Below are positions 1-49,543 of a stretch of 49,543 nt of DNA, in pieces. Under the pieces are notes generated by a model, which saw only the letters and a list, made by a program, of their open reading frames with translations, ran no database searches and was not told the origin of the DNA. Made by a program: the position numbers and the translations under genes. The DNA comes from Schaalia turicensis ACS-279-V-Col4 (lineage in GTDB: Bacteria; Actinomycetota; Actinomycetes; Actinomycetales; Actinomycetaceae). Within the stretch, counting starts at the first letter, position 1. Every line of letters starts with the position of its first letter. The DNA is taken from the NCBI RefSeq assembly GCF_000296505.1, contig NZ_JH815208.1, positions 1 to 49,543 of the forward strand, read 5' to 3'.

Positions 1-3149
<3,149 letters not shown>

Positions 3150-3364
3150 AAAACATATCCAGAAAAAACCAACCACCAAAACGCGGCCAGCCAATCCCAA
3201 CAATAAAAACAAACTCAAAAACAAAAAACAGGCATAAAAACAAACACACTATCGAGTTCACAAACAACACCCACACACTCACCAAAAGCACTCAACTTTC
3301 GTTGGCTACCTCAGTGAGGGAGGCAGTCGATTCGAGCTTTTCTCGCTCTCGGCGACAGGAAAAT

Positions 3365-3394
3365 AATTTACACACCTTCGTGGCAACTCGTCAA
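3365..3394 (-). promoter_or_regulatory. rrn operon promoter candidate and leader
   Basis: On the minus strand TTGACG (3389-3394) lies 18 bp from TAAATT (3365-3370), upstream of the 16S gene. The leader (about 3150-3360) contains GAACTCGATAGTGTGTTT near 3248-3265, an antitermination-type leader motif I associate with actinobacterial rRNA operons. Other promoters in the 3395-3430 stretch cannot be excluded. Confidence 0.6.
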
Positions 3395-3434
3395 ATCATT
3401 TTGACGTGAGCGTCACCACACTCGGCGCGAAGGC

Positions 3435-3626
3435 TCATTTTCTCCTCAAATTCAGCCACTTTGACGGGCTAAATACAGATTTCTTCTTCTGACGATTGCC
3501 GCTCTCCTCACAATGACCGGGGCACCAGTCGTTTGCAGGAACCGACGCCTTGCCAGCGTCAATATGCTGTCCACAGCCAGCCCACGTCGTCTTTCCGCAG
3601 ATGTCACACTTCACCGGTCGACACAT
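3435..3626 (-). CDS. small Cys-rich (zinc-binding-like) conserved protein
   Basis: This 63-residue protein carries a CxxC pair (CDICGKTTWAGCGQH) followed by a second Cys/His cluster (DWCPGHCEE), a pattern that could hold a zinc ion. The start ATG (3624-3626) has a good ribosome site (GAGGAA, about 7 nt upstream). I recognise the CGKTTWAGCGQHI core from small uncharacterised proteins of bacteria and some fungi; their function is not known to me. The gene sits just upstream of the rRNA promoter on the same strand. It is likely a real gene because the Cys/His pattern and the ribosome site agree. Confidence 0.7.
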   Translation of the reverse strand: MCRPVKCDICGKTTWAGCGQHIDAGKASVPANDWCPGHCEESGNRQKKKSVFSPSKWLNLRRK

Positions 3627-3851
3627 TGTTCATTCCTCTTCTTTTAGGATCTTCGAAGCAATCGACGATTGCTTCACCGTCATGTCTCAGTAGTCCAATA
3701 GTTCCTGATGCCAATGAGCCCACGCTTCAGGGCATCAGCATTCACTCTGCGCGAATGCGTATCCAACGACGAAAACCAGGAGGCAAGCATTGCTGAATTG
3801 GAGAAGCTTTTCCTTTCCCTTTCCCAGGTTTTCCAAACATTAGTTCGAACG

Positions 3852-3880
3852 TGACTATCCCTTTGCCTTTCCCGTACAAT
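3852..3880 (+). promoter_or_regulatory. promoter candidate for the symporter gene
   Basis: TGACTA (3852-3857) and TACAAT (3875-3880) are separated by 17 bp on the plus strand. Transcription would begin near 3887, giving a leader of about 50 nt before the ATG at 3936. This placement argues against the alternative TTG start at 3885. Between 3627 and 3851 I see no gene. Confidence 0.45.
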
Positions 3881-3935
3881 CACCTTGTCAATCGCTACGC
3901 CATGTAGCGTCCCATCTTCCGACAAGGTAACGAGC

Positions 3936-5375
3936 ATGCTTCCTGCTTCTTCATCGATTGCCGACTCGATTAACACAGTCCTCGACGTTCTCAACACCTG
4001 GCTGTACTCATACATCCTGATCGCACTGCTTATCGGTGGCGGCCTCTACTTCTTCATTCGCACCAAAGGCTTGCCTGTGCGTATGTTCCGCGAATCAATC
4101 CGCGTGGTCACCGAGCCCCCAGAGAAGAAAGGCGAGCTTTCATCCTTCCGCGCACTGATGGTCTCCACCGCATCGCGCGTGGGCGTCGGCAACATCGCCG
4201 GAGTCGGTACCGCAGTCGCTCTTGGTGGCGCAGGCTCCGTCTTCTGGATGTGGGTCATCGCAACACTCGGCGCCGCGTCAGCATTCATCGAATCCACACT
4301 TGCCCAGATCTACAAGAAGCGTGGCCACTCAGCTGACGACCATTCCATCGGCGGCCCCGCGTACTACATCCAGATCGCGCTCAAGCAGCGTTGGCTTGCA
4401 GTGATCTTCGCAATCGCATTGATCCTCACCTACATGGGTGGCTTCAACCTGCTGGCCTCGTTCAACGTCGCTGACGCATTCACCTCGTACTCCTGGTACC
4501 ACGAAGGCTCGACCCCGTACATCATCGGCGCAATCCTTGCCATCGCGATGGCACTATCAATCTTTGGGGGCACACGGCGCCTGACTTCGGTTACCGGCGT
4601 CTTGGTTCCGATCATGGCCCTCATTTACCTGACCGTTGCTGCGATCGTCATCATCTTCAACTACCAGAACATCCCCACAATGCTCGCCGCGATCTTCCAA
4701 GGCGCCTTCGATTTTGAGGCAATCTTCGGCGGTTTCGCCGGCTCGGCAATGATGCTCGGTATTAAGCGCGGTCTTTACTCGAACGAAGCCGGTGTCGGCT
4801 CTGCTCCGAACGCGGCTGCGTCCGCATCTGTTTCACACCCCGTGAAGCAGGGCTTGGTCCAGATGCTTTCCGTCTTCATCGACACGATGATCATTTGTAC
4901 TCTGACCGCGTTCCTGATCCTCTCCTCTGGCGTCCAGGGTGGTGACGATCTGAAGGGCGCTCCGCTGGTTACAGCTTCGATGCAGACCGTTCTCGGTGGC
5001 ATCGCTCTGCCGTTCACGACCACCGCGTTGCTGCTCTTCGCATTCACGACGATCATCGGTAACTTCTACTACGCCGAGGTCAACCTGCGCTTCCTCGCTG
5101 GTGGACGCGTTCCGATCTGGGGTCTGCAGATTTTCCGTGGCATCGCAGTGCTTCTTGTGTTCTCGGGTGCTCTTCTGGACTTCTCAGTTGCATGGAACCT
5201 TGGTGACCTATTGATGGGTCTCATGGCTCTGATCAACCTGCCGGTCATCATCATCTTGGGCAACAAGGCCATCAAGGCTGCGAACGACTACCAGGCGCAG
5301 CGCAAGGCTGGAAAGAACCCCGAATTCAAGGCGACTTCCATCGGTATCACCGAAGAACTCGACTACTGGAAGTGA
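3936..5375 (+). CDS. alanine/glycine:cation symporter family protein (AGCS, AlsT-like)
   Basis: This integral membrane protein of about 479 residues probably imports alanine or glycine with sodium. Hallmarks are the SRVGVGNIAGVGTAVALGG segment followed by GSVFWMW, and GIKRGLYSNEAGVGSAPN followed by an HPVKQG loop, both typical of AGCS transporters. Around ten hydrophobic helices are readable. I start it at ATG 3936 (AAGGT ribosome site, 7 nt spacing). The longer TTG frame from 3885 lacks a site and adds a non-family leader. It stands alone, with its own promoter and a strong terminator at 5414. Substrate assignment is by family only. Confidence 0.9.
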   Translation: MLPASSSIADSINTVLDVLNTWLYSYILIALLIGGGLYFFIRTKGLPVRMFRESIRVVTEPPEKKGELSSFRALMVSTASRVGVGNIAGVGTAVALGGAGSVFWMWVIATLGAASAFIESTLAQIYKKRGHSADDHSIGGPAYYIQIALKQRWLAVIFAIALILTYMGGFNLLASFNVADAFTSYSWYHEGSTPYIIGAILAIAMALSIFGGTRRLTSVTGVLVPIMALIYLTVAAIVIIFNYQNIPTMLAAIFQGAFDFEAIFGGFAGSAMMLGIKRGLYSNEAGVGSAPNAAASASVSHPVKQGLVQMLSVFIDTMIICTLTAFLILSSGVQGGDDLKGAPLVTASMQTVLGGIALPFTTTALLLFAFTTIIGNFYYAEVNLRFLAGGRVPIWGLQIFRGIAVLLVFSGALLDFSVAWNLGDLLMGLMALINLPVIIILGNKAIKAANDYQAQRKAGKNPEFKATSIGITEELDYWK

Positions 5376-5413
5376 TAATCACGCTCAACTAGTTCTGACC
5401 TCACATCCGTGAC

Positions 5414-5453
5414 GTGTGGCCCTCGTTCAGAAATGAGCGAGGGCCACACTTTT
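5414..5453 (+). terminator. intrinsic terminator of the symporter gene
   Basis: A perfect 12-bp stem, GTGTGGCCCTCG (5414-5425) with CGAGGGCCACAC (5438-5449), is followed by TTTT. It lies 39 bp after the symporter stop codon. From 5454 to 5729 I see no gene or repeat. Confidence 0.85.
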
Positions 5454-5729
5454 ACCTTTTTCAGGATTTATTTCGAGAGGGCAGCCCCGTATCGGCATTC
5501 ATCAGGCGGGTACACGCTTTCCGTTTCGCGAATCATCTCACCTGTCAGTTTTTCCAGCTAAGCATACGAGGCGACGAAATCAGGCTCCCAGCTGGTAAAA
5601 CAACGTCTCAGACGACAAAACCTGCCACACCGGACCTCGTACACCAGCGCACACACGCAAGGCTCACAGACGCGCATACCCCAGTCACAGCCCAAGGCTC
5701 TTGACCAACCTCAATCAGGGACAAACACA

Positions 5730-5764
5730 CCTGGGCCGGACCTGCAATGCAGATCCGGCCCAGG
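5730..5764 (-). terminator. terminator-like hairpin at the end of the dehydrogenase operon
   Basis: CCTGGGCCGGA (5730-5740) pairs with TCCGGCCCAGG (5754-5764), and the inner CTGC-AAT-GCAG extends the stem across one mismatch. On the minus strand it follows the last gene (stop at 5881) by about 117 nt and is followed by GTGTGTTTGT, a weak U-tract. It probably ends the operon transcribed from 15943. Confidence 0.65.
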
Positions 5765-5880
5765 CCTCGGCAATTATTCACCAACTGGCACAAGCACGAA
5801 AGGAACAAAGGCTTGCGCCACGATGAGGCTTACCGCTGAGTTGCTAGGTAGCTTTCCCCTTCAAAAACCACCCAGAAACG

Positions 5881-7485
5881 TCATTTGGCTACTTCGAGAA
5901 GAACTTCTTCAGCTTCCTTCGTCCACAGACCATCCACCAGCTTGGCAGCAACATCAGGGTACTTGTCACCAAGTTCCGTCAGCGGCGTCAAACCAAGGTC
6001 ATGCAGGGTCGGGAAGACCATGATCTTACCCCCCGACGTACGGTTGATCACCGAGTTGATGGCGTCGCCGAAGCCTGCCATACCGGTCACTGCGTACAGG
6101 GAGATCGACGTATCAATGATGCCGGCTTCGATCTTGCGCAGAACGGTACGCATATCGGAAACATCAGAGCCTGACGTGCCCAGCATGAAAATCTTGCGCT
6201 CGATGATGCCCTGCAGATCAAAGTCACCAAAGGTGCCCGCCGGAATACCAGCGAACGCATTGAGGATCGCACCATCTGCACACATATCGACAGCCTGAGA
6301 AACCAGCGCCGGCACCGGCACCAGGCAGGTGATGTAGGTGTAGCCGTACTCAAGCGGAGTGGTGGAGGTGTTGATGATCTCCAGCGGAACACCGTTCTTT
6401 TCGGCGGTCGGGCCAACGGTCTTCTTCAGACCTGCCAGGCGATCGTCAGAAAGGTCGGTGCCGACAACGGAGATGCCCTCAACACCGGAGGTGACCGCAC
6501 GCATCGTGTGCATCACACCCATCGGGCCGGCGGCACCGATGAACGCGCATTTATCGTTCGGACGCAGGTCGCCGTTAGCGGGGATCCATACATAGCCTTC
6601 GCGCGGGTCCGTGCCGACGGTGCCACAGAAGCGGATAAAGTCGTAGTGAACACGACCGATGTCAAGGCTGACCTTGCGGGAGATGGTTTCTCCGCCGAGG
6701 ACAACACACATGACCGCACGGGTACCGAGCAGCAGAGACGCCTTTTCAATGCCGTCCGCGTCCGCTCCGAAGAAGACGATGTCATCGAAGGTCTGTCCTT
6801 CAAGACCATCAATACCGGCAACGTCAACGGTAACGATCTGCGCAGGCTTGTGATCAGCGGTCAGCTCTTCGACAGAGCCTTCGCCGACAACCAGCAGGCG
6901 ACCACCGTCTGCAACGTGGTTGCGCTCTGCCCACGCGTAGGAGCCTTCAACGGTTGCCCACGGCTCGATCAGGCCAACGGCCGCTGCCGACGGCCCCTCG
7001 GTCACGTGGATCAGGAACTCTTCACCTTCGGGGGAGACGACACAACGCTCATCGACGACCGTGTATTCCTGAAGGGCACCGTCGAAGTTGTAACCGAATG
7101 CGCCATTGGACTTCGCAGTGCGCAGATGCTTCCAGTCAGCCTGGACCAGCAGACGATCGCCAACCTTGAAGTGGGTGACCTTCTCGCCTACCTCGACGAC
7201 GCGGACAACGGGCTCGTGACCCGGAACCGTCGGCTGGGAGCCGGGACGGTAGTTCGGGATCTCGGCAAGTGCTTCGGGGGTGATTCCCGCGATGACTTCG
7301 GACTTACGCGGGTGCTTGTCGAACTGGTGCAACAGCTTCGTGTCAGAGAAGCAGATGCCACATGCCTCAACCTTGAGCATCATCTGGTGAGGGCCGACCT
7401 TGTCGATGCCCTTCTCCTTGTTGACGACGAATTCTTCGGCGCCGACGATCTGGATCGCATACTGCGATTCGGGGTACTCAGTCAT
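5881..7485 (-). CDS. zinc-type (MDR) alcohol/polyol dehydrogenase, oversized
   Basis: This 534-residue protein belongs to the medium-chain dehydrogenase superfamily, whose members oxidise sugar alcohols or keto sugars with NAD(P). The catalytic zinc region is visible: ACGICFSDTKLL (Cys42, Cys45), GHE at 89-91 and VGDRLLVQAD, then NFDGALQEYTVVDERCV. It is far longer than the usual 340-360 residues. An insertion of about 20 residues lies between Cys42 and GHE. There seem to be two successive Rossmann-like halves, one near 200-290 and one near 315-340 (FIGAAGPMG). The structural four-Cys zinc lobe is not apparent. AAGGAG precedes the ATG. It is the last gene of the deoR-E2-E3-E1-php-sdr operon, 34 bp after the SDR gene. 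I infer a role in the same pathway; the substrate is unknown. Confidence 0.85.
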   Translation of the reverse strand: MTEYPESQYAIQIVGAEEFVVNKEKGIDKVGPHQMMLKVEACGICFSDTKLLHQFDKHPRKSEVIAGITPEALAEIPNYRPGSQPTVPGHEPVVRVVEVGEKVTHFKVGDRLLVQADWKHLRTAKSNGAFGYNFDGALQEYTVVDERCVVSPEGEEFLIHVTEGPSAAAVGLIEPWATVEGSYAWAERNHVADGGRLLVVGEGSVEELTADHKPAQIVTVDVAGIDGLEGQTFDDIVFFGADADGIEKASLLLGTRAVMCVVLGGETISRKVSLDIGRVHYDFIRFCGTVGTDPREGYVWIPANGDLRPNDKCAFIGAAGPMGVMHTMRAVTSGVEGISVVGTDLSDDRLAGLKKTVGPTAEKNGVPLEIINTSTTPLEYGYTYITCLVPVPALVSQAVDMCADGAILNAFAGIPAGTFGDFDLQGIIERKIFMLGTSGSDVSDMRTVLRKIEAGIIDTSISLYAVTGMAGFGDAINSVINRTSGGKIMVFPTLHDLGLTPLTELGDKYPDVAAKLVDGLWTKEAEEVLLEVAK

Positions 7486-7519
7486 TGGATTCTCCTTATT
7501 TTCCGGATCAAGCTTGCGC

Positions 7520-8539
7520 TCAGTTCATCATGACTTGGCCACCCGTAACCGGGACGGCCTGGCCGGTTTCGTATGCCTGCTCGACGATGTAGAAGATCGC
7601 GCGCAGAACGTCGATGCCTTGGGCACCACGACGCATCGGAACCTTTGCTTCGTAGAACTCCTTGACGTCCGCGACAGTCTTCGCGCCGGGGACCTTGCCC
7701 GAGTTCAGGTACTGAACGAACAGGCCACGGTCGGGGTCAGACCAGAGCGGGCCGTCGTAGAAATTACCGGGGCAGATTGCGTTGACCTTGACACCATGCT
7801 CGACCATCTCGAGGGCGAAGGACTGGACCAGGCCGATGCCACCGAACTTGGAGCCTGCGTATGCGGCGTTCTTGTTCGAGCCCACCAGACCGGACTTGGA
7901 GTTGATCTGGATAATGTCGGTCAGCCATGCACCAGATGTTGCATGCTGACGAGCAAGCAGACCACCAAGGTGCTTGGTAACCAGGAAGAATGCGACGTAG
8001 TTGATGTCGGTCGACAGGCGGAAAGCAGATGCGTCTTGTTCAAGGACAGATCCCGCACGAACGATGCCTGCGTTAGAGACGATCAGGTCGATACCACCGG
8101 TGACCTTTTCGATTTCCTCGGTCATCGCGGTCACGGATTCTTCATCCGCAACGTTGACGGTAATCGGGTACGTGGTGTCTTCGCCGAGTTCCTTGCACTT
8201 GGCAGCAGCGCCTTCGCCGTTCAGGTCAGCGATGTAGACGAAGCAACCCTGGCCGACGAGGCCTTTGGCGATCTCGGCACCGAAGCCCTGTGCGCCACCG
8301 GTAACCAGCGCGACACGACCGGAGATTTCACGGTCGTTGCGCGGGGTCGCGGTGATCTCGTAGGTTTCTTCGCCGACGGTGACGACGACGGGAAGTTCGG
8401 TTTCGGAAAGAGTCGAAGCATCAACCGTTTCAAGGTTGGCATCGAGGGTCAGGGTCGCAGCCTTATCGGTTGGGCGAACGATGACCGGTCGAGCAAGCGC
8501 GCTCAGGAACAGGCCTCGAAGCAACGGTGCATGAGTCAT
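7520..8539 (-). CDS. short-chain dehydrogenase, sorbitol-6-phosphate dehydrogenase-like
   Basis: This 339-residue SDR oxidoreductase has about 90 residues before the Rossmann core, which starts at VALVTGGAQGFGAEIAKGL. SNAGIVRAG and the catalytic Ser/YAGSK set (INSKSGLVGSNKNAAYAGSK) are intact, so it should be an active NAD(P)-dependent enzyme. The core resembles the dehydrogenase half of bifunctional rhamnulose-phosphate aldolase/dehydrogenases and sorbitol-6-phosphate dehydrogenases. The N-terminal part is too short to be an aldolase and shows no aldolase metal-binding motif. It lies 21 bp from the PHP gene. A likely job is oxidation of a secondary alcohol on a sugar phosphate; that is inference. 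Confidence 0.85.
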   Translation of the reverse strand: MTHAPLLRGLFLSALARPVIVRPTDKAATLTLDANLETVDASTLSETELPVVVTVGEETYEITATPRNDREISGRVALVTGGAQGFGAEIAKGLVGQGCFVYIADLNGEGAAAKCKELGEDTTYPITVNVADEESVTAMTEEIEKVTGGIDLIVSNAGIVRAGSVLEQDASAFRLSTDINYVAFFLVTKHLGGLLARQHATSGAWLTDIIQINSKSGLVGSNKNAAYAGSKFGGIGLVQSFALEMVEHGVKVNAICPGNFYDGPLWSDPDRGLFVQYLNSGKVPGAKTVADVKEFYEAKVPMRRGAQGIDVLRAIFYIVEQAYETGQAVPVTGGQVMMN

Positions 8540-8560
8540 GTTTAATCCTTCGGATAGTTC

Positions 8561-9862
8561 TCAGACGGTAGGAATATTTGCTGCGACTTCAGCCGGATCT
8601 GCGCCATCAGCAATAGCGCGTCCAAGCGGAGCGTAGGAAGCAATACGGACGGCAAGGTGCTCAGGAGTGAGTCGCTCGCTACCCAGGATGTTGTACTTCG
8701 GATCGAAGCTGGTCAGGGCCTCGTGCGCGACAAGTGCCCACGTGGCCTCGTTGAGATCTTCGAACTCGGGGCGACGCAGTTCGGGGCAGTTGAAGAGCTG
8801 GCGTGGCTGGTTAATGTCGACGCCGGAGATCTCGAGCATGCCGTGCTTGACTGCGAGTTCATGGATTCGCTTGAGCTGTTCCGGAGTGTTACGCGGAGGC
8901 ATATAGGTAACAGCGCGCAGGCCCTTTTCTTCGAGAGCTTCGAAGAGCTCGTCAAGGAATTCATCTTCGAACTTTTCAGCCTTCTTGTCGCCGGTCGGCG
9001 AAGCGGAAACATCACCGAGGTAGGCGTAGGTGGCAATGGCACCGATGGAATCTGCGAACTGAACAACTTCCTTCGCAGTCGGCAACTCGTCAGTGGGCTG
9101 AATGTAGATGCGACCCAAGTATTCCGACTTCAGTACACCCAGAAGATCGTAGACGAGGTGCGGATTCTCAGCGTCACCGAGTGCGCCTTCGAGGGCTGGC
9201 GGAATGTTGACACCCATGCTCTTCAGGCCATCGACGAGGCTCTGACCGCGACCGAATCCCTTAATGAGAGCCGATGCCATCGCGGCAAGCAGGTGGCGCT
9301 CTGTGATACCGCCACCGTTGGCATACTGAGAGATGCCGACCATGTCAGTTTGAGGATCGAAAGGCTCCAGGCCAAGACCAACGAGGATCTTGTTCGCGGC
9401 CTCAGCCATCTTCAGGGTGCGCTCGAGACGGGCAGCGCGCTTGGGCGCCAACCACTCGGTAACCTTTTCGCGAGCAGGAGCCGGAACACCCTGAACCGTC
9501 ATGTAGGCGATGCCTTCGGAGTCCGGATTGTTCAGCTTACGAGTAGCAAACGGACCGTCGGGATCAAAGAAAGCGCGGATTTCAAAGCCGGTGACTGAGC
9601 CCATTCCCAGCAGACGACATGCGCCGGTCATTTCGGGCGCAGCTGCGATCGAGTCATGATCGACGGAGCCAACAACACGCAGGCCTGCGCGACGAGCATT
9701 CAATGCTGCAGCGGTCGGCGTGTAGGGGCTGAAGGAGTAGCACGTATGAATGTGGTTGTTCGATTCAGGAACCCACGCGGGGAACTCTTCATCATTCAGA
9801 ACTGCGGCAAGAGCGGCGAGGCGGTCCTCCTGGCTCAGGCTAACGTCGTTGGTGGCGTCCAT
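8561..9862 (-). CDS. PHP-domain metal-dependent hydrolase/phosphoesterase-like protein
   Basis: This 433-residue protein opens with the PHP signature: HIHTCYSFSPYTP near residues 37-49 and GSVDHDS near 66-72. These supply metal ligands as in histidinol phosphatases and polymerase PHP domains. Further conserved-looking histidines and acids (ERHLLAAMA, GISGVDINQPRQ) follow in the C-terminal half. No polymerase or other fused domain is present. It sits inside a sugar-catabolic operon between E1 and the SDR, so a phosphatase or hydrolase acting on a pathway intermediate is plausible; its reaction cannot be read from sequence. The ATG has AGGAT upstream. The gap to E1 holds a strong UUCG-loop hairpin. 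Confidence 0.8.
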   Translation of the reverse strand: MDATNDVSLSQEDRLAALAAVLNDEEFPAWVPESNNHIHTCYSFSPYTPTAAALNARRAGLRVVGSVDHDSIAAAPEMTGACRLLGMGSVTGFEIRAFFDPDGPFATRKLNNPDSEGIAYMTVQGVPAPAREKVTEWLAPKRAARLERTLKMAEAANKILVGLGLEPFDPQTDMVGISQYANGGGITERHLLAAMASALIKGFGRGQSLVDGLKSMGVNIPPALEGALGDAENPHLVYDLLGVLKSEYLGRIYIQPTDELPTAKEVVQFADSIGAIATYAYLGDVSASPTGDKKAEKFEDEFLDELFEALEEKGLRAVTYMPPRNTPEQLKRIHELAVKHGMLEISGVDINQPRQLFNCPELRRPEFEDLNEATWALVAHEALTSFDPKYNILGSERLTPEHLAVRIASYAPLGRAIADGADPAEVAANIPTV

Positions 9863-9917
9863 CGGATCCTCGTATCGAAATGTAGAAAAAAATTAAAGCG
9901 TTAAATGCCTGATGGCA

Positions 9918-9949
9918 CCGGTGGGGCGAGCCGAAGCCCGCCCCACCGG
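9918..9949 (-). other. stable intercistronic hairpin with UUCG loop
   Basis: CCGGTGGGGCGAGC (9918-9931) pairs with GCCCGCCCCACCGG (9936-9949). Read on the minus strand, the loop is UUCG closed by C-G. No U-tract follows directly; a T-rich stretch comes about 30 nt later. It lies between E1 and the PHP gene, so it may protect the upstream mRNA or cause partial termination, lowering php-sdr-mdr expression. Confidence 0.6.
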
Positions 9950-9957
9950 GTCAATCA

Positions 9958-12408
9958 TCAGAGACCGAGACGGTTGCGACGAGCAATCTCGCCTTCAGTC
10001 TGGTTCGACGAGGGCACATGGCCCGGGAGCGGAACAATGCGCTCGTGGATTGTGTCGATGATCCACTCGACCTGCGGGAAGAAGTAGGACTCCAACTCGG
10101 GGCCGGGGGTGATGCCGTTGCGCGAGCCGACAACCGCGATCGGCGCGTCGAGAGCGTCAAATGCGAGAGTCTGGACGTTCGCTGCAACGGTGTTGAGGAA
10201 GTTGCCACGCTCGACAGCATCGGAGGTGAGAAGCAGGCGACCTGTCTTCTTCACGGATTCGATGAGCTTGTCGTAGTTGAGCGGTGCGACGAAGCGGAGG
10301 TCGATGACCTCGGCGCTCATGCCGTACTTCTCCTGAAGGACATCAGCAGCCTCAAGTGCACGGTAGATCGTTGCGCCGTAGCCGGCGATCGTGATGTCGG
10401 TGCCTTCGCGACGGATTGCCGGTTCACCTTCGGGGGTCTCGTAGTAGTCTTCCGGAACACCACCGGGCTCGAATTCTTCGCCCTTGTCGTACAGGAGCTG
10501 GGATTCGAAGAAGACAACCGGGTCGGTGCCACGAAGAGCAAGGTTGAGCATGCCCTTTGCATCGGTCGGCGTGGTCGGGAAGTAGACCTTGAGGCCCGGG
10601 ATGTGGGCGGTCAATGCCGACCAATCCTGCGAGTGCTGTGCACCGTACTTGTTACCAACGGAGACACGGAGGACGAGAGGCATCTTCAGCAGGCCAGCGG
10701 ACATGGACTGCCACTTTGCCATCTGGTTGAAGACCTCGTCGCCGCTTCGGCCGAGGAAGTCGCAGTACATGAGTTCGACAACTGCACGGCCACCGGCCAT
10801 TGCGTAGCCAACGCCTGCGCCGACGATTGACGCTTCAGCGATCGGCGAGTTGAACAGACGACGGTACGGAAGCGCTTCGGTCAGGCCACGGTAGACAGCG
10901 AATGCGCCACCCCAGTCACGGTTTTCTTCGCCCCATGCGGCCATCGTCGGATCTTCCTTGAAACGATGGAGCATAGCTTCGAAGAGACCATCACGGAACT
11001 GGTACATCTTCATCTTGGAAACGGGCTTGCCGTTCTCGTCCTTAGCGGTGCGGATCTTGCGCGAGATCGCGGCGACGCGCGGGTTGTTTTCGAGATCAAT
11101 CTCCGCTTCGCCTTCTTCCATCTTCTCGGTCGGCGTGTTCGAGAACATAACCGTGTCGATGTAGCCGTCGGCAACGCGCGGGCAGGTGTCTTCGTCGATG
11201 GCAAGCTTGAGGACCTTAACGAGCTTTTCGGTGAGGGTAGCGGTGTAGTCCTCAATATCGGACTGCGTGGTCAGACCGTTGGAGATCAACAAATCCGAGT
11301 AGGTCTTGATGCAGTCGACCTTCTCCCAGAGCTCGACCTCGTCCTTGGTGCGGTACGAGGAGGCATCCGACGGGGAGTGACCAGAGAAGCGGTACGTGAT
11401 GGTATCCATGAGGACCGGGCCACGTCCCTCTTCGAGGATCTTCTTCTTGCGGGAGACGGCGTCGGCAACAGCCAGCGGGTTAATACCGTCGACGCGCTCT
11501 GCGTGCATAGCCTCGGGGTTGAGGGCTGCACCGACACGGGCGAGGATGTCGTACCCCATGGTCTCACCGAAGGTCTGACCGCCCATGCCGTAGAAGTTGT
11601 TGAAGAAGTTGAACAGAATCGGCGGGTTGCCACCGTCCTCTTCACGCCACAGCGTGCGGAACTGATCCATGGAAGCGAAGTTCATTGCTTCCCAGACCGG
11701 ACCACATGCAAGGGCTGCGTCGCCGACGTTGGAGACAACGATGCCGGGCTTGCGGTTGATGCGCTTAAAGAGTGCTGCACCGTTTGCGACTGGAGCAGAG
11801 CCACCAACGATTGCGTTGTTCGGATAGGAGCCAAACGGCAGGAAGAAGGTGTGCATCGAGCCGCCGAGGCCACGGTTGAAGCCGGACTTGCGGGCGAAGA
11901 TTTCCGCGAGGGCACCGAAGAGGATGAAGTTCTCGGTGAGGTCCTTTGTGTCCTTGTAGTCGATCTTCTCTGCGAACGAGAGGGTCTCGCCGTCGAGGAA
12001 GGTCTTCATGATGTTTTCAAGCTCACCGTTTTCGATCTGGCGCATTGCCGAGTAGCACTTGGCAAGAATTTCACCGTGCGAACGGTGCGAACCAAAAACC
12101 TGGTCATCCGGGGTCAGGACTGATGCCTGGCCAACGTATGCCGATTCCTGACCGATACCAAGGTGAGCCGGACCCCTGTGGTTGTAGGCAATGCCCTGCC
12201 ACTCGCCGGTCTTTTTGATGGAGTCAAGCATGGATTCGAAGGTACGGACCACGATCATGTCGTGGAGCATGTTCACCATGCCGTCCTTGCCATAGCGACC
12301 AAGTTCGGTATCGAGATCAAACGTGTACTGGTTCACCGGGATGTCCGGGAACTGGATATGACCTGTCGCGCGGACCTGCGACGGGTCGATGATCAGAGAC
12401 TTCGTCAT
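9958..12408 (-). CDS. fused alpha-beta E1 of a 2-oxoacid/acetoin dehydrogenase-type complex
   Basis: This 816-residue thiamine-diphosphate enzyme joins the E1 alpha and beta chains that are usually separate. The alpha part (about 1-460) has [24 protein letters not shown] and the TPP motif from [15 protein letters not shown] to [12 protein letters not shown]. The beta part (about 480-816) has [20 protein letters not shown], with the expected TPP-activating Glu, and [15 protein letters not shown]. It should decarboxylate a 2-oxoacid, or cleave an acyloin or diketone, and pass the acyl group to the lipoyl arm of E2. The gene lies 32 bp after E3. Substrate choice between pyruvate, a branched oxoacid and a sugar-derived ketone is open; the operon favours the last. 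Confidence 0.9.
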
Positions 12409-12440
12409 TGTGTCTTACTTCTTTCTTCGTCTGTGGAGGT

Positions 12441-13808
12441 TCAGAGCTTGACGGCCCAGGCAGCCTCGCGAATAACTTCGGAGACAGTCGGGTGGGGGAA
12501 GACAACCTGACGGAGGTCTTCGACGGTCAGTTCCATTTCGAGGACGGCCTGTGCGCCCCAGATCATTTCTGCTGCGTATGCGCCGAGCACATGGATGCCG
12601 AGGACCTGGTGGGTCTTCGGATCAACGAGGATCTTGGCTTCACCAGGAGCCTTGAAGCCGTTCTCCGCAATGAAGCGACCAGACATCTGAGCGGGGACCT
12701 TTGCAACTAGGACGTCGCGGCCTTCGCGCTTTGCAGCAGATTCGGTGAGGCCAACGCCTGCAGCCTCGGGAATGGAGAAGACTGCCCACGGAACAGTGTT
12801 CCAGCGCATAACCTCGCCAACCTTGCATGCATCGGGGTTGATGATGTTCGCGGAAGCAATTTCTGCCATGCGGTATGCGGCGTGTGCTAGCAGTGAACGG
12901 CCGGTGACGTCACCAATTGCCCACACGTTCGGCAGATTGGTACGCATGCAGTCATCGACAACGATGCCTCGGTTGATTTCGAGACCCGCTTCTTCGGCGC
13001 CCCAGCCAGCGGTTGCCGAGCGACGACCAACAGCCATGAGCACGACGTCAGCTTCGAGGACCTTCTTTTCGTCACCCTTCGAGTAGTGGACCGTTGCGCC
13101 GTCGAGAGACTCAACGCGGCAACCGAGTTCGAAGGTGATGCCCTTCATCGCTGCGCGCATCTTGGCAGCCATGTCATCATCCATGAATGGCAGGATTTCC
13201 GGGGTCATTTCGATAATCGTGACCTCCGAGCCGAGGGTCGAGTACAGTGAAGCAAACTCGACGCCGATAACGCCACCACCGATAACGGCGAGACGCTTGG
13301 GGACCTCAGGCAGAGAGAGGATACCGGTCGAATCGACCAGGTGCGGGTTGTCCTTGACACCCGGCAACGGCGGAACAGCGGGAACCGAACCGGTTGCGAT
13401 GATGACGTGCTCGGAAGTGTAGGTGATACCGTCAGCGGTGACCTTGCCGGGACCGTCGAAGTGACCACGTGCGGACACAACGGTGACGCCTGCTCGCTTT
13501 TCGGTTGCTGCAACACCGGAAACGAGGCCCTTAACAACCTTTTCCTTCCAGTCCTGCAGGCGACCCCAGTCGAGGGTCACGCCGGTTGCGTCAACACCGA
13601 ACTGGCCAGCTTCCTTGGCGTGCAGGTAGTTCTTTGCACCAGCAAGGAGGGTCTTGGTCGGGATGCACCCAACGTTAAGGCAGGTGCCACCAAGGTACTG
13701 CTCTTCAATGAGAAGAACCTTTTTGCCGGCGTGCCCCAGACGCTCGGCAGCAAGGTAGCCACCAGGGCCTGCGCCGAGGACAATTACGTCGTAGTGAGTT
13801 TCAGTCAT
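12441..13808 (-). CDS. lpdA: dihydrolipoyl dehydrogenase (E3)
   Basis: This 455-residue flavoprotein disulfide reductase reoxidises dihydrolipoyl groups on E2 and makes NADH. It shows the FAD motif GAGPGGYLAAERLG, the redox disulfide in GGTCLNVGCIPTK, the NAD motif VIGGGVIGVEFAS and the C-terminal HPTVSEVIREA carrying the catalytic His-Glu pair. The length is normal. AGGAG lies about 8 nt before the ATG. It lies between E2 and E1 with short gaps (19 and 32 bp), so it is probably dedicated to this complex. The symbol is by family; the genome may hold another copy. Confidence 0.93.
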   Translation of the reverse strand: MTETHYDVIVLGAGPGGYLAAERLGHAGKKVLLIEEQYLGGTCLNVGCIPTKTLLAGAKNYLHAKEAGQFGVDATGVTLDWGRLQDWKEKVVKGLVSGVAATEKRAGVTVVSARGHFDGPGKVTADGITYTSEHVIIATGSVPAVPPLPGVKDNPHLVDSTGILSLPEVPKRLAVIGGGVIGVEFASLYSTLGSEVTIIEMTPEILPFMDDDMAAKMRAAMKGITFELGCRVESLDGATVHYSKGDEKKVLEADVVLMAVGRRSATAGWGAEEAGLEINRGIVVDDCMRTNLPNVWAIGDVTGRSLLAHAAYRMAEIASANIINPDACKVGEVMRWNTVPWAVFSIPEAAGVGLTESAAKREGRDVLVAKVPAQMSGRFIAENGFKAPGEAKILVDPKTHQVLGIHVLGAYAAEMIWGAQAVLEMELTVEDLRQVVFPHPTVSEVIREAAWAVKL

Positions 13809-13827
13809 TATGTGTACTCCTAATTAC

Positions 13828-15180
13828 TCAAGCCAGAACAGTGACGTCGATGTTTTCGATAGCGACAACGAGATCCTTCAGGAAGCGTGCGCCGTCGGCG
13901 CCATCAATGACCTGGTGGTCGATCGTAAGCGACAGGTTGATACGTTGTTCAACACCGATCTCGCCGTCAGCTTTGACAACCGGACGCGGCGTGATGGTGC
14001 CAACGCCGAGGATTGCGGTCTGCGGGCGGTTAATGACCGGGGTGAAGGTTTCGATGCCGAAGGAACCGATGTTGGACACCGTGAAAGTGCCACCACCAAG
14101 AAGGTCGGGGCTGATCGTTCCGGCGATGGCGTCAGCTGCGAGGCTCTTTGCCTGAGCAGAGAACTGCTTGAGCGACAGGGCCTGAGCGGAGCGGATCACG
14201 GGAACCAAAAGACCGCGCGGAGTATCGGCTGCGAAGCCGAGGTGAACCTGCTCGAACTTGGTCAGGGTGCCATCCTCGAGGTGAGCGTTGAAAACCGGGT
14301 ACTTCGGGAGCGTGCGGGACACTGCGAAGCAGACGAGGTCGTTCAGGGTGATCTTGTTGAGGCCCAGAGCTTCGTCCGAGTTCTTGACCTTCTTGCGCAT
14401 CGCAAGAATGCCGGCTGCGTTGGCCGTCGTGTTGAGGGTCAGCTGTGCCGACTCCTGCAGGGATGCCATCATGCGCGAAGCAACAACCTTGCGGACACCC
14501 TTGAGCTTCTCGGAGGTGGAAGCACCCGGGAACTCTGCAGCAGGAATTGCAACTGCAGTCGCCACGACGGGAGCCGGAGCAGTCGGGTTTGCCAGATCAG
14601 CAGTCGTCACGCGACCACCAATACCGGTGCCTTCGCCAGTAGCCACACCTCCTTGCGCCTGCGCCGCTGAAGTGTACGCGGGGCCTGCTGCAATAGCGGC
14701 CTGAACATCACGTTCGATCACGCGACCGTGAGGACCGGAGCCCTCAGCAATCGCAGCGGTGTCAATACCCTTAGAACCGGCAAGAGCACGAGCGCGCGGG
14801 GAGACTGCACCGGTCGCAGCGGTCGTAGCAAAGGACGGCGCGGGAGCTGCTTCTTGAGCCGGAGCGCTTTCCGCCGCTGCTTCAGCAGCGCCGGCCTCGT
14901 CCGCCGAATCGTCAGCGGGAACAAGAGCGGAAATATCTTCGCCGGGCTCGCCGACGATGATGAGCGGATCCTTAACCGGAACCTCGTCGCCCTCTTCCCA
15001 CAGGATCTTCAGGACGGTACCGGCGTCAGTGCTCGGCACCTCCATTGTGGATTTGTCGGTCTCAATCGAGCAGAGAGTCTGGTCAACAGCGACGGTATCG
15101 CCAACCGAAACCTGCCATTCGACGATAATGCACGACTCCACAGAGTTGCCCAGCTGGGGCATCACCACGATGGTGGCCAT
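13828..15180 (-). CDS. dihydrolipoamide acyltransferase (E2)
   Basis: This 450-residue E2 core protein has a lipoyl domain at about 1-78 (ETDKSTMEV contains the lipoylated Lys). An Ala/Glu/Pro-rich linker follows. The peripheral-subunit binding domain lies near 122-160 (VSPRARALAGSKGIDTAAI), with a second Ala/Gly-rich linker after it. The acyltransferase domain carries the active site DHQVIDGADGARF (HxxxDG). Only one lipoyl domain is present. The start ATG follows AGGAGG. It is the second gene of the operon, 10 bp from the deoR stop, and presumably transfers an acyl group made by the fused E1 to CoA. Confidence 0.92.
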   Translation of the reverse strand: MATIVVMPQLGNSVESCIIVEWQVSVGDTVAVDQTLCSIETDKSTMEVPSTDAGTVLKILWEEGDEVPVKDPLIIVGEPGEDISALVPADDSADEAGAAEAAAESAPAQEAAPAPSFATTAATGAVSPRARALAGSKGIDTAAIAEGSGPHGRVIERDVQAAIAAGPAYTSAAQAQGGVATGEGTGIGGRVTTADLANPTAPAPVVATAVAIPAAEFPGASTSEKLKGVRKVVASRMMASLQESAQLTLNTTANAAGILAMRKKVKNSDEALGLNKITLNDLVCFAVSRTLPKYPVFNAHLEDGTLTKFEQVHLGFAADTPRGLLVPVIRSAQALSLKQFSAQAKSLAADAIAGTISPDLLGGGTFTVSNIGSFGIETFTPVINRPQTAILGVGTITPRPVVKADGEIGVEQRINLSLTIDHQVIDGADGARFLKDLVVAIENIDVTVLA

Positions 15181-15190
15181 GTGTTTCCTC

Positions 15191-15943
15191 CTAGACGATG
15201 CGTAGCTGCGTACGCTCGGTCAATTCCTTGATGGATTCTTCAGGAAGGTCGCCATCGGTAATGATGCCGGTGACGTCCTCAATTCCCATGAAGCTAACGA
15301 AGCCTGCTCGCCCAAACTTCGAAGAGTCTGAAAGCAACCAGGTTTCCTCCGTGCGCCCTCGCATGAGACTGCCAACATGCCCACCTTCAGCGAGCTGGGT
15401 TGTCAGACCTCGTTCGACACTGAATCCGTCAGTGCCAAGAAATACTAGGCGCGCGTTGAAGTCATTAATGGAACGCTCTGTAACAGGGCCGACCAAAGAT
15501 TCGGTTTCAGCATGGAAGCTACCGCCGGTCAGCGTGACCCGAATATGCGGGTTCGGACGAGCATTCTGGAAAACAAGAAGAGAATTAGTAACGACCTGAA
15601 CGCCACGACGTCCGGTCAGGTGCTTGACGACAAGAGCGCACGTCGTGCCAGCTTCGATCATGATGCGATCATCGTCGCGCACCATTTCGGCGGCCGCGCG
15701 GGCAATGCGCTCTTTGTCCTCGATTCGGTCAGACTGACGCAGTCGAATATTGCGGTAGGCAGTCGGACGAGCACCACCGTGGGTGCGAACAAGATGACCC
15801 TCATCTTCGAGGTCCTTCAAAGTGGTTCTAATCGTGACAGGCGAAACGTCGAGTTCTTCAGCCAGGACGTTAACATTCACCTCGCCTTCAACGGCAAGGC
15901 GATCAAGGATGTAACTGGTTCGTTGTGCGCGCCCCACACCCAT
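15191..15943 (-). CDS. DeoR-family transcriptional regulator
   Basis: This regulator of about 250 residues has an N-terminal winged helix (AQRTSYILDRLAVEGEVNVN, then LAEELDVSPVTIRTTLKDLE and HLVRTHGGA) and a C-terminal sugar-phosphate sensing domain (IMIEAGTTCALVVKHL, TNSLLVF, LTGGSF, DGFSVERGLTT). Members sense phosphorylated sugars. I start it at ATG 15943 or GTG 15937 (AAGAGG lies ahead of them). The longer frame to 16003 uses TTG and would overlap the promoter. It heads the E2-E3-E1-php-sdr-mdr operon and is probably its autoregulated repressor, sensing a pathway sugar phosphate. Start choice is uncertain by two codons. Confidence 0.88.
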   Translation of the reverse strand: MGVGRAQRTSYILDRLAVEGEVNVNVLAEELDVSPVTIRTTLKDLEDEGHLVRTHGGARPTAYRNIRLRQSDRIEDKERIARAAAEMVRDDDRIMIEAGTTCALVVKHLTGRRGVQVVTNSLLVFQNARPNPHIRVTLTGGSFHAETESLVGPVTERSINDFNARLVFLGTDGFSVERGLTTQLAEGGHVGSLMRGRTEETWLLSDSSKFGRAGFVSFMGIEDVTGIITDGDLPEESIKELTERTQLRIV

Positions 15944-15975
15944 CCCCTCTTCGTGAGCATCGATTAGATTGTCAC

Positions 15976-16022
15976 TTTCGTTTCGGTTTTTACAGTCTAG
16001 CAACTAAAACGAAAATCAACAA
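15976..16022 (-). promoter_or_regulatory. deoR operon promoter with inverted TTTCGTTT operator
   Basis: On the minus strand TTGTTG (plus 16017-16022) lies 17 bp from TAGACT (plus 15994-15999). One TTTCGTTT half (plus AAACGAAA, 16007-16014) falls between the two hexamers. Its inverted partner lies just after the expected start point (plus TTTCGTTT, 15976-15983). This fits autoregulation by the DeoR protein. Two exact copies of TTCACTGAAAAA lie upstream (16053-16064 and 16086-16097) and may be a further protein site. Confidence 0.55.
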
Positions 16023-16110
16023 GACCTGCCTCACAAGAAATAATAGCGACAATTCACTGAAAAACTCACGAAAATATACACAATTTTCACTGAAAAATCG
16101 CCAAATAACG

Positions 16111-16159
16111 AACTGCACTGTCGCTCAAACACTCAACGCGCTTGAACAACAGTGCAGTT
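16111..16159 (-). terminator. stem-loop after fucU, possible terminator
   Basis: AACTGCACTGT (16111-16121) and ACAGTGCAGTT (16149-16159) form a perfect 11-bp stem with a 27-nt loop. It lies just past the fucU stop on the minus strand and is followed by TTATTTGGCGATTTTT. It may separate the transporter/isomerase transcript from the deoR operon. A second inverted pair, TTTCGTA (16158-16164) and TACGAAA (16174-16180), overlaps it and may be an operator. Confidence 0.5.
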
Positions 16160-16183
16160 TCGTATGAAAGTTCTACGAAAGAC

Positions 16184-16615
16184 TCATTCTCCGGGCTGAC
16201 GAACGCCCACAGTCAGCAAAAGATTGCCGTACAGGCGCTGTTCGCCAGTCGCCACAATGATGCCCACATCTTCGCTACGCGCTGCATCGTAGAAGTCGAA
16301 ACGCGACAGCTCACCGAACTCGGTATCGGGCAACTGGGCCTTGAACTCATCATGGATCGGGATCTCAACGGCCGGCTGATCGGGAGCCGGAACCATGATC
16401 TCTGCCTTCTCGATCGGGCAGACCTGCTTCAGAACTTCCAGAATCTGAAGAACGTCCAGCATGCCAGGAGCGAAGTTCAGCGAGATAAGCTCGCAACGCT
16501 CAGACACACCGGTGGTGTGCGGGTAGTTCGCATCAGCAAGCAGAATCTTCGAACCGTGGCCAGCCGCGGCCAGTGCACGCAGGAACTGCGGGTGCGTCAT
16601 TGCTCCATAGATCAT
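16184..16615 (-). CDS. fucU: L-fucose mutarotase (RbsD/FucU family)
   Basis: This 143-residue protein interconverts alpha and beta anomers of L-fucose (or a related deoxysugar) before isomerisation. Family marks are GHGSKILLADANYP near residues 19-32 and RLYGNLLLTVGV near the C-terminus, with the conserved His, Asp and Tyr-Gly-Asn. The length is that of FucU. AAAGGA lies 9 nt before the ATG. It is the last gene of the transporter-fucI-kinase-lacI operon, 15 bp after lacI, which supports a deoxyhexose substrate. RbsD-type ribose pyranase activity is the alternative, but fucI nearby makes fucose more likely. Confidence 0.88.
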   Translation of the reverse strand: MIYGAMTHPQFLRALAAAGHGSKILLADANYPHTTGVSERCELISLNFAPGMLDVLQILEVLKQVCPIEKAEIMVPAPDQPAVEIPIHDEFKAQLPDTEFGELSRFDFYDAARSEDVGIIVATGEQRLYGNLLLTVGVRQPGE

Positions 16616-16630
16616 GAAGATCTGTCCTTT

Positions 16631-17626
16631 CTATTCAATCGAGCTGGACCGGATGATCAGCTCAGGGTCAATCGTCACATCCTCGCTCTTACCGCCGCGC
16701 ATCATCGAACACACGATACGAACAGCAGCACGACCAAGGCGGTCAAAAGGCTGACGAACAGTCGTCAGCGGAGGGGCATAGCAATCAGCGCCATCAATAT
16801 CATCGAATCCAACGACCTTAACGTCTGTCGGAATCTTCGCTCCCCGTTCGTGAATCAATCGCATGGCACCAAGCGCCAACTGATCATTCGCTGTTTGAAT
16901 TCCCTGGGGAAGCTCTGCCAGCGAGCGCATAGCGTCATATCCATCTTGCGAGTTCCACGAATATGACTCGATCACTTTGCCTTCGACTCCGTGTTCTTCG
17001 CACGAGAGTTTAAAGCCCTGCAAGCGCATGGAAGCATCAGACCAACCCGACGGGCCCGCAACATGAACGATGTCGGTAATCCCTTGATTCAGCAGATGAT
17101 CAGTCGCTAGCTCTGCGCCTCGAACATTATTAATGGACACTGTCGAAATTCCATCCAAATCGTGTTCGCTAGTCAGCACCAAAACCGTCGGAACCCGCTT
17201 GCCAATCTGAATGGCAAGGTCAACGCTCGGGTCCTGTCCAGCAAGGATCACAACCCCATCAACATCGAATGGCGCCACGTCGTTATGCAGTTCACCATTT
17301 GGCACATATGCGTTTGAAAGCGACACGTGATAGCCGGCTTCAGAACCTGCATTCAAAACCGAAAGCAAAACCCTCGCATGCCCGTGAAACATCGGGGCAG
17401 CCAGCAAAACGTGCAGAACGCCCGTCCGATTCGACGCAAGCGCGCGCGCCGCGTAATTCGGTCGATACCCAACTTCAGTAAGGATCAAGGAAATACGCGC
17501 ACGCGTCGCATCCGCAACCTCAGGATCACCGCGAACAACGCGTGAAACGGTATTCGATGAGACGCCCGCTAAACGCGCAACGTCTGCTAGCGAGACCTTC
17601 TTACCTGTTGGACGGCGTGTGGACAT
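16631..17626 (-). CDS. LacI-family transcriptional regulator
   Basis: This regulator of about 331 residues has the LacI helix-turn-helix (VSLADVARLAGVSSNTVSRV) and hinge (NYAARALASNRTGVLHV), then a periplasmic-binding-protein-like sensor domain ending in VGFDDIDGADCYAPPLTTVR. It probably represses the sugar operon and is released by the free sugar. ATG 17626 overlaps the kinase stop (17601) by 26 bp, suggesting coupled translation. The longer TTG frame at 17647 is less likely. Candidate operators CGTTA-N4-TAACG lie upstream of the transporter gene at 24813 and 24921. Confidence 0.9.
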   Translation of the reverse strand: MSTRRPTGKKVSLADVARLAGVSSNTVSRVVRGDPEVADATRARISLILTEVGYRPNYAARALASNRTGVLHVLLAAPMFHGHARVLLSVLNAGSEAGYHVSLSNAYVPNGELHNDVAPFDVDGVVILAGQDPSVDLAIQIGKRVPTVLVLTSEHDLDGISTVSINNVRGAELATDHLLNQGITDIVHVAGPSGWSDASMRLQGFKLSCEEHGVEGKVIESYSWNSQDGYDAMRSLAELPQGIQTANDQLALGAMRLIHERGAKIPTDVKVVGFDDIDGADCYAPPLTTVRQPFDRLGRAAVRIVCSMMRGGKSEDVTIDPELIIRSSSIE

Positions 17627-19010
17627 GGGTCTTTGCCGTTGCCGCAATCATCGCGGGGCGATCCGCGGGATCAAGGTGTCCAAGAAGTTCGAGTTGAGCA
17701 AGAAGCGAACCGAGAGTTGAAGCTTCAATCGGGCCGGCAACAACACGAACCTGCGCCGCTTCTGCCGTGAGATCGCACAGCAGGTGGTTGCGGGCACCTC
17801 CACCCACAAGGTTCAGCTGATCGGGTCGCTCTCCTGAAATCTGAGTCAGCTCATCAATCGCACGCGCATAGCGACGAGCGAAGGATTCGATAATCAGGCG
17901 AACGTACTCGGGCATCGAGGTCGGATGCGGAGCACACTGGTCATCGAGGGCAATATCAATCTTCTGTTGCATCTCACCAGGCTCAGCAAAGCGCGGGTCA
18001 TCCGGGTTGAAGAACACGGTGCACGGTGCACATTCACGGGCCTGCGCGACAAGCTCATCCGTATCAGTCGGAGTTCCTTCACGCTCCCACTGACGCTGGA
18101 TTTCCTGAAGAATCCACATACCCGTGATGTTGAAGAGCGGGCGAACTCCCCCGTCAGTGCGAGATTCGTTCGTCAAACCACGTTCGTATGCAGCATCCGA
18201 GATCAGCGGGTGATCCTCAAGAGCACCAAGAACTGACCAAGAACCACACGAGAGGAAGTACGCGCGGACGCCTTCATCAATGGGCAGACCGTGAACTGCG
18301 CATGCGGAGTCGTGTGCACCACCGCGGACGACGGTCAGTTGCTCGAGGCCTTCGACGGTGCACTGCCCAACAGCGGTGAGGTCGTCATTCAATTCACCAA
18401 CCCACGAGCGATCCAAGCCGAGGCGTTCGAACATGGCGTCGTTGAATCGTGGTGAGCCCGGTTCACATAGACCCGAGGTAGAGGCGATGGTGCGCGACCA
18501 GCCCTTCACTCCGGAAAGCTTCCAGGCGAAGTAGTCAGGAAGGAAAAGAATCGAGTCGGTCTTGGCAGCAAGTTCTGGATCTTCCAACGTAAAAGCCAGA
18601 AGCTGGTTTGCTGTGTTGATCGTTGCCGGGGCGATACCCGACATTTCAAAGAATGTGCGATCATCAACGCGCGAGCGGAATTCTTCGTGTGTGCGCTCGG
18701 TGCGCTCGTCGCGGTAGGCACGAACCTTGCCAACTCGCTCGTTATTTGCATCGAGGGGAACGAAGTCAACACCCCACGTATCCACGGAAACAGACACCGA
18801 GTCCGGGAATTGTTCCACTGCCTTTTTCAAACCGATAACGGTCTGTTCCCACATCGTGTCAACGTCCCAAGTCAACGAACCCGTTTCGTCACGGATTGCC
18901 TGATGCTTGAAACGGTGAACGTCAGTGATCTCAAGACGGCCATCAACAATAGTTCCAGCTAGAACTCGACCCGAAGCGGAACCGAGGTCAACAGCAAGTG
19001 CGGTGGTCAT
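17601..19010 (-). CDS. rhamnulokinase/fuculokinase-type FGGY sugar kinase
   Basis: This kinase of about 469 residues phosphorylates a ketose at C1, here probably L-fuculose (or L-rhamnulose). It opens with ALAVDLGSASGRVLAG. It also has the substrate segment VDTWGVDFVPLD, the ATP-site region GGAHDSACAVHGLP, and LNLVGGGARNHLLCDLTAEAA. The sequence looks most like RhaB-type kinases. I start it at ATG 19010 (AGGAAGGA, 8 nt spacing). An upstream ATG at 19049 adds 13 residues that the family lacks. It follows fucI in the operon across a gap of about 200 bp with two hairpins. Together with FucI it predicts a ketose-1-phosphate product. Confidence 0.88.
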   Translation of the reverse strand: MTTALAVDLGSASGRVLAGTIVDGRLEITDVHRFKHQAIRDETGSLTWDVDTMWEQTVIGLKKAVEQFPDSVSVSVDTWGVDFVPLDANNERVGKVRAYRDERTERTHEEFRSRVDDRTFFEMSGIAPATINTANQLLAFTLEDPELAAKTDSILFLPDYFAWKLSGVKGWSRTIASTSGLCEPGSPRFNDAMFERLGLDRSWVGELNDDLTAVGQCTVEGLEQLTVVRGGAHDSACAVHGLPIDEGVRAYFLSCGSWSVLGALEDHPLISDAAYERGLTNESRTDGGVRPLFNITGMWILQEIQRQWEREGTPTDTDELVAQARECAPCTVFFNPDDPRFAEPGEMQQKIDIALDDQCAPHPTSMPEYVRLIIESFARRYARAIDELTQISGERPDQLNLVGGGARNHLLCDLTAEAAQVRVVAGPIEASTLGSLLAQLELLGHLDPADRPAMIAATAKTHVHTPSNR

Positions 19011-19123
19011 TAAACGGGTCCTTCCTGGTACGGCAGGCGGGATGCTCATTTCGCGTCAATGCGAAGTGGCGACTTTGAGTGTTTTATAGCTTTATGGTCC
19101 GCGTCATCATTGAACGCTTGGGT

Positions 19124-19180
19124 GACTCTCAACATTGAGAGTCGGTGCGGTGGGTGAGCCCTAATGGGCTCACCCACCGC
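19124..19180 (-). other. two perfect hairpins between fucI and the kinase gene
   Basis: GACTCTCA...TGAGAGTC (19124-19143, 9-bp stem with CA loop) is followed by GCGGTGGGTGAGCCC (19147-19161) paired with GGGCTCACCCACCGC (19166-19180), a 15-bp perfect stem with a 4-nt loop. Neither has a U-tract on the minus strand. They probably stabilise the 3' end of the fucI message or set the ratio of isomerase to kinase. Confidence 0.6.
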
Positions 19181-19213
19181 TTTGACTTTCGTCAGCTAAC
19201 TGCGACTAAACAA

Positions 19214-20974
19214 TCAGCGGTACATCGGACCGAAGGTCTCGCATGCACGGTAGTCCGCGCCTTCGAGATCAACGGTACCGAACAGCGACCATGCCTTCGG
19301 GCGGAAGATCTTTTCTTCCGGAACGTTGTGCATGTTGACCGGGATACGGAGCATCGAGGCAAGCGTGATGAACAGGGCACCGTTGTGACCGTAGGAAATC
19401 GCGCCGTGGTTTGCGCCCCAGTTGTTCATGACATCGTAGGTCGTCTTAAAGGCACCTTCACCGGTGAGGTTCGGAACGAACCAGGTAGTCGGCCATTCGA
19501 TATTCGTGCGCTCTTCGATGGTGTAAGCAACTTCGTCAGGAAGCTCGACGGTCCAGCCTTCGCAGATCTGCATGACTGGCTTGCCGGCAACCAGGTTAAT
19601 GCGAATCATGGTGACAGGCATTTCACCTTCAGTGCGGAAGTGAGTCGAGAAACCACCACCGCGGAAGTAACCTGTCGATGCTGGGTGGAAGGTGGTTGCC
19701 TCAAGGGTTGCCTTCTGGTCTTCTTCGGTGACCTCCCAGAACGGCTTGATGACGGGCTTACCGTCACGGGTTGCCTTGCCAGCACCGTCAAGGGTGGTGG
19801 AACCGGAGTTGCGCAGGTCAAGGAAGCCCTGTGCCGCGCGCCCTTCCGGCTTCCAGCCGGTGACGCGCTCGACGGACTCGGGGCTCCAGTAGGTGCGAAC
19901 ATCGGAGAAGATCTGGGGCGTATTGGTCAACAGGTAGCCAAACAGCATCGAAGCACCGTTGAGCGAATCGTTCTCGGTTGCAAGAACGTTGGGCTGACGC
20001 GGACCGGTCCAGTCGAAGTTCGTGTTCAGAATGGTTTCCATAACGTCACCATTCGGGAAGTGGTCGGTCCACTGGCGCTGTCCTTGGAAACCTGCGGCGA
20101 TAGCACCGTGGCCACCAGCTTCTTCTTCAAAACCGAGCTCTGCAAGACGTGGGTTGCCGTTCATCAGGTCGCGACCGATCAAGGTCATCTTAGTGACGAA
20201 CTTCCACCAGTCCTCATGCTTCTCTGGGAACTGCCAATCTTCGGGGTTCCAGTCCTTGCCCTGCTTGAAGTTCTCGCGGATCCAGGTGTAAGCCCTCTCG
20301 TATTCTTCCGGATCGTAGATGCCTTCTTCAATGCGGCGGGCGAACTCGGACATGTCGATGTATTCGTTGCGCATTCCAAGGTAGGCACCGAAGAAGTCAG
20401 GGTTGACGACAGAACCAGCAATACCCATGGAAACCGAGCCCATGGACAGGTATGCCTTGCCACGCATCTGGGCAACTGCAAGACCAGCGGTAGCGTAGCT
20501 CAGAAGACGCTCACGAACATCTTCCGGAATGGAATTGTCATCGCCATCCTGGACATCCTTGCCGTAGATGCCGAATGCGGGGATACCGATCTGTGCGTGC
20601 CCAGCAAGAGCTGCTGCCAAGTAGACAGCGCCGGGGCGCTCGGTGCCGTTGAAGCCCCAGATTGCGTGCGGCATGGTGGCATCCATGTCCGTGGTTTCAG
20701 TGCCGTAGCACCAGCAGGGGGTAACGGTCAGGGTCAAGCCGACATTGTTGACGCGGAACTTGTCAGCGCAAGCCATTGCTTCGTGGACACGACCAATGGT
20801 GGTGTCAGCAATGACGCACTCGACGGGGGTGCCGTCGGTGTAACGGAGGTTTTCGGAGAAGAGCTTGGCAACAGCCTCAGCCATGCCCATGGTCTGCTCT
20901 TCGAGGCTTTCGCGGACACCGCGACGGCGACCATCGATTGCCGGGCGGATACCGATGCGGGGGTGATCAGTCAT
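19214..20974 (-). CDS. fucI: L-fucose isomerase
   Basis: This enzyme of about 586 residues matches the FucI length and is expected to convert L-fucose to L-fuculose (and often D-arabinose to D-ribulose) with manganese. Readable family segments are [84 protein letters not shown] and [16 protein letters not shown]. These include the acidic and His metal ligands. ATG 20974 has GAGGGA 6 nt upstream; the frame to 20986 adds four unneeded residues. It lies downstream of the binding-protein gene across a hairpin. This gene gives the best evidence for the substrate of the whole locus. Confidence 0.95.
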
Positions 20975-21046
20975 TTGTTCCCTCATTCCTTGATCAAAAC
21001 TTCATTGTTGAGTGGGGGGCGATTCACACCCCTCGGATCCTACGTG

Positions 21047-21088
21047 TGAGTTGGGGCGGGCCCGAGTGAATGAGCCCACCCCAACTCA
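21047..21088 (-). other. hairpin between binding-protein gene and fucI
   Basis: TGAGTTGGGGCGGGC (21047-21061) pairs with GCCCACCCCAACTCA (21074-21088) with one mismatch. It starts 7 nt after the binding-protein stop on the minus strand and no U-run follows. Such hairpins commonly protect the abundant binding-protein message, so expression is probably highest upstream of it. Confidence 0.6.
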
Positions 21089-21095
21089 GTCAACA

Positions 21096-22142
21096 TCACT
21101 CGTAGAGGTTCGGAGCGACCTTGTCAGAGTCGATGTTGGATGCGTCGTACCAGTAGAAGCCGGAGTCAATCGTCTTCGGGAGTGCGATGCCGTTGATTGC
21201 CTGGATGGCTGCAGTGACGGTCTTGTAGCCCATGAGCTTCGGTGCCTGGGTGATGGCGCCGGCCTGCGTGCCGTCCTTGATTGCAGCGATCTGGGTCTTG
21301 CCGGAGTCAAAGCCGACAACGGTCAGGGTCTTGCCGGACTCGTTAGCACCCTGGATGGCGCCGGAAGCTGCTGCTTCGTTGGAGCCGTACATGCCGACGA
21401 TGTCGTCGTTTGCCTGGATGATGGCCTTGGAGGTGTCAGCTGCCTTGCCGACCTCGCCTGCAATCTGCTCTTCGAGGAGCTTCAGGCCCTCGGGTGCGTT
21501 GGCCTTGAAGTATTCCTTGAAACCATCGCAACGCTGCTTGCCGGTGGTGGAGGTTGCGTCGTGGCAGATCACGCCGACGGAGCCGGTCTTGCCATCGAGC
21601 AGTTCGATCATGTGCTTTGCGGCCTCAGCTGCTGCTGCCTTGTTATCGGTCGAAACCGTGGTCAGCGGGAGGTCGGAGTCAACACCGGAGTCGAATGCGA
21701 CCAGCGGGATGCCTGCGGACTCAATCTGGGTGAGTAGCGGGGTTGCTGCGCCCGAGTCGAGAGCTGCAAGGCCGATAGCTGCCGGGGAGGTGTCGAGTGC
21801 TGCCTGGAGCTGGTCGAGCTGCTGGGTCACCTTGGTCTCGTCGTCCGGGCCGACGAACTGGATCTTGTAGTTGAACTCCTTGCCGGCGTCCTCGGCGCCT
21901 TCCTTCACTGCCTGCCAGAAGCGGTGCTGGAAGCCCTTGGAGACGAGGTAGATGGTCTTGGTGCCATCGCCAGCAGGAACTTCGTCAGACTGCTCGGTGA
22001 CCTCTTCCTTTGATGCGGAATCGGAGCCCGATGCCGCTGCGTCGGAACCCGACTCGGAGGTGTTCGAGGTGGAGCAAGCTGCCAGGCCGAAGGCCATGGT
22101 TCCGGCTGCTGCGACTGCAACGATACGGCCGATGGGGCGCAT
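21096..22142 (-). CDS. sugar ABC transporter substrate-binding lipoprotein (CUT2/RbsB-like)
   Basis: This 348-residue lipoprotein has a signal peptide ending in the lipobox LAAC (Cys about residue 23) and a Ser/Glu-rich tether. The type I periplasmic-binding fold begins at KTIYLVSKGFQHRFWQAVKEGAEDA. IGLAALDSGAATPLL, AFDSGVDSDLP and VVGFDSGKTQIAAIKDGTQAG are typical of ribose/deoxysugar binding proteins. It should capture the sugar outside the membrane for the permease and ATPase encoded upstream. Gene order (ATPase, permease, binding protein, enzymes) places it third. With fucI and fucU beside it, L-fucose or a similar deoxyhexose is the likely ligand. Confidence 0.92.
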   Translation of the reverse strand: MRPIGRIVAVAAAGTMAFGLAACSTSNTSESGSDAAASGSDSASKEEVTEQSDEVPAGDGTKTIYLVSKGFQHRFWQAVKEGAEDAGKEFNYKIQFVGPDDETKVTQQLDQLQAALDTSPAAIGLAALDSGAATPLLTQIESAGIPLVAFDSGVDSDLPLTTVSTDNKAAAAEAAKHMIELLDGKTGSVGVICHDATSTTGKQRCDGFKEYFKANAPEGLKLLEEQIAGEVGKAADTSKAIIQANDDIVGMYGSNEAAASGAIQGANESGKTLTVVGFDSGKTQIAAIKDGTQAGAITQAPKLMGYKTVTAAIQAINGIALPKTIDSGFYWYDASNIDSDKVAPNLYE

Positions 22143-22236
22143 GTGTTTTTCCTTTCGTGGGGGCCAAGAAGACGTTTGCCTTCTTGAGGGTGTGAATCAA
22201 ACGCCTATGTAAGATTCACGGATTCAATTGGTTTTA

Positions 22237-23238
22237 TCAGGCTGCGTTCTCGCGAGCGCGGCGGATGTTGTCAATGAAGACTGCGAGGAGAACAACGATA
22301 CCGGTAACGACCAGCTGCCATTCAGAAGCAACACCCATCATCGTCAGGCCCTTCTTCAGGGTTTCCATGATGAGTGCACCAACGAATGCACCTGGGATCG
22401 ATGCGCGGCCACCGGAGAGTGACGTGCCACCGATAACGGTTGCTGCGATGACGTTGAGTTCGAAGCCGACGCCTTCAGCGGGCTGGACGAAGCCGAAACG
22501 TGCCGAGTAGAGGATTGCGCCGATTGCCATGAAGACACCAGCGGTGATGTAGATGATGACCTTCCAGAGGCGGACGTTCACACCGGAGAGGCGGGTTGCT
22601 TCCTCGTTCGAGCCAATGGCCAGAGCGTAACGACCAAGGAGGGTCTTGTTCAGCAGGAACGCTGCAAGAATCGTCAAGATGATGAAGATGACTGCTGCGT
22701 TCGAAACGCCCGGGATGATCGAACCGGTGGATAGTGCGATGTAGCCAGGGTTTGCGATCGAGATCGTGGACTTATCGGAGATGATCAGTGCCAGACCACG
22801 GGCCACCATCATCATTGCCAGTGTTGCAATGAACGGCGGAAGACCGAGAATCGAGATGTTCAGGCCGTTGATCAGACCAACGAAAGCACCGAACAGGAGA
22901 ACGAGGATAAGACCGACCCCCAGGGGCAGGTTCAGCCAGTCAGCCGACAGGAAGACACCGGCCATAACGGCGACGAGGGTCATGCCCGTACCGACCGAGA
23001 GGTCAATGCCGGATGTTGCGATAACGAACGTTGCGCCGAGAGCCATCACGCCGGTGTAGGCGGCCTGCAGAAGAATATCGGTAAAGATCTTCGGCTGCGC
23101 AAAGTTCGGGGCTGCGAACATGAAGTATGCGTAGATGATGACCAGTGCGATGATCACCATGACTAGCTGCATGTTCGATTTGAAGAAGGCTGCCACCGGG
23201 CTGGTGGACTTTTCCGCCTTAGTAGCTGCGGTGCTCAC
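22237..23238 (-). CDS. sugar ABC transporter permease (RbsC-like)
   Basis: This 333-residue membrane protein has about eight to ten hydrophobic helices. It carries the CUT2 permease signatures ATSGIDLSVGTGMTLVAVMAG, GLINGLNISILGLPPFIATL and NVIAATVIGGTSLSGGRAS. It forms the channel of the importer, as a dimer by family analogy. Its start overlaps the end of the ATPase gene by 4 bp (23235-23238), so the two are translationally coupled. The next gene, the binding protein, follows 94 bp later. Confidence 0.93.
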   Translation of the reverse strand: MSTAATKAEKSTSPVAAFFKSNMQLVMVIIALVIIYAYFMFAAPNFAQPKIFTDILLQAAYTGVMALGATFVIATSGIDLSVGTGMTLVAVMAGVFLSADWLNLPLGVGLILVLLFGAFVGLINGLNISILGLPPFIATLAMMMVARGLALIISDKSTISIANPGYIALSTGSIIPGVSNAAVIFIILTILAAFLLNKTLLGRYALAIGSNEEATRLSGVNVRLWKVIIYITAGVFMAIGAILYSARFGFVQPAEGVGFELNVIAATVIGGTSLSGGRASIPGAFVGALIMETLKKGLTMMGVASEWQLVVTGIVVLLAVFIDNIRRARENAA

Positions 23239-24755
23239 GCGAGAACTCCATTCGCTTCTTCCTGACCAACGGTGGCCAGTTCCATGATGTTTTCCTGGGT
23301 GGCGACCTCGTTGTCGAGTGTGCCGATGATGCGGCCGTGGGCCATAACTGCGATGCGGTTTGCCAGGCGCAGAACCTCAGGCAGTTCGGAGGAGATCACG
23401 ATGATCGCCTTGCCCTGCTTGGCAAGAGCCTCCAGAAGTGTGTAGATTTCATCCTTCGCGCCAACATCGATGCCTCGGGTCGGTTCGTCGAAGATCAGCA
23501 CGTCGGAGTCGCGGACAAGCCACTTGGCGATAACGACTTTCTGCTGGTTACCACCAGAGAGGGAACGAACTTCAGTGTGAATCGAAGGGGTACGAGTGCG
23601 GAGCTTCGCGACGTATTCCTGAGCTACTGCGTCGATCTTCTTGGAGTTGATGACGCCGGCACTGGTGAATTCGCTCATCGTAGCCATTGCAGTGTTGTCT
23701 GCGATGGTCTTGTCGAGAAGAAGACCGAACTGCTTACGATCTTCGGAGAGGTAGCCGATGCCAACCTTAACGCCGTCAGCTGCGTTGCGGATCGAGACCT
23801 TCTTACCGTTGATGTAGACATCGCCGGAAGTATGGGGGTCAGCACCGGAGAGAGCGCGAGCAACTTCGGTACGACCTGCGCCAACGAGACCTGCGAAGCC
23901 GAAGATTTCGCCCTTCTTAACCTCGAAGGACACATCGTGGACGGCCTTCTTCGTGGACAGGTGCTCAACCTTCAGAACTGCTTCGTCAGACAGAGGCTTA
24001 GTGGTGGGGCGAGCATCAGCCGGAACCTCGCGACCAACCATGAGGCGAATAACCTCGGAGAGTTCGGTGGCCTTGGTATCGACGGTGCCGACGTACTCAC
24101 CATCGCGCAGAACAGAGATGCGGTCAGTGAGCTCCTTGAGCTCAGGCATACGGTGCGTGATGAAGATCAGGCCGGTTTCCGGAGTAATGAAGTTGCGAAC
24201 GAGCTCGAACAGGGATTCGGTCTCAGTCGTGGTCAGAGGAGCTGTGGGCTCGTCCATGACCAGGATCTTCGTTGACTCGTAGGAAAGTGCACGGGCAATT
24301 TCAAGCATCTGCAGACGGGCAACCGTGAGGTCACGGCAGGTGTCCGCCGGGTTCAGGTCCATGTTCAGGCGCTCGAACAGCTCCTTAGCATCCTTGTTGA
24401 GCTTGCGGTCGTTGATGACCGAGCCTTTGTGGGAGCCAGCACGACCGATGTACAGGTTCTGCGCAACCGTGAGGTCTGGAATAATGTTGAGCTCTTGGTG
24501 AATGATGCTCAAACCCAGATCACGAGCATGGTTGGCGTTCTTGACATCAACCTTCTGCCCCTGGAGCCAAATCTCACCGCCCGGATCCGCCTTATGGATA
24601 CCAGTGAGAACCTTCATCAGCGTCGACTTACCGGCGCCGTTCTCACCACAGAGACCCAAGATCTCGCCAGCGTTAAGGTCAAGGTCCACGTTGGACAACG
24701 CCTTGACGCCAGGGAATGTCTTTGAGATCCCCTTTAACTCAAGTAACTTTGTCAC
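23235..24755 (-). CDS. sugar ABC transporter ATP-binding protein, two ATPase domains (RbsA/MglA-like)
   Basis: This 506-residue protein has two ABC domains. The first has GLCGENGAGKSTLMKVLTG (Walker A) and KILVMDEPTAPLTTTE (Walker B). The second has the degenerate GFAGLVGAGRTEVARALSG, the signature LSGGNQQKVVIAKWL and DVLIFDEPTRGIDVGAK. This tandem design is typical of CUT2 importers for ribose, galactose, fucose or rhamnose. The start is GTG 24755 with AAGGGG about 7 nt upstream. It is the first gene of the operon; two LacI-type operator candidates lie 58 and 166 bp upstream. Confidence 0.94.
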   Translation of the reverse strand: MTKLLELKGISKTFPGVKALSNVDLDLNAGEILGLCGENGAGKSTLMKVLTGIHKADPGGEIWLQGQKVDVKNANHARDLGLSIIHQELNIIPDLTVAQNLYIGRAGSHKGSVINDRKLNKDAKELFERLNMDLNPADTCRDLTVARLQMLEIARALSYESTKILVMDEPTAPLTTTETESLFELVRNFITPETGLIFITHRMPELKELTDRISVLRDGEYVGTVDTKATELSEVIRLMVGREVPADARPTTKPLSDEAVLKVEHLSTKKAVHDVSFEVKKGEIFGFAGLVGAGRTEVARALSGADPHTSGDVYINGKKVSIRNAADGVKVGIGYLSEDRKQFGLLLDKTIADNTAMATMSEFTSAGVINSKKIDAVAQEYVAKLRTRTPSIHTEVRSLSGGNQQKVVIAKWLVRDSDVLIFDEPTRGIDVGAKDEIYTLLEALAKQGKAIIVISSELPEVLRLANRIAVMAHGRIIGTLDNEVATQENIMELATVGQEEANGVLA

Positions 24756-24812
24756 TTCTCACCCCTTGGGTACCGATCACTACAGTGTGGCCGGAGTTTG
24801 TTATCTGAAACT

Positions 24813-24826
24813 CGTTAGCGCTACCG
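24813..24826. promoter_or_regulatory. LacI-type operator candidate O1
   Basis: CGTTAGCGCTACCG is a near-palindrome (CGTTA-GCGC-TACCG) 58 bp upstream of the transporter start. It shares its half-site with the second site at 24921. Both match the general LacI-family operator style with a central CG. The binding protein is probably the LacI regulator at 16631. Confidence 0.55.
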
Positions 24827-24920
24827 AAACAAGCCCCAGGAATCGCCCTCATTGGCGTGTGATAAGCCTACGACAACTGAGAGCGCCTTTGAAATCGAAA
24901 ATGACGCTCCGTTATTAAAT

Positions 24921-24934
24921 CGTTACCGCTAACG
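24921..24934. promoter_or_regulatory. LacI-type operator candidate O2
   Basis: CGTTACCGCTAACG has perfect 5-bp arms (CGTTA/TAACG) around CCGC. It lies 108 bp from O1, a spacing near ten helical turns that could allow looping. I see no convincing -35/-10 pair near it. From 24935 to 25324 I find no gene or recognisable element. Confidence 0.55.
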
Positions 24935-25324
24935 AAAAGGACTCGCGAGATATCAACAAAAGCACCCCGAGAGCTTTCACGCACTGACCTAACGACCATT
25001 TCAATTGGACATATTTGCATCTCCAACCTGCAAAAATCTGTCAACAAACAGCAGATTCCAGTGGGGACGATTCACTACACACGAACGCAAGGGAGCGAGT
25101 TGCGTTCGCCCCTCCGCTAGTCAACGACGAGGCCGGGCACATCAAATAGCGACTCCCCCACAGTGCCCGAAGGCACGAGCTATAGAGGCATGAAACTGGG
25201 GATAATGCCCGAAAGTCAACACCCCTTAGAAAACAAGCCCAAAAAGCTAACTAAACCCCTCATCACAAAGCACCCTGGCCAAAACACCAAAATTAAGACA
25301 CAAAAATGGGCATTAGTCCCAAGA

Positions 25325-25363
25325 AACTGGGGCTTCAGTGAGTAACTCACTGAAGCCCCAGTT
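25325..25363 (-). terminator. long palindrome after tRNA-Asn
   Basis: AACTGGGGCTTCAGTGAGT and its exact complement flank a single base, giving a 39-bp palindrome with 19-bp arms, 4 nt past the tRNA 3' end. On the minus strand it is followed by TCTTGGG, so termination may be only partly U-assisted. It probably ends the tRNA-Asn transcript. Confidence 0.7.
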
Positions 25364-25366
25364 ATG

Positions 25367-25441
25367 TGGCTCCCGCGACTGGATTCGAACCAGTAACCGT
25401 CCGATTAACAGTCGGATGCTCTGCCGTTGAGCTACGCGGGA
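25367..25441 (-). tRNA. tRNA-Asn (GTT)
   Basis: The minus strand folds as a cloverleaf: acceptor TCCCGCG/CGCGGGA, D-arm region TAGCTCAACGGCAGAGC, anticodon loop CTGTTAA in the stem CCGA...TCGG, and T-loop GGTTCGAATCC. The 3' G-CCA is encoded (plus 25367-25370). The anticodon GTT assigns asparagine. Confidence 0.97.
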
Positions 25442-25547
25442 TTGCGACCTGTTAATTATGCCGAAGTTCAACCGCTGATTGCAAATTGACTCTGCGTGGT
25501 GCGCGCCTCATTTTGAAACACAGCATAAACAGGACCTCATCAGGCAA

Positions 25548-25584
25548 AAACTGTCCCCCGGGAATCACTCCCAGGGGACAGTTT
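25548..25584 (-). terminator. rplL operon terminator
   Basis: AAACTGTCCCC (25548-25558) pairs with GGGGACAGTTT (25574-25584). On the minus strand the stem runs into TTTTT. It lies about 72 bp after the rplL stop. Confidence 0.85.
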
Positions 25585-25655
25585 CAAGCGAATGAATCGC
25601 TGAAGCGTTTCTTACCTTCTATGCGCACAAAGACACGTCAGGTAAGAAGACGAAA

Positions 25656-26036
25656 TCACTTAAGGGTGACCTTGCCGCCTGCTTCTTCGATTTCAGCCTT
25701 TGCCTTCTCAGCGTCGTCCTTCTTGGCAGCTTCGAAGATGGTCGACGGTGCGCCGTCAACAAGATCCTTGGCTTCCTTCAGGCCGAGACCGGTGAGGTTC
25801 TTGACAGCCTTGACAACTGCGATCTTCTTATCACCTGCGGACTCGAGGACAACCTCGAACTCGTCCTTTTCTTCAGCAGCTTCAGCAGCAGCCGGAGCAG
25901 CAGCAACGGCGACAGCAGCCGGAGCAGCAGCGGTGACGTCGAAGGTCTCTTCGAAGAGCTTGACGAAGTCAGAGAGCTCGATGAGGGACATTTCCTTGAA
26001 AGCTTCGATGAGCTCATCGTTGGAGAGCTTTGCCAT
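25656..26036 (-). CDS. rplL: 50S ribosomal protein L7/L12
   Basis: This protein of about 126 residues is the stalk protein that recruits translation factors to the ribosome. The N-terminal dimer helix ([20 protein letters not shown]) is followed by an Ala-rich hinge. The C-terminal domain ([35 protein letters not shown]) is intact. ATG 26036 has AGGAAGGA about 8 nt upstream; the ATG at 26045 has no spacing for a ribosome site. It follows rplJ by about 90 bp and is the last gene before the operon terminator. Confidence 0.98.
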
Positions 26037-26126
26037 GATTGGCATCCTTCCTAATTGGCCTGCCTTGCGAGCAGATTGTTGGTGAGTTCCACGCGGTTAC
26101 GAATCGAACGCGCGGGGCCTGTCGCT

Positions 26127-26648
26127 TCAGGCCGCTTCGCCCTGCTGTGCACGCAGAGCATCGATGGTGCGCACCGTCTTGGACGGGAGCGCGTTGAATG
26201 CGTACGCCGCCTGCGAAATCTTCGCCTTGAGGGCGCCGGCAGTCTTGGCCAGCAGAACCTCGCGGGATTCCAGATCAGCAAGCTTCTTAACACCCTCAAC
26301 GGACAGCGCTACGCCATCCATTGCGCCCGACTTCAGGACGAGCTGGGGGTTTTCCTTGGCAAAATCACGCAGCGTCTTGGCAGCCTCAACAGGCTCACCG
26401 GTGACGAAAGCAATAGCGGTCGGACCCTTCAGGTCCTCAGCGAGGAAGCCGAGGCCGACTTCCTGTGCCGCCAGCCTTGCCAGCGTGTTCTTCACCACGG
26501 CGTAGCTCGCGTTTTCGCCCAGTCCGCGACGCAGCTGCTTGAGCTGGCCAACGGTCAGGCCGCGATACTCAGTGAGCAGGACAGCGTCAGACGCGCGGAA
26601 ACGTTCCACGAGTTCGGCAACTGCTGCTACCTTGTCAGACCTCGCCAT
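26127..26648 (-). CDS. rplJ: 50S ribosomal protein L10
   Basis: This protein of about 173 residues anchors L7/L12 dimers to the 23S rRNA. The core MARSDKVAAVAELVERFRAS, LTEYRGLTVGQLKQLRR and VVKNTLARLAA are standard. I choose ATG 26648, preceded by GGAAGGAGG. The longer frame to 26735 runs through the leader hairpin and is not family-like. Downstream comes rplL; upstream is an attenuator, consistent with L10-mediated feedback on the rplJL message. Confidence 0.97.
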   Translation of the reverse strand: MARSDKVAAVAELVERFRASDAVLLTEYRGLTVGQLKQLRRGLGENASYAVVKNTLARLAAQEVGLGFLAEDLKGPTAIAFVTGEPVEAAKTLRDFAKENPQLVLKSGAMDGVALSVEGVKKLADLESREVLLAKTAGALKAKISQAAYAFNALPSKTVRTIDALRAQQGEAA

Positions 26649-26688
26649 GGTCCTCCTTCCAGATAAGTGACCACCGAGTAATGAAAAA

Positions 26689-26714
26689 GCCCGACACGTA
26701 GGTTCGTGTCGGGC
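26689..26714 (-). terminator. rplJ leader attenuator hairpin
   Basis: GCCCGACACG (26689-26698) pairs with CGTGTCGGGC (26705-26714). On the minus strand a TTTTT tract follows directly, so this is a classic intrinsic terminator 41 nt upstream of the rplJ start. Lying in the 5' leader, it may act as an attenuator of rplJL; regulation by L10 is the known theme in this operon. Confidence 0.7.
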
Positions 26715-26916
26715 ATAAATGTCCGGTGTAGTCATTGCTGACTAGTCACTCACCTACGTCGACAGCTTTCGCATTTCATCTCAGTTTCCTGAGAAACCGA
26801 CGGTCTTCGGCAGTGACCAGACTAGCAGGATGGGGTGAAGCAAATCCAGTCGCGACGATGTGCAGTAGGGCACGCAGACCTCAATACTCACTCACACAAC
26901 CCATGAACATAAAACG

Positions 26917-26958
26917 TGAGTGGGCTTGATTGGTGTTTAAGCCAATCAAGCCCACTCA
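26917..26958 (-). terminator. hairpin after rplA
   Basis: TGAGTGGGCTTGATTGG (26917-26933) pairs perfectly with CCAATCAAGCCCACTCA (26942-26958), 38 bp past the rplA stop. A short T-rich stretch (CGTTTTATG) follows on the minus strand. It separates rplKA from rplJL. The 26959-26995 and 26760-26916 stretches hold no gene; a promoter for rplJL presumably lies in the latter. Confidence 0.75.
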
Positions 26959-26995
26959 TACGTCAATGTTTCATTCCCCTACAGGGAGTTCAACA

Positions 26996-27712
26996 TCAGG
27001 AAGCGTCAGCAGTTGCGACGTTCTTCGTCTTCGTGGCATCGAGCGGGATGCCCGGGCCCATCGTGGTGGAGACGGTTGCCTTCGAGATGTAGCGCCCCTT
27101 GGCGGAAGCCGGCTTCAGACGAAGGATTTCGTCCAGGACAGCGCCGTAGTTCTCGGCGAGCTGTTCTGCGGTGAAGGAGGACTTGCCAACAATGAACGCA
27201 AGGTTCGAGTGCTTGTCGACGCGGAACTCAATACGACCACCCTTGATCTCCTTGATCGCCTTCGCGACGTCCATGGTGACCGTGCCGGTCTTCGGGTTCG
27301 GCATCAAACCACGCGGGCCGAGGACGCGACCGAGGCGACCAACCTTGCCCATGAGGTCCGGGGTTGCAACGGCGACATCAAAGTCGGTGTAGCCCTTAGC
27401 AACCTTTTCGATGAGCTCGTCGCCACCGACCTCGTCAGCACCAGCGTCGATTGCATCCTGCGCACGCTCACCAACAGCGAAGACCAAGACCCGGGAGGTC
27501 TTGCCGGTGCCGTGAGGCAGCGAGACGGTGCCACGCACCATCTGGTCAGCCTTGCGAGGATCAACACCCAGTCGGAAGACGACCTCGACGGTCGAATCGA
27601 ACTTGGTGACGGTGGTCTCCTTGGCCAGCTTCATGGCCTCGAGAGGGGTGTAGAGAATGTCCGCGTGAATCTTTTCAGCCGCGGCGCGGTAGCTCTTGGA
27701 GCGCTTAGTCAT
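26996..27712 (-). CDS. rplA: 50S ribosomal protein L1
   Basis: This protein of about 238 residues forms the L1 stalk that helps E-site tRNA leave. It has [19 protein letters not shown], the signature [17 protein letters not shown] and [19 protein letters not shown] 27712 is preceded by AAGGAG at 9 nt, whereas the frame to 27754 adds unrelated residues. It is cotranscribed with rplK, 68 bp upstream. Confidence 0.98.
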
Positions 27713-27780
27713 TCTGCTTCTTCTCCTTGCAGTTGTGGGTTCCGGGCAGCGCATGCCCTACCACGGGAAATAGTTTGGGG

Positions 27781-28212
27781 TCAGCCTTCGACGACGATGC
27801 CCATGGAGCGGGCGGTGCCGGCGATGATCTTGGCTGCGGCTTCGATGTCGTTCGCGTTGAGGTCGACCATCTTTGCCTGTCCGATTTCGCGAGCCTGGTC
27901 CATGGTGATGGAGCCAACCTTCACAGTGTTCGGGGTGCCGGAGCCCTTCTGGAGGCCAGCGGCCTTCTTGATCATTTCGGAAGCCGGCGGAGTCTTCAGA
28001 ACGAAGGTGAACGTACGGTCTTCATAAACGGTGATTTCAACCGGAACGATCGAACCACGCTGCGACTCAGTTGCAGCGTTGTAGGCCTTCGTGAACTCAA
28101 CGATGTTCACACCGTGCTGGCCCAGTGCAGGACCAACCGGAGGTGCAGGGGTTGCGGCGCCGGCTGCGATCTGAAGCTTGATCAGGCCGGTGACCTTCTT
28201 CTTCGGTGCCAT
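27781..28212 (-). CDS. rplK: 50S ribosomal protein L11
   Basis: This 143-residue protein has the N-terminal Pro-rich domain ([20 protein letters not shown]) and the C-terminal RNA-binding domain ([13 protein letters not shown]). It binds the GTPase-associated centre of 23S rRNA, is needed for stringent-response sensing and is part of the thiostrepton site. Length and order (nusG-rplK-rplA) are canonical. The ribosome site is weak (AAGAAAGACC). Confidence 0.98.
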
Positions 28213-28324
28213 ATTTCGGGTCTTTCTTGTTCAATTACCAGAAGAACGGAATTCCTTCTGGTTGCATGTAGAGGCAGGGCGCTGAAGGCGCACTGAACCC
28301 ACTACACACGAAGTGCAATGCTAT

Positions 28325-28360
28325 CGCGCACCCGCCCATGTTCCCAAGTTCGGGTGCGCG
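28325..28360 (-). other. hairpin between nusG and rplK
   Basis: CGCGCACCCG (28325-28334) pairs perfectly with CGGGTGCGCG (28351-28360), starting 14 nt after the nusG stop. No clear U-tract follows on the minus strand. It may be a partial terminator or mRNA stabiliser that sets nusG apart from the ribosomal protein genes. Confidence 0.55.
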
Positions 28361-28374
28361 ACTTCACTCTTTGG

Positions 28375-29130
28375 TCAGTCTTCGCGCTTGGCAACCTGGT
28401 CGAAACCAAGTTCAAGCGGAGTCTCGCGTTCGAAGATCATGACGAGAACCTTGAGCTTCTCGGTCTCGGGCGAGATCTCGGAAATAGTCGCTTCCAGCGA
28501 CTCGAACGGACCATCGATGACGGTGACGATCTCGCCAACCTCGAAGGCCACGCGGATCTCTTCCTTGACCTGAGCCACGGCAGGGACCTGCGGGCCAGCT
28601 TCTTCAAGGATGTTGTACTTCAGCAGATCAACGACCTCATCGATGCTGAGCGGAACCGGGTTGTGCTGGTCTCCAACGAAGCCGGTAATAGCCGGGGTGT
28701 CCTTGACCATGCGGTACGACTCTTCATCAAAGTCCATGCAGACGACGACATAGCCAGGAATACGAACGTGGCGAACACGCTTCTTCACCGAACCACGGAA
28801 CTCGGTGATGTACTCATCCGGAACCTCGACGCGGAAGACCTTATCGGTCATGTTCTGGCTTTGAACGCGTTGTTCGAGGTTCGCCTTCACCTTGCGCTCG
28901 TGACCGGAGTAGGTGTGCAAGACGTACCAGTCACCGGGGATCATCATGATCTCGTTGCGGAACTTCTCGAGGGGATCAATGTCGCCCTCTTCTTCGCCAG
29001 CTTCAGCTTCTTCAGCTTCAACCGGCTGCTCAACGCTTCCGACTTCTTCTTCCGCCGCTTCAGCGGGGTTTTCGGTCAGTTCAGCCTGGGCGGCCTCGTC
29101 GATTTCGACAGGCAGATTCTCTTCACTCAC
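28375..29130 (-). CDS. nusG: transcription termination/antitermination factor NusG
   Basis: This 251-residue protein has an acidic, low-complexity N-terminal extension of about 65 residues, as is common in actinobacterial NusG. The NGN domain follows ([44 protein letters not shown]) and then the KOW domain ([20 protein letters not shown]). It binds RNA polymerase and modulates pausing, Rho action and coupling to ribosomes. The start is GTG 29130 with AGGAGG upstream. It lies between secE and rplK as expected. Confidence 0.98.
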
Positions 29131-29187
29131 GCGTTCCTCCTGGATGCTAGTTTCCTAGCGGAAAATTGAGTGCCGAAGGCTAGAAGA

Positions 29188-29216
29188 AACCCGCCTGCAG
29201 TATCTGCGGGCGGGTT
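29188..29216 (-). other. hairpin between secE and nusG
   Basis: AACCCGCCTGCAG (29188-29200) pairs with CTGCGGGCGGGTT (29204-29216) through a 3-nt loop with one wobble. On the minus strand it is followed by TTCTTCT, a weak U-tract. It probably terminates part of the secE transcript. Confidence 0.55.
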
Positions 29217-29226
29217 CGCATCAGCT

Positions 29227-29520
29227 TCAGCTGAATATCAGTGCGTTCAGTTTACCGAATCCAAGATCCAAAAGACCAGTGAAAGCCATGATTACGGCCA
29301 CAAAAACGACCACGACAACGAAGTAGGTCCACGTTTCAGAACCACTCGGGTAGACGACCTTCTTCATTTCTTCAATCACTTGAAGGAAGAAAGTCCACAT
29401 CCTCACGAAAATATTCGGCTTCTTCTGAGCCTCTTTTTCGTGGGAGTCACGGGACGGCGTAGCGCCAGACTTCGTGCGATCTGTTTTCGCTGGCATGTGT
29501 GATGCCGTTGCGTCAGCCAC
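29227..29520 (-). CDS. secE: preprotein translocase subunit SecE
   Basis: This 97-residue SecE has a hydrophilic N-terminus, the conserved amphipathic helix (FFLQVIEEMKKVVYPSGSE) and one transmembrane helix (TYFVVVVVFVAVIMAFTGLL). It clamps SecY in the translocon. The start is GTG 29520 with GGAGGGG upstream. Its position between tRNA-Trp and nusG is classical. Confidence 0.97.
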   Translation of the reverse strand: MADATASHMPAKTDRTKSGATPSRDSHEKEAQKKPNIFVRMWTFFLQVIEEMKKVVYPSGSETWTYFVVVVVFVAVIMAFTGLLDLGFGKLNALIFS

Positions 29521-29554
29521 GGAACCCCTCCTGAATTCGTGCCCAGAATATGAG

Positions 29555-29630
29555 TGGCAGGGCAGGCGGGACTCGAACCCACAACCGCCGGTTTTGGAGA
29601 CCGGTGCGCTACCAATTGCGCCACTGCCCT
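29555..29630 (-). tRNA. tRNA-Trp (CCA)
   Basis: The minus-strand cloverleaf shows acceptor AGGGCAG/CTGCCCT, D-arm GGCGCAATTGGTAGCGC, anticodon loop CTCCAAA in the stem CCGGT...ACCGG, and T-loop GGTTCGAGTCC. The terminal G-CCA is encoded. The anticodon CCA assigns tryptophan. It lies just ahead of secE. Confidence 0.97.
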
Positions 29631-29763
29631 ACTGCACGCCGTAGAACGTGCGGGAACGAGTTTATGGAAAATCTCTTCAACTGTCCAACTGGGGAGTGTC
29701 GCAAACTGCTTGATATTCGGAATTAGACTACCGAACAGCCCCATTTAATGCGACGATAGTCCT

Positions 29764-30978
29764 ATGAGCACAACACCTCGATCGCGCGTCAGCGCACGCT
29801 TTTCCGCTATCACCCCTTCAGCCACTCTCGCGGTTGACGCGAAAGCGAAAGCCCTGAAGGCTGCGGGTCGTCCCGTCATCGGCTTCGGTGCAGGTGAGCC
29901 GGACTTCCCCACCCCTGACAATATTGTCGAGGCCGCCGTCCGCGCAGCGCGCGAGCCGGCGATGCACCGCTACACTCCGGCGGCCGGCCTTCCAGCTTTG
30001 CGCGAAGCAATTGCCGCAAAGACTCTGCGCGATTCCGGCTACGAAGTTGATCCGTTGCAGGTGCTGGTCACCAATGGCGGTAAGCAGGCCGTATTCCAGG
30101 CTTTCGCTTCCATTTTGGATCCGGGGGACGAGGCTCTTCTTCCGACCCCCTACTGGACGACCTATCCGGAAGTCATCAAGCTTGCCGGCGGTGTCACGGT
30201 TCCCGTTTTCGCTGGTGCCGATCAGAATTACAAGGTAACCGTCGAACAGCTTGAAGCTGCTCGTACGGAAAAGACGAAGCTTCTATTGCACTGCTCACCC
30301 TCGAATCCGACCGGCGCTGTTTACACTCCTGCAGAGGCTCGCGCGATTGGCGAATGGGCTCTTGAACACGGCATTTGGATTATCACCGACGAAATCTACG
30401 AGCACTTGCTCTATGAAGATGCCGAGCCGGCTCATATGGTGAAGCTTCTTCCAGAGCTTGCCAATCAGACCATCGTGTTGAACGGCGTGGCGAAGACCTA
30501 CGCAATGACCGGCTGGCGTGTTGGTTGGATGATCGCTCCGACTGACATTGTGAAGGCTGCAACCTCGTTCCAATCGCATTTGACCTCGAACGTATCGAAT
30601 ATGGCTCAGCGTGCAGCCTTGGAAGCTGTCACTGGCCCTCTCGACGCTGTTCATTCCATGCGTGAGGCATTCGACCGCAGGCGCAAGACCATGATCTCGA
30701 TGCTTTCCCAAATCGACGGCCTCGATGTTCCGACCCCGAAGGGCGCGTTCTACGCCTACCCGAACGTCGAGGGCATTCTGGGTCGCGAAATCCGTGGCAA
30801 GGTCCCCACAACGTCGGCTGAGCTTGCCGACCTGATCCTCGAAGAGGTCGAGGTTGCTGTGGTGCCCGGCGAAGCGTTCGGCCCATCTGGCTTCATTCGT
30901 CTCTCCTACGCCCTGTCTGACGGCGACCTTGTTGAAGGTGTCGGCCGCATTCAGGAGCTTCTGGCGCAAGCGCACTGA
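29764..30978 (+). CDS. aspC: PLP-dependent aminotransferase, aspartate aminotransferase type
   Basis: This 404-residue class I aminotransferase probably transfers amino groups between aspartate and 2-oxoglutarate. Readable marks are [51 protein letters not shown] and the PLP lysine in [16 protein letters not shown]. The C-terminal [18 protein letters not shown] provides the carboxylate-binding Arg. It diverges from tRNA-Trp-secE, a common actinobacterial arrangement. No strong ribosome site precedes the ATG, so a short or absent leader is possible. The symbol is by family and exact substrates are unproven. Confidence 0.88.
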
Positions 30979-31081
30979 GGCCAGGCCTTACTAGCACCTC
31001 CCCAGGACAGGACCTCGCGCCCAGGATCTCGAACCCACACAGTGTCTGTATTCTGTTCACGCTTGACATGTCTGGACGAAC

Positions 31082-31120
31082 GGACGGCTCTGAGAACCGC
31101 ACAGGTTCTCAGAGCCGTCC
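31082..31120 (+). terminator. strong hairpin after the aminotransferase gene
   Basis: GGACGGCTCTGAGAACC (31082-31098) pairs exactly with GGTTCTCAGAGCCGTCC (31104-31120) with a 5-nt loop, 104 bp past the stop. No U-tract follows, but the 17-bp GC-rich stem probably terminates or shields the aspC transcript. Confidence 0.65.
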
Positions 31121-31163
31121 CGTATTCTGCACACACTGCCTTCCACCTGCCACAATAGAGTGC

Positions 31164-31973
31164 ATGAATATCCAGTATCGTTCCGCGTCAACGCTCGCCC
31201 CGAAGGGCACCGTCTTGCTCTGCCACGGATATGCCGAGCACTCGGGCCGTTTTCTTCCCCTGCAAGACGAACTTATTGAAGCTGGATACGACATCGCGTT
31301 CTACGATCACTATGCTCACGGCACATCCCCAGGCCCACGTTCGCAGGTTGATGTTGGACGCCTGATCAAAGACCATCTAGACGCTCGACGCATTGTGTTG
31401 GCGCACGCACGCACATCAGACCTCTTCCTCTTTGGTCATTCCATGGGTGGTTTGGTTACCGCCGCATCGCTTCTTCTGAACCCCTCGAACGTGAACGGTG
31501 CGATCTTGACGGGCCCAGCATTCCGCCCGCTTCCTCCGTTGCCGGCTGGCGTGGCTCGCTTACTGCTTCCGCTTGCGCGCGTTTTCCCCGCTTTGACGGC
31601 GCAGAAGCCTCGCTCAGCAGATGACCCTTCCGTCCTCTCTCGCGACCCCAGAGTCCAAGAAGCGTTCGATGCTGATCCACTCAACTACACGGGTGGCGTT
31701 CCTCTGATCACGGGGGCAACAATGATCACTCAGGGCGACCTTGTCTTGAAGAATGCTCACCGCGCCAGGACTCCTATGCTGATCCTTCACGGAAACGCAG
31801 ATAAGTTGGCATCGTTGAACGCTTCAAAGACTTTCGTTCAGAACGCACTGGCATCACACCCTGATGCTGATATTCACCTACGAATCATTGACGGCGCGTA
31901 CCATGAGGTCCTCAACGAACCCGAGGGTCCAGGCCTGATTAAAGACATCGTCGCCTGGCTGGACAGGCACTGA
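31164..31973 (+). CDS. alpha/beta hydrolase (monoacylglycerol lipase-like)
   Basis: This hydrolase of about 269 residues resembles monoacylglycerol lipases and lysophospholipases (serine aminopeptidase S33-type fold). It opens with GTVLLCHGYAEHSGRFLPL, has the nucleophile elbow LFGHSMGG (Ser), the acid in LHGNADKLASL and the catalytic His in DGAYHEVLNEPE, so the triad is complete. I start it at ATG 31164; the longer frame from 31068 runs through the preceding hairpin. Its stop overlaps the next start (TGATG), so it is translationally coupled to the deaminase gene. Substrate is unknown beyond a likely lipid ester. Confidence 0.85.
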   Translation: MNIQYRSASTLAPKGTVLLCHGYAEHSGRFLPLQDELIEAGYDIAFYDHYAHGTSPGPRSQVDVGRLIKDHLDARRIVLAHARTSDLFLFGHSMGGLVTAASLLLNPSNVNGAILTGPAFRPLPPLPAGVARLLLPLARVFPALTAQKPRSADDPSVLSRDPRVQEAFDADPLNYTGGVPLITGATMITQGDLVLKNAHRARTPMLILHGNADKLASLNASKTFVQNALASHPDADIHLRIIDGAYHEVLNEPEGPGLIKDIVAWLDRH

Positions 31974-33121
31974 TGTCCCAGTTCGTCGCCTCGTCGCCTA
32001 TCCACCGATTCACTGACCAGGCCAAACGCGCACGCCCAACCCAACCGAATCTGACTGCCCCGGCGCACCAAACATCTGGTCGACGCGATTTATCGCGCCT
32101 ACCGAAAGCGCATCTGCACCTGCATTTCACTGGAGCAATGCGCCCGCAGACTCTGATTGACCTGGCCAATGAGCAGGGCGTTCGCTTGCCCAGCCACCTT
32201 CTGGCCATCGACCCGTTAAAAGTCCCCGCCGACGGACGAGGCTGGTTCCGCTTCCAACGTTCCTACGATTCTGCGCGTCATCTGGTGCGCTCAGAATCCG
32301 CCATGCGACGCATCGTCCGCGAAGCTGTAGAAGACGACGCGAAAGAGGGCTCGGTTCGCCTTGAAATGCAGGTGGATCCGACCTCTTACGCCCCGTGGGT
32401 TGGTGGCATCACTCCGGCCCTCGAAATCATCCTTGACGAGGCCCGACAGGCGTGGCGCGATACGGGCGTGGAAGTGGGAATTATCGTTGCCGCATCGCGT
32501 ATCCGACATCCTCTTGATGCCCGAATTCTGGCACGATTAGCCGCGCAATACGCTGGCGAGGGTCCAGGCAAGGTCGTCGGTTTCGGCTTATCGAATGATG
32601 AACGCGTGGGCACAACCAGCGAGTTTGGCGCGGCCTTCGGCATCGCACGGCGCGCAGGATTGGCTTCTCTTCCCCACGGTGGTGAACTGCTAGGACCCGA
32701 GTCGGTACGCAATGTTGTCACCGCGCTCAACCCGGCACGACTCGGCCACGGCGTGCGTACGACGGAAGATCCAGACCTGCTTCGCAGGCTCATTGACGAA
32801 GGCGTTGCTTTCGAAGTCTGCCCGACCTCAAACGTCCATTTGGGGGTCTACCAGGACTTTTCACACGTCCCCCTGCCTGTTTTTATGAAATACGGGGCAA
32901 CGGTGGCACTGGGTGCAGATGACCCGCTGTTATTCCGTTCGCGACTGGTCCACCAGTACGCACGAGCACGCGACACCTTTGGTCTGTCCGATCAACAGAT
33001 CGCAGACTTGGCTTCTCAGTCAATCAACGCTTCCCTGGCATCAAGCGCTTCGAAGAACCAATGGCACGCCCACATTCAGGCGTGGCTCAACACACCCCCA
33101 TACGACGGTCACAACGACTAA
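31973..33121 (+). CDS. adenosine deaminase family protein
   Basis: This 382-residue amidohydrolase deaminates adenosine-type nucleosides by family. Zinc and substrate motifs are KAHLHLHFTGAM (near residue 46), LPHGGE (proton-donor Glu), RLGHGVRT, CPTSNVHLGV and ALGADDPLLF. The usual HAGE is HGGE here and the first motif ends in FTGA rather than the common LDGA, so specificity may differ. About 40 residues precede the first motif, which is longer than usual. An internal start is possible, although the ATG overlaps the hydrolase stop and thus fits coupling. A role in purine salvage is inferred. Confidence 0.83.
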   Translation: MSQFVASSPIHRFTDQAKRARPTQPNLTAPAHQTSGRRDLSRLPKAHLHLHFTGAMRPQTLIDLANEQGVRLPSHLLAIDPLKVPADGRGWFRFQRSYDSARHLVRSESAMRRIVREAVEDDAKEGSVRLEMQVDPTSYAPWVGGITPALEIILDEARQAWRDTGVEVGIIVAASRIRHPLDARILARLAAQYAGEGPGKVVGFGLSNDERVGTTSEFGAAFGIARRAGLASLPHGGELLGPESVRNVVTALNPARLGHGVRTTEDPDLLRRLIDEGVAFEVCPTSNVHLGVYQDFSHVPLPVFMKYGATVALGADDPLLFRSRLVHQYARARDTFGLSDQQIADLASQSINASLASSASKNQWHAHIQAWLNTPPYDGHND

Positions 33122-33162
33122 GCGGGAGCCTCGCAAACCGTCGGGAAAGGCAGAAGCGGACG

Positions 33163-34245
33163 CTACCAGCTGATCCCAACCGTGACGGGCTCAGGAACCA
33201 AGGTGATGCCGAATTTTTCTTGAACGCCGGCGCGAACCGCGAGCGCAAGCTCGACGACCTCATCGCTGGTGGCATCCCCGCGGTTGGTCAGGGCAAGAAC
33301 GTGTTTCGTTGACAGCGAGGCGCCGTTTTCGCGCGCTCCGTCCACCGCCCAGCCTTTCGTGAAGCCCGCGTGGTCGATCAACCATGCAGCTGACGTTTTC
33401 ATCATGCCATTTCCGGCGTCAAAGCGTGGGGCCTCGGGTGGGAGCGTGGCAACGGTTTCGGCATCGACGATGGGGTTCGTGAAGAAGGAGCCAGCACTCC
33501 ACGAATCGTGATCGTTGGGGTCGAGCACCATACCCTTTGACGTGCGCAACTCAAGGACAGTATCACGCACACGCTGAGCATTCGCGCTCTGCCCTTGTTC
33601 AATGCTCAAGCGATTCGCGAGTTCGCGGTACAGGACGGGCGCGGACTGATCGGAGATTGTGAGGCGGAACGTGGCTTCGAGGACAACCCAACGCCCGGTC
33701 GGACCCCATATACGTCCCTGGGCGTCACCTTCGCGGACTGAGCGCTTAATAATCGACTCACGGTAGACGAGATCCAGTTCAGATGCATTCAAGCGCTTCT
33801 CACACTGTTCACCGCGATCCCAGACGTCAACGTAGGCAAGCGTGTCAGAGATCTCGTGACCGTAGGCTCCAACGTTTTGAACAGGCGCAGCTCCGACGGT
33901 TCCGGGGATGCCGGACAGGGCTTCGATGCCCGAGAGGCCTTCGGCAAGGGTCCACTGGACGAATTCGTCCCAGACGGTGCCAGCAGTCGCCGTGACGAGA
34001 ACGGTGTCATCTGAGCTCTCATAACGAGTGATCTGCTGACGCCCATCTTTAACGACAATGCCTTCGAATGGGGCATCGGAGGCAAGAGTGTTTGAGCCAC
34101 CCCCGATCATCAGAATCGGGAACTCACCCTTGTCTGCGCTGTCAAAGGCTGCAATCAGATCGGAACGTGAATCGGCAAGAATATAGGTAGCGACCGGACC
34201 CCCAACGTGGAAGGTCGTCAGTTCTTTCAGCGTCGTCATTGCCAT
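33163..34245 (-). CDS. murB: UDP-N-acetylmuramate dehydrogenase MurB
   Basis: This flavoenzyme of about 360 residues reduces enolpyruvyl-UDP-GlcNAc to UDP-MurNAc in peptidoglycan synthesis. Readable marks are TTFHVGGPVATYILADS, IGGGSNTLASD, LSGIPGTVGAAPVQNVGAYG and WSAGSFFTNPIV (proton-donor Ser). WLIDHAGFTKGW, LSTKHVLALTNRG and a C-terminal Glu (PEPVTVGISW) complete the family pattern. ATG 34245 has AAGGGAG 6 nt upstream; the frame to 34293 extends beyond family length. It converges on the deaminase gene with 41 bp between stops. Confidence 0.95.
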   Translation of the reverse strand: MAMTTLKELTTFHVGGPVATYILADSRSDLIAAFDSADKGEFPILMIGGGSNTLASDAPFEGIVVKDGRQQITRYESSDDTVLVTATAGTVWDEFVQWTLAEGLSGIEALSGIPGTVGAAPVQNVGAYGHEISDTLAYVDVWDRGEQCEKRLNASELDLVYRESIIKRSVREGDAQGRIWGPTGRWVVLEATFRLTISDQSAPVLYRELANRLSIEQGQSANAQRVRDTVLELRTSKGMVLDPNDHDSWSAGSFFTNPIVDAETVATLPPEAPRFDAGNGMMKTSAAWLIDHAGFTKGWAVDGARENGASLSTKHVLALTNRGDATSDEVVELALAVRAGVQEKFGITLVPEPVTVGISW

Positions 34246-34427
34246 TAAAGCTCCCTTATCAATTACTGCCTCTATCCTACGGCCAGGTACCACCCACTAG
34301 TCTTCGGCAGGCTCGATTCCACGCTTGAGACACATGGACTCACTCAACCGAAAACGCAGTGGTCACATCACGGTCATATTTTCATTAAAACCGTCTACGA
34401 GAGACTCTCGCTCACACAAGCGACCTT

Positions 34428-34467
34428 TTTCCTAAGAAAGAACCAAGTTTCCTAAGAAAGAACCAAG
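34428..34467. repeat. two tandem 20-bp copies upstream of the zinc exporter
   Basis: TTTCCTAAGAAAGAACCAAG occurs twice in direct tandem (34428-34447 and 34448-34467). Each copy contains the pseudo-palindrome TTTC-CTAA-GAAA. It lies just before a palindrome at 34469 in the putative promoter region, so it may be a regulator binding array. Confidence 0.7.
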
Positions 34468-34468
34468 C

Positions 34469-34488
34469 AACTAAGGTATGACTTAGTT
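34469..34488 (+). promoter_or_regulatory. palindromic operator candidate for the zinc exporter
   Basis: AACTAAG (34469-34475) and CTTAGTT (34482-34488) are perfect inverted arms around GTATGA, about 104 bp before the exporter start. The form resembles sites of dimeric metal sensors. No regulator gene is adjacent, so the sensor is unknown. Confidence 0.5.
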
Positions 34489-34592
34489 AGATGCACACCT
34501 CTTGGCTCCGTTCAAGTTTTCCGCACCTTATGCGCTGGTACAGATGATGGATTCACGAGGGCGTGCTCGATTAATTCGACGACAGGATGGTC

Positions 34593-35546
34593 ATGCAGCA
34601 CGAGAACGAGCACGCTCATCACCACGATGACACTCACGGTCACACACATAGTCACGGGGCGAATGCGTCACGCACACGCCTTGCGATCGCACTTGGCATC
34701 ACCGCATTCATTCTGGTGAGCGAAGTTGTCGTCGCAATCCTGACCGATTCACTGGCTCTTCTTGCCGATGCCGGTCACATGACAGCGGATTCTGCGGGCC
34801 TCGTATTGGCGCTTGTTGTCGCCCACCTGGCTCATAAACCTGCGACCGACCGCTCAACGTGGGGGTTGCGTCGCGCCGAGATTATCGGCGCGGCTATCCA
34901 GGCTGGCGGGCTCGCCGTTATCGGCATCATCGTTGCCGTTCGCGCCACGATAAACCTCGTCAACCCGCCCCAGATCGAATCTGGCGGAATGCTCATCATG
35001 GGCGTTATTGGTTTGGTCGCGAACGTCGCATCCCTGCTGGTTCTCATGGGTGGTCGCGAAGCGAACCTCAATATGCGCGCCGCTTTCTTGGAGGTGACGA
35101 ACGACGCCCTAGGGTCGATCGGCGTTATCGTCGCTGCCGCGGTTATCCATTACACCAACTGGACCCGAGCGGACGCCCTCGCTTCCCTGTTGATCGTCGT
35201 ACTCATCTTCCCAAGGGCAGCACTTCTGCTTCGTAGCGCCGGCATGGTTCTGATGGGATTTACTCCCGAGAACCTCGACCTTGCCGAGGTGCGCGATCAC
35301 ATGCTCCGCATCGAAGGCGTCGAAGCAATCCACGACCTGCACGCGTGGACCGTCGCGTCGGCTATGCCCGTCCTGACAGCACACATCATCATCAGCGAAG
35401 AGGCTTTCCAGGCCGGCAGAAGCGAGCAGATTCTTGACCGCCTACAAAACTGCGTCGCCAAGCACTTCCCCGTTGAAATTAAACACTCCACATTCCAGCT
35501 TGAGACTGCCGAACACCTGGGCCACGAGCAGATTGAGTGCTCATAA
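34593..35546 (+). CDS. cation diffusion facilitator zinc exporter (CzcD/ZitB-like)
   Basis: This metal/proton antiporter of about 317 residues has six predicted membrane helices. The His-rich N-terminus (EHAHHHDDTHGHTHSHG) is a metal-binding tail. HxxxD-type transport residues appear in LLADAGHMTADSAGLVLAL and LEVTNDALGSIGV, and the cytoplasmic C-terminal domain (EGVEAIHDLHAWTVASAMPV) is typical. The export substrate is most likely Zn2+. I prefer ATG 34593 (GACAGG, 6 nt) to ATG 34587, which touches that site. A duplicated element and a palindrome upstream suggest metal-responsive control. Confidence 0.92.
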   Translation: MQHENEHAHHHDDTHGHTHSHGANASRTRLAIALGITAFILVSEVVVAILTDSLALLADAGHMTADSAGLVLALVVAHLAHKPATDRSTWGLRRAEIIGAAIQAGGLAVIGIIVAVRATINLVNPPQIESGGMLIMGVIGLVANVASLLVLMGGREANLNMRAAFLEVTNDALGSIGVIVAAAVIHYTNWTRADALASLLIVVLIFPRAALLLRSAGMVLMGFTPENLDLAEVRDHMLRIEGVEAIHDLHAWTVASAMPVLTAHIIISEEAFQAGRSEQILDRLQNCVAKHFPVEIKHSTFQLETAEHLGHEQIECS

Positions 35547-35573
35547 AACCTTAAGACAAAAGGGTGTAACGAG

Positions 35574-35646
35574 AGCCGCCTATCGGACTCGAACCGATGA
35601 CCTGCTGTTTACAAGACAGCTGCTCTACCAACTGAGCTAAGGCGGC
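35574..35646 (-). tRNA. tRNA-Thr (TGT)
   Basis: The minus strand folds with acceptor GCCGCCT/AGGCGGC, D-arm TAGCTCAGTTGGTAGAGCA, anticodon loop CTTGTAA in the stem GCTGT...ACAGC, and T-loop GGTTCGAGTCC. CCA is not encoded. The anticodon TGT assigns threonine. Confidence 0.96.
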
Positions 35647-35684
35647 TTCGACAATTCAACGAATCGTCATCACATAGTGTGCCA

Positions 35685-35728
35685 TGAAGTGCGGGGTCCC
35701 GACCAATCGGCCGCGACCCCGCACTTCA
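35685..35728 (-). terminator. terminator-like hairpin of the DsbA-like gene
   Basis: TGAAGTGCGGGGTC (35685-35698) pairs exactly with GACCCCGCACTTCA (35715-35728), 20 bp past the stop of the minus-strand gene at 35749. The following minus-strand sequence lacks a long U-run. Confidence 0.7.
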
Positions 35729-35748
35729 CGTTGGTCAGTTCTTCGAAC

Positions 35749-36567
35749 TCATCTCAGGCCAAGTCCTGAACGCAAGGACGCCATGATCGAAGCAGAATCA
35801 GAGCCCGACAACGTCAGCAGGTCCGTGTGATCCTTAATGAACTCCGGTGTGCCTTTCGACTCACGGTTCGTGAAATTCGCGTTGCTCCACGTGTCGGTGG
35901 CGGTTGTCAGATAGTCGGTGACCGCGTTCACGGGCAGGGACGAAACCACGTCAGAGGAAACACCCACCTGAGAAGCGATCGTCTTCACCTGTTCCCAGGA
36001 CTTCGTCGCATCCTGAATCACCGTACCGTTACCAGCCTTGAACTGGCCAGCAAAGTACGCCATCAGCCCCTGGTGAAGAGCCCCCCAGTGCTCAGGATCC
36101 CGCTGAGCAACAATCAGCGAAGCAGAGGTAGCGGCATTCGCGTATTCCATGCCGACCGTCCTCACGGGCTGGAACTCAATGTTGTATTCGCCATTGTCAG
36201 CGCCTGCGATCAAGTCTTCGCCAATCAGAACCTCAAGATTCGCGCAGTGGTGGCACGAGTAGTCGAAGTATTCGGTAACGGTCGGAAGAGAGTCATCAAC
36301 CTGGCCGACACCAAGATGCGAGTAACGAATCGGCTGACCCGACGCGTAGTCACCCAAGTAATCACTGGGGTTCGCGCTCTGCGCTTCATTCTTTGCAGAA
36401 AGCTGCTGAGAAATAATCACACCAACGGTCGCAATCACTGCGATAACGATGACTGTAACGACTGCGATGATGATAGAACGTGTGCGACGCTCAGCCTTTT
36501 CCTGCGCTTCGCGCATCTGCTGAGCTTTCGCGCGCACGGAGGTATCCGTTACCTTCTTGCCTGCCAT
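35749..36567 (-). CDS. membrane-anchored DsbA-like thioredoxin-fold protein
   Basis: This protein of about 272 residues has a basic cytoplasmic N-terminus, one membrane helix (IIIAVVTVIVIAVIATVGVI, about residues 31-50) and an extracytoplasmic thioredoxin-fold domain. That domain has the redox motif CHHC in EYFDYSCHHCANLE. The late cis-Pro region ESKGTPEFI is present. It probably oxidises or isomerises disulfides in exported proteins. ATG 36567 has AAAGGA 6 nt upstream; the frame to 36588 is less likely. It lies 43 bp after the kinase gene on the same strand and may be cotranscribed with it. Confidence 0.88.
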   Translation of the reverse strand: MAGKKVTDTSVRAKAQQMREAQEKAERRTRSIIIAVVTVIVIAVIATVGVIISQQLSAKNEAQSANPSDYLGDYASGQPIRYSHLGVGQVDDSLPTVTEYFDYSCHHCANLEVLIGEDLIAGADNGEYNIEFQPVRTVGMEYANAATSASLIVAQRDPEHWGALHQGLMAYFAGQFKAGNGTVIQDATKSWEQVKTIASQVGVSSDVVSSLPVNAVTDYLTTATDTWSNANFTNRESKGTPEFIKDHTDLLTLSGSDSASIMASLRSGLGLR

Positions 36568-36630
36568 GGTTTTCCTTTCACAGGTCACATCTTTAAGGCA
36601 ACCCTACCTAGCGCTAGGCGCGTATGCAGT

Positions 36631-38475
36631 TCAGAGCGCGCCTCCGGTGACGAGGAACCATGTGGCACCTACCACGCCAACAGCAAGGAGGCCAGCAATC
36701 GCACGCACCCACACTGGGCCCAGCAGTCGCCTGACCGCAATGCTGGTTCCAACTCTCAGATCGGAAGAGGTTGGCATCAACCACGCTGAAACGATGGTCG
36801 CCAGGACAACGATCCACACGCCGATCGAGCCAATCGGTTCGGTCACTAAGGGGTCGAGTGTCGCATTCGGATCGGATGCCAGGACAACGTCCAGTAGACG
36901 CATCCACTGTCCGCTTCCGCCGTGAGCAACCGCGTAGAGATTCCAGGCAAGATACGGGACGATTCCGCCGACAGTCATCCCAAACACCACCTGCACCAGA
37001 GCGCGAATAAGGAGCAGTGGCGACGAGGCCACGGTCGCAGCGGTATCACTGGATCGCGCAATGCCAGCCCGAACACGGCGGTTTTCTCTATGTCGATGGA
37101 ACGCGCCACCAAACGCCATGAAAAACATGAGCACGATGACCGTAGCAGTCCCCATCACTCCTGTGAACATGGGGATGAGAGCAAGTGGCATCGCAATGAT
37201 GCACCCGAAGATCCACACGATTCTGGGAAGGTCAGCTTCATATCCCAGATCCTCATACAGGTCATCGACATCGAATTCATCCGACCCCAGAGCCGTCCAC
37301 TGACCCGGAACCGCCACCGCATGAGGATCTACGTATCCGCCGACCGCCTGCCCATACATGCCAGCAGGTGCGCCATTCAGGTAGGTCAGCGATTGAAAGT
37401 CCGCGGTGTTGCTGACCGTTTGCCCCATTCCCAGTTGGGGAATTGACGAGGCCGAGCTCCCCACATTCCACTCATCAGTTTCAGGGCGCGGAAGGAGCCT
37501 CGTCGATGGGTGAAGCGGAGAATCCCCAAACTGAACAGTTTCGTCGTTATTGGACCACGCCAGCATCCCTGACGAGGAGCCGACAACGCGGGGCTCATCT
37601 GCGACAACGGGGCGGACAGTGGAAACGTAGGGGTTCGCGAAGGCGGCGCTCCAGTCAAGCTGGTTGATCGACATGACGTCGCCGGGAAAACCGTAAAGTT
37701 CGACTAACGTTGCGACGACCTCGTCAGGTTCGGGGCGAGAATTCACGTCCGGAGACAGAGCCTGGTGAATGATCTGCGCAAATGAGAGCGGAAGTCCCTC
37801 AGTGTCCGGCTCGCCCGTCAGAACACGAGCAATAATCGCCTGAACATCGCCCGTGCCGTACGGAGGACGCCCGGTCGCAAGCGAGAGCAGGGTCGCCGAC
37901 CACGCCCACCAGTCTGAATCATCGTCGGCCGGGCGAGCACGCAACAGCTCTGGAGCCGTGTAACCGGCAGTACCTGAAACCAGACCGGTGCGAGTGAAAT
38001 GCTCATCCGCTTCACTCATTGCGATCCCGAAGTCAATCAGAATCGGGCCGTGCGGGGAACAAATAACATTCGATGGCTTGATATCGCGGTGAACGATCCG
38101 CGCGTCATGGACAGCCATCAATGTGCGCGCGAGACTGGCTGCAATCGCCGCAATCAACTCCGGCGCAAGCGGCTGGCCATTCATCAACGAGGCCAACGTC
38201 GGGCCCTCTACATATTCAGTCGCAATGAAGGGCTGCGAGGCATCGGTTTCAATGTCAACGACGTGGGCAACCCTGGCGGAGCGAACCGAATTCACGGTCG
38301 CAGCTTCACGTTGCAGGCGACGGCGAGATTCTTCGTCGGCGGCCAAAGCAGGGTGCACAAGCTTGAGGGCAACTCGATCGCCGCCCTCGTCCTCTGCAAG
38401 CCACACGGTACCCGCGCCACCCGTACCCAGCTGGGATACGAGCGTGTAGCCACCGATCTGATCGCCTTCATTCAC
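36631..38475 (-). CDS. membrane Ser/Thr protein kinase (PknB-like catalytic domain)
   Basis: This 614-residue protein has an N-terminal Hanks-type kinase domain (about 8-265): Gly loop LGTGGAGTVWLAED, VALKLVHP with the ATP lysine, HRDIKPSNVI, IDFGIAMSEADE and GTAGYTAPELL. All catalytic residues are present. A linker of about 140 residues rich in Ser/Pro/Thr follows, then four hydrophobic segments between about 425 and 610. There are no PASTA repeats, so it is not a plain PknB wall-sensing kinase; the multi-helix C-terminus is unusual. Its substrate is unknown. It is followed by the DsbA-like gene and faces the ABC ATPase gene divergently. Confidence 0.9.
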   Translation of the reverse strand: MNEGDQIGGYTLVSQLGTGGAGTVWLAEDEGGDRVALKLVHPALAADEESRRRLQREAATVNSVRSARVAHVVDIETDASQPFIATEYVEGPTLASLMNGQPLAPELIAAIAASLARTLMAVHDARIVHRDIKPSNVICSPHGPILIDFGIAMSEADEHFTRTGLVSGTAGYTAPELLRARPADDDSDWWAWSATLLSLATGRPPYGTGDVQAIIARVLTGEPDTEGLPLSFAQIIHQALSPDVNSRPEPDEVVATLVELYGFPGDVMSINQLDWSAAFANPYVSTVRPVVADEPRVVGSSSGMLAWSNNDETVQFGDSPLHPSTRLLPRPETDEWNVGSSASSIPQLGMGQTVSNTADFQSLTYLNGAPAGMYGQAVGGYVDPHAVAVPGQWTALGSDEFDVDDLYEDLGYEADLPRIVWIFGCIIAMPLALIPMFTGVMGTATVIVLMFFMAFGGAFHRHRENRRVRAGIARSSDTAATVASSPLLLIRALVQVVFGMTVGGIVPYLAWNLYAVAHGGSGQWMRLLDVVLASDPNATLDPLVTEPIGSIGVWIVVLATIVSAWLMPTSSDLRVGTSIAVRRLLGPVWVRAIAGLLAVGVVGATWFLVTGGAL

Positions 38476-38528
38476 CCGTTCAGATTACAAGGAGCCATGG
38501 GCAGATCGATTGAACAAACTCCGTGCGA

Positions 38529-38576
38529 CGGTGAACAAGCGCAGTCTCAACAACACGCCACGCGGTGAACAAGCGC
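38529..38576. repeat. two 14-bp direct repeats upstream of the ABC ATPase gene
   Basis: CGGTGAACAAGCGC occurs at 38529-38542 and again at 38563-38576, 34 bp apart, in the divergent intergenic region. It may be a regulator site for the sugar ATPase or the kinase. A weak promoter candidate for the ATPase lies just after it (TTGCAT near 38609, TAGGTT near 38630). Confidence 0.45.
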
Positions 38577-38739
38577 GGTGAGTAATGCGCACGACACACT
38601 GAAACCTGTTGCATAACCACGCCGTGTGCTAGGTTGAGAAAGGTTGCTCGCACGAGGAACCCGCCAGTGATGACGCTGGTGAACATCGACCCACTCGGAT
38701 CGTCCGGCACGTACCTGCCGGTGGGAAGGAAAATGAATA

Positions 38740-39864
38740 ATGGCAACTGTTACCTTTGACAAGGCAACCCGTATCTACCCGGGTAACGACAAGCCCTCGG
38801 TCGACCAGCTGGACCTCAAGATCGAGGACGGCGAATTCCTGGTCCTCGTCGGCCCGTCCGGTTGCGGGAAGTCCACTTCCCTGCGTATGCTCGCCGGCCT
38901 CGAAGAGGTCAACGGCGGTCGCATCCTGATCGGCGATAAGGACGTCACCAACGTTCCGCCAAAGAACCGCGACATCGCAATGGTCTTCCAGAACTACGCG
39001 CTCTACCCGCACATGACCGTCCGTGAAAACATGGGCTTCGCCCTCAAGATCGCCGGCACCCCGAAGGACGAAATCAACAGGCGCGTTGATGAAGCCGCAC
39101 GCATCCTCGACCTTGAGCCCTACCTTGAGCGCAAGCCGAAGGCACTCTCCGGTGGTCAGCGTCAGCGCGTCGCCATGGGTCGCGCAATCGTTCGTAAGCC
39201 TCAGGTCTTCCTCATGGACGAGCCCCTGTCGAACCTCGACGCGAAGCTCCGCGTTCAGACCCGTACCCAGATCGCTTCTCTGCAGCGTGAGCTCGGCGTT
39301 ACCACCGTGTACGTCACCCACGACCAGACCGAAGCTCTGACCATGGGCGATCGCATCGCCGTCCTCAACAACGGCCTCCTCCAGCAGGTCGGCACCCCGC
39401 AGGAAATGTACGAGCGCCCGGCAAACGACTTCGTCGCAGGCTTCATCGGCTCCCCGGCTATGAACCTCGGCTCGTTCACCGTCGACGGCACCAACGCTAT
39501 CCTCGGCCCGGCACGCGTTCCACTCTCGCAGGCAACCCTCGACGCCCTCACTCCGGCAGACGGTGGCAAGATCACCATCGGTTTCCGCCCTGAAGGCCTC
39601 GAAGTTGTTTCCGAAACCGAAGAAAACACGATTCCGATCGAAGTTGAATTCGTTGAGGAACTCGGCTCGGATGCCTACGTTTACGGTCGTCTTGCAGGCT
39701 CTACCGAGGGCCTCGGATCCACCGACGAAGGCTCAGCGAAGCAGATCATCGTTCGCGTTCCTCCGCGCACTGCTCCGGCTCGCGGCGGCGTGATCCACGC
39801 TCGCATCCGCCCCGGCCAGCAGCATAACTTCTCTGCTGCAACCGGTATGCGTCTGCCTGAGTGA
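38740..39864 (+). CDS. sugar ABC transporter ATP-binding protein (MsmK/UgpC/MalK family)
   Basis: This 374-residue ATPase has Walker [17 protein letters not shown], a Q-loop in [12 protein letters not shown], the signature [14 protein letters not shown], Walker [17 protein letters not shown] and the switch His in [13 protein letters not shown]. The C-terminal OB-fold regulatory domain typical of carbohydrate importers (CUT1) follows. No permease or binding-protein gene is adjacent. It is therefore an orphan ATPase that probably powers several CUT1 sugar importers encoded elsewhere, as known for MsmK. Its upstream region has direct repeats and it ends at a strong terminator. Confidence 0.93.
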
Positions 39865-39873
39865 TTCATCCAC

Positions 39874-39916
39874 AGTTGGCCCCGTTCTCGTTGATAGTGA
39901 CGAGGCGGGGCCAACT
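39874..39916 (+). terminator. terminator of the ABC ATPase gene
   Basis: AGTTGGCCCCG (39874-39884) pairs perfectly with CGGGGCCAACT (39906-39916), and an inner CTCGT/ACGAG extends the fold. It starts 9 bp after the stop codon. No long U-tract follows. Confidence 0.7.
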
Positions 39917-40010
39917 CATATCCCTGACGCCTGACCAGTGCCCCACTTTTGGTGGGTTGGCGCTTTCTCCTCAATAATTGCGTCCCTTTAAGCAATGAGA
40001 GAATAGAACT

Positions 40011-41267
40011 ATGTCCGAATCACTAGAGATCATGGCCGCGACCGTTGATCCCTCGCTTCTTGATCTTCCTTGGGAAATTCCGCTGGAAGAATGGCCCGAC
40101 GAGATCCTCGCGGCTCTCCCCCGTGGCATTTCTCGCCACATCGTGCGATTCGTGAACCTCTCTGACCGTGTGATCGCCGTAAAGGAAATTGGCCCGACCG
40201 TCGCACATCACGAGTACGAGATGCTTCGTGACCTCTCACGTCTTGGTGCCCCTTCCGTGCTCCCTACCGCAGTGGTCACCGGTAGGCACAGTGTTGACGG
40301 CGAGGAGCTCAATGCCGTCCTGGTCACCGAACACCTGCAGTTTTCCCTGCCCTACCGTGCTCTGTTCAGCCAACACATGCGCGCTGACACGGCAACACGT
40401 TTGATTGATGCCCTAGCGGTACTGCTTGTTCGCCTGCACCTTCTTGGTTTCTACTGGGGCGACGTTTCACTGTCGAATACTTTGTTCCGTCGAGACGCCG
40501 GAGCATTTAGTGCCTACCTGGTGGACGCAGAAACCGGCGAGCTCCACCCGAAACTCACCTCTGGCCAGCGCGAGTACGACGTTGATTTGGCACGAACTAA
40601 CATCATCGGCGAACTCATGGATCTTCAGGCTGGAGAGTACTTCCCCGAAGACGCGGATCCCATTGAAGTTGGCGACCGTATTCGAAGCCGCTACGACGAA
40701 TTGTGGAATGAGCTGACCGGAACAGAACTCATTGATTCTTCCCAGAAGTGGAAGGTTGCTCAGCGAATCGAACGCCTCAATGACCTGGGGTTCGACGTTG
40801 CTGAATTGAAGATGACATCGGTTGCCGGATCAACCGAACTGATGATCCAGCCGAAGGTCGTTGACGCCGGACATCATCATCGCAAGCTCATGCGACTCAC
40901 CGGCATGGATGTTGGCGAGCACCAAGCACAACGCTTGTTGAACGACATCGCCACCTACCAAGCCACCGCGGGCACCCCGAACATGCCACTCGAATTGGCC
41001 GCACACCAGTGGTTGAACAACGCCTTCGAACCCGTCATGCGAGAAGTTCCAGCCGAGCTGAAAACCAAGCTCGAACCGGCTCAGATCTACCACGAGTTCC
41101 TTGAACACCGCTGGTACCTGGGCGAACAAGCCGGCCACGACGTTCCCCTCGAAGAAGCGATCGACTCGTACGTTGAAAAGATTCTTGCCGCCAAACGCGA
41201 CGAAGAACGCTTCATCAACCAGACAGAAGAAGAAACCACCGCCGCATCAAACCCTGACCTCTGGTAA
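40011..41267 (+). CDS. DUF4032 protein with kinase-like N-terminal half
   Basis: This 418-residue protein belongs to a family conserved in Actinobacteria. The N-terminal half reads like a lipopolysaccharide-kinase/RIO-like fold: IAVKEIGPTVAHHEYEMLRD supplies a Lys-Glu pair, FYWGDVSLSNTLF resembles a catalytic loop and YLVDAETGEL resembles a metal-binding Asp loop. The C-terminal half matches the pattern I know as DUF4032 (QRIERLNDLGFDVAELKM, HRWYLGEQAG). Function is not established; phosphotransferase activity is an inference. It lies upstream of a glycerophosphodiesterase gene with a 75-bp gap. Confidence 0.82.
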   Translation: MSESLEIMAATVDPSLLDLPWEIPLEEWPDEILAALPRGISRHIVRFVNLSDRVIAVKEIGPTVAHHEYEMLRDLSRLGAPSVLPTAVVTGRHSVDGEELNAVLVTEHLQFSLPYRALFSQHMRADTATRLIDALAVLLVRLHLLGFYWGDVSLSNTLFRRDAGAFSAYLVDAETGELHPKLTSGQREYDVDLARTNIIGELMDLQAGEYFPEDADPIEVGDRIRSRYDELWNELTGTELIDSSQKWKVAQRIERLNDLGFDVAELKMTSVAGSTELMIQPKVVDAGHHHRKLMRLTGMDVGEHQAQRLLNDIATYQATAGTPNMPLELAAHQWLNNAFEPVMREVPAELKTKLEPAQIYHEFLEHRWYLGEQAGHDVPLEEAIDSYVEKILAAKRDEERFINQTEEETTAASNPDLW

Positions 41268-41342
41268 GAACAAGCGGTCTAGCCCCCAAGCGACTAACGT
41301 TGCAGGCAGACAACTGAACGAGAACACCCAAAAGGAACACGC

Positions 41343-42092
41343 ATGGCATTCCCCAGGATTTTCGCGCACCGCGGAGCCTCATCATTGGCGCCTGAAAACA
41401 CGATCGCCTCCTTCGCGAAAGCAGCGGAGGTCGGTGCCCGCTGGTTCGAATTCGACGTCGACGTCATCGGCGACGGATCTTTGATCGTCATCCACGACGA
41501 TAAGCTTCAACGCACAACGACCGGCAAGGGCGGCTACTACAACCTCAGCTTCTCCGACATTCGCACACTTGACGCCGGAAAGTGGTTCTCTGACACCTAC
41601 CGGTTCGAACGAATCCCAGAAGTAGCTGACGTCATCTCATTCGCCAATTCGGCAAACATGGGCATGAACCTCGAGATCAAGCCCTGCTATGGTGGCACCG
41701 AACTTCGCGAAAAGCTGATCGAGAACCTCGCCGTTGCAGTTGATTCGGTCGCGAACACCGAGCGCTTCATCGTTTCTTCCTTCGACCACGAGGCCCTCGC
41801 ACGCTTCCACGCTATGCGACCGAACATTAAGCTCGGTTGGCTGTTCGACCGCGAAAACCAACCCGGCCCCACCTGGCAACAGGGAGCTGATCTGCTGAGA
41901 TGCACCGCAATTCACCCCGATGTCAACGGCCTCACCCCTGAAGAGGTCAAGGAAATGCGCGACGCAGGCTTCGACGTCAACGTCTGGACAGTCAACGATG
42001 TGGATCAAGCTCAGGAGCTCGCATCATGGGGCGTCACCGGTATCTTCACCGATCGCCCACAGGACTTCCCCGCTGAAGCACACGCGCTCTAA
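41343..42092 (+). CDS. glycerophosphodiester phosphodiesterase
   Basis: This 249-residue GDPD hydrolyses glycerophosphodiesters to glycerol-3-phosphate and an alcohol. It has the signature AHRGASSLAPENTIASF, the metal Glu/Asp in WFEFDVDVIGDG, the second catalytic His in IVIHDDKLQRTT and NLEIKPCYGGTE. It has no signal peptide, so it acts in the cytoplasm. AAAGGAA precedes the ATG. It may be cotranscribed with the DUF4032 gene and ends at a bidirectional terminator. Confidence 0.93.
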   Translation: MAFPRIFAHRGASSLAPENTIASFAKAAEVGARWFEFDVDVIGDGSLIVIHDDKLQRTTTGKGGYYNLSFSDIRTLDAGKWFSDTYRFERIPEVADVISFANSANMGMNLEIKPCYGGTELREKLIENLAVAVDSVANTERFIVSSFDHEALARFHAMRPNIKLGWLFDRENQPGPTWQQGADLLRCTAIHPDVNGLTPEEVKEMRDAGFDVNVWTVNDVDQAQELASWGVTGIFTDRPQDFPAEAHAL

Positions 42093-42131
42093 AACGTGCG
42101 TTTTAAAGTGCCACATTCCTGACGTAACGCA

Positions 42132-42167
42132 CCGGGGTCGGCAGTTCGAATGAACTGCCGACCCCGG
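42132..42167. terminator. bidirectional terminator between convergent genes
   Basis: CCGGGGTCGGCAGTTC (42132-42147) pairs exactly with GAACTGCCGACCCCGG (42152-42167) with a 4-nt loop, between the convergent phosphodiesterase and the minus-strand hypothetical gene. Confidence 0.75.
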
Positions 42168-42226
42168 CCTCGTCAATAAGCAGTTGGCGCGATCATCACA
42201 CGAGGACGCATCAATCGCAAGCGATA

Positions 42227-43405
42227 CTAGCGGTCCTCTTTCGCACGCAGGTAACGCGACAGCGACAACTCTGCCACCGAATCAAACAGCAGAATAGCGC
42301 CGAGCACACCACCGAACTTCATCCAACCACGACGCGGAGCCTGCGCGCGCGCCGCGAGGGTCAGCAACATCGTGCCGACGATAGCCTCGGCACCGGCAAA
42401 ATACTTCACCAGATGCGGACGATCGACGGCGATTGAATGGTAGGACTCCCATAGAGGCTGAGCCGGTGAATCCGGTTCCTTCAGCATGATGTCCACGCTA
42501 CGACCGATCGCGTTTGAAATACCGCGAGCCATGTGGAGCTTCGCGCCTTCAACCTCATCGGCATCAATGTGCCCTAGCAGGAAGCCCGCAACGGACTCGG
42601 GCAGACCAAGCGCCTTCACCGCAGCGACAACAGCGTCATCACCGAACAGGGACGTCGACTTGTACAGATCGTCAACGTTCGACCCGTTCACCGCGTCCGC
42701 AATCTTCTTCAAATTCGGACGTTCGCCGACGAGATCCAGGATCTCGTCGTCAACCTCTGTCGGCACATTGTGCGCGCCCGGAATGATCTTTGAGTCCATC
42801 GCCCAGTTGTGAATAACAACGTGTTCCAAGTGGTCATCCGTGACCAGGAAAATTTGGAACTCATCATCCTGCTTCGACAGGGTTATCAGTGGCAGTTCAC
42901 CGAAGTTCCAACCAGCTTTTTCAGCCGGAAGCTCAGCAAGAAGCAGGCGCTGGCCACCATTGCCCTCAAGATCGGCAAGATCGATACCCTCAAGCGCTGC
43001 AAGCAACGGCACCGACGACGCAGGTGTATTACCAATCTCAACGATTCGCGAGGATTCTGCCGGCTCATCGTCATCCAAGTCGTCATCCCACACGTCAGCA
43101 AGCGGACTGACCCCTTCGGGAGTATGGTCCACGACCACGGTCGAAATACGGACTTCGCCCTCAAAACGGGATGCAAGCTCTTCGGCAAGATCCTCGATTG
43201 TGGGACCTTCAGAAATCGTATTGTCACGAACAATGCCAAGACGACCGTCAGAAACAGCGAAGTCAACGCCCACAAAGTGCGGGGCAGACGGATACCACTC
43301 GACTTTCGCTAGGATGGCGCGCTCATGCAACTCATTGATAACGGCCTTGGGATCAAGACCCGCGCCGATGATCATGCCTTCAACTGAAGTCCACACCTGG
43401 CCCAT
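42227..43405 (-). CDS. conserved hypothetical protein with C-terminal hydrophobic segments
   Basis: I do not recognise this protein of about 392 residues. It has an acidic central region (ADVWDDDLDDDEPAESS) and two hydrophobic stretches near the C-terminus (FAGAEAIVGTMLLTLAARA and FGGVLGAILLFDSVAEL). It ends in a basic tail, so it is probably membrane-attached at its C-terminus. The segment PESVAGFLLGHIDADEVEGA may be a helical repeat. I take ATG 43405 as start because the frame to 43447 has no better ribosome site. Codon use and absence of stops in a long frame support a real gene. The facing plus-strand frame at 42840 is a shadow. Confidence 0.75.
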   Translation of the reverse strand: MGQVWTSVEGMIIGAGLDPKAVINELHERAILAKVEWYPSAPHFVGVDFAVSDGRLGIVRDNTISEGPTIEDLAEELASRFEGEVRISTVVVDHTPEGVSPLADVWDDDLDDDEPAESSRIVEIGNTPASSVPLLAALEGIDLADLEGNGGQRLLLAELPAEKAGWNFGELPLITLSKQDDEFQIFLVTDDHLEHVVIHNWAMDSKIIPGAHNVPTEVDDEILDLVGERPNLKKIADAVNGSNVDDLYKSTSLFGDDAVVAAVKALGLPESVAGFLLGHIDADEVEGAKLHMARGISNAIGRSVDIMLKEPDSPAQPLWESYHSIAVDRPHLVKYFAGAEAIVGTMLLTLAARAQAPRRGWMKFGGVLGAILLFDSVAELSLSRYLRAKEDR

Positions 43406-43563
43406 AGCGACCACCCTTCTTACGTCGAACTGTTCTAATCTCATCACGTTTCACCCGCGTTGTCGCTATCTGAGACACTCTTTCAGCGAAAGCGCGCAAA
43501 ACTTCCAGTGTGGCCGGACAAAAGTGCGCCCTCACGCATGCGAAACAGGGCTAAACGCGGAAA

Positions 43564-43589
43564 GGGCCCGCAGCCGTAGCTGCGGACCC
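43564..43589 (-). terminator. terminator of fructose-bisphosphate aldolase
   Basis: GGGCCCGCAGC (43564-43574) pairs with GCTGCGGACCC (43579-43589) with one mismatch and a 4-nt loop. On the minus strand TTTCC follows. It starts 22 bp after the fba stop. Confidence 0.75.
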
Positions 43590-43611
43590 CGTCCGTTGAT
43601 CAGGTAAAAGA

Positions 43612-44628
43612 TCAGGCCATCTTGGTTCCGACGGAACCAAGACGCTGGCAAGCCTCGACGACGCGAGCAGCCATGCCTGCTTCAGCAGACTTGCCCCACG
43701 AACGCGGGTCGTACTGCTTCTTGTTGCCGACCTCACCGTCGATCTTCAGGACACCGTCGTAGTTGCGGAACATGTGCTCCACGACCGGACGGGTGAAGGC
43801 GTACTGGGTGTCGGTGTCGACGTTCATCTTGATGACGCCGTTTTCGACTGCGAGGGCAATTTCCTCTGCGGTCGAACCGGAGCCACCGTGCATGACCAGG
43901 TCGAACGGACGGTTGTTCTTCCAACCAACCTTTGCTGCAACCTCTTCCTGGATGGTGCCCAGAATTTCGGGACGAAGCTTGACGTGACCCGGCTTGTAAA
44001 CACCGTGGACATTACCGAAGGTCAGAGCGGTCAGGTAACGGCCGTTCTCGCCAAGACCGAGGGCCTCAACGGTCTTGAGTGCATCTTCGGTGGTTGTGTA
44101 GAGCTTCTCGTTGATTTCGCCGACAACACCGTCTTCTTCGCCACCGACAACGCCGATTTCGATTTCGAGGATGGTGTTTGCCTTCTGGGAGAGGGCGAGG
44201 AGTTCCTTGGCGATCTCCAGGTTCTCGGCGAGCGGAACAGCGGAGCCGTCCCACATGTGCGACTGGAAGGTCGGCAGATCCTGGGTTGCTTCAATCTCCA
44301 TGAGCGGGCGGATCCAGGAATCAATATTCTGCTTTGCGCAGTGGTCGGTGTGCAGAGCGATGGTCACGCCGTAGTTCTTGGCGACCTCGGTTGCGTATGC
44401 AGCGAGGGCGAGCGAACCGGTGACGCGGTTCTTGATCGTCGAACCGGAAGCGTATTCAGCGCCACCGACGGAAATCTGAACGATACCGTCAGATTCTGCC
44501 TCGGCGAAGCCCTGGATAGCAGCGGTAACGGTCTGGGAAGAGGTCACGTTGATCGCGGGGTAGGCAAACTTGCCTTCCTTCGCGCGGTTCAGCATCTCGG
44601 CGTAGACCTCAGGGGTTGCGACAGGCAC
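43612..44628 (-). CDS. fbaA: class II fructose-bisphosphate aldolase
   Basis: This 338-residue zinc aldolase cleaves fructose-1,6-bisphosphate to DHAP and glyceraldehyde-3-phosphate. Catalytic and metal residues are visible in IALHTDHCAKQNIDSWI, ILEIEIGVVGGEEDGV, TFGNVHGVYKPGHVKLRP, VMHGGSGSTAEEI and IKMNVDTDTQYAFTRP. The length and GG-insert match the type A (actinobacterial and E. coli) form. It starts with GTG 44628, with AGGAGG 5 nt upstream. It is monocistronic with its own terminator. It is a general glycolytic enzyme and not obviously the missing deoxysugar-phosphate aldolase of the fuc locus. Confidence 0.96.
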   Translation of the reverse strand: MPVATPEVYAEMLNRAKEGKFAYPAINVTSSQTVTAAIQGFAEAESDGIVQISVGGAEYASGSTIKNRVTGSLALAAYATEVAKNYGVTIALHTDHCAKQNIDSWIRPLMEIEATQDLPTFQSHMWDGSAVPLAENLEIAKELLALSQKANTILEIEIGVVGGEEDGVVGEINEKLYTTTEDALKTVEALGLGENGRYLTALTFGNVHGVYKPGHVKLRPEILGTIQEEVAAKVGWKNNRPFDLVMHGGSGSTAEEIALAVENGVIKMNVDTDTQYAFTRPVVEHMFRNYDGVLKIDGEVGNKKQYDPRSWGKSAEAGMAARVVEACQRLGSVGTKMA

Positions 44629-44793
44629 AGGAGCCTCCTATTCGAACGACAGATTTGTCACTGGCTATTGTTCCACACATCGCAAGTTTCATGTGAGGTA
44701 GGAAGTCCCTATTTCCTGCACATAAGTGCCTCTAAGGTGGACTTTTGCCCGTGCAGGCAACAAAAAAACAGCGTAGTTTTAGCTTCGCCATCC

Positions 44794-44820
44794 CGGCCTC
44801 GCCGATGAGGAACGAGGCCG
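44794..44820 (-). terminator. hairpin after the methyltransferase gene
   Basis: CGGCCTCG (44794-44801) pairs exactly with CGAGGCCG (44813-44820), 17 bp past the methyltransferase stop on the minus strand. The U-tract is poor. The fba promoter probably lies between 44629 and 44790, where I see no gene. Confidence 0.5.
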
Positions 44821-44837
44821 CGCACATCACTGAAGCG

Positions 44838-45548
44838 TCAGGCCAAACTGGACGCGTGCGCCCACATCGCGATTGCCGCCGCGTGGCCAACATTCATTGA
44901 GCGCGTCGATCCTCGCTGGGTAATGTGGACGATCACCTCGGCAAGGTCGCTCATTTCCTGGCTCAAACCGGAGGATTCCTCGCCGAAAATCAGGCACGCA
45001 CGCTTCGGCAGTTCAGTGGATTCCAGTGGCTTGGAGCCCTCCACGTTATCGACGCCGACGAGGCTCATTCCGCGCTCTGCGCACGATCGGGCAAGGTCTT
45101 CGGGAGTCTGGCAGTGATCGATCTGCAGGTAGCGGTCAGTCACCATTGCCCCGCGACGATTCCAACGACGACGCCCGACGATGTGGACTCGGCTAGCTCC
45201 CAGCGCATTCGCAGTGCGCACGATAGACCCGATATTGAAGTCATGACCGAGGTTCTCGATTGCAACCTCGAACGGGAGCGCGTGGGCTGCGATGTCTTCG
45301 CGGATCGCGTCCATCGTCCAGTAGCGATACTGGTCTTCAACGTTACGATGATCGCCGTTCTTCAGTAGTTCAGGATCGTACTTTTCATCGGTCGGAAGCT
45401 CGCCAACCCACGGACCAACACCGGGCCTGCTTTCAGAAGCAGGCGTGGCCTCGTCCCCCATTGCACCACCGGAGAGCGCACGGTCTAGCACCTGCGCACC
45501 GCGCTCACCGGCGCTGACGACATCCTGATAATCATTACTCACGGGCAT
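44838..45548 (-). CDS. TrmH/SpoU-family RNA 2'-O-methyltransferase
   Basis: This protein of about 236 residues belongs to the SPOUT superfamily and methylates ribose 2'-OH in tRNA or rRNA. The three motifs are clear: NLGHDFNIGSIVRTANALGA, CLIFGEESSGLS and TQRGSTRSMNVGHAAAIAMW, the last forming the knotted AdoMet site. About 80 residues precede motif 1 and include the loop DQYRYWTMDAIR. I use ATG 45548; the alternatives 45566 and 45629 have no better ribosome site and the latter overlaps the divergent PH-domain gene. TATGTA just upstream could be its -10 element with a very short leader. The target RNA is unknown. Confidence 0.85.
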   Translation of the reverse strand: MPVSNDYQDVVSAGERGAQVLDRALSGGAMGDEATPASESRPGVGPWVGELPTDEKYDPELLKNGDHRNVEDQYRYWTMDAIREDIAAHALPFEVAIENLGHDFNIGSIVRTANALGASRVHIVGRRRWNRRGAMVTDRYLQIDHCQTPEDLARSCAERGMSLVGVDNVEGSKPLESTELPKRACLIFGEESSGLSQEMSDLAEVIVHITQRGSTRSMNVGHAAAIAMWAHASSLA

Positions 45549-45610
45549 AACAATAGCGTCTTGCATTACATAGCAAGCACAAGCGGGGGAAATAATGGCA
45601 CGATTAAGAC

Positions 45611-46120
45611 ATGTCTCCACGTCATGCACTCTTGTCCCAAGACGAACACATTGTCCGCCGTATGCGCACGCACTTCAAAGCCATCCTGGGCAATACGCTG
45701 GCTGAGCTGGTTCTGATCATTGTCGGCGTCTTCGCGTCGGTCTACCTACCGACTGAGTGGGCGCCCTACAGCCACGAGATCGTCTGGGCAATCGTCATCG
45801 TCGCGACATTCCCGATCTTCATCATGCCGTTCATCCGCTGGTTCACCACGACCTTCACGCTGACCACGAAGCGCATCATCACGCGCCACGGCATCATCAA
45901 CAAGAAGGGTCACGACCTGCCTATCACGCGCATTTCCGACGTAGCAATGGACCGCGACTTTATCGACCGCCTGTTCGGGTGTGGCACTCTGACTCTGCAG
46001 ACCAGCGCAGACGACCCGCTTGTCCTGCACGATGTTCCGCGCGTCGAATACGTTCAAGTTGAAATCTCGAACCTGCTGTTCAACGACATTCACGGCGCAA
46101 TCGACGCAGATCCCGAATAG
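45611..46120 (+). CDS. bacterial PH-domain membrane protein
   Basis: This 169-residue protein has two membrane helices (LAELVLIIVGVFASVYL and IVWAIVIVATFPIFIMPF). A bacterial pleckstrin-homology-like (bPH2/YdbS) domain follows: TTFTLTTKRIITRHGIINKKG, DLPITRISDVAMDRDFIDRL and GTLTLQTSADDPLVL. It probably sits in the cytoplasmic membrane; its role is unknown. It diverges from the methyltransferase gene and is followed by the HAD gene at 46 bp. The ribosome site is weak. Confidence 0.85.
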   Translation: MSPRHALLSQDEHIVRRMRTHFKAILGNTLAELVLIIVGVFASVYLPTEWAPYSHEIVWAIVIVATFPIFIMPFIRWFTTTFTLTTKRIITRHGIINKKGHDLPITRISDVAMDRDFIDRLFGCGTLTLQTSADDPLVLHDVPRVEYVQVEISNLLFNDIHGAIDADPE

Positions 46121-46165
46121 ACCCTTATCCATGTCTTTCCCCGATATTCCACATAGGATGAAGAC

Positions 46166-46990
46166 ATGACTGATAACGAAATCGCGCCCAAGGCGCTCAC
46201 TGACATGCCACCTGTTTCCGCATGGCTTTCCGACATGGACGGTGTTCTGGTCAAGGAAAACCGCGCGCTTCCCGGAGCTCAGCAGTTCCTTGAGGCACTG
46301 CGCGCCAAGAACATGCCATTCTTGGTTCTGACGAACAACTCAATCTTCACCAACCGCGACCTGTCTGCTCGACTTGAACGGTCCGGTTTGGATGTTGCCG
46401 AGGAGCATATTTGGACTTCGGCAAACGCGACCGCAGCATTCCTATCGCAGCAGTCACCCAACTCGTCCGCATTCGTGATTGGCGAGGCCGGACTGACGAC
46501 CGCGCTCCACGGCGCCGGCTACATCATGACCGATCAGGATCCTGAGTACGTGGTGCTCGGCGAGACACGTAACTACGACTTCAACGCGATTACCCGAGCA
46601 ATCCGACTGATCGAAAGTGGCGCAAAGTTCATCGCCACCAACCCGGACGTCACGGGCCCCTCGGATGAAGGCACACTGCCCGCCACCGGTTCGATCGCAG
46701 CAATGATCACCGCAGCCACCGGTAAGCGCCCCTACTTCGTCGGCAAACCGAACCCCGTGATGATTCGCGCAGGTCTGAACAAGATCGGTGCTCACTCTGA
46801 GCACGCTGCAATGGTCGGCGACCGCATGGACACGGATATTCAGGCGGGTGTTGAAGCCGGTCTGCGCACGCACCTTGTGCTATCCGGCTCAACGTCAATC
46901 GAACAGGTCGAACAGTATCCATACCGCCCATTCGGAATTCACGAGGGTATTGGTGAGCTGATTGAGCTGGTCGAGGCAATCGCCGGCTGA
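46166..46990 (+). CDS. HAD-IIA family phosphatase (NagD-like)
   Basis: This 274-residue haloacid-dehalogenase-type hydrolase dephosphorylates nucleotides or sugar phosphates. Motif I is LSDMDGVLVKENRALPGA, motif II LVLTNNSIFTNRDL, the C2 cap lies between, motif III is FVGKPNPVMIRA and motif IV MVGDRMDTDIQAG. The domain order matches NagD and eukaryotic phosphoglycolate phosphatase homologues. AGGA lies about 6 nt before the ATG. It is probably cotranscribed with the PH gene. The substrate is unassigned. Confidence 0.92.
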   Translation: MTDNEIAPKALTDMPPVSAWLSDMDGVLVKENRALPGAQQFLEALRAKNMPFLVLTNNSIFTNRDLSARLERSGLDVAEEHIWTSANATAAFLSQQSPNSSAFVIGEAGLTTALHGAGYIMTDQDPEYVVLGETRNYDFNAITRAIRLIESGAKFIATNPDVTGPSDEGTLPATGSIAAMITAATGKRPYFVGKPNPVMIRAGLNKIGAHSEHAAMVGDRMDTDIQAGVEAGLRTHLVLSGSTSIEQVEQYPYRPFGIHEGIGELIELVEAIAG

Positions 46991-47038
46991 CCGCCTGTTT
47001 TCCCTTCTCGGGCTGAATGCTCGAGCTCTTGACGATAC

Positions 47039-47125
47039 TGCCCCCAGCCTGAAGTGAACTGCCCTCCGGAAGAAAACTGAATAAATCAGCCCAACTTCCG
47101 GGGGACAGTTCAAAGGTTGGGGGCA
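47039..47125. repeat. long imperfect inverted repeat (MITE- or REP-like)
   Basis: A left arm of 34 nt (47039-47072, starting TGCCCCCAGCCT and ending CCGGAAG) matches the reverse complement of the right arm (47095-47125, ending TTGGGGGCA). There are few mismatches, one 3-nt slip and a 22-nt loop. It lacks a U-tract and sits between the HAD gene and pyrE. It could be a small non-autonomous transposon remnant or a transcript-end structure. Confidence 0.65.
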
Positions 47126-47173
47126 CTTTCGTATACGGCCGTCTACGGAGCGAGAGATGTGGCGAAAGCGTCC

Positions 47174-47280
47174 CATCCTCTATGCCCACCTACCGTCACC
47201 TCATCCTCTATGCCCACCTACCGTCACCTCATCCTCTATGCCCACCTACCGTCACCTCATCCTCTATGCCCACCTACCGT
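47174..47280. repeat. 28-bp tandem repeat, 3.8 copies, in the pyrE promoter region
   Basis: A 28-bp unit beginning CATCCTCTATGCCC repeats exactly at 47174, 47202 and 47230, with a 23-bp fourth copy at 47258-47280. It ends 14 bp before the pyrE start. Copies appear identical, pointing to recent expansion and possible length variation. TAGACT (47282-47287) after it may be the pyrE -10 element with a very short leader. Confidence 0.9.
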
Positions 47281-47294
47281 CTAGACTGTGAAGC

Positions 47295-47864
47295 ATGACG
47301 AATGACTCTCAAAAAGCCCGCCTGTCCGAACTCGTCAAGGAACTTGCCGTCATCCACGAAAAGGTGACTCTGGCTTCCGGTCGCGAATCTGATTTCTACG
47401 TTGATATGCGTCGCGCAACGCTTCATCACGAAGCTGCGCCCCTGATCGGCCACGTCATGCTCGATCTTTTGGAAGAATCCGGTTTCGCTCCGGGCGAAGA
47501 CTATGTTGCAGTTGGTGGCCTGACCATGGGAGCAGACCCCGTTGCAGCCGCAATGATGCATGCCGCTTCTTCGCGTGGCCTCGACCTTGATGCTTTCGTT
47601 GTGCGCAAGGCTGCCAAGGATCACGGCATGAAGCGTCGCATTGAGGGGCCGGACGTGGTCGGCAAGCGCGTGGTTGTCCTCGAAGACACCTCGACCACTG
47701 GCGGTTCACCTCTGGAAGCTGCCACTGCTCTGCGTGAAGCAGGAGCCGAGGTCGTTGCTGTTGGAGTCATCGTTGACCGCGCAACTGGCGCTAAGGAACG
47801 CATCGAGGCTGAGGGATTCCCCTACTTCTATGCGCTCGGTCTTGAAGACCTCGATCTGGCCTGA
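47295..47864 (+). CDS. pyrE: orotate phosphoribosyltransferase
   Basis: This 189-residue enzyme converts orotate and PRPP to OMP in pyrimidine synthesis. It has TLASGRESDFYVDMRRATLH, AVGGLTMGADPVAAAM, the catalytic lysines in FVVRKAAKDHGMKRRIEG and the PRPP-binding loop VVVLEDTSTTGGSPLEA. The length is normal. No other pyr gene is adjacent. Its promoter region contains the tandem repeat, and a lipoprotein gene follows 18 bp downstream, perhaps in the same transcript. Confidence 0.95.
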   Translation: MTNDSQKARLSELVKELAVIHEKVTLASGRESDFYVDMRRATLHHEAAPLIGHVMLDLLEESGFAPGEDYVAVGGLTMGADPVAAAMMHAASSRGLDLDAFVVRKAAKDHGMKRRIEGPDVVGKRVVVLEDTSTTGGSPLEAATALREAGAEVVAVGVIVDRATGAKERIEAEGFPYFYALGLEDLDLA

Positions 47865-47882
47865 TTTCGCGGTAGGAATCTG

Positions 47883-48500
47883 ATGCGAAATCAACTCTTT
47901 CCGGGACGTTGCTCAGTGTGTTTGAGCGCGGTTGCAGGTCTCACGCTTACTCTTGGCGCATGCTCACCATCGCCCAAGGCAAGCCCACAATCTGCCCCCA
48001 CAGCGCAGTCAATCGGATCTGAGGCTGGAGCGGGGATCTATGCCGATCCTCAATCAACCCAAGCGCTTCCCGAGATGAGCGCTCCTTCAGCGGGCTGCCA
48101 AGCGATGGATGACATTCTCGTCCAGGCACTCGAGTCCTTGCCTGAAGGACAAGCCTTTACTGAAGCAACAGTCTCGGGCAATTCCACCACTGCAACTACC
48201 GCGTGGGCTTCTTTCGTCAAAGCTTTTGCCTCGGCGCAAACTGATGCTCTGGTGCAAGCAGGATCGGTGGATTCCACTGGTACTCATGCAGCGGAGGCGT
48301 TCAAAGCGTACGCGGATGCAAGTGCGCGCCTGTCTGATGGCTCCTTAAACGAATACGTTGATGATCGGGCTGCAGAAGAAGCAATTAAGACCGGGAAGAT
48401 GCCCGAGTTGAACCCCGAATATGCATCAACTGTGGAGCTCTTCAACTCCGCGCACATCACCTTGACCGACTGTCTTCCGCACTGGCCAATCGTGTTCTAA
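47883..48500 (+). CDS. putative secreted lipoprotein of unknown function
   Basis: This 205-residue protein has a signal peptide (VCLSAVAGLTLTLGAC) with lipobox LGAC, giving a lipid-modified Cys near residue 27. A Ser/Pro/Ala/Gln-rich tether follows, then an Ala-rich helical domain with two further Cys (SAGCQAMDD and LTDCLPHWP), possibly a disulfide. I recognise no family. TAGGAATCTG before the ATG gives a usable ribosome site. It follows pyrE by 18 bp and ends at a perfect terminator shared with the convergent wall hydrolase gene. Confidence 0.75.
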   Translation: MRNQLFPGRCSVCLSAVAGLTLTLGACSPSPKASPQSAPTAQSIGSEAGAGIYADPQSTQALPEMSAPSAGCQAMDDILVQALESLPEGQAFTEATVSGNSTTATTAWASFVKAFASAQTDALVQAGSVDSTGTHAAEAFKAYADASARLSDGSLNEYVDDRAAEEAIKTGKMPELNPEYASTVELFNSAHITLTDCLPHWPIVF

Positions 48501-48572
48501 GACAGAGTTCCAAGGCAGATCTCCAAGGAAAATCTCAAGACCAGTAAAGACTCTCGCTTCCCTATACTGACG

Positions 48573-48606
48573 AACGAGGCCCCTCAGTTTCCTGAGGGGC
48601 CTCGTT
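48573..48606. terminator. bidirectional terminator between convergent genes
   Basis: AACGAGGCCCCTCAG (48573-48587) pairs exactly with CTGAGGGGCCTCGTT (48592-48606) with loop TTTC. It lies between the lipoprotein gene and the convergent NlpC/P60 gene. Confidence 0.85.
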
Positions 48607-48655
48607 ACGTGCCGGCAAACTGGAAAACTACCGACCTGCTAGATCACGATTCTCT

Positions 48656-49543
48656 TTACGGGAACGGGCGAATAACCCACGGTGCGGTGTTGGAGTATCC
48701 GTAGCTGGTCCACACGGAATCAACACGAGCCGGATTCCCCATCCAGTCGGTGTGGACAACCCGCTCATTACCCAAGTAGAGCGACACATGCGTCACTACG
48801 CCACCCGACGTGTAGAAGATCAAGTCACCACGTTGCCTTTGCGACAGCGGAAGATATTGGAATCCGGAGTAGTTGTAGAGCTCCTGCGAGGTGCGATAGT
48901 CAGGCCACGCATGCTTGAGCACGTTAATCGGTTGTGGATCAAGGCCACCTGCGTGTAGTGCTTGAAGCACCAAACCCGAACAGTCAAAGCCCAAGTTGTA
49001 CGGGCCAGCTCCACCCCAAGTGTAGGGCGATCCCACCTGCGCTAAGGCGTAGGAAATCATTGCTTCAATGTGTTCGGAGCGGCTTGCGCTAACCGAAACG
49101 GTCGGCGCAACTTGATACTGGTCGACATACCAGGAATACCCGGTTCCCATCGCGTTCCATGTGCGCTCGTCGACGACGCCCGTTTGTGGCAGGCCCGCTC
49201 GACGCTGGAAGTTACGCACTGCCGACATAAAACTACTGTCAACGGACGCCAGCTTCATCGTGTGCCAGATACCTAGGCGCTGTTGAACGATTCTGACTTT
49301 CACGCCGTTCATGCCGTAGGTCAGAGTATTGGTAGCCCATCCAAGGGACTGAATTGACATTGTCGGTTGTAGATAGCCGGCAGGAGCTTGGTAGTTGACC
49401 CATTGACCCGATGAGAGGAAGTTGTACCATTTCCCATCGATCGTGCGACCAGCATTCGCCATGATGCCTGTAGACGGTTCCAGGTAGTACCAATCTAAAC
49501 CAACCCGTTGCCATCCAAGACCGACTTCACCTGAAGGCTTGCG
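48656..49543 (-). CDS. NlpC/P60 wall hydrolase with wall-binding repeats (5' end outside window)
   Basis: The frame stays open to the window edge, so the N-terminus is missing; the ATG at 49462 is internal. The visible protein starts with aromatic repeats of cell-wall/glucan-binding type (GWQRVGLDWYYLEPSTG, then GKWYNFLSSGQW). A peptidoglycan-binding segment follows (GMNGVKVRIVQQRLGIW, FQRRAGLPQTGVVDERTWNAM). The C-terminal NlpC/P60 domain has GFDCSGLVLQAL (catalytic Cys), GVVTHVSLYLGNERVVH (His) and a polar third residue downstream. It probably cleaves stem peptides of peptidoglycan and may be surface-bound. It is a secreted protein by family, but the signal peptide lies beyond the edge. Confidence 0.88.
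   Translation of the reverse strand, partial: RKPSGEVGLGWQRVGLDWYYLEPSTGIMANAGRTIDGKWYNFLSSGQWVNYQAPAGYLQPTMSIQSLGWATNTLTYGMNGVKVRIVQQRLGIWHTMKLASVDSSFMSAVRNFQRRAGLPQTGVVDERTWNAMGTGYSWYVDQYQVAPTVSVSASRSEHIEAMISYALAQVGSPYTWGGAGPYNLGFDCSGLVLQALHAGGLDPQPINVLKHAWPDYRTSQELYNYSGFQYLPLSQRQRGDLIFYTSGGVVTHVSLYLGNERVVHTDWMGNPARVDSVWTSYGYSNTAPWVIRPFP

Follow-up and report, generated by a model that had tools for sequence, protein, structure and literature searches.

An L-fucose operon with an E1-E2-E3/PHP/SDR/MDR module that probably stands in for FucA and a possible acetoin-like route to acetyl-CoA

Escherichia coli degrades L-fucose by the phosphorylative FucI-FucK-FucA pathway. The missing FucA of gut Clostridia and Actinobacteria was listed as unsolved in a 2017 survey. 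In rhamnose catabolism, Rodionova 2013 (PMC3870299) reports that RhaEW, the parent of RhaW, yields lactate, and that without NAD+ it yielded neither dihydroxyacetone phosphate (DHAP) nor lactate.

The window (the whole stretch of DNA analysed, 49,543 nt) carries an operon of 14 genes, all on the minus strand, running from 24755 to 5881. The sugar ABC importer comprises an RbsA-type ATPase (23235..24755), an RbsC-type permease (22237..23238) and a sugar-binding protein (Peripla_BP_4; 21096..22142). It is followed by the L-fucose isomerase FucI (19214..20986), over the cut-off of both NF008220 and TIGR01089, by an FGGY kinase (17601..19049) that is nearest to RhaB with a score below cut-off, by a LacI-family regulator (16631..17647) and by a FucU/RbsD-family mutarotase (PF05025; 16184..16615). 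The gap between fucU and deoR holds two near-copies of TTTTTCAGTGAA (16048..16097, minus strand), a candidate site for the DeoR-family regulator (15191..16003), which in relatives mostly accompanies the downstream module. The three components of a dehydrogenase complex are encoded together: E2, with lipoyl, E3-binding and acyltransferase domains (PF00198; 13828..15180), dihydrolipoyl dehydrogenase E3 (TIGR01350 over cut-off; 12441..13808) and an alpha-beta fused E1 with an acetoin-type HRSHG motif (9958..12408). The operon ends with a PHP-fold protein with altered metal-ligand motifs (8561..9862), a sorbitol-6-phosphate-dehydrogenase/RhaW-like SDR with an N-terminal extension of ~70 aa (7520..8539) and an MDR-family dehydrogenase of 534 aa (PF08240; 5881..7485). 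From family knowledge, FucU and FucI presumably deliver L-fuculose and the kinase fuculose-1-phosphate. No FucA/RhaE-type aldolase was found in the 49,543-nt window, and FucO and AldA are absent from the operon. Fuconate dehydratase is absent as well and a kinase is present, which does not fit the non-phosphorylated fuconate (Fcl) pathway. An earlier sequence-only reading had described this one-strand array from importer to MDR as a FucI locus without aldolase, and the genes of the window bear out both points.

In relatives, a class II aldolase was present on 3 of 47 FucI stretches from genomes with PHP/E1 compared to 5 of 6 where the source was an Actinomycetaceae genome lacking PHP; some of these stretches are short (3.8-9.5 kb, L110-L114) or end beside fucI, and the queries were partly drawn from the module-less stretches, whose aldolase genes were first found via other queries at 34-48% identity. 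A genome-wide test, which covered relatives of the window organism, revealed 8 of 34 actinobacterial module genomes without any PF00596 aldolase except AraD. Among the 49 genomes with PHP loci, five (G004, G014, G021, G031 and G045) had no PF00596 match and four (G005, G007, G008 and G009) had one match each, which was AraD over cut-off; the remaining genomes include ones with further class II aldolases. Seven strong class II aldolase matches of actinobacterial module genomes (L070, L073, L075, L076, L077, L081 and L085) pass the AraD model, and those of L087 and the spirochaetal L089 pass no model scanned. Of the weaker matches in longer frames, three actinobacterial ones (L190-L192) are RhaE-like by letters alone, and in L192 a kinase-like part occupies the same open frame. 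In Clostridia, PHP was also found in loci retaining a class II aldolase (L142, L149, L151, L158 and L159), of which L142 and L151 carry the SDR too. Acyloin cleavage would not be needed there, which counts against the route proposed below.

Fuculose-1-phosphate could also be cleaved by a housekeeping class II fructose-bisphosphate aldolase (Fba) or another aldolase outside the operon, with the module serving a second sugar. An Fba gene does lie within the window (43612..44628), one directly adjoins the fuc operon in L096 (scanned), L097 and L108 (both by letter similarity), and a module lying far from fucI is common in Arachnia and Tessaracoccus. Nevertheless, we consider this explanation very unlikely, because FucI co-occurs with the module even where the two are unlinked and because both are joined in the window operon and in the single-operon forms L146-L148, which have FucI at the end. 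The module of E1-E2-E3, PHP, SDR and MDR is likely to stand in for FucA.

The E2-E3-E1-PHP-SDR core was found also in Actinomycetota, Spirochaetota and Clostridia, and in Atribacterota in a version without E3. Where PHP loci have room (L067, with no PHP match, being excluded), E1 lies upstream in 57 of 62, the SDR downstream in 61 of 64, and DeoR is present in 49 of 55. Across 391 Clostridia genomes, PHP and fused E1 co-occur, with 59 genomes having both, 5 PHP only and 17 E1 only (p = 4e-48; E1 carriers were hand-picked at an identity of at least 50%, fragments counted). FucI is present in 58 of the 62 searched genomes with PHP loci (47/49 and 11/13), including unlinked cases; this count excludes L023, three close kin of included loci (L010, L011 and L053), the archaeal L066 and L067, and L069, whose isolate name is the same as that of L057. 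Among the Clostridia, FucI over the model cut-off was found in 47 of 59 genomes with PHP and E1 compared to 75 of the 332 that do not carry the pair (p = 6e-17). The 12 of 59 without FucI, among them G400 with its module on a 2.97-Mb contig, count against the link. In a FucI tree built from 32 of 41 candidate rows (those dropped had no frame >500 aa), module-linked and FucA-linked FucI of Actinomycetota form sister clades; co-transfer of FucI and the module across phyla is unsupported by this tree. No relative was found on viral contigs. Two side observations concern gene neighbours: in L056 a split transketolase precedes PHP, a single case and a hint only, and PHP was also seen beside apparent parE/parC genes, judged by eye, which counts against the route proposed below.

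The TTTTTCAGTGAA repeat was noticed before the search for it was run; at up to 3 mismatches it gave 2 matches relative to a shuffle mean of 0.35, with at least 2 in 5 of 100 shuffles, and a looser pattern had no exact match across the other 189 loci. All 6 fuc operons compared have a LacI palindrome upstream (0-4 mismatches). As a site common to the fuc operon and the unlinked module it was rejected, having 8 mismatches at the module in 6 of 6 (59 summed mismatches versus 66-69 in three shuffles), and no motif exceeding shuffles was found at unlinked modules. The missing palindrome before unlinked modules counts against the proposed route.

The complex might be a pyruvate or 2-oxoacid dehydrogenase that finishes sugar-derived lactate or pyruvate, with an unrecognised aldolase in front and a route ordinary in outline. 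The top library matches of the window E1 and E2 are indeed pyruvate dehydrogenase models, but all listed matches are below cut-off. Moreover, of the 34 actinobacterial module genomes 33 have AceE, PFOR is over cut-off in 66 of 80 other module genomes (below it in 14), and in strict anaerobes a second pyruvate oxidiser is rarely required. The exception is G031, a closed single-chromosome module genome in which AceE is missing. Lactate dehydrogenases in the RhaR regulons of some Actinomycetales and Rhodobacterales, reported in PMC3870299, also speak for pyruvate oxidation. Alignment of the E1 motif points the other way: four acetoin-type E1s have HRGHG, eight aligned fused E1s of the module family have HRSHG, and human and Methylocystis pyruvate dehydrogenases have YRxHG, with Tyr where the module E1 has His. 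This criterion is our own, is drawn from few sequences and is not unique to acetoin enzymes, and two sugar-linked E1s outside the fused-E1 family carry the His too, which counts against it. In Rhizobium, a fused E1 with 50% identity across the alpha part belongs to a sugar operon whose E2 is AcoC-like (below cut-off). The AcoC-like E2 occurs only in this Rhizobium relative, the window E2 having PF00198, and acetoin-type operons carrying other E2 annotations exist. The MDR beside the module complex parallels the placement of butanediol dehydrogenase next to an acetoin-type complex. We consider oxidation of pyruvate behind an unrecognised aldolase quite unlikely, and the complex is very probably not the cell's pyruvate dehydrogenase. 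An acetoin-dehydrogenase-like complex is supported by the E1 residue, the partners and the context, and acyloin-type cleavage is slightly favoured. The sequence-only reading was to fall if the same regulators induced a fuculose-phosphate aldolase or if the complex were the only pyruvate dehydrogenase; as far as tested in relatives, the 8 genomes whose only PF00596 aldolase, if any, is AraD and the AceE and PFOR counts (G031 apart) speak against both.

We propose, with less than even confidence, that FucA is replaced by an acetoin-like route to acetyl-CoA. The SDR would oxidise C5 of fuculose-1-phosphate to 6-deoxy-5-keto-fuculose-1-phosphate, whose methyl end, CH3-CO-CHOH-, would be an acetoin-like acyloin. 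Thiamine diphosphate on E1 would then attack the C5 ketone and break the C4-C5 bond, the acetyl group would pass via lipoyl-E2 to CoA, and E3 would make NADH. The remaining C4 aldehyde, OHC-CHOH-CO-CH2OP, would be a 1,3-dicarbonyl that PHP may hydrolyse to formate and DHAP; alternatively, the MDR may oxidise it to a beta-keto acid that yields CO2 and DHAP. This is the weakest step in either form. The net products would be acetyl-CoA, DHAP and formate or CO2, bypassing lactaldehyde and pyruvate. Here PHP is placed after E1, unlike in the earlier order of SDR/MDR, PHP and E1; the aldolase-free locus, the dedicated acetoin-like complex and the conserved neighbourhood of that reading are supported, and the chemistry stays a proposal. 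The scheme leaves one enzyme to spare among PHP and the two dehydrogenases, which counts against it.

A single clostridial module SDR was scanned, that of the FucI operon in L147, and it exceeds the cut-off for sorbitol-6-phosphate dehydrogenase (371 versus 307); the window SDR scores 210, below it. Fuculose-1-phosphate agrees with sorbitol-6-phosphate at the oxidised carbon and its neighbours. The module SDR group is also related to RhaW, which counts against oxidation at C5; the window SDR matches the RhaEW model from residue 58 only, with 136 bits against a cut-off of 568. The PHP protein has the PHP fold, and no non-PHP family stood out among the matches listed in the fold search. Aligned to 3e0f, it retains HxH, DHD and E, and Phe replaces the Asp after HxH. 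The full metal-ligand set (HxH..D, DHD, E, HP, DxH) is incomplete, the family showing Y and DxN at what we take to be the HP and DxH motifs, and the family carries a long helical insertion. C5 oxidation with PHP as the last hydrolase is tentative and on balance doubtful.

A further possibility is that the missing C-C cleaving enzyme is PHP itself, acting either alone or once the SDR has oxidised C4, and giving DHAP and L-lactaldehyde, or L-lactate by 2,4-diketone hydrolysis, from the ketose-1-phosphate. SDR, MDR and complex would then process the C3 product, e.g. from lactaldehyde via methylglyoxal to acetyl-CoA and formate. PHP is present in the fucose loci, which mostly lack an aldolase, whereas rhamnose loci add RhaE, and C4 oxidation would merge the fuculose- and rhamnulose-1-phosphate routes. 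The inactivity of RhaEW without NAD+ looks as if oxidation precedes cleavage, and the SDR is 53-58% identical to the SDR parts of frames >640 aa; in the four of these that were read, a class II aldolase-like domain is present. However, PHP is present in rhamnose loci that keep RhaE and would be redundant there as a cleaving enzyme, a C3 aldehyde is not the substrate that an SDR of the sorbitol-6-phosphate type would suggest, and we know of no PHP-fold aldolase. We regard cleavage by PHP as unlikely.

The module and the replacement of FucA are well supported; the chemistry is unproven. Among the matches listed from open-licence PMC, no title or abstract describes such a route, and the module may be an undescribed way from fucose straight to acetyl-CoA. 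It offers a concrete, testable candidate answer to the missing FucA in Clostridia and Actinobacteria. If the proposal is true, these bacteria make acetyl-CoA from fucose rather than lactaldehyde/1,2-propanediol, predictions of propanediol and propionate cross-feeding change, and acetoin-type chemistry reaches sugars. It is conceivable, if short of an even chance, that the fused-E1 family is the founding member of a class of lipoate-dependent complexes that cleave sugars, as ketose or acyloin dehydrogenase complexes, turning oxidised or deoxy ketose phosphates directly into acyl-CoA and a shorter sugar phosphate with no aldolase or pyruvate, the multi-phylum fucose module and the Rhizobium sugar operon being two branches.

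Compared to known systems, the operon shares FucI, FucU and an FGGY kinase with the E. coli pathway and has E1-E2-E3, PHP, SDR and MDR, and no FucA, FucO or AldA. With the aco operon of acetoin dehydrogenase and 2,3-butanediol dehydrogenase it shares a non-housekeeping E1-E2-E3, an adjacent dehydrogenase and the E1 alpha His; it differs in its fused E1, sugar isomerase and kinase, PHP and SDR, and its substrate is presumably a sugar phosphate. RhaEW (PMC3870299) has in common a related SDR domain and deoxyhexose catabolism, whereas the window SDR has no N-terminal RhaE aldolase domain and is accompanied by the complex and PHP. The fused-E1 sugar operon of Rhizobium plasmid pRL8 (NC_008383) shares E1 (~50% identity, alpha part), a sugar importer, RbsD/FucU and sugar kinases; it has an AcoC-like split E2 and a psicose-epimerase-like protein, and the genes annotated in that stretch include no FucI, PHP or SDR. 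Finally, the window PHP protein differs from the PHP phosphoesterases BAD_1165 (3e0f), Cv1693 (2yb1) and RNase AM in the Phe after HxH, the altered HP/DxH and the long helical insertion.

The fused E1, its E2 and E3 partners, a PHP-fold protein (PHP), an SDR and an MDR form the end of a 14-gene operon on the minus strand of the window (24755 to 5881), in the order Rbs-type importer, FucI, FGGY kinase, LacI, FucU, DeoR, E2, E3, fused E1, PHP (8561..9862), SDR and MDR. Intergenic gaps are mostly below 110 bases, the wider ones being fucU-deoR (180 bases) and fucI-kinase (164 bases). A conserved LacI-type palindrome near GGTGCTAGCGTTAACATC was observed upstream of the importer operon in six of six loci (L096-L099, L104, L108). 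The closest named homologues of the window PHP come from Schaalia and Actinomyces, which makes an Actinomycetaceae relative the probable source of the window. A single scan of genome contigs gave 69 loci, carried by Actinomycetaceae, Propionibacteriaceae, Spirochaetota, Atribacterota and single odd records, and their neighbours were counted by tblastn with the window proteins as queries (L067, which gave no PHP match, was omitted). Of the 62 loci whose upstream flank reaches 2.6 kb or more, 57 have E1 upstream of PHP; E2 was detected there in 53/57, E3 in 51/57 and DeoR in 49/55, and the SDR was detected downstream in 61/64. The neighbourhood singled out by the sequence-only reading is thus conserved across genomes. 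E3 was absent from both Atribacterota loci. Five loci showed no E1 although there was room for it: L056, L062, L065, L066 (archaeal) and L030, whose module is split inside the stretch. In L056, split transketolase genes (7804-11161) lie directly upstream of the PHP gene, where E1-E2-E3 would be. The MDR is less uniform than the rest of the module: the window type was downstream in 26/57, and a second type (~420 aa, 22-29% identical) occupies the same position in spirochaetal and other loci. Spirochaetal loci also encode a distant sugar-kinase-like protein (the L048 copy has no NCBIfam match at 1e-25), together with a PfkB-like kinase and an iron-alcohol-dehydrogenase-like protein, both below cut-offs. 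Two loci in records titled Sanguibacter keddieii (L010) and Xylanimonas cellulosilytica (L053) are Schaalia-like; their 77-79% PHP identity and identical gene order suggest that these assemblies are mislabelled.

The module is also linked to FucI. FucI was present in 47 of 49 and 11 of 13 genomes of PHP loci, non-adjacent cases included. In the family of Actinomyces culturomici, PHP was found in 11/151 genomes, all 11 of which have FucI, and FucI was over cut-off in 24/151 overall. Among 391 Clostridia genomes (the class of G195), 64 have PHP, 76 the fused E1 and 59 both (Fisher p 3.6e-48), and FucI was detected in 47/59 genomes with both compared to 75/332 of the others (p 6e-17). Three clostridial loci (L146, L147, L148) have MDR-E2-E3-E1-SDR-PHP-kinase-FucI consecutively, with an adjoining divergent DeoR gene. 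In some other loci PHP occurs together with a kinase and a RhaE-like aldolase, and two of these loci (L149, L158) have RhaI over cut-off; in others PHP adjoins apparent parE/parC genes, as judged by eye. The SDR was detected at E 1e-40 in 60/64 Clostridia genomes with PHP. In 17 of those 60 its frame exceeds 600 aa, and in the four inspected (L150, L153, L154, L156) the additional length is accounted for by a class II aldolase-like domain; the L154 fusion is below all listed cut-offs. These four aldolase-SDR fusions lie near PHP, with apparent parE/parC nearby in three. A second fused-E1 clade (51-55% identity) was seen with E2-E3 and, as judged by eye, a SorC-like regulator in four clostridial loci (L172, L174, L178, L179), and no PHP or SDR of the module type was found near it.

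The sequence-only reading had described a locus free of deoxyhexose-phosphate aldolase. For comparison, six 16-kb FucI stretches were drawn from the 13 PHP-less FucI genomes of the Actinomyces culturomici family. In five (L090-L093, L095) a class II aldolase gene lies close to fucI, and in one (L094) there is none. Since all five score below the FucA cut-offs, calling them FucA rests on position; the best-scoring models are those of FucA and ribulose-1-phosphate aldolase for L093 and L095, and that of 3-oxo-tetronate 4-phosphate decarboxylase, below cut-off, for the aldolase adjoining fucI in L090-L092. Only 3/47 FucI stretches from PHP/E1 genomes (L021, L157, L109) carry a class II aldolase (p 1e-4 versus 5/6), a contrast in which some of the 47 stretches are short or cut beside fucI, and in which the queries came partly from the six PHP-less stretches, whose genes other queries had found first. 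Genome-wide, the class II aldolase family PF00596 was absent from G004, G014, G021, G031 and G045, and its single match was AraD, over cut-off, in G005, G007, G008 and G009. Leaving out G045 (Atribacterota), 8/34 actinobacterial module genomes therefore have only AraD or none. The other 26 have further class II matches, RhaE-like proteins among them. The cleanest cases are Schaalia odontolytica G009 (complete genome) and Pauljensenia hongkongensis G031 (chromosome record), the others being drafts. L096, L097 and L108 have a fructose-bisphosphate aldolase gene next to their fuc operons; the window has a class II member at 43612-44628, 71% identical to that of L096. A passage of PMC5583593 lists FucA as absent from 23 gut genomes and as unresolved.

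The alternative that the complex is simply the cell's only pyruvate dehydrogenase was examined in relatives. The pyruvate dehydrogenase E1, AceE, was detected in every actinobacterial module genome but G031 (33/34), and in 0/15 other genomes searched. PFOR, another pyruvate oxidiser, was over cut-off in 66/80 genomes (76 E1-carrying Clostridia plus four Spirochaetota), with lower-scoring matches only in the other 14. The module complex is very probably not, in these relatives, the housekeeping pyruvate-oxidising complex, with G031 left as the one actinobacterial module genome lacking AceE.

Alignment of the E1 alpha part revealed HRSHG in the eight fused E1s of the module family that it included. 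Four acetoin-type E1s have HRGHG (Enterococcus, adjoining a butanediol dehydrogenase gene; Acinetobacter, adjoining an acetoin reductase gene; Thermus, annotated acoA; Klebsiella, by similarity), whereas two pyruvate dehydrogenases have Tyr (human PDH YRAHG, Methylocystis PdhA YREHG). The His is not acetoin-specific, because two sugar-linked E1s (Clostridioides, and Priestia, annotated pdhA) and a Shinella E1 also have it. In the fused E1s, Pro replaces Phe of GF(C/V)H. Rhizobium plasmids encode a fused E1, ~50% identical over the alpha part, within a sugar operon that includes a sugar-binding regulator and whose E2 part has acetoin E2 as its best curated match, below cut-off (178 versus 307 bits). 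In L180 (NC_008383 pRL8, 12001-16484) and L181 it accompanies a lipoyl-domain protein, an AcoC-like hydrolase and a PfkB-like kinase. E1-E2-E3 operons with a sugar-binding regulator were also seen on a Clostridioides plasmid (L184, adjoined by glycosidase genes) and a Priestia plasmid (L187, with a divergent glucitol PTS), and these are perhaps further sugar-linked complexes.

In the proposed route, C5 of fuculose-1-phosphate would be oxidised first, acetoin-like cleavage of the oxidised ketose would yield acetyl-CoA together with a C4 dicarbonyl phosphate, and this phosphate would be converted to DHAP. A compound related to the proposed intermediate, 6-deoxy-5-ketofructose-1-phosphate, is known as a metabolite of archaea. 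The SDR of L147 is over the sorbitol-6-phosphate dehydrogenase cut-off and that of the window is below it. By Fischer comparison, L-fuculose-1-phosphate read from its methyl end matches D-sorbitol-6-phosphate at the oxidised and next carbons, not at the third, and rhamnulose-1-phosphate agrees at the first carbon only. The predicted PHP model (pLDDT 91) matches PHP phosphoesterases, whose usual metal-ligand motifs include HP and DxH. Alignment to 3e0f places Phe instead of Asp after HxH, and in the family HP and DxH are replaced by Y and DxN; owing to these replacements, PHP is unlikely to be a plain trinuclear phosphatase.

No description of the module was found in paper titles or abstract openings. 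Among the closest known systems is RhaEW, the rhamnulose-1-phosphate aldolase/lactaldehyde dehydrogenase fusion whose RhaW part the SDR resembles. In a passage of PMC3870299, RhaEW yields neither DHAP nor lactate without NAD+, a dependence that would fit oxidation preceding cleavage. Because its product in that account is lactate, C4 oxidation is favoured over C5 oxidation in RhaEW.
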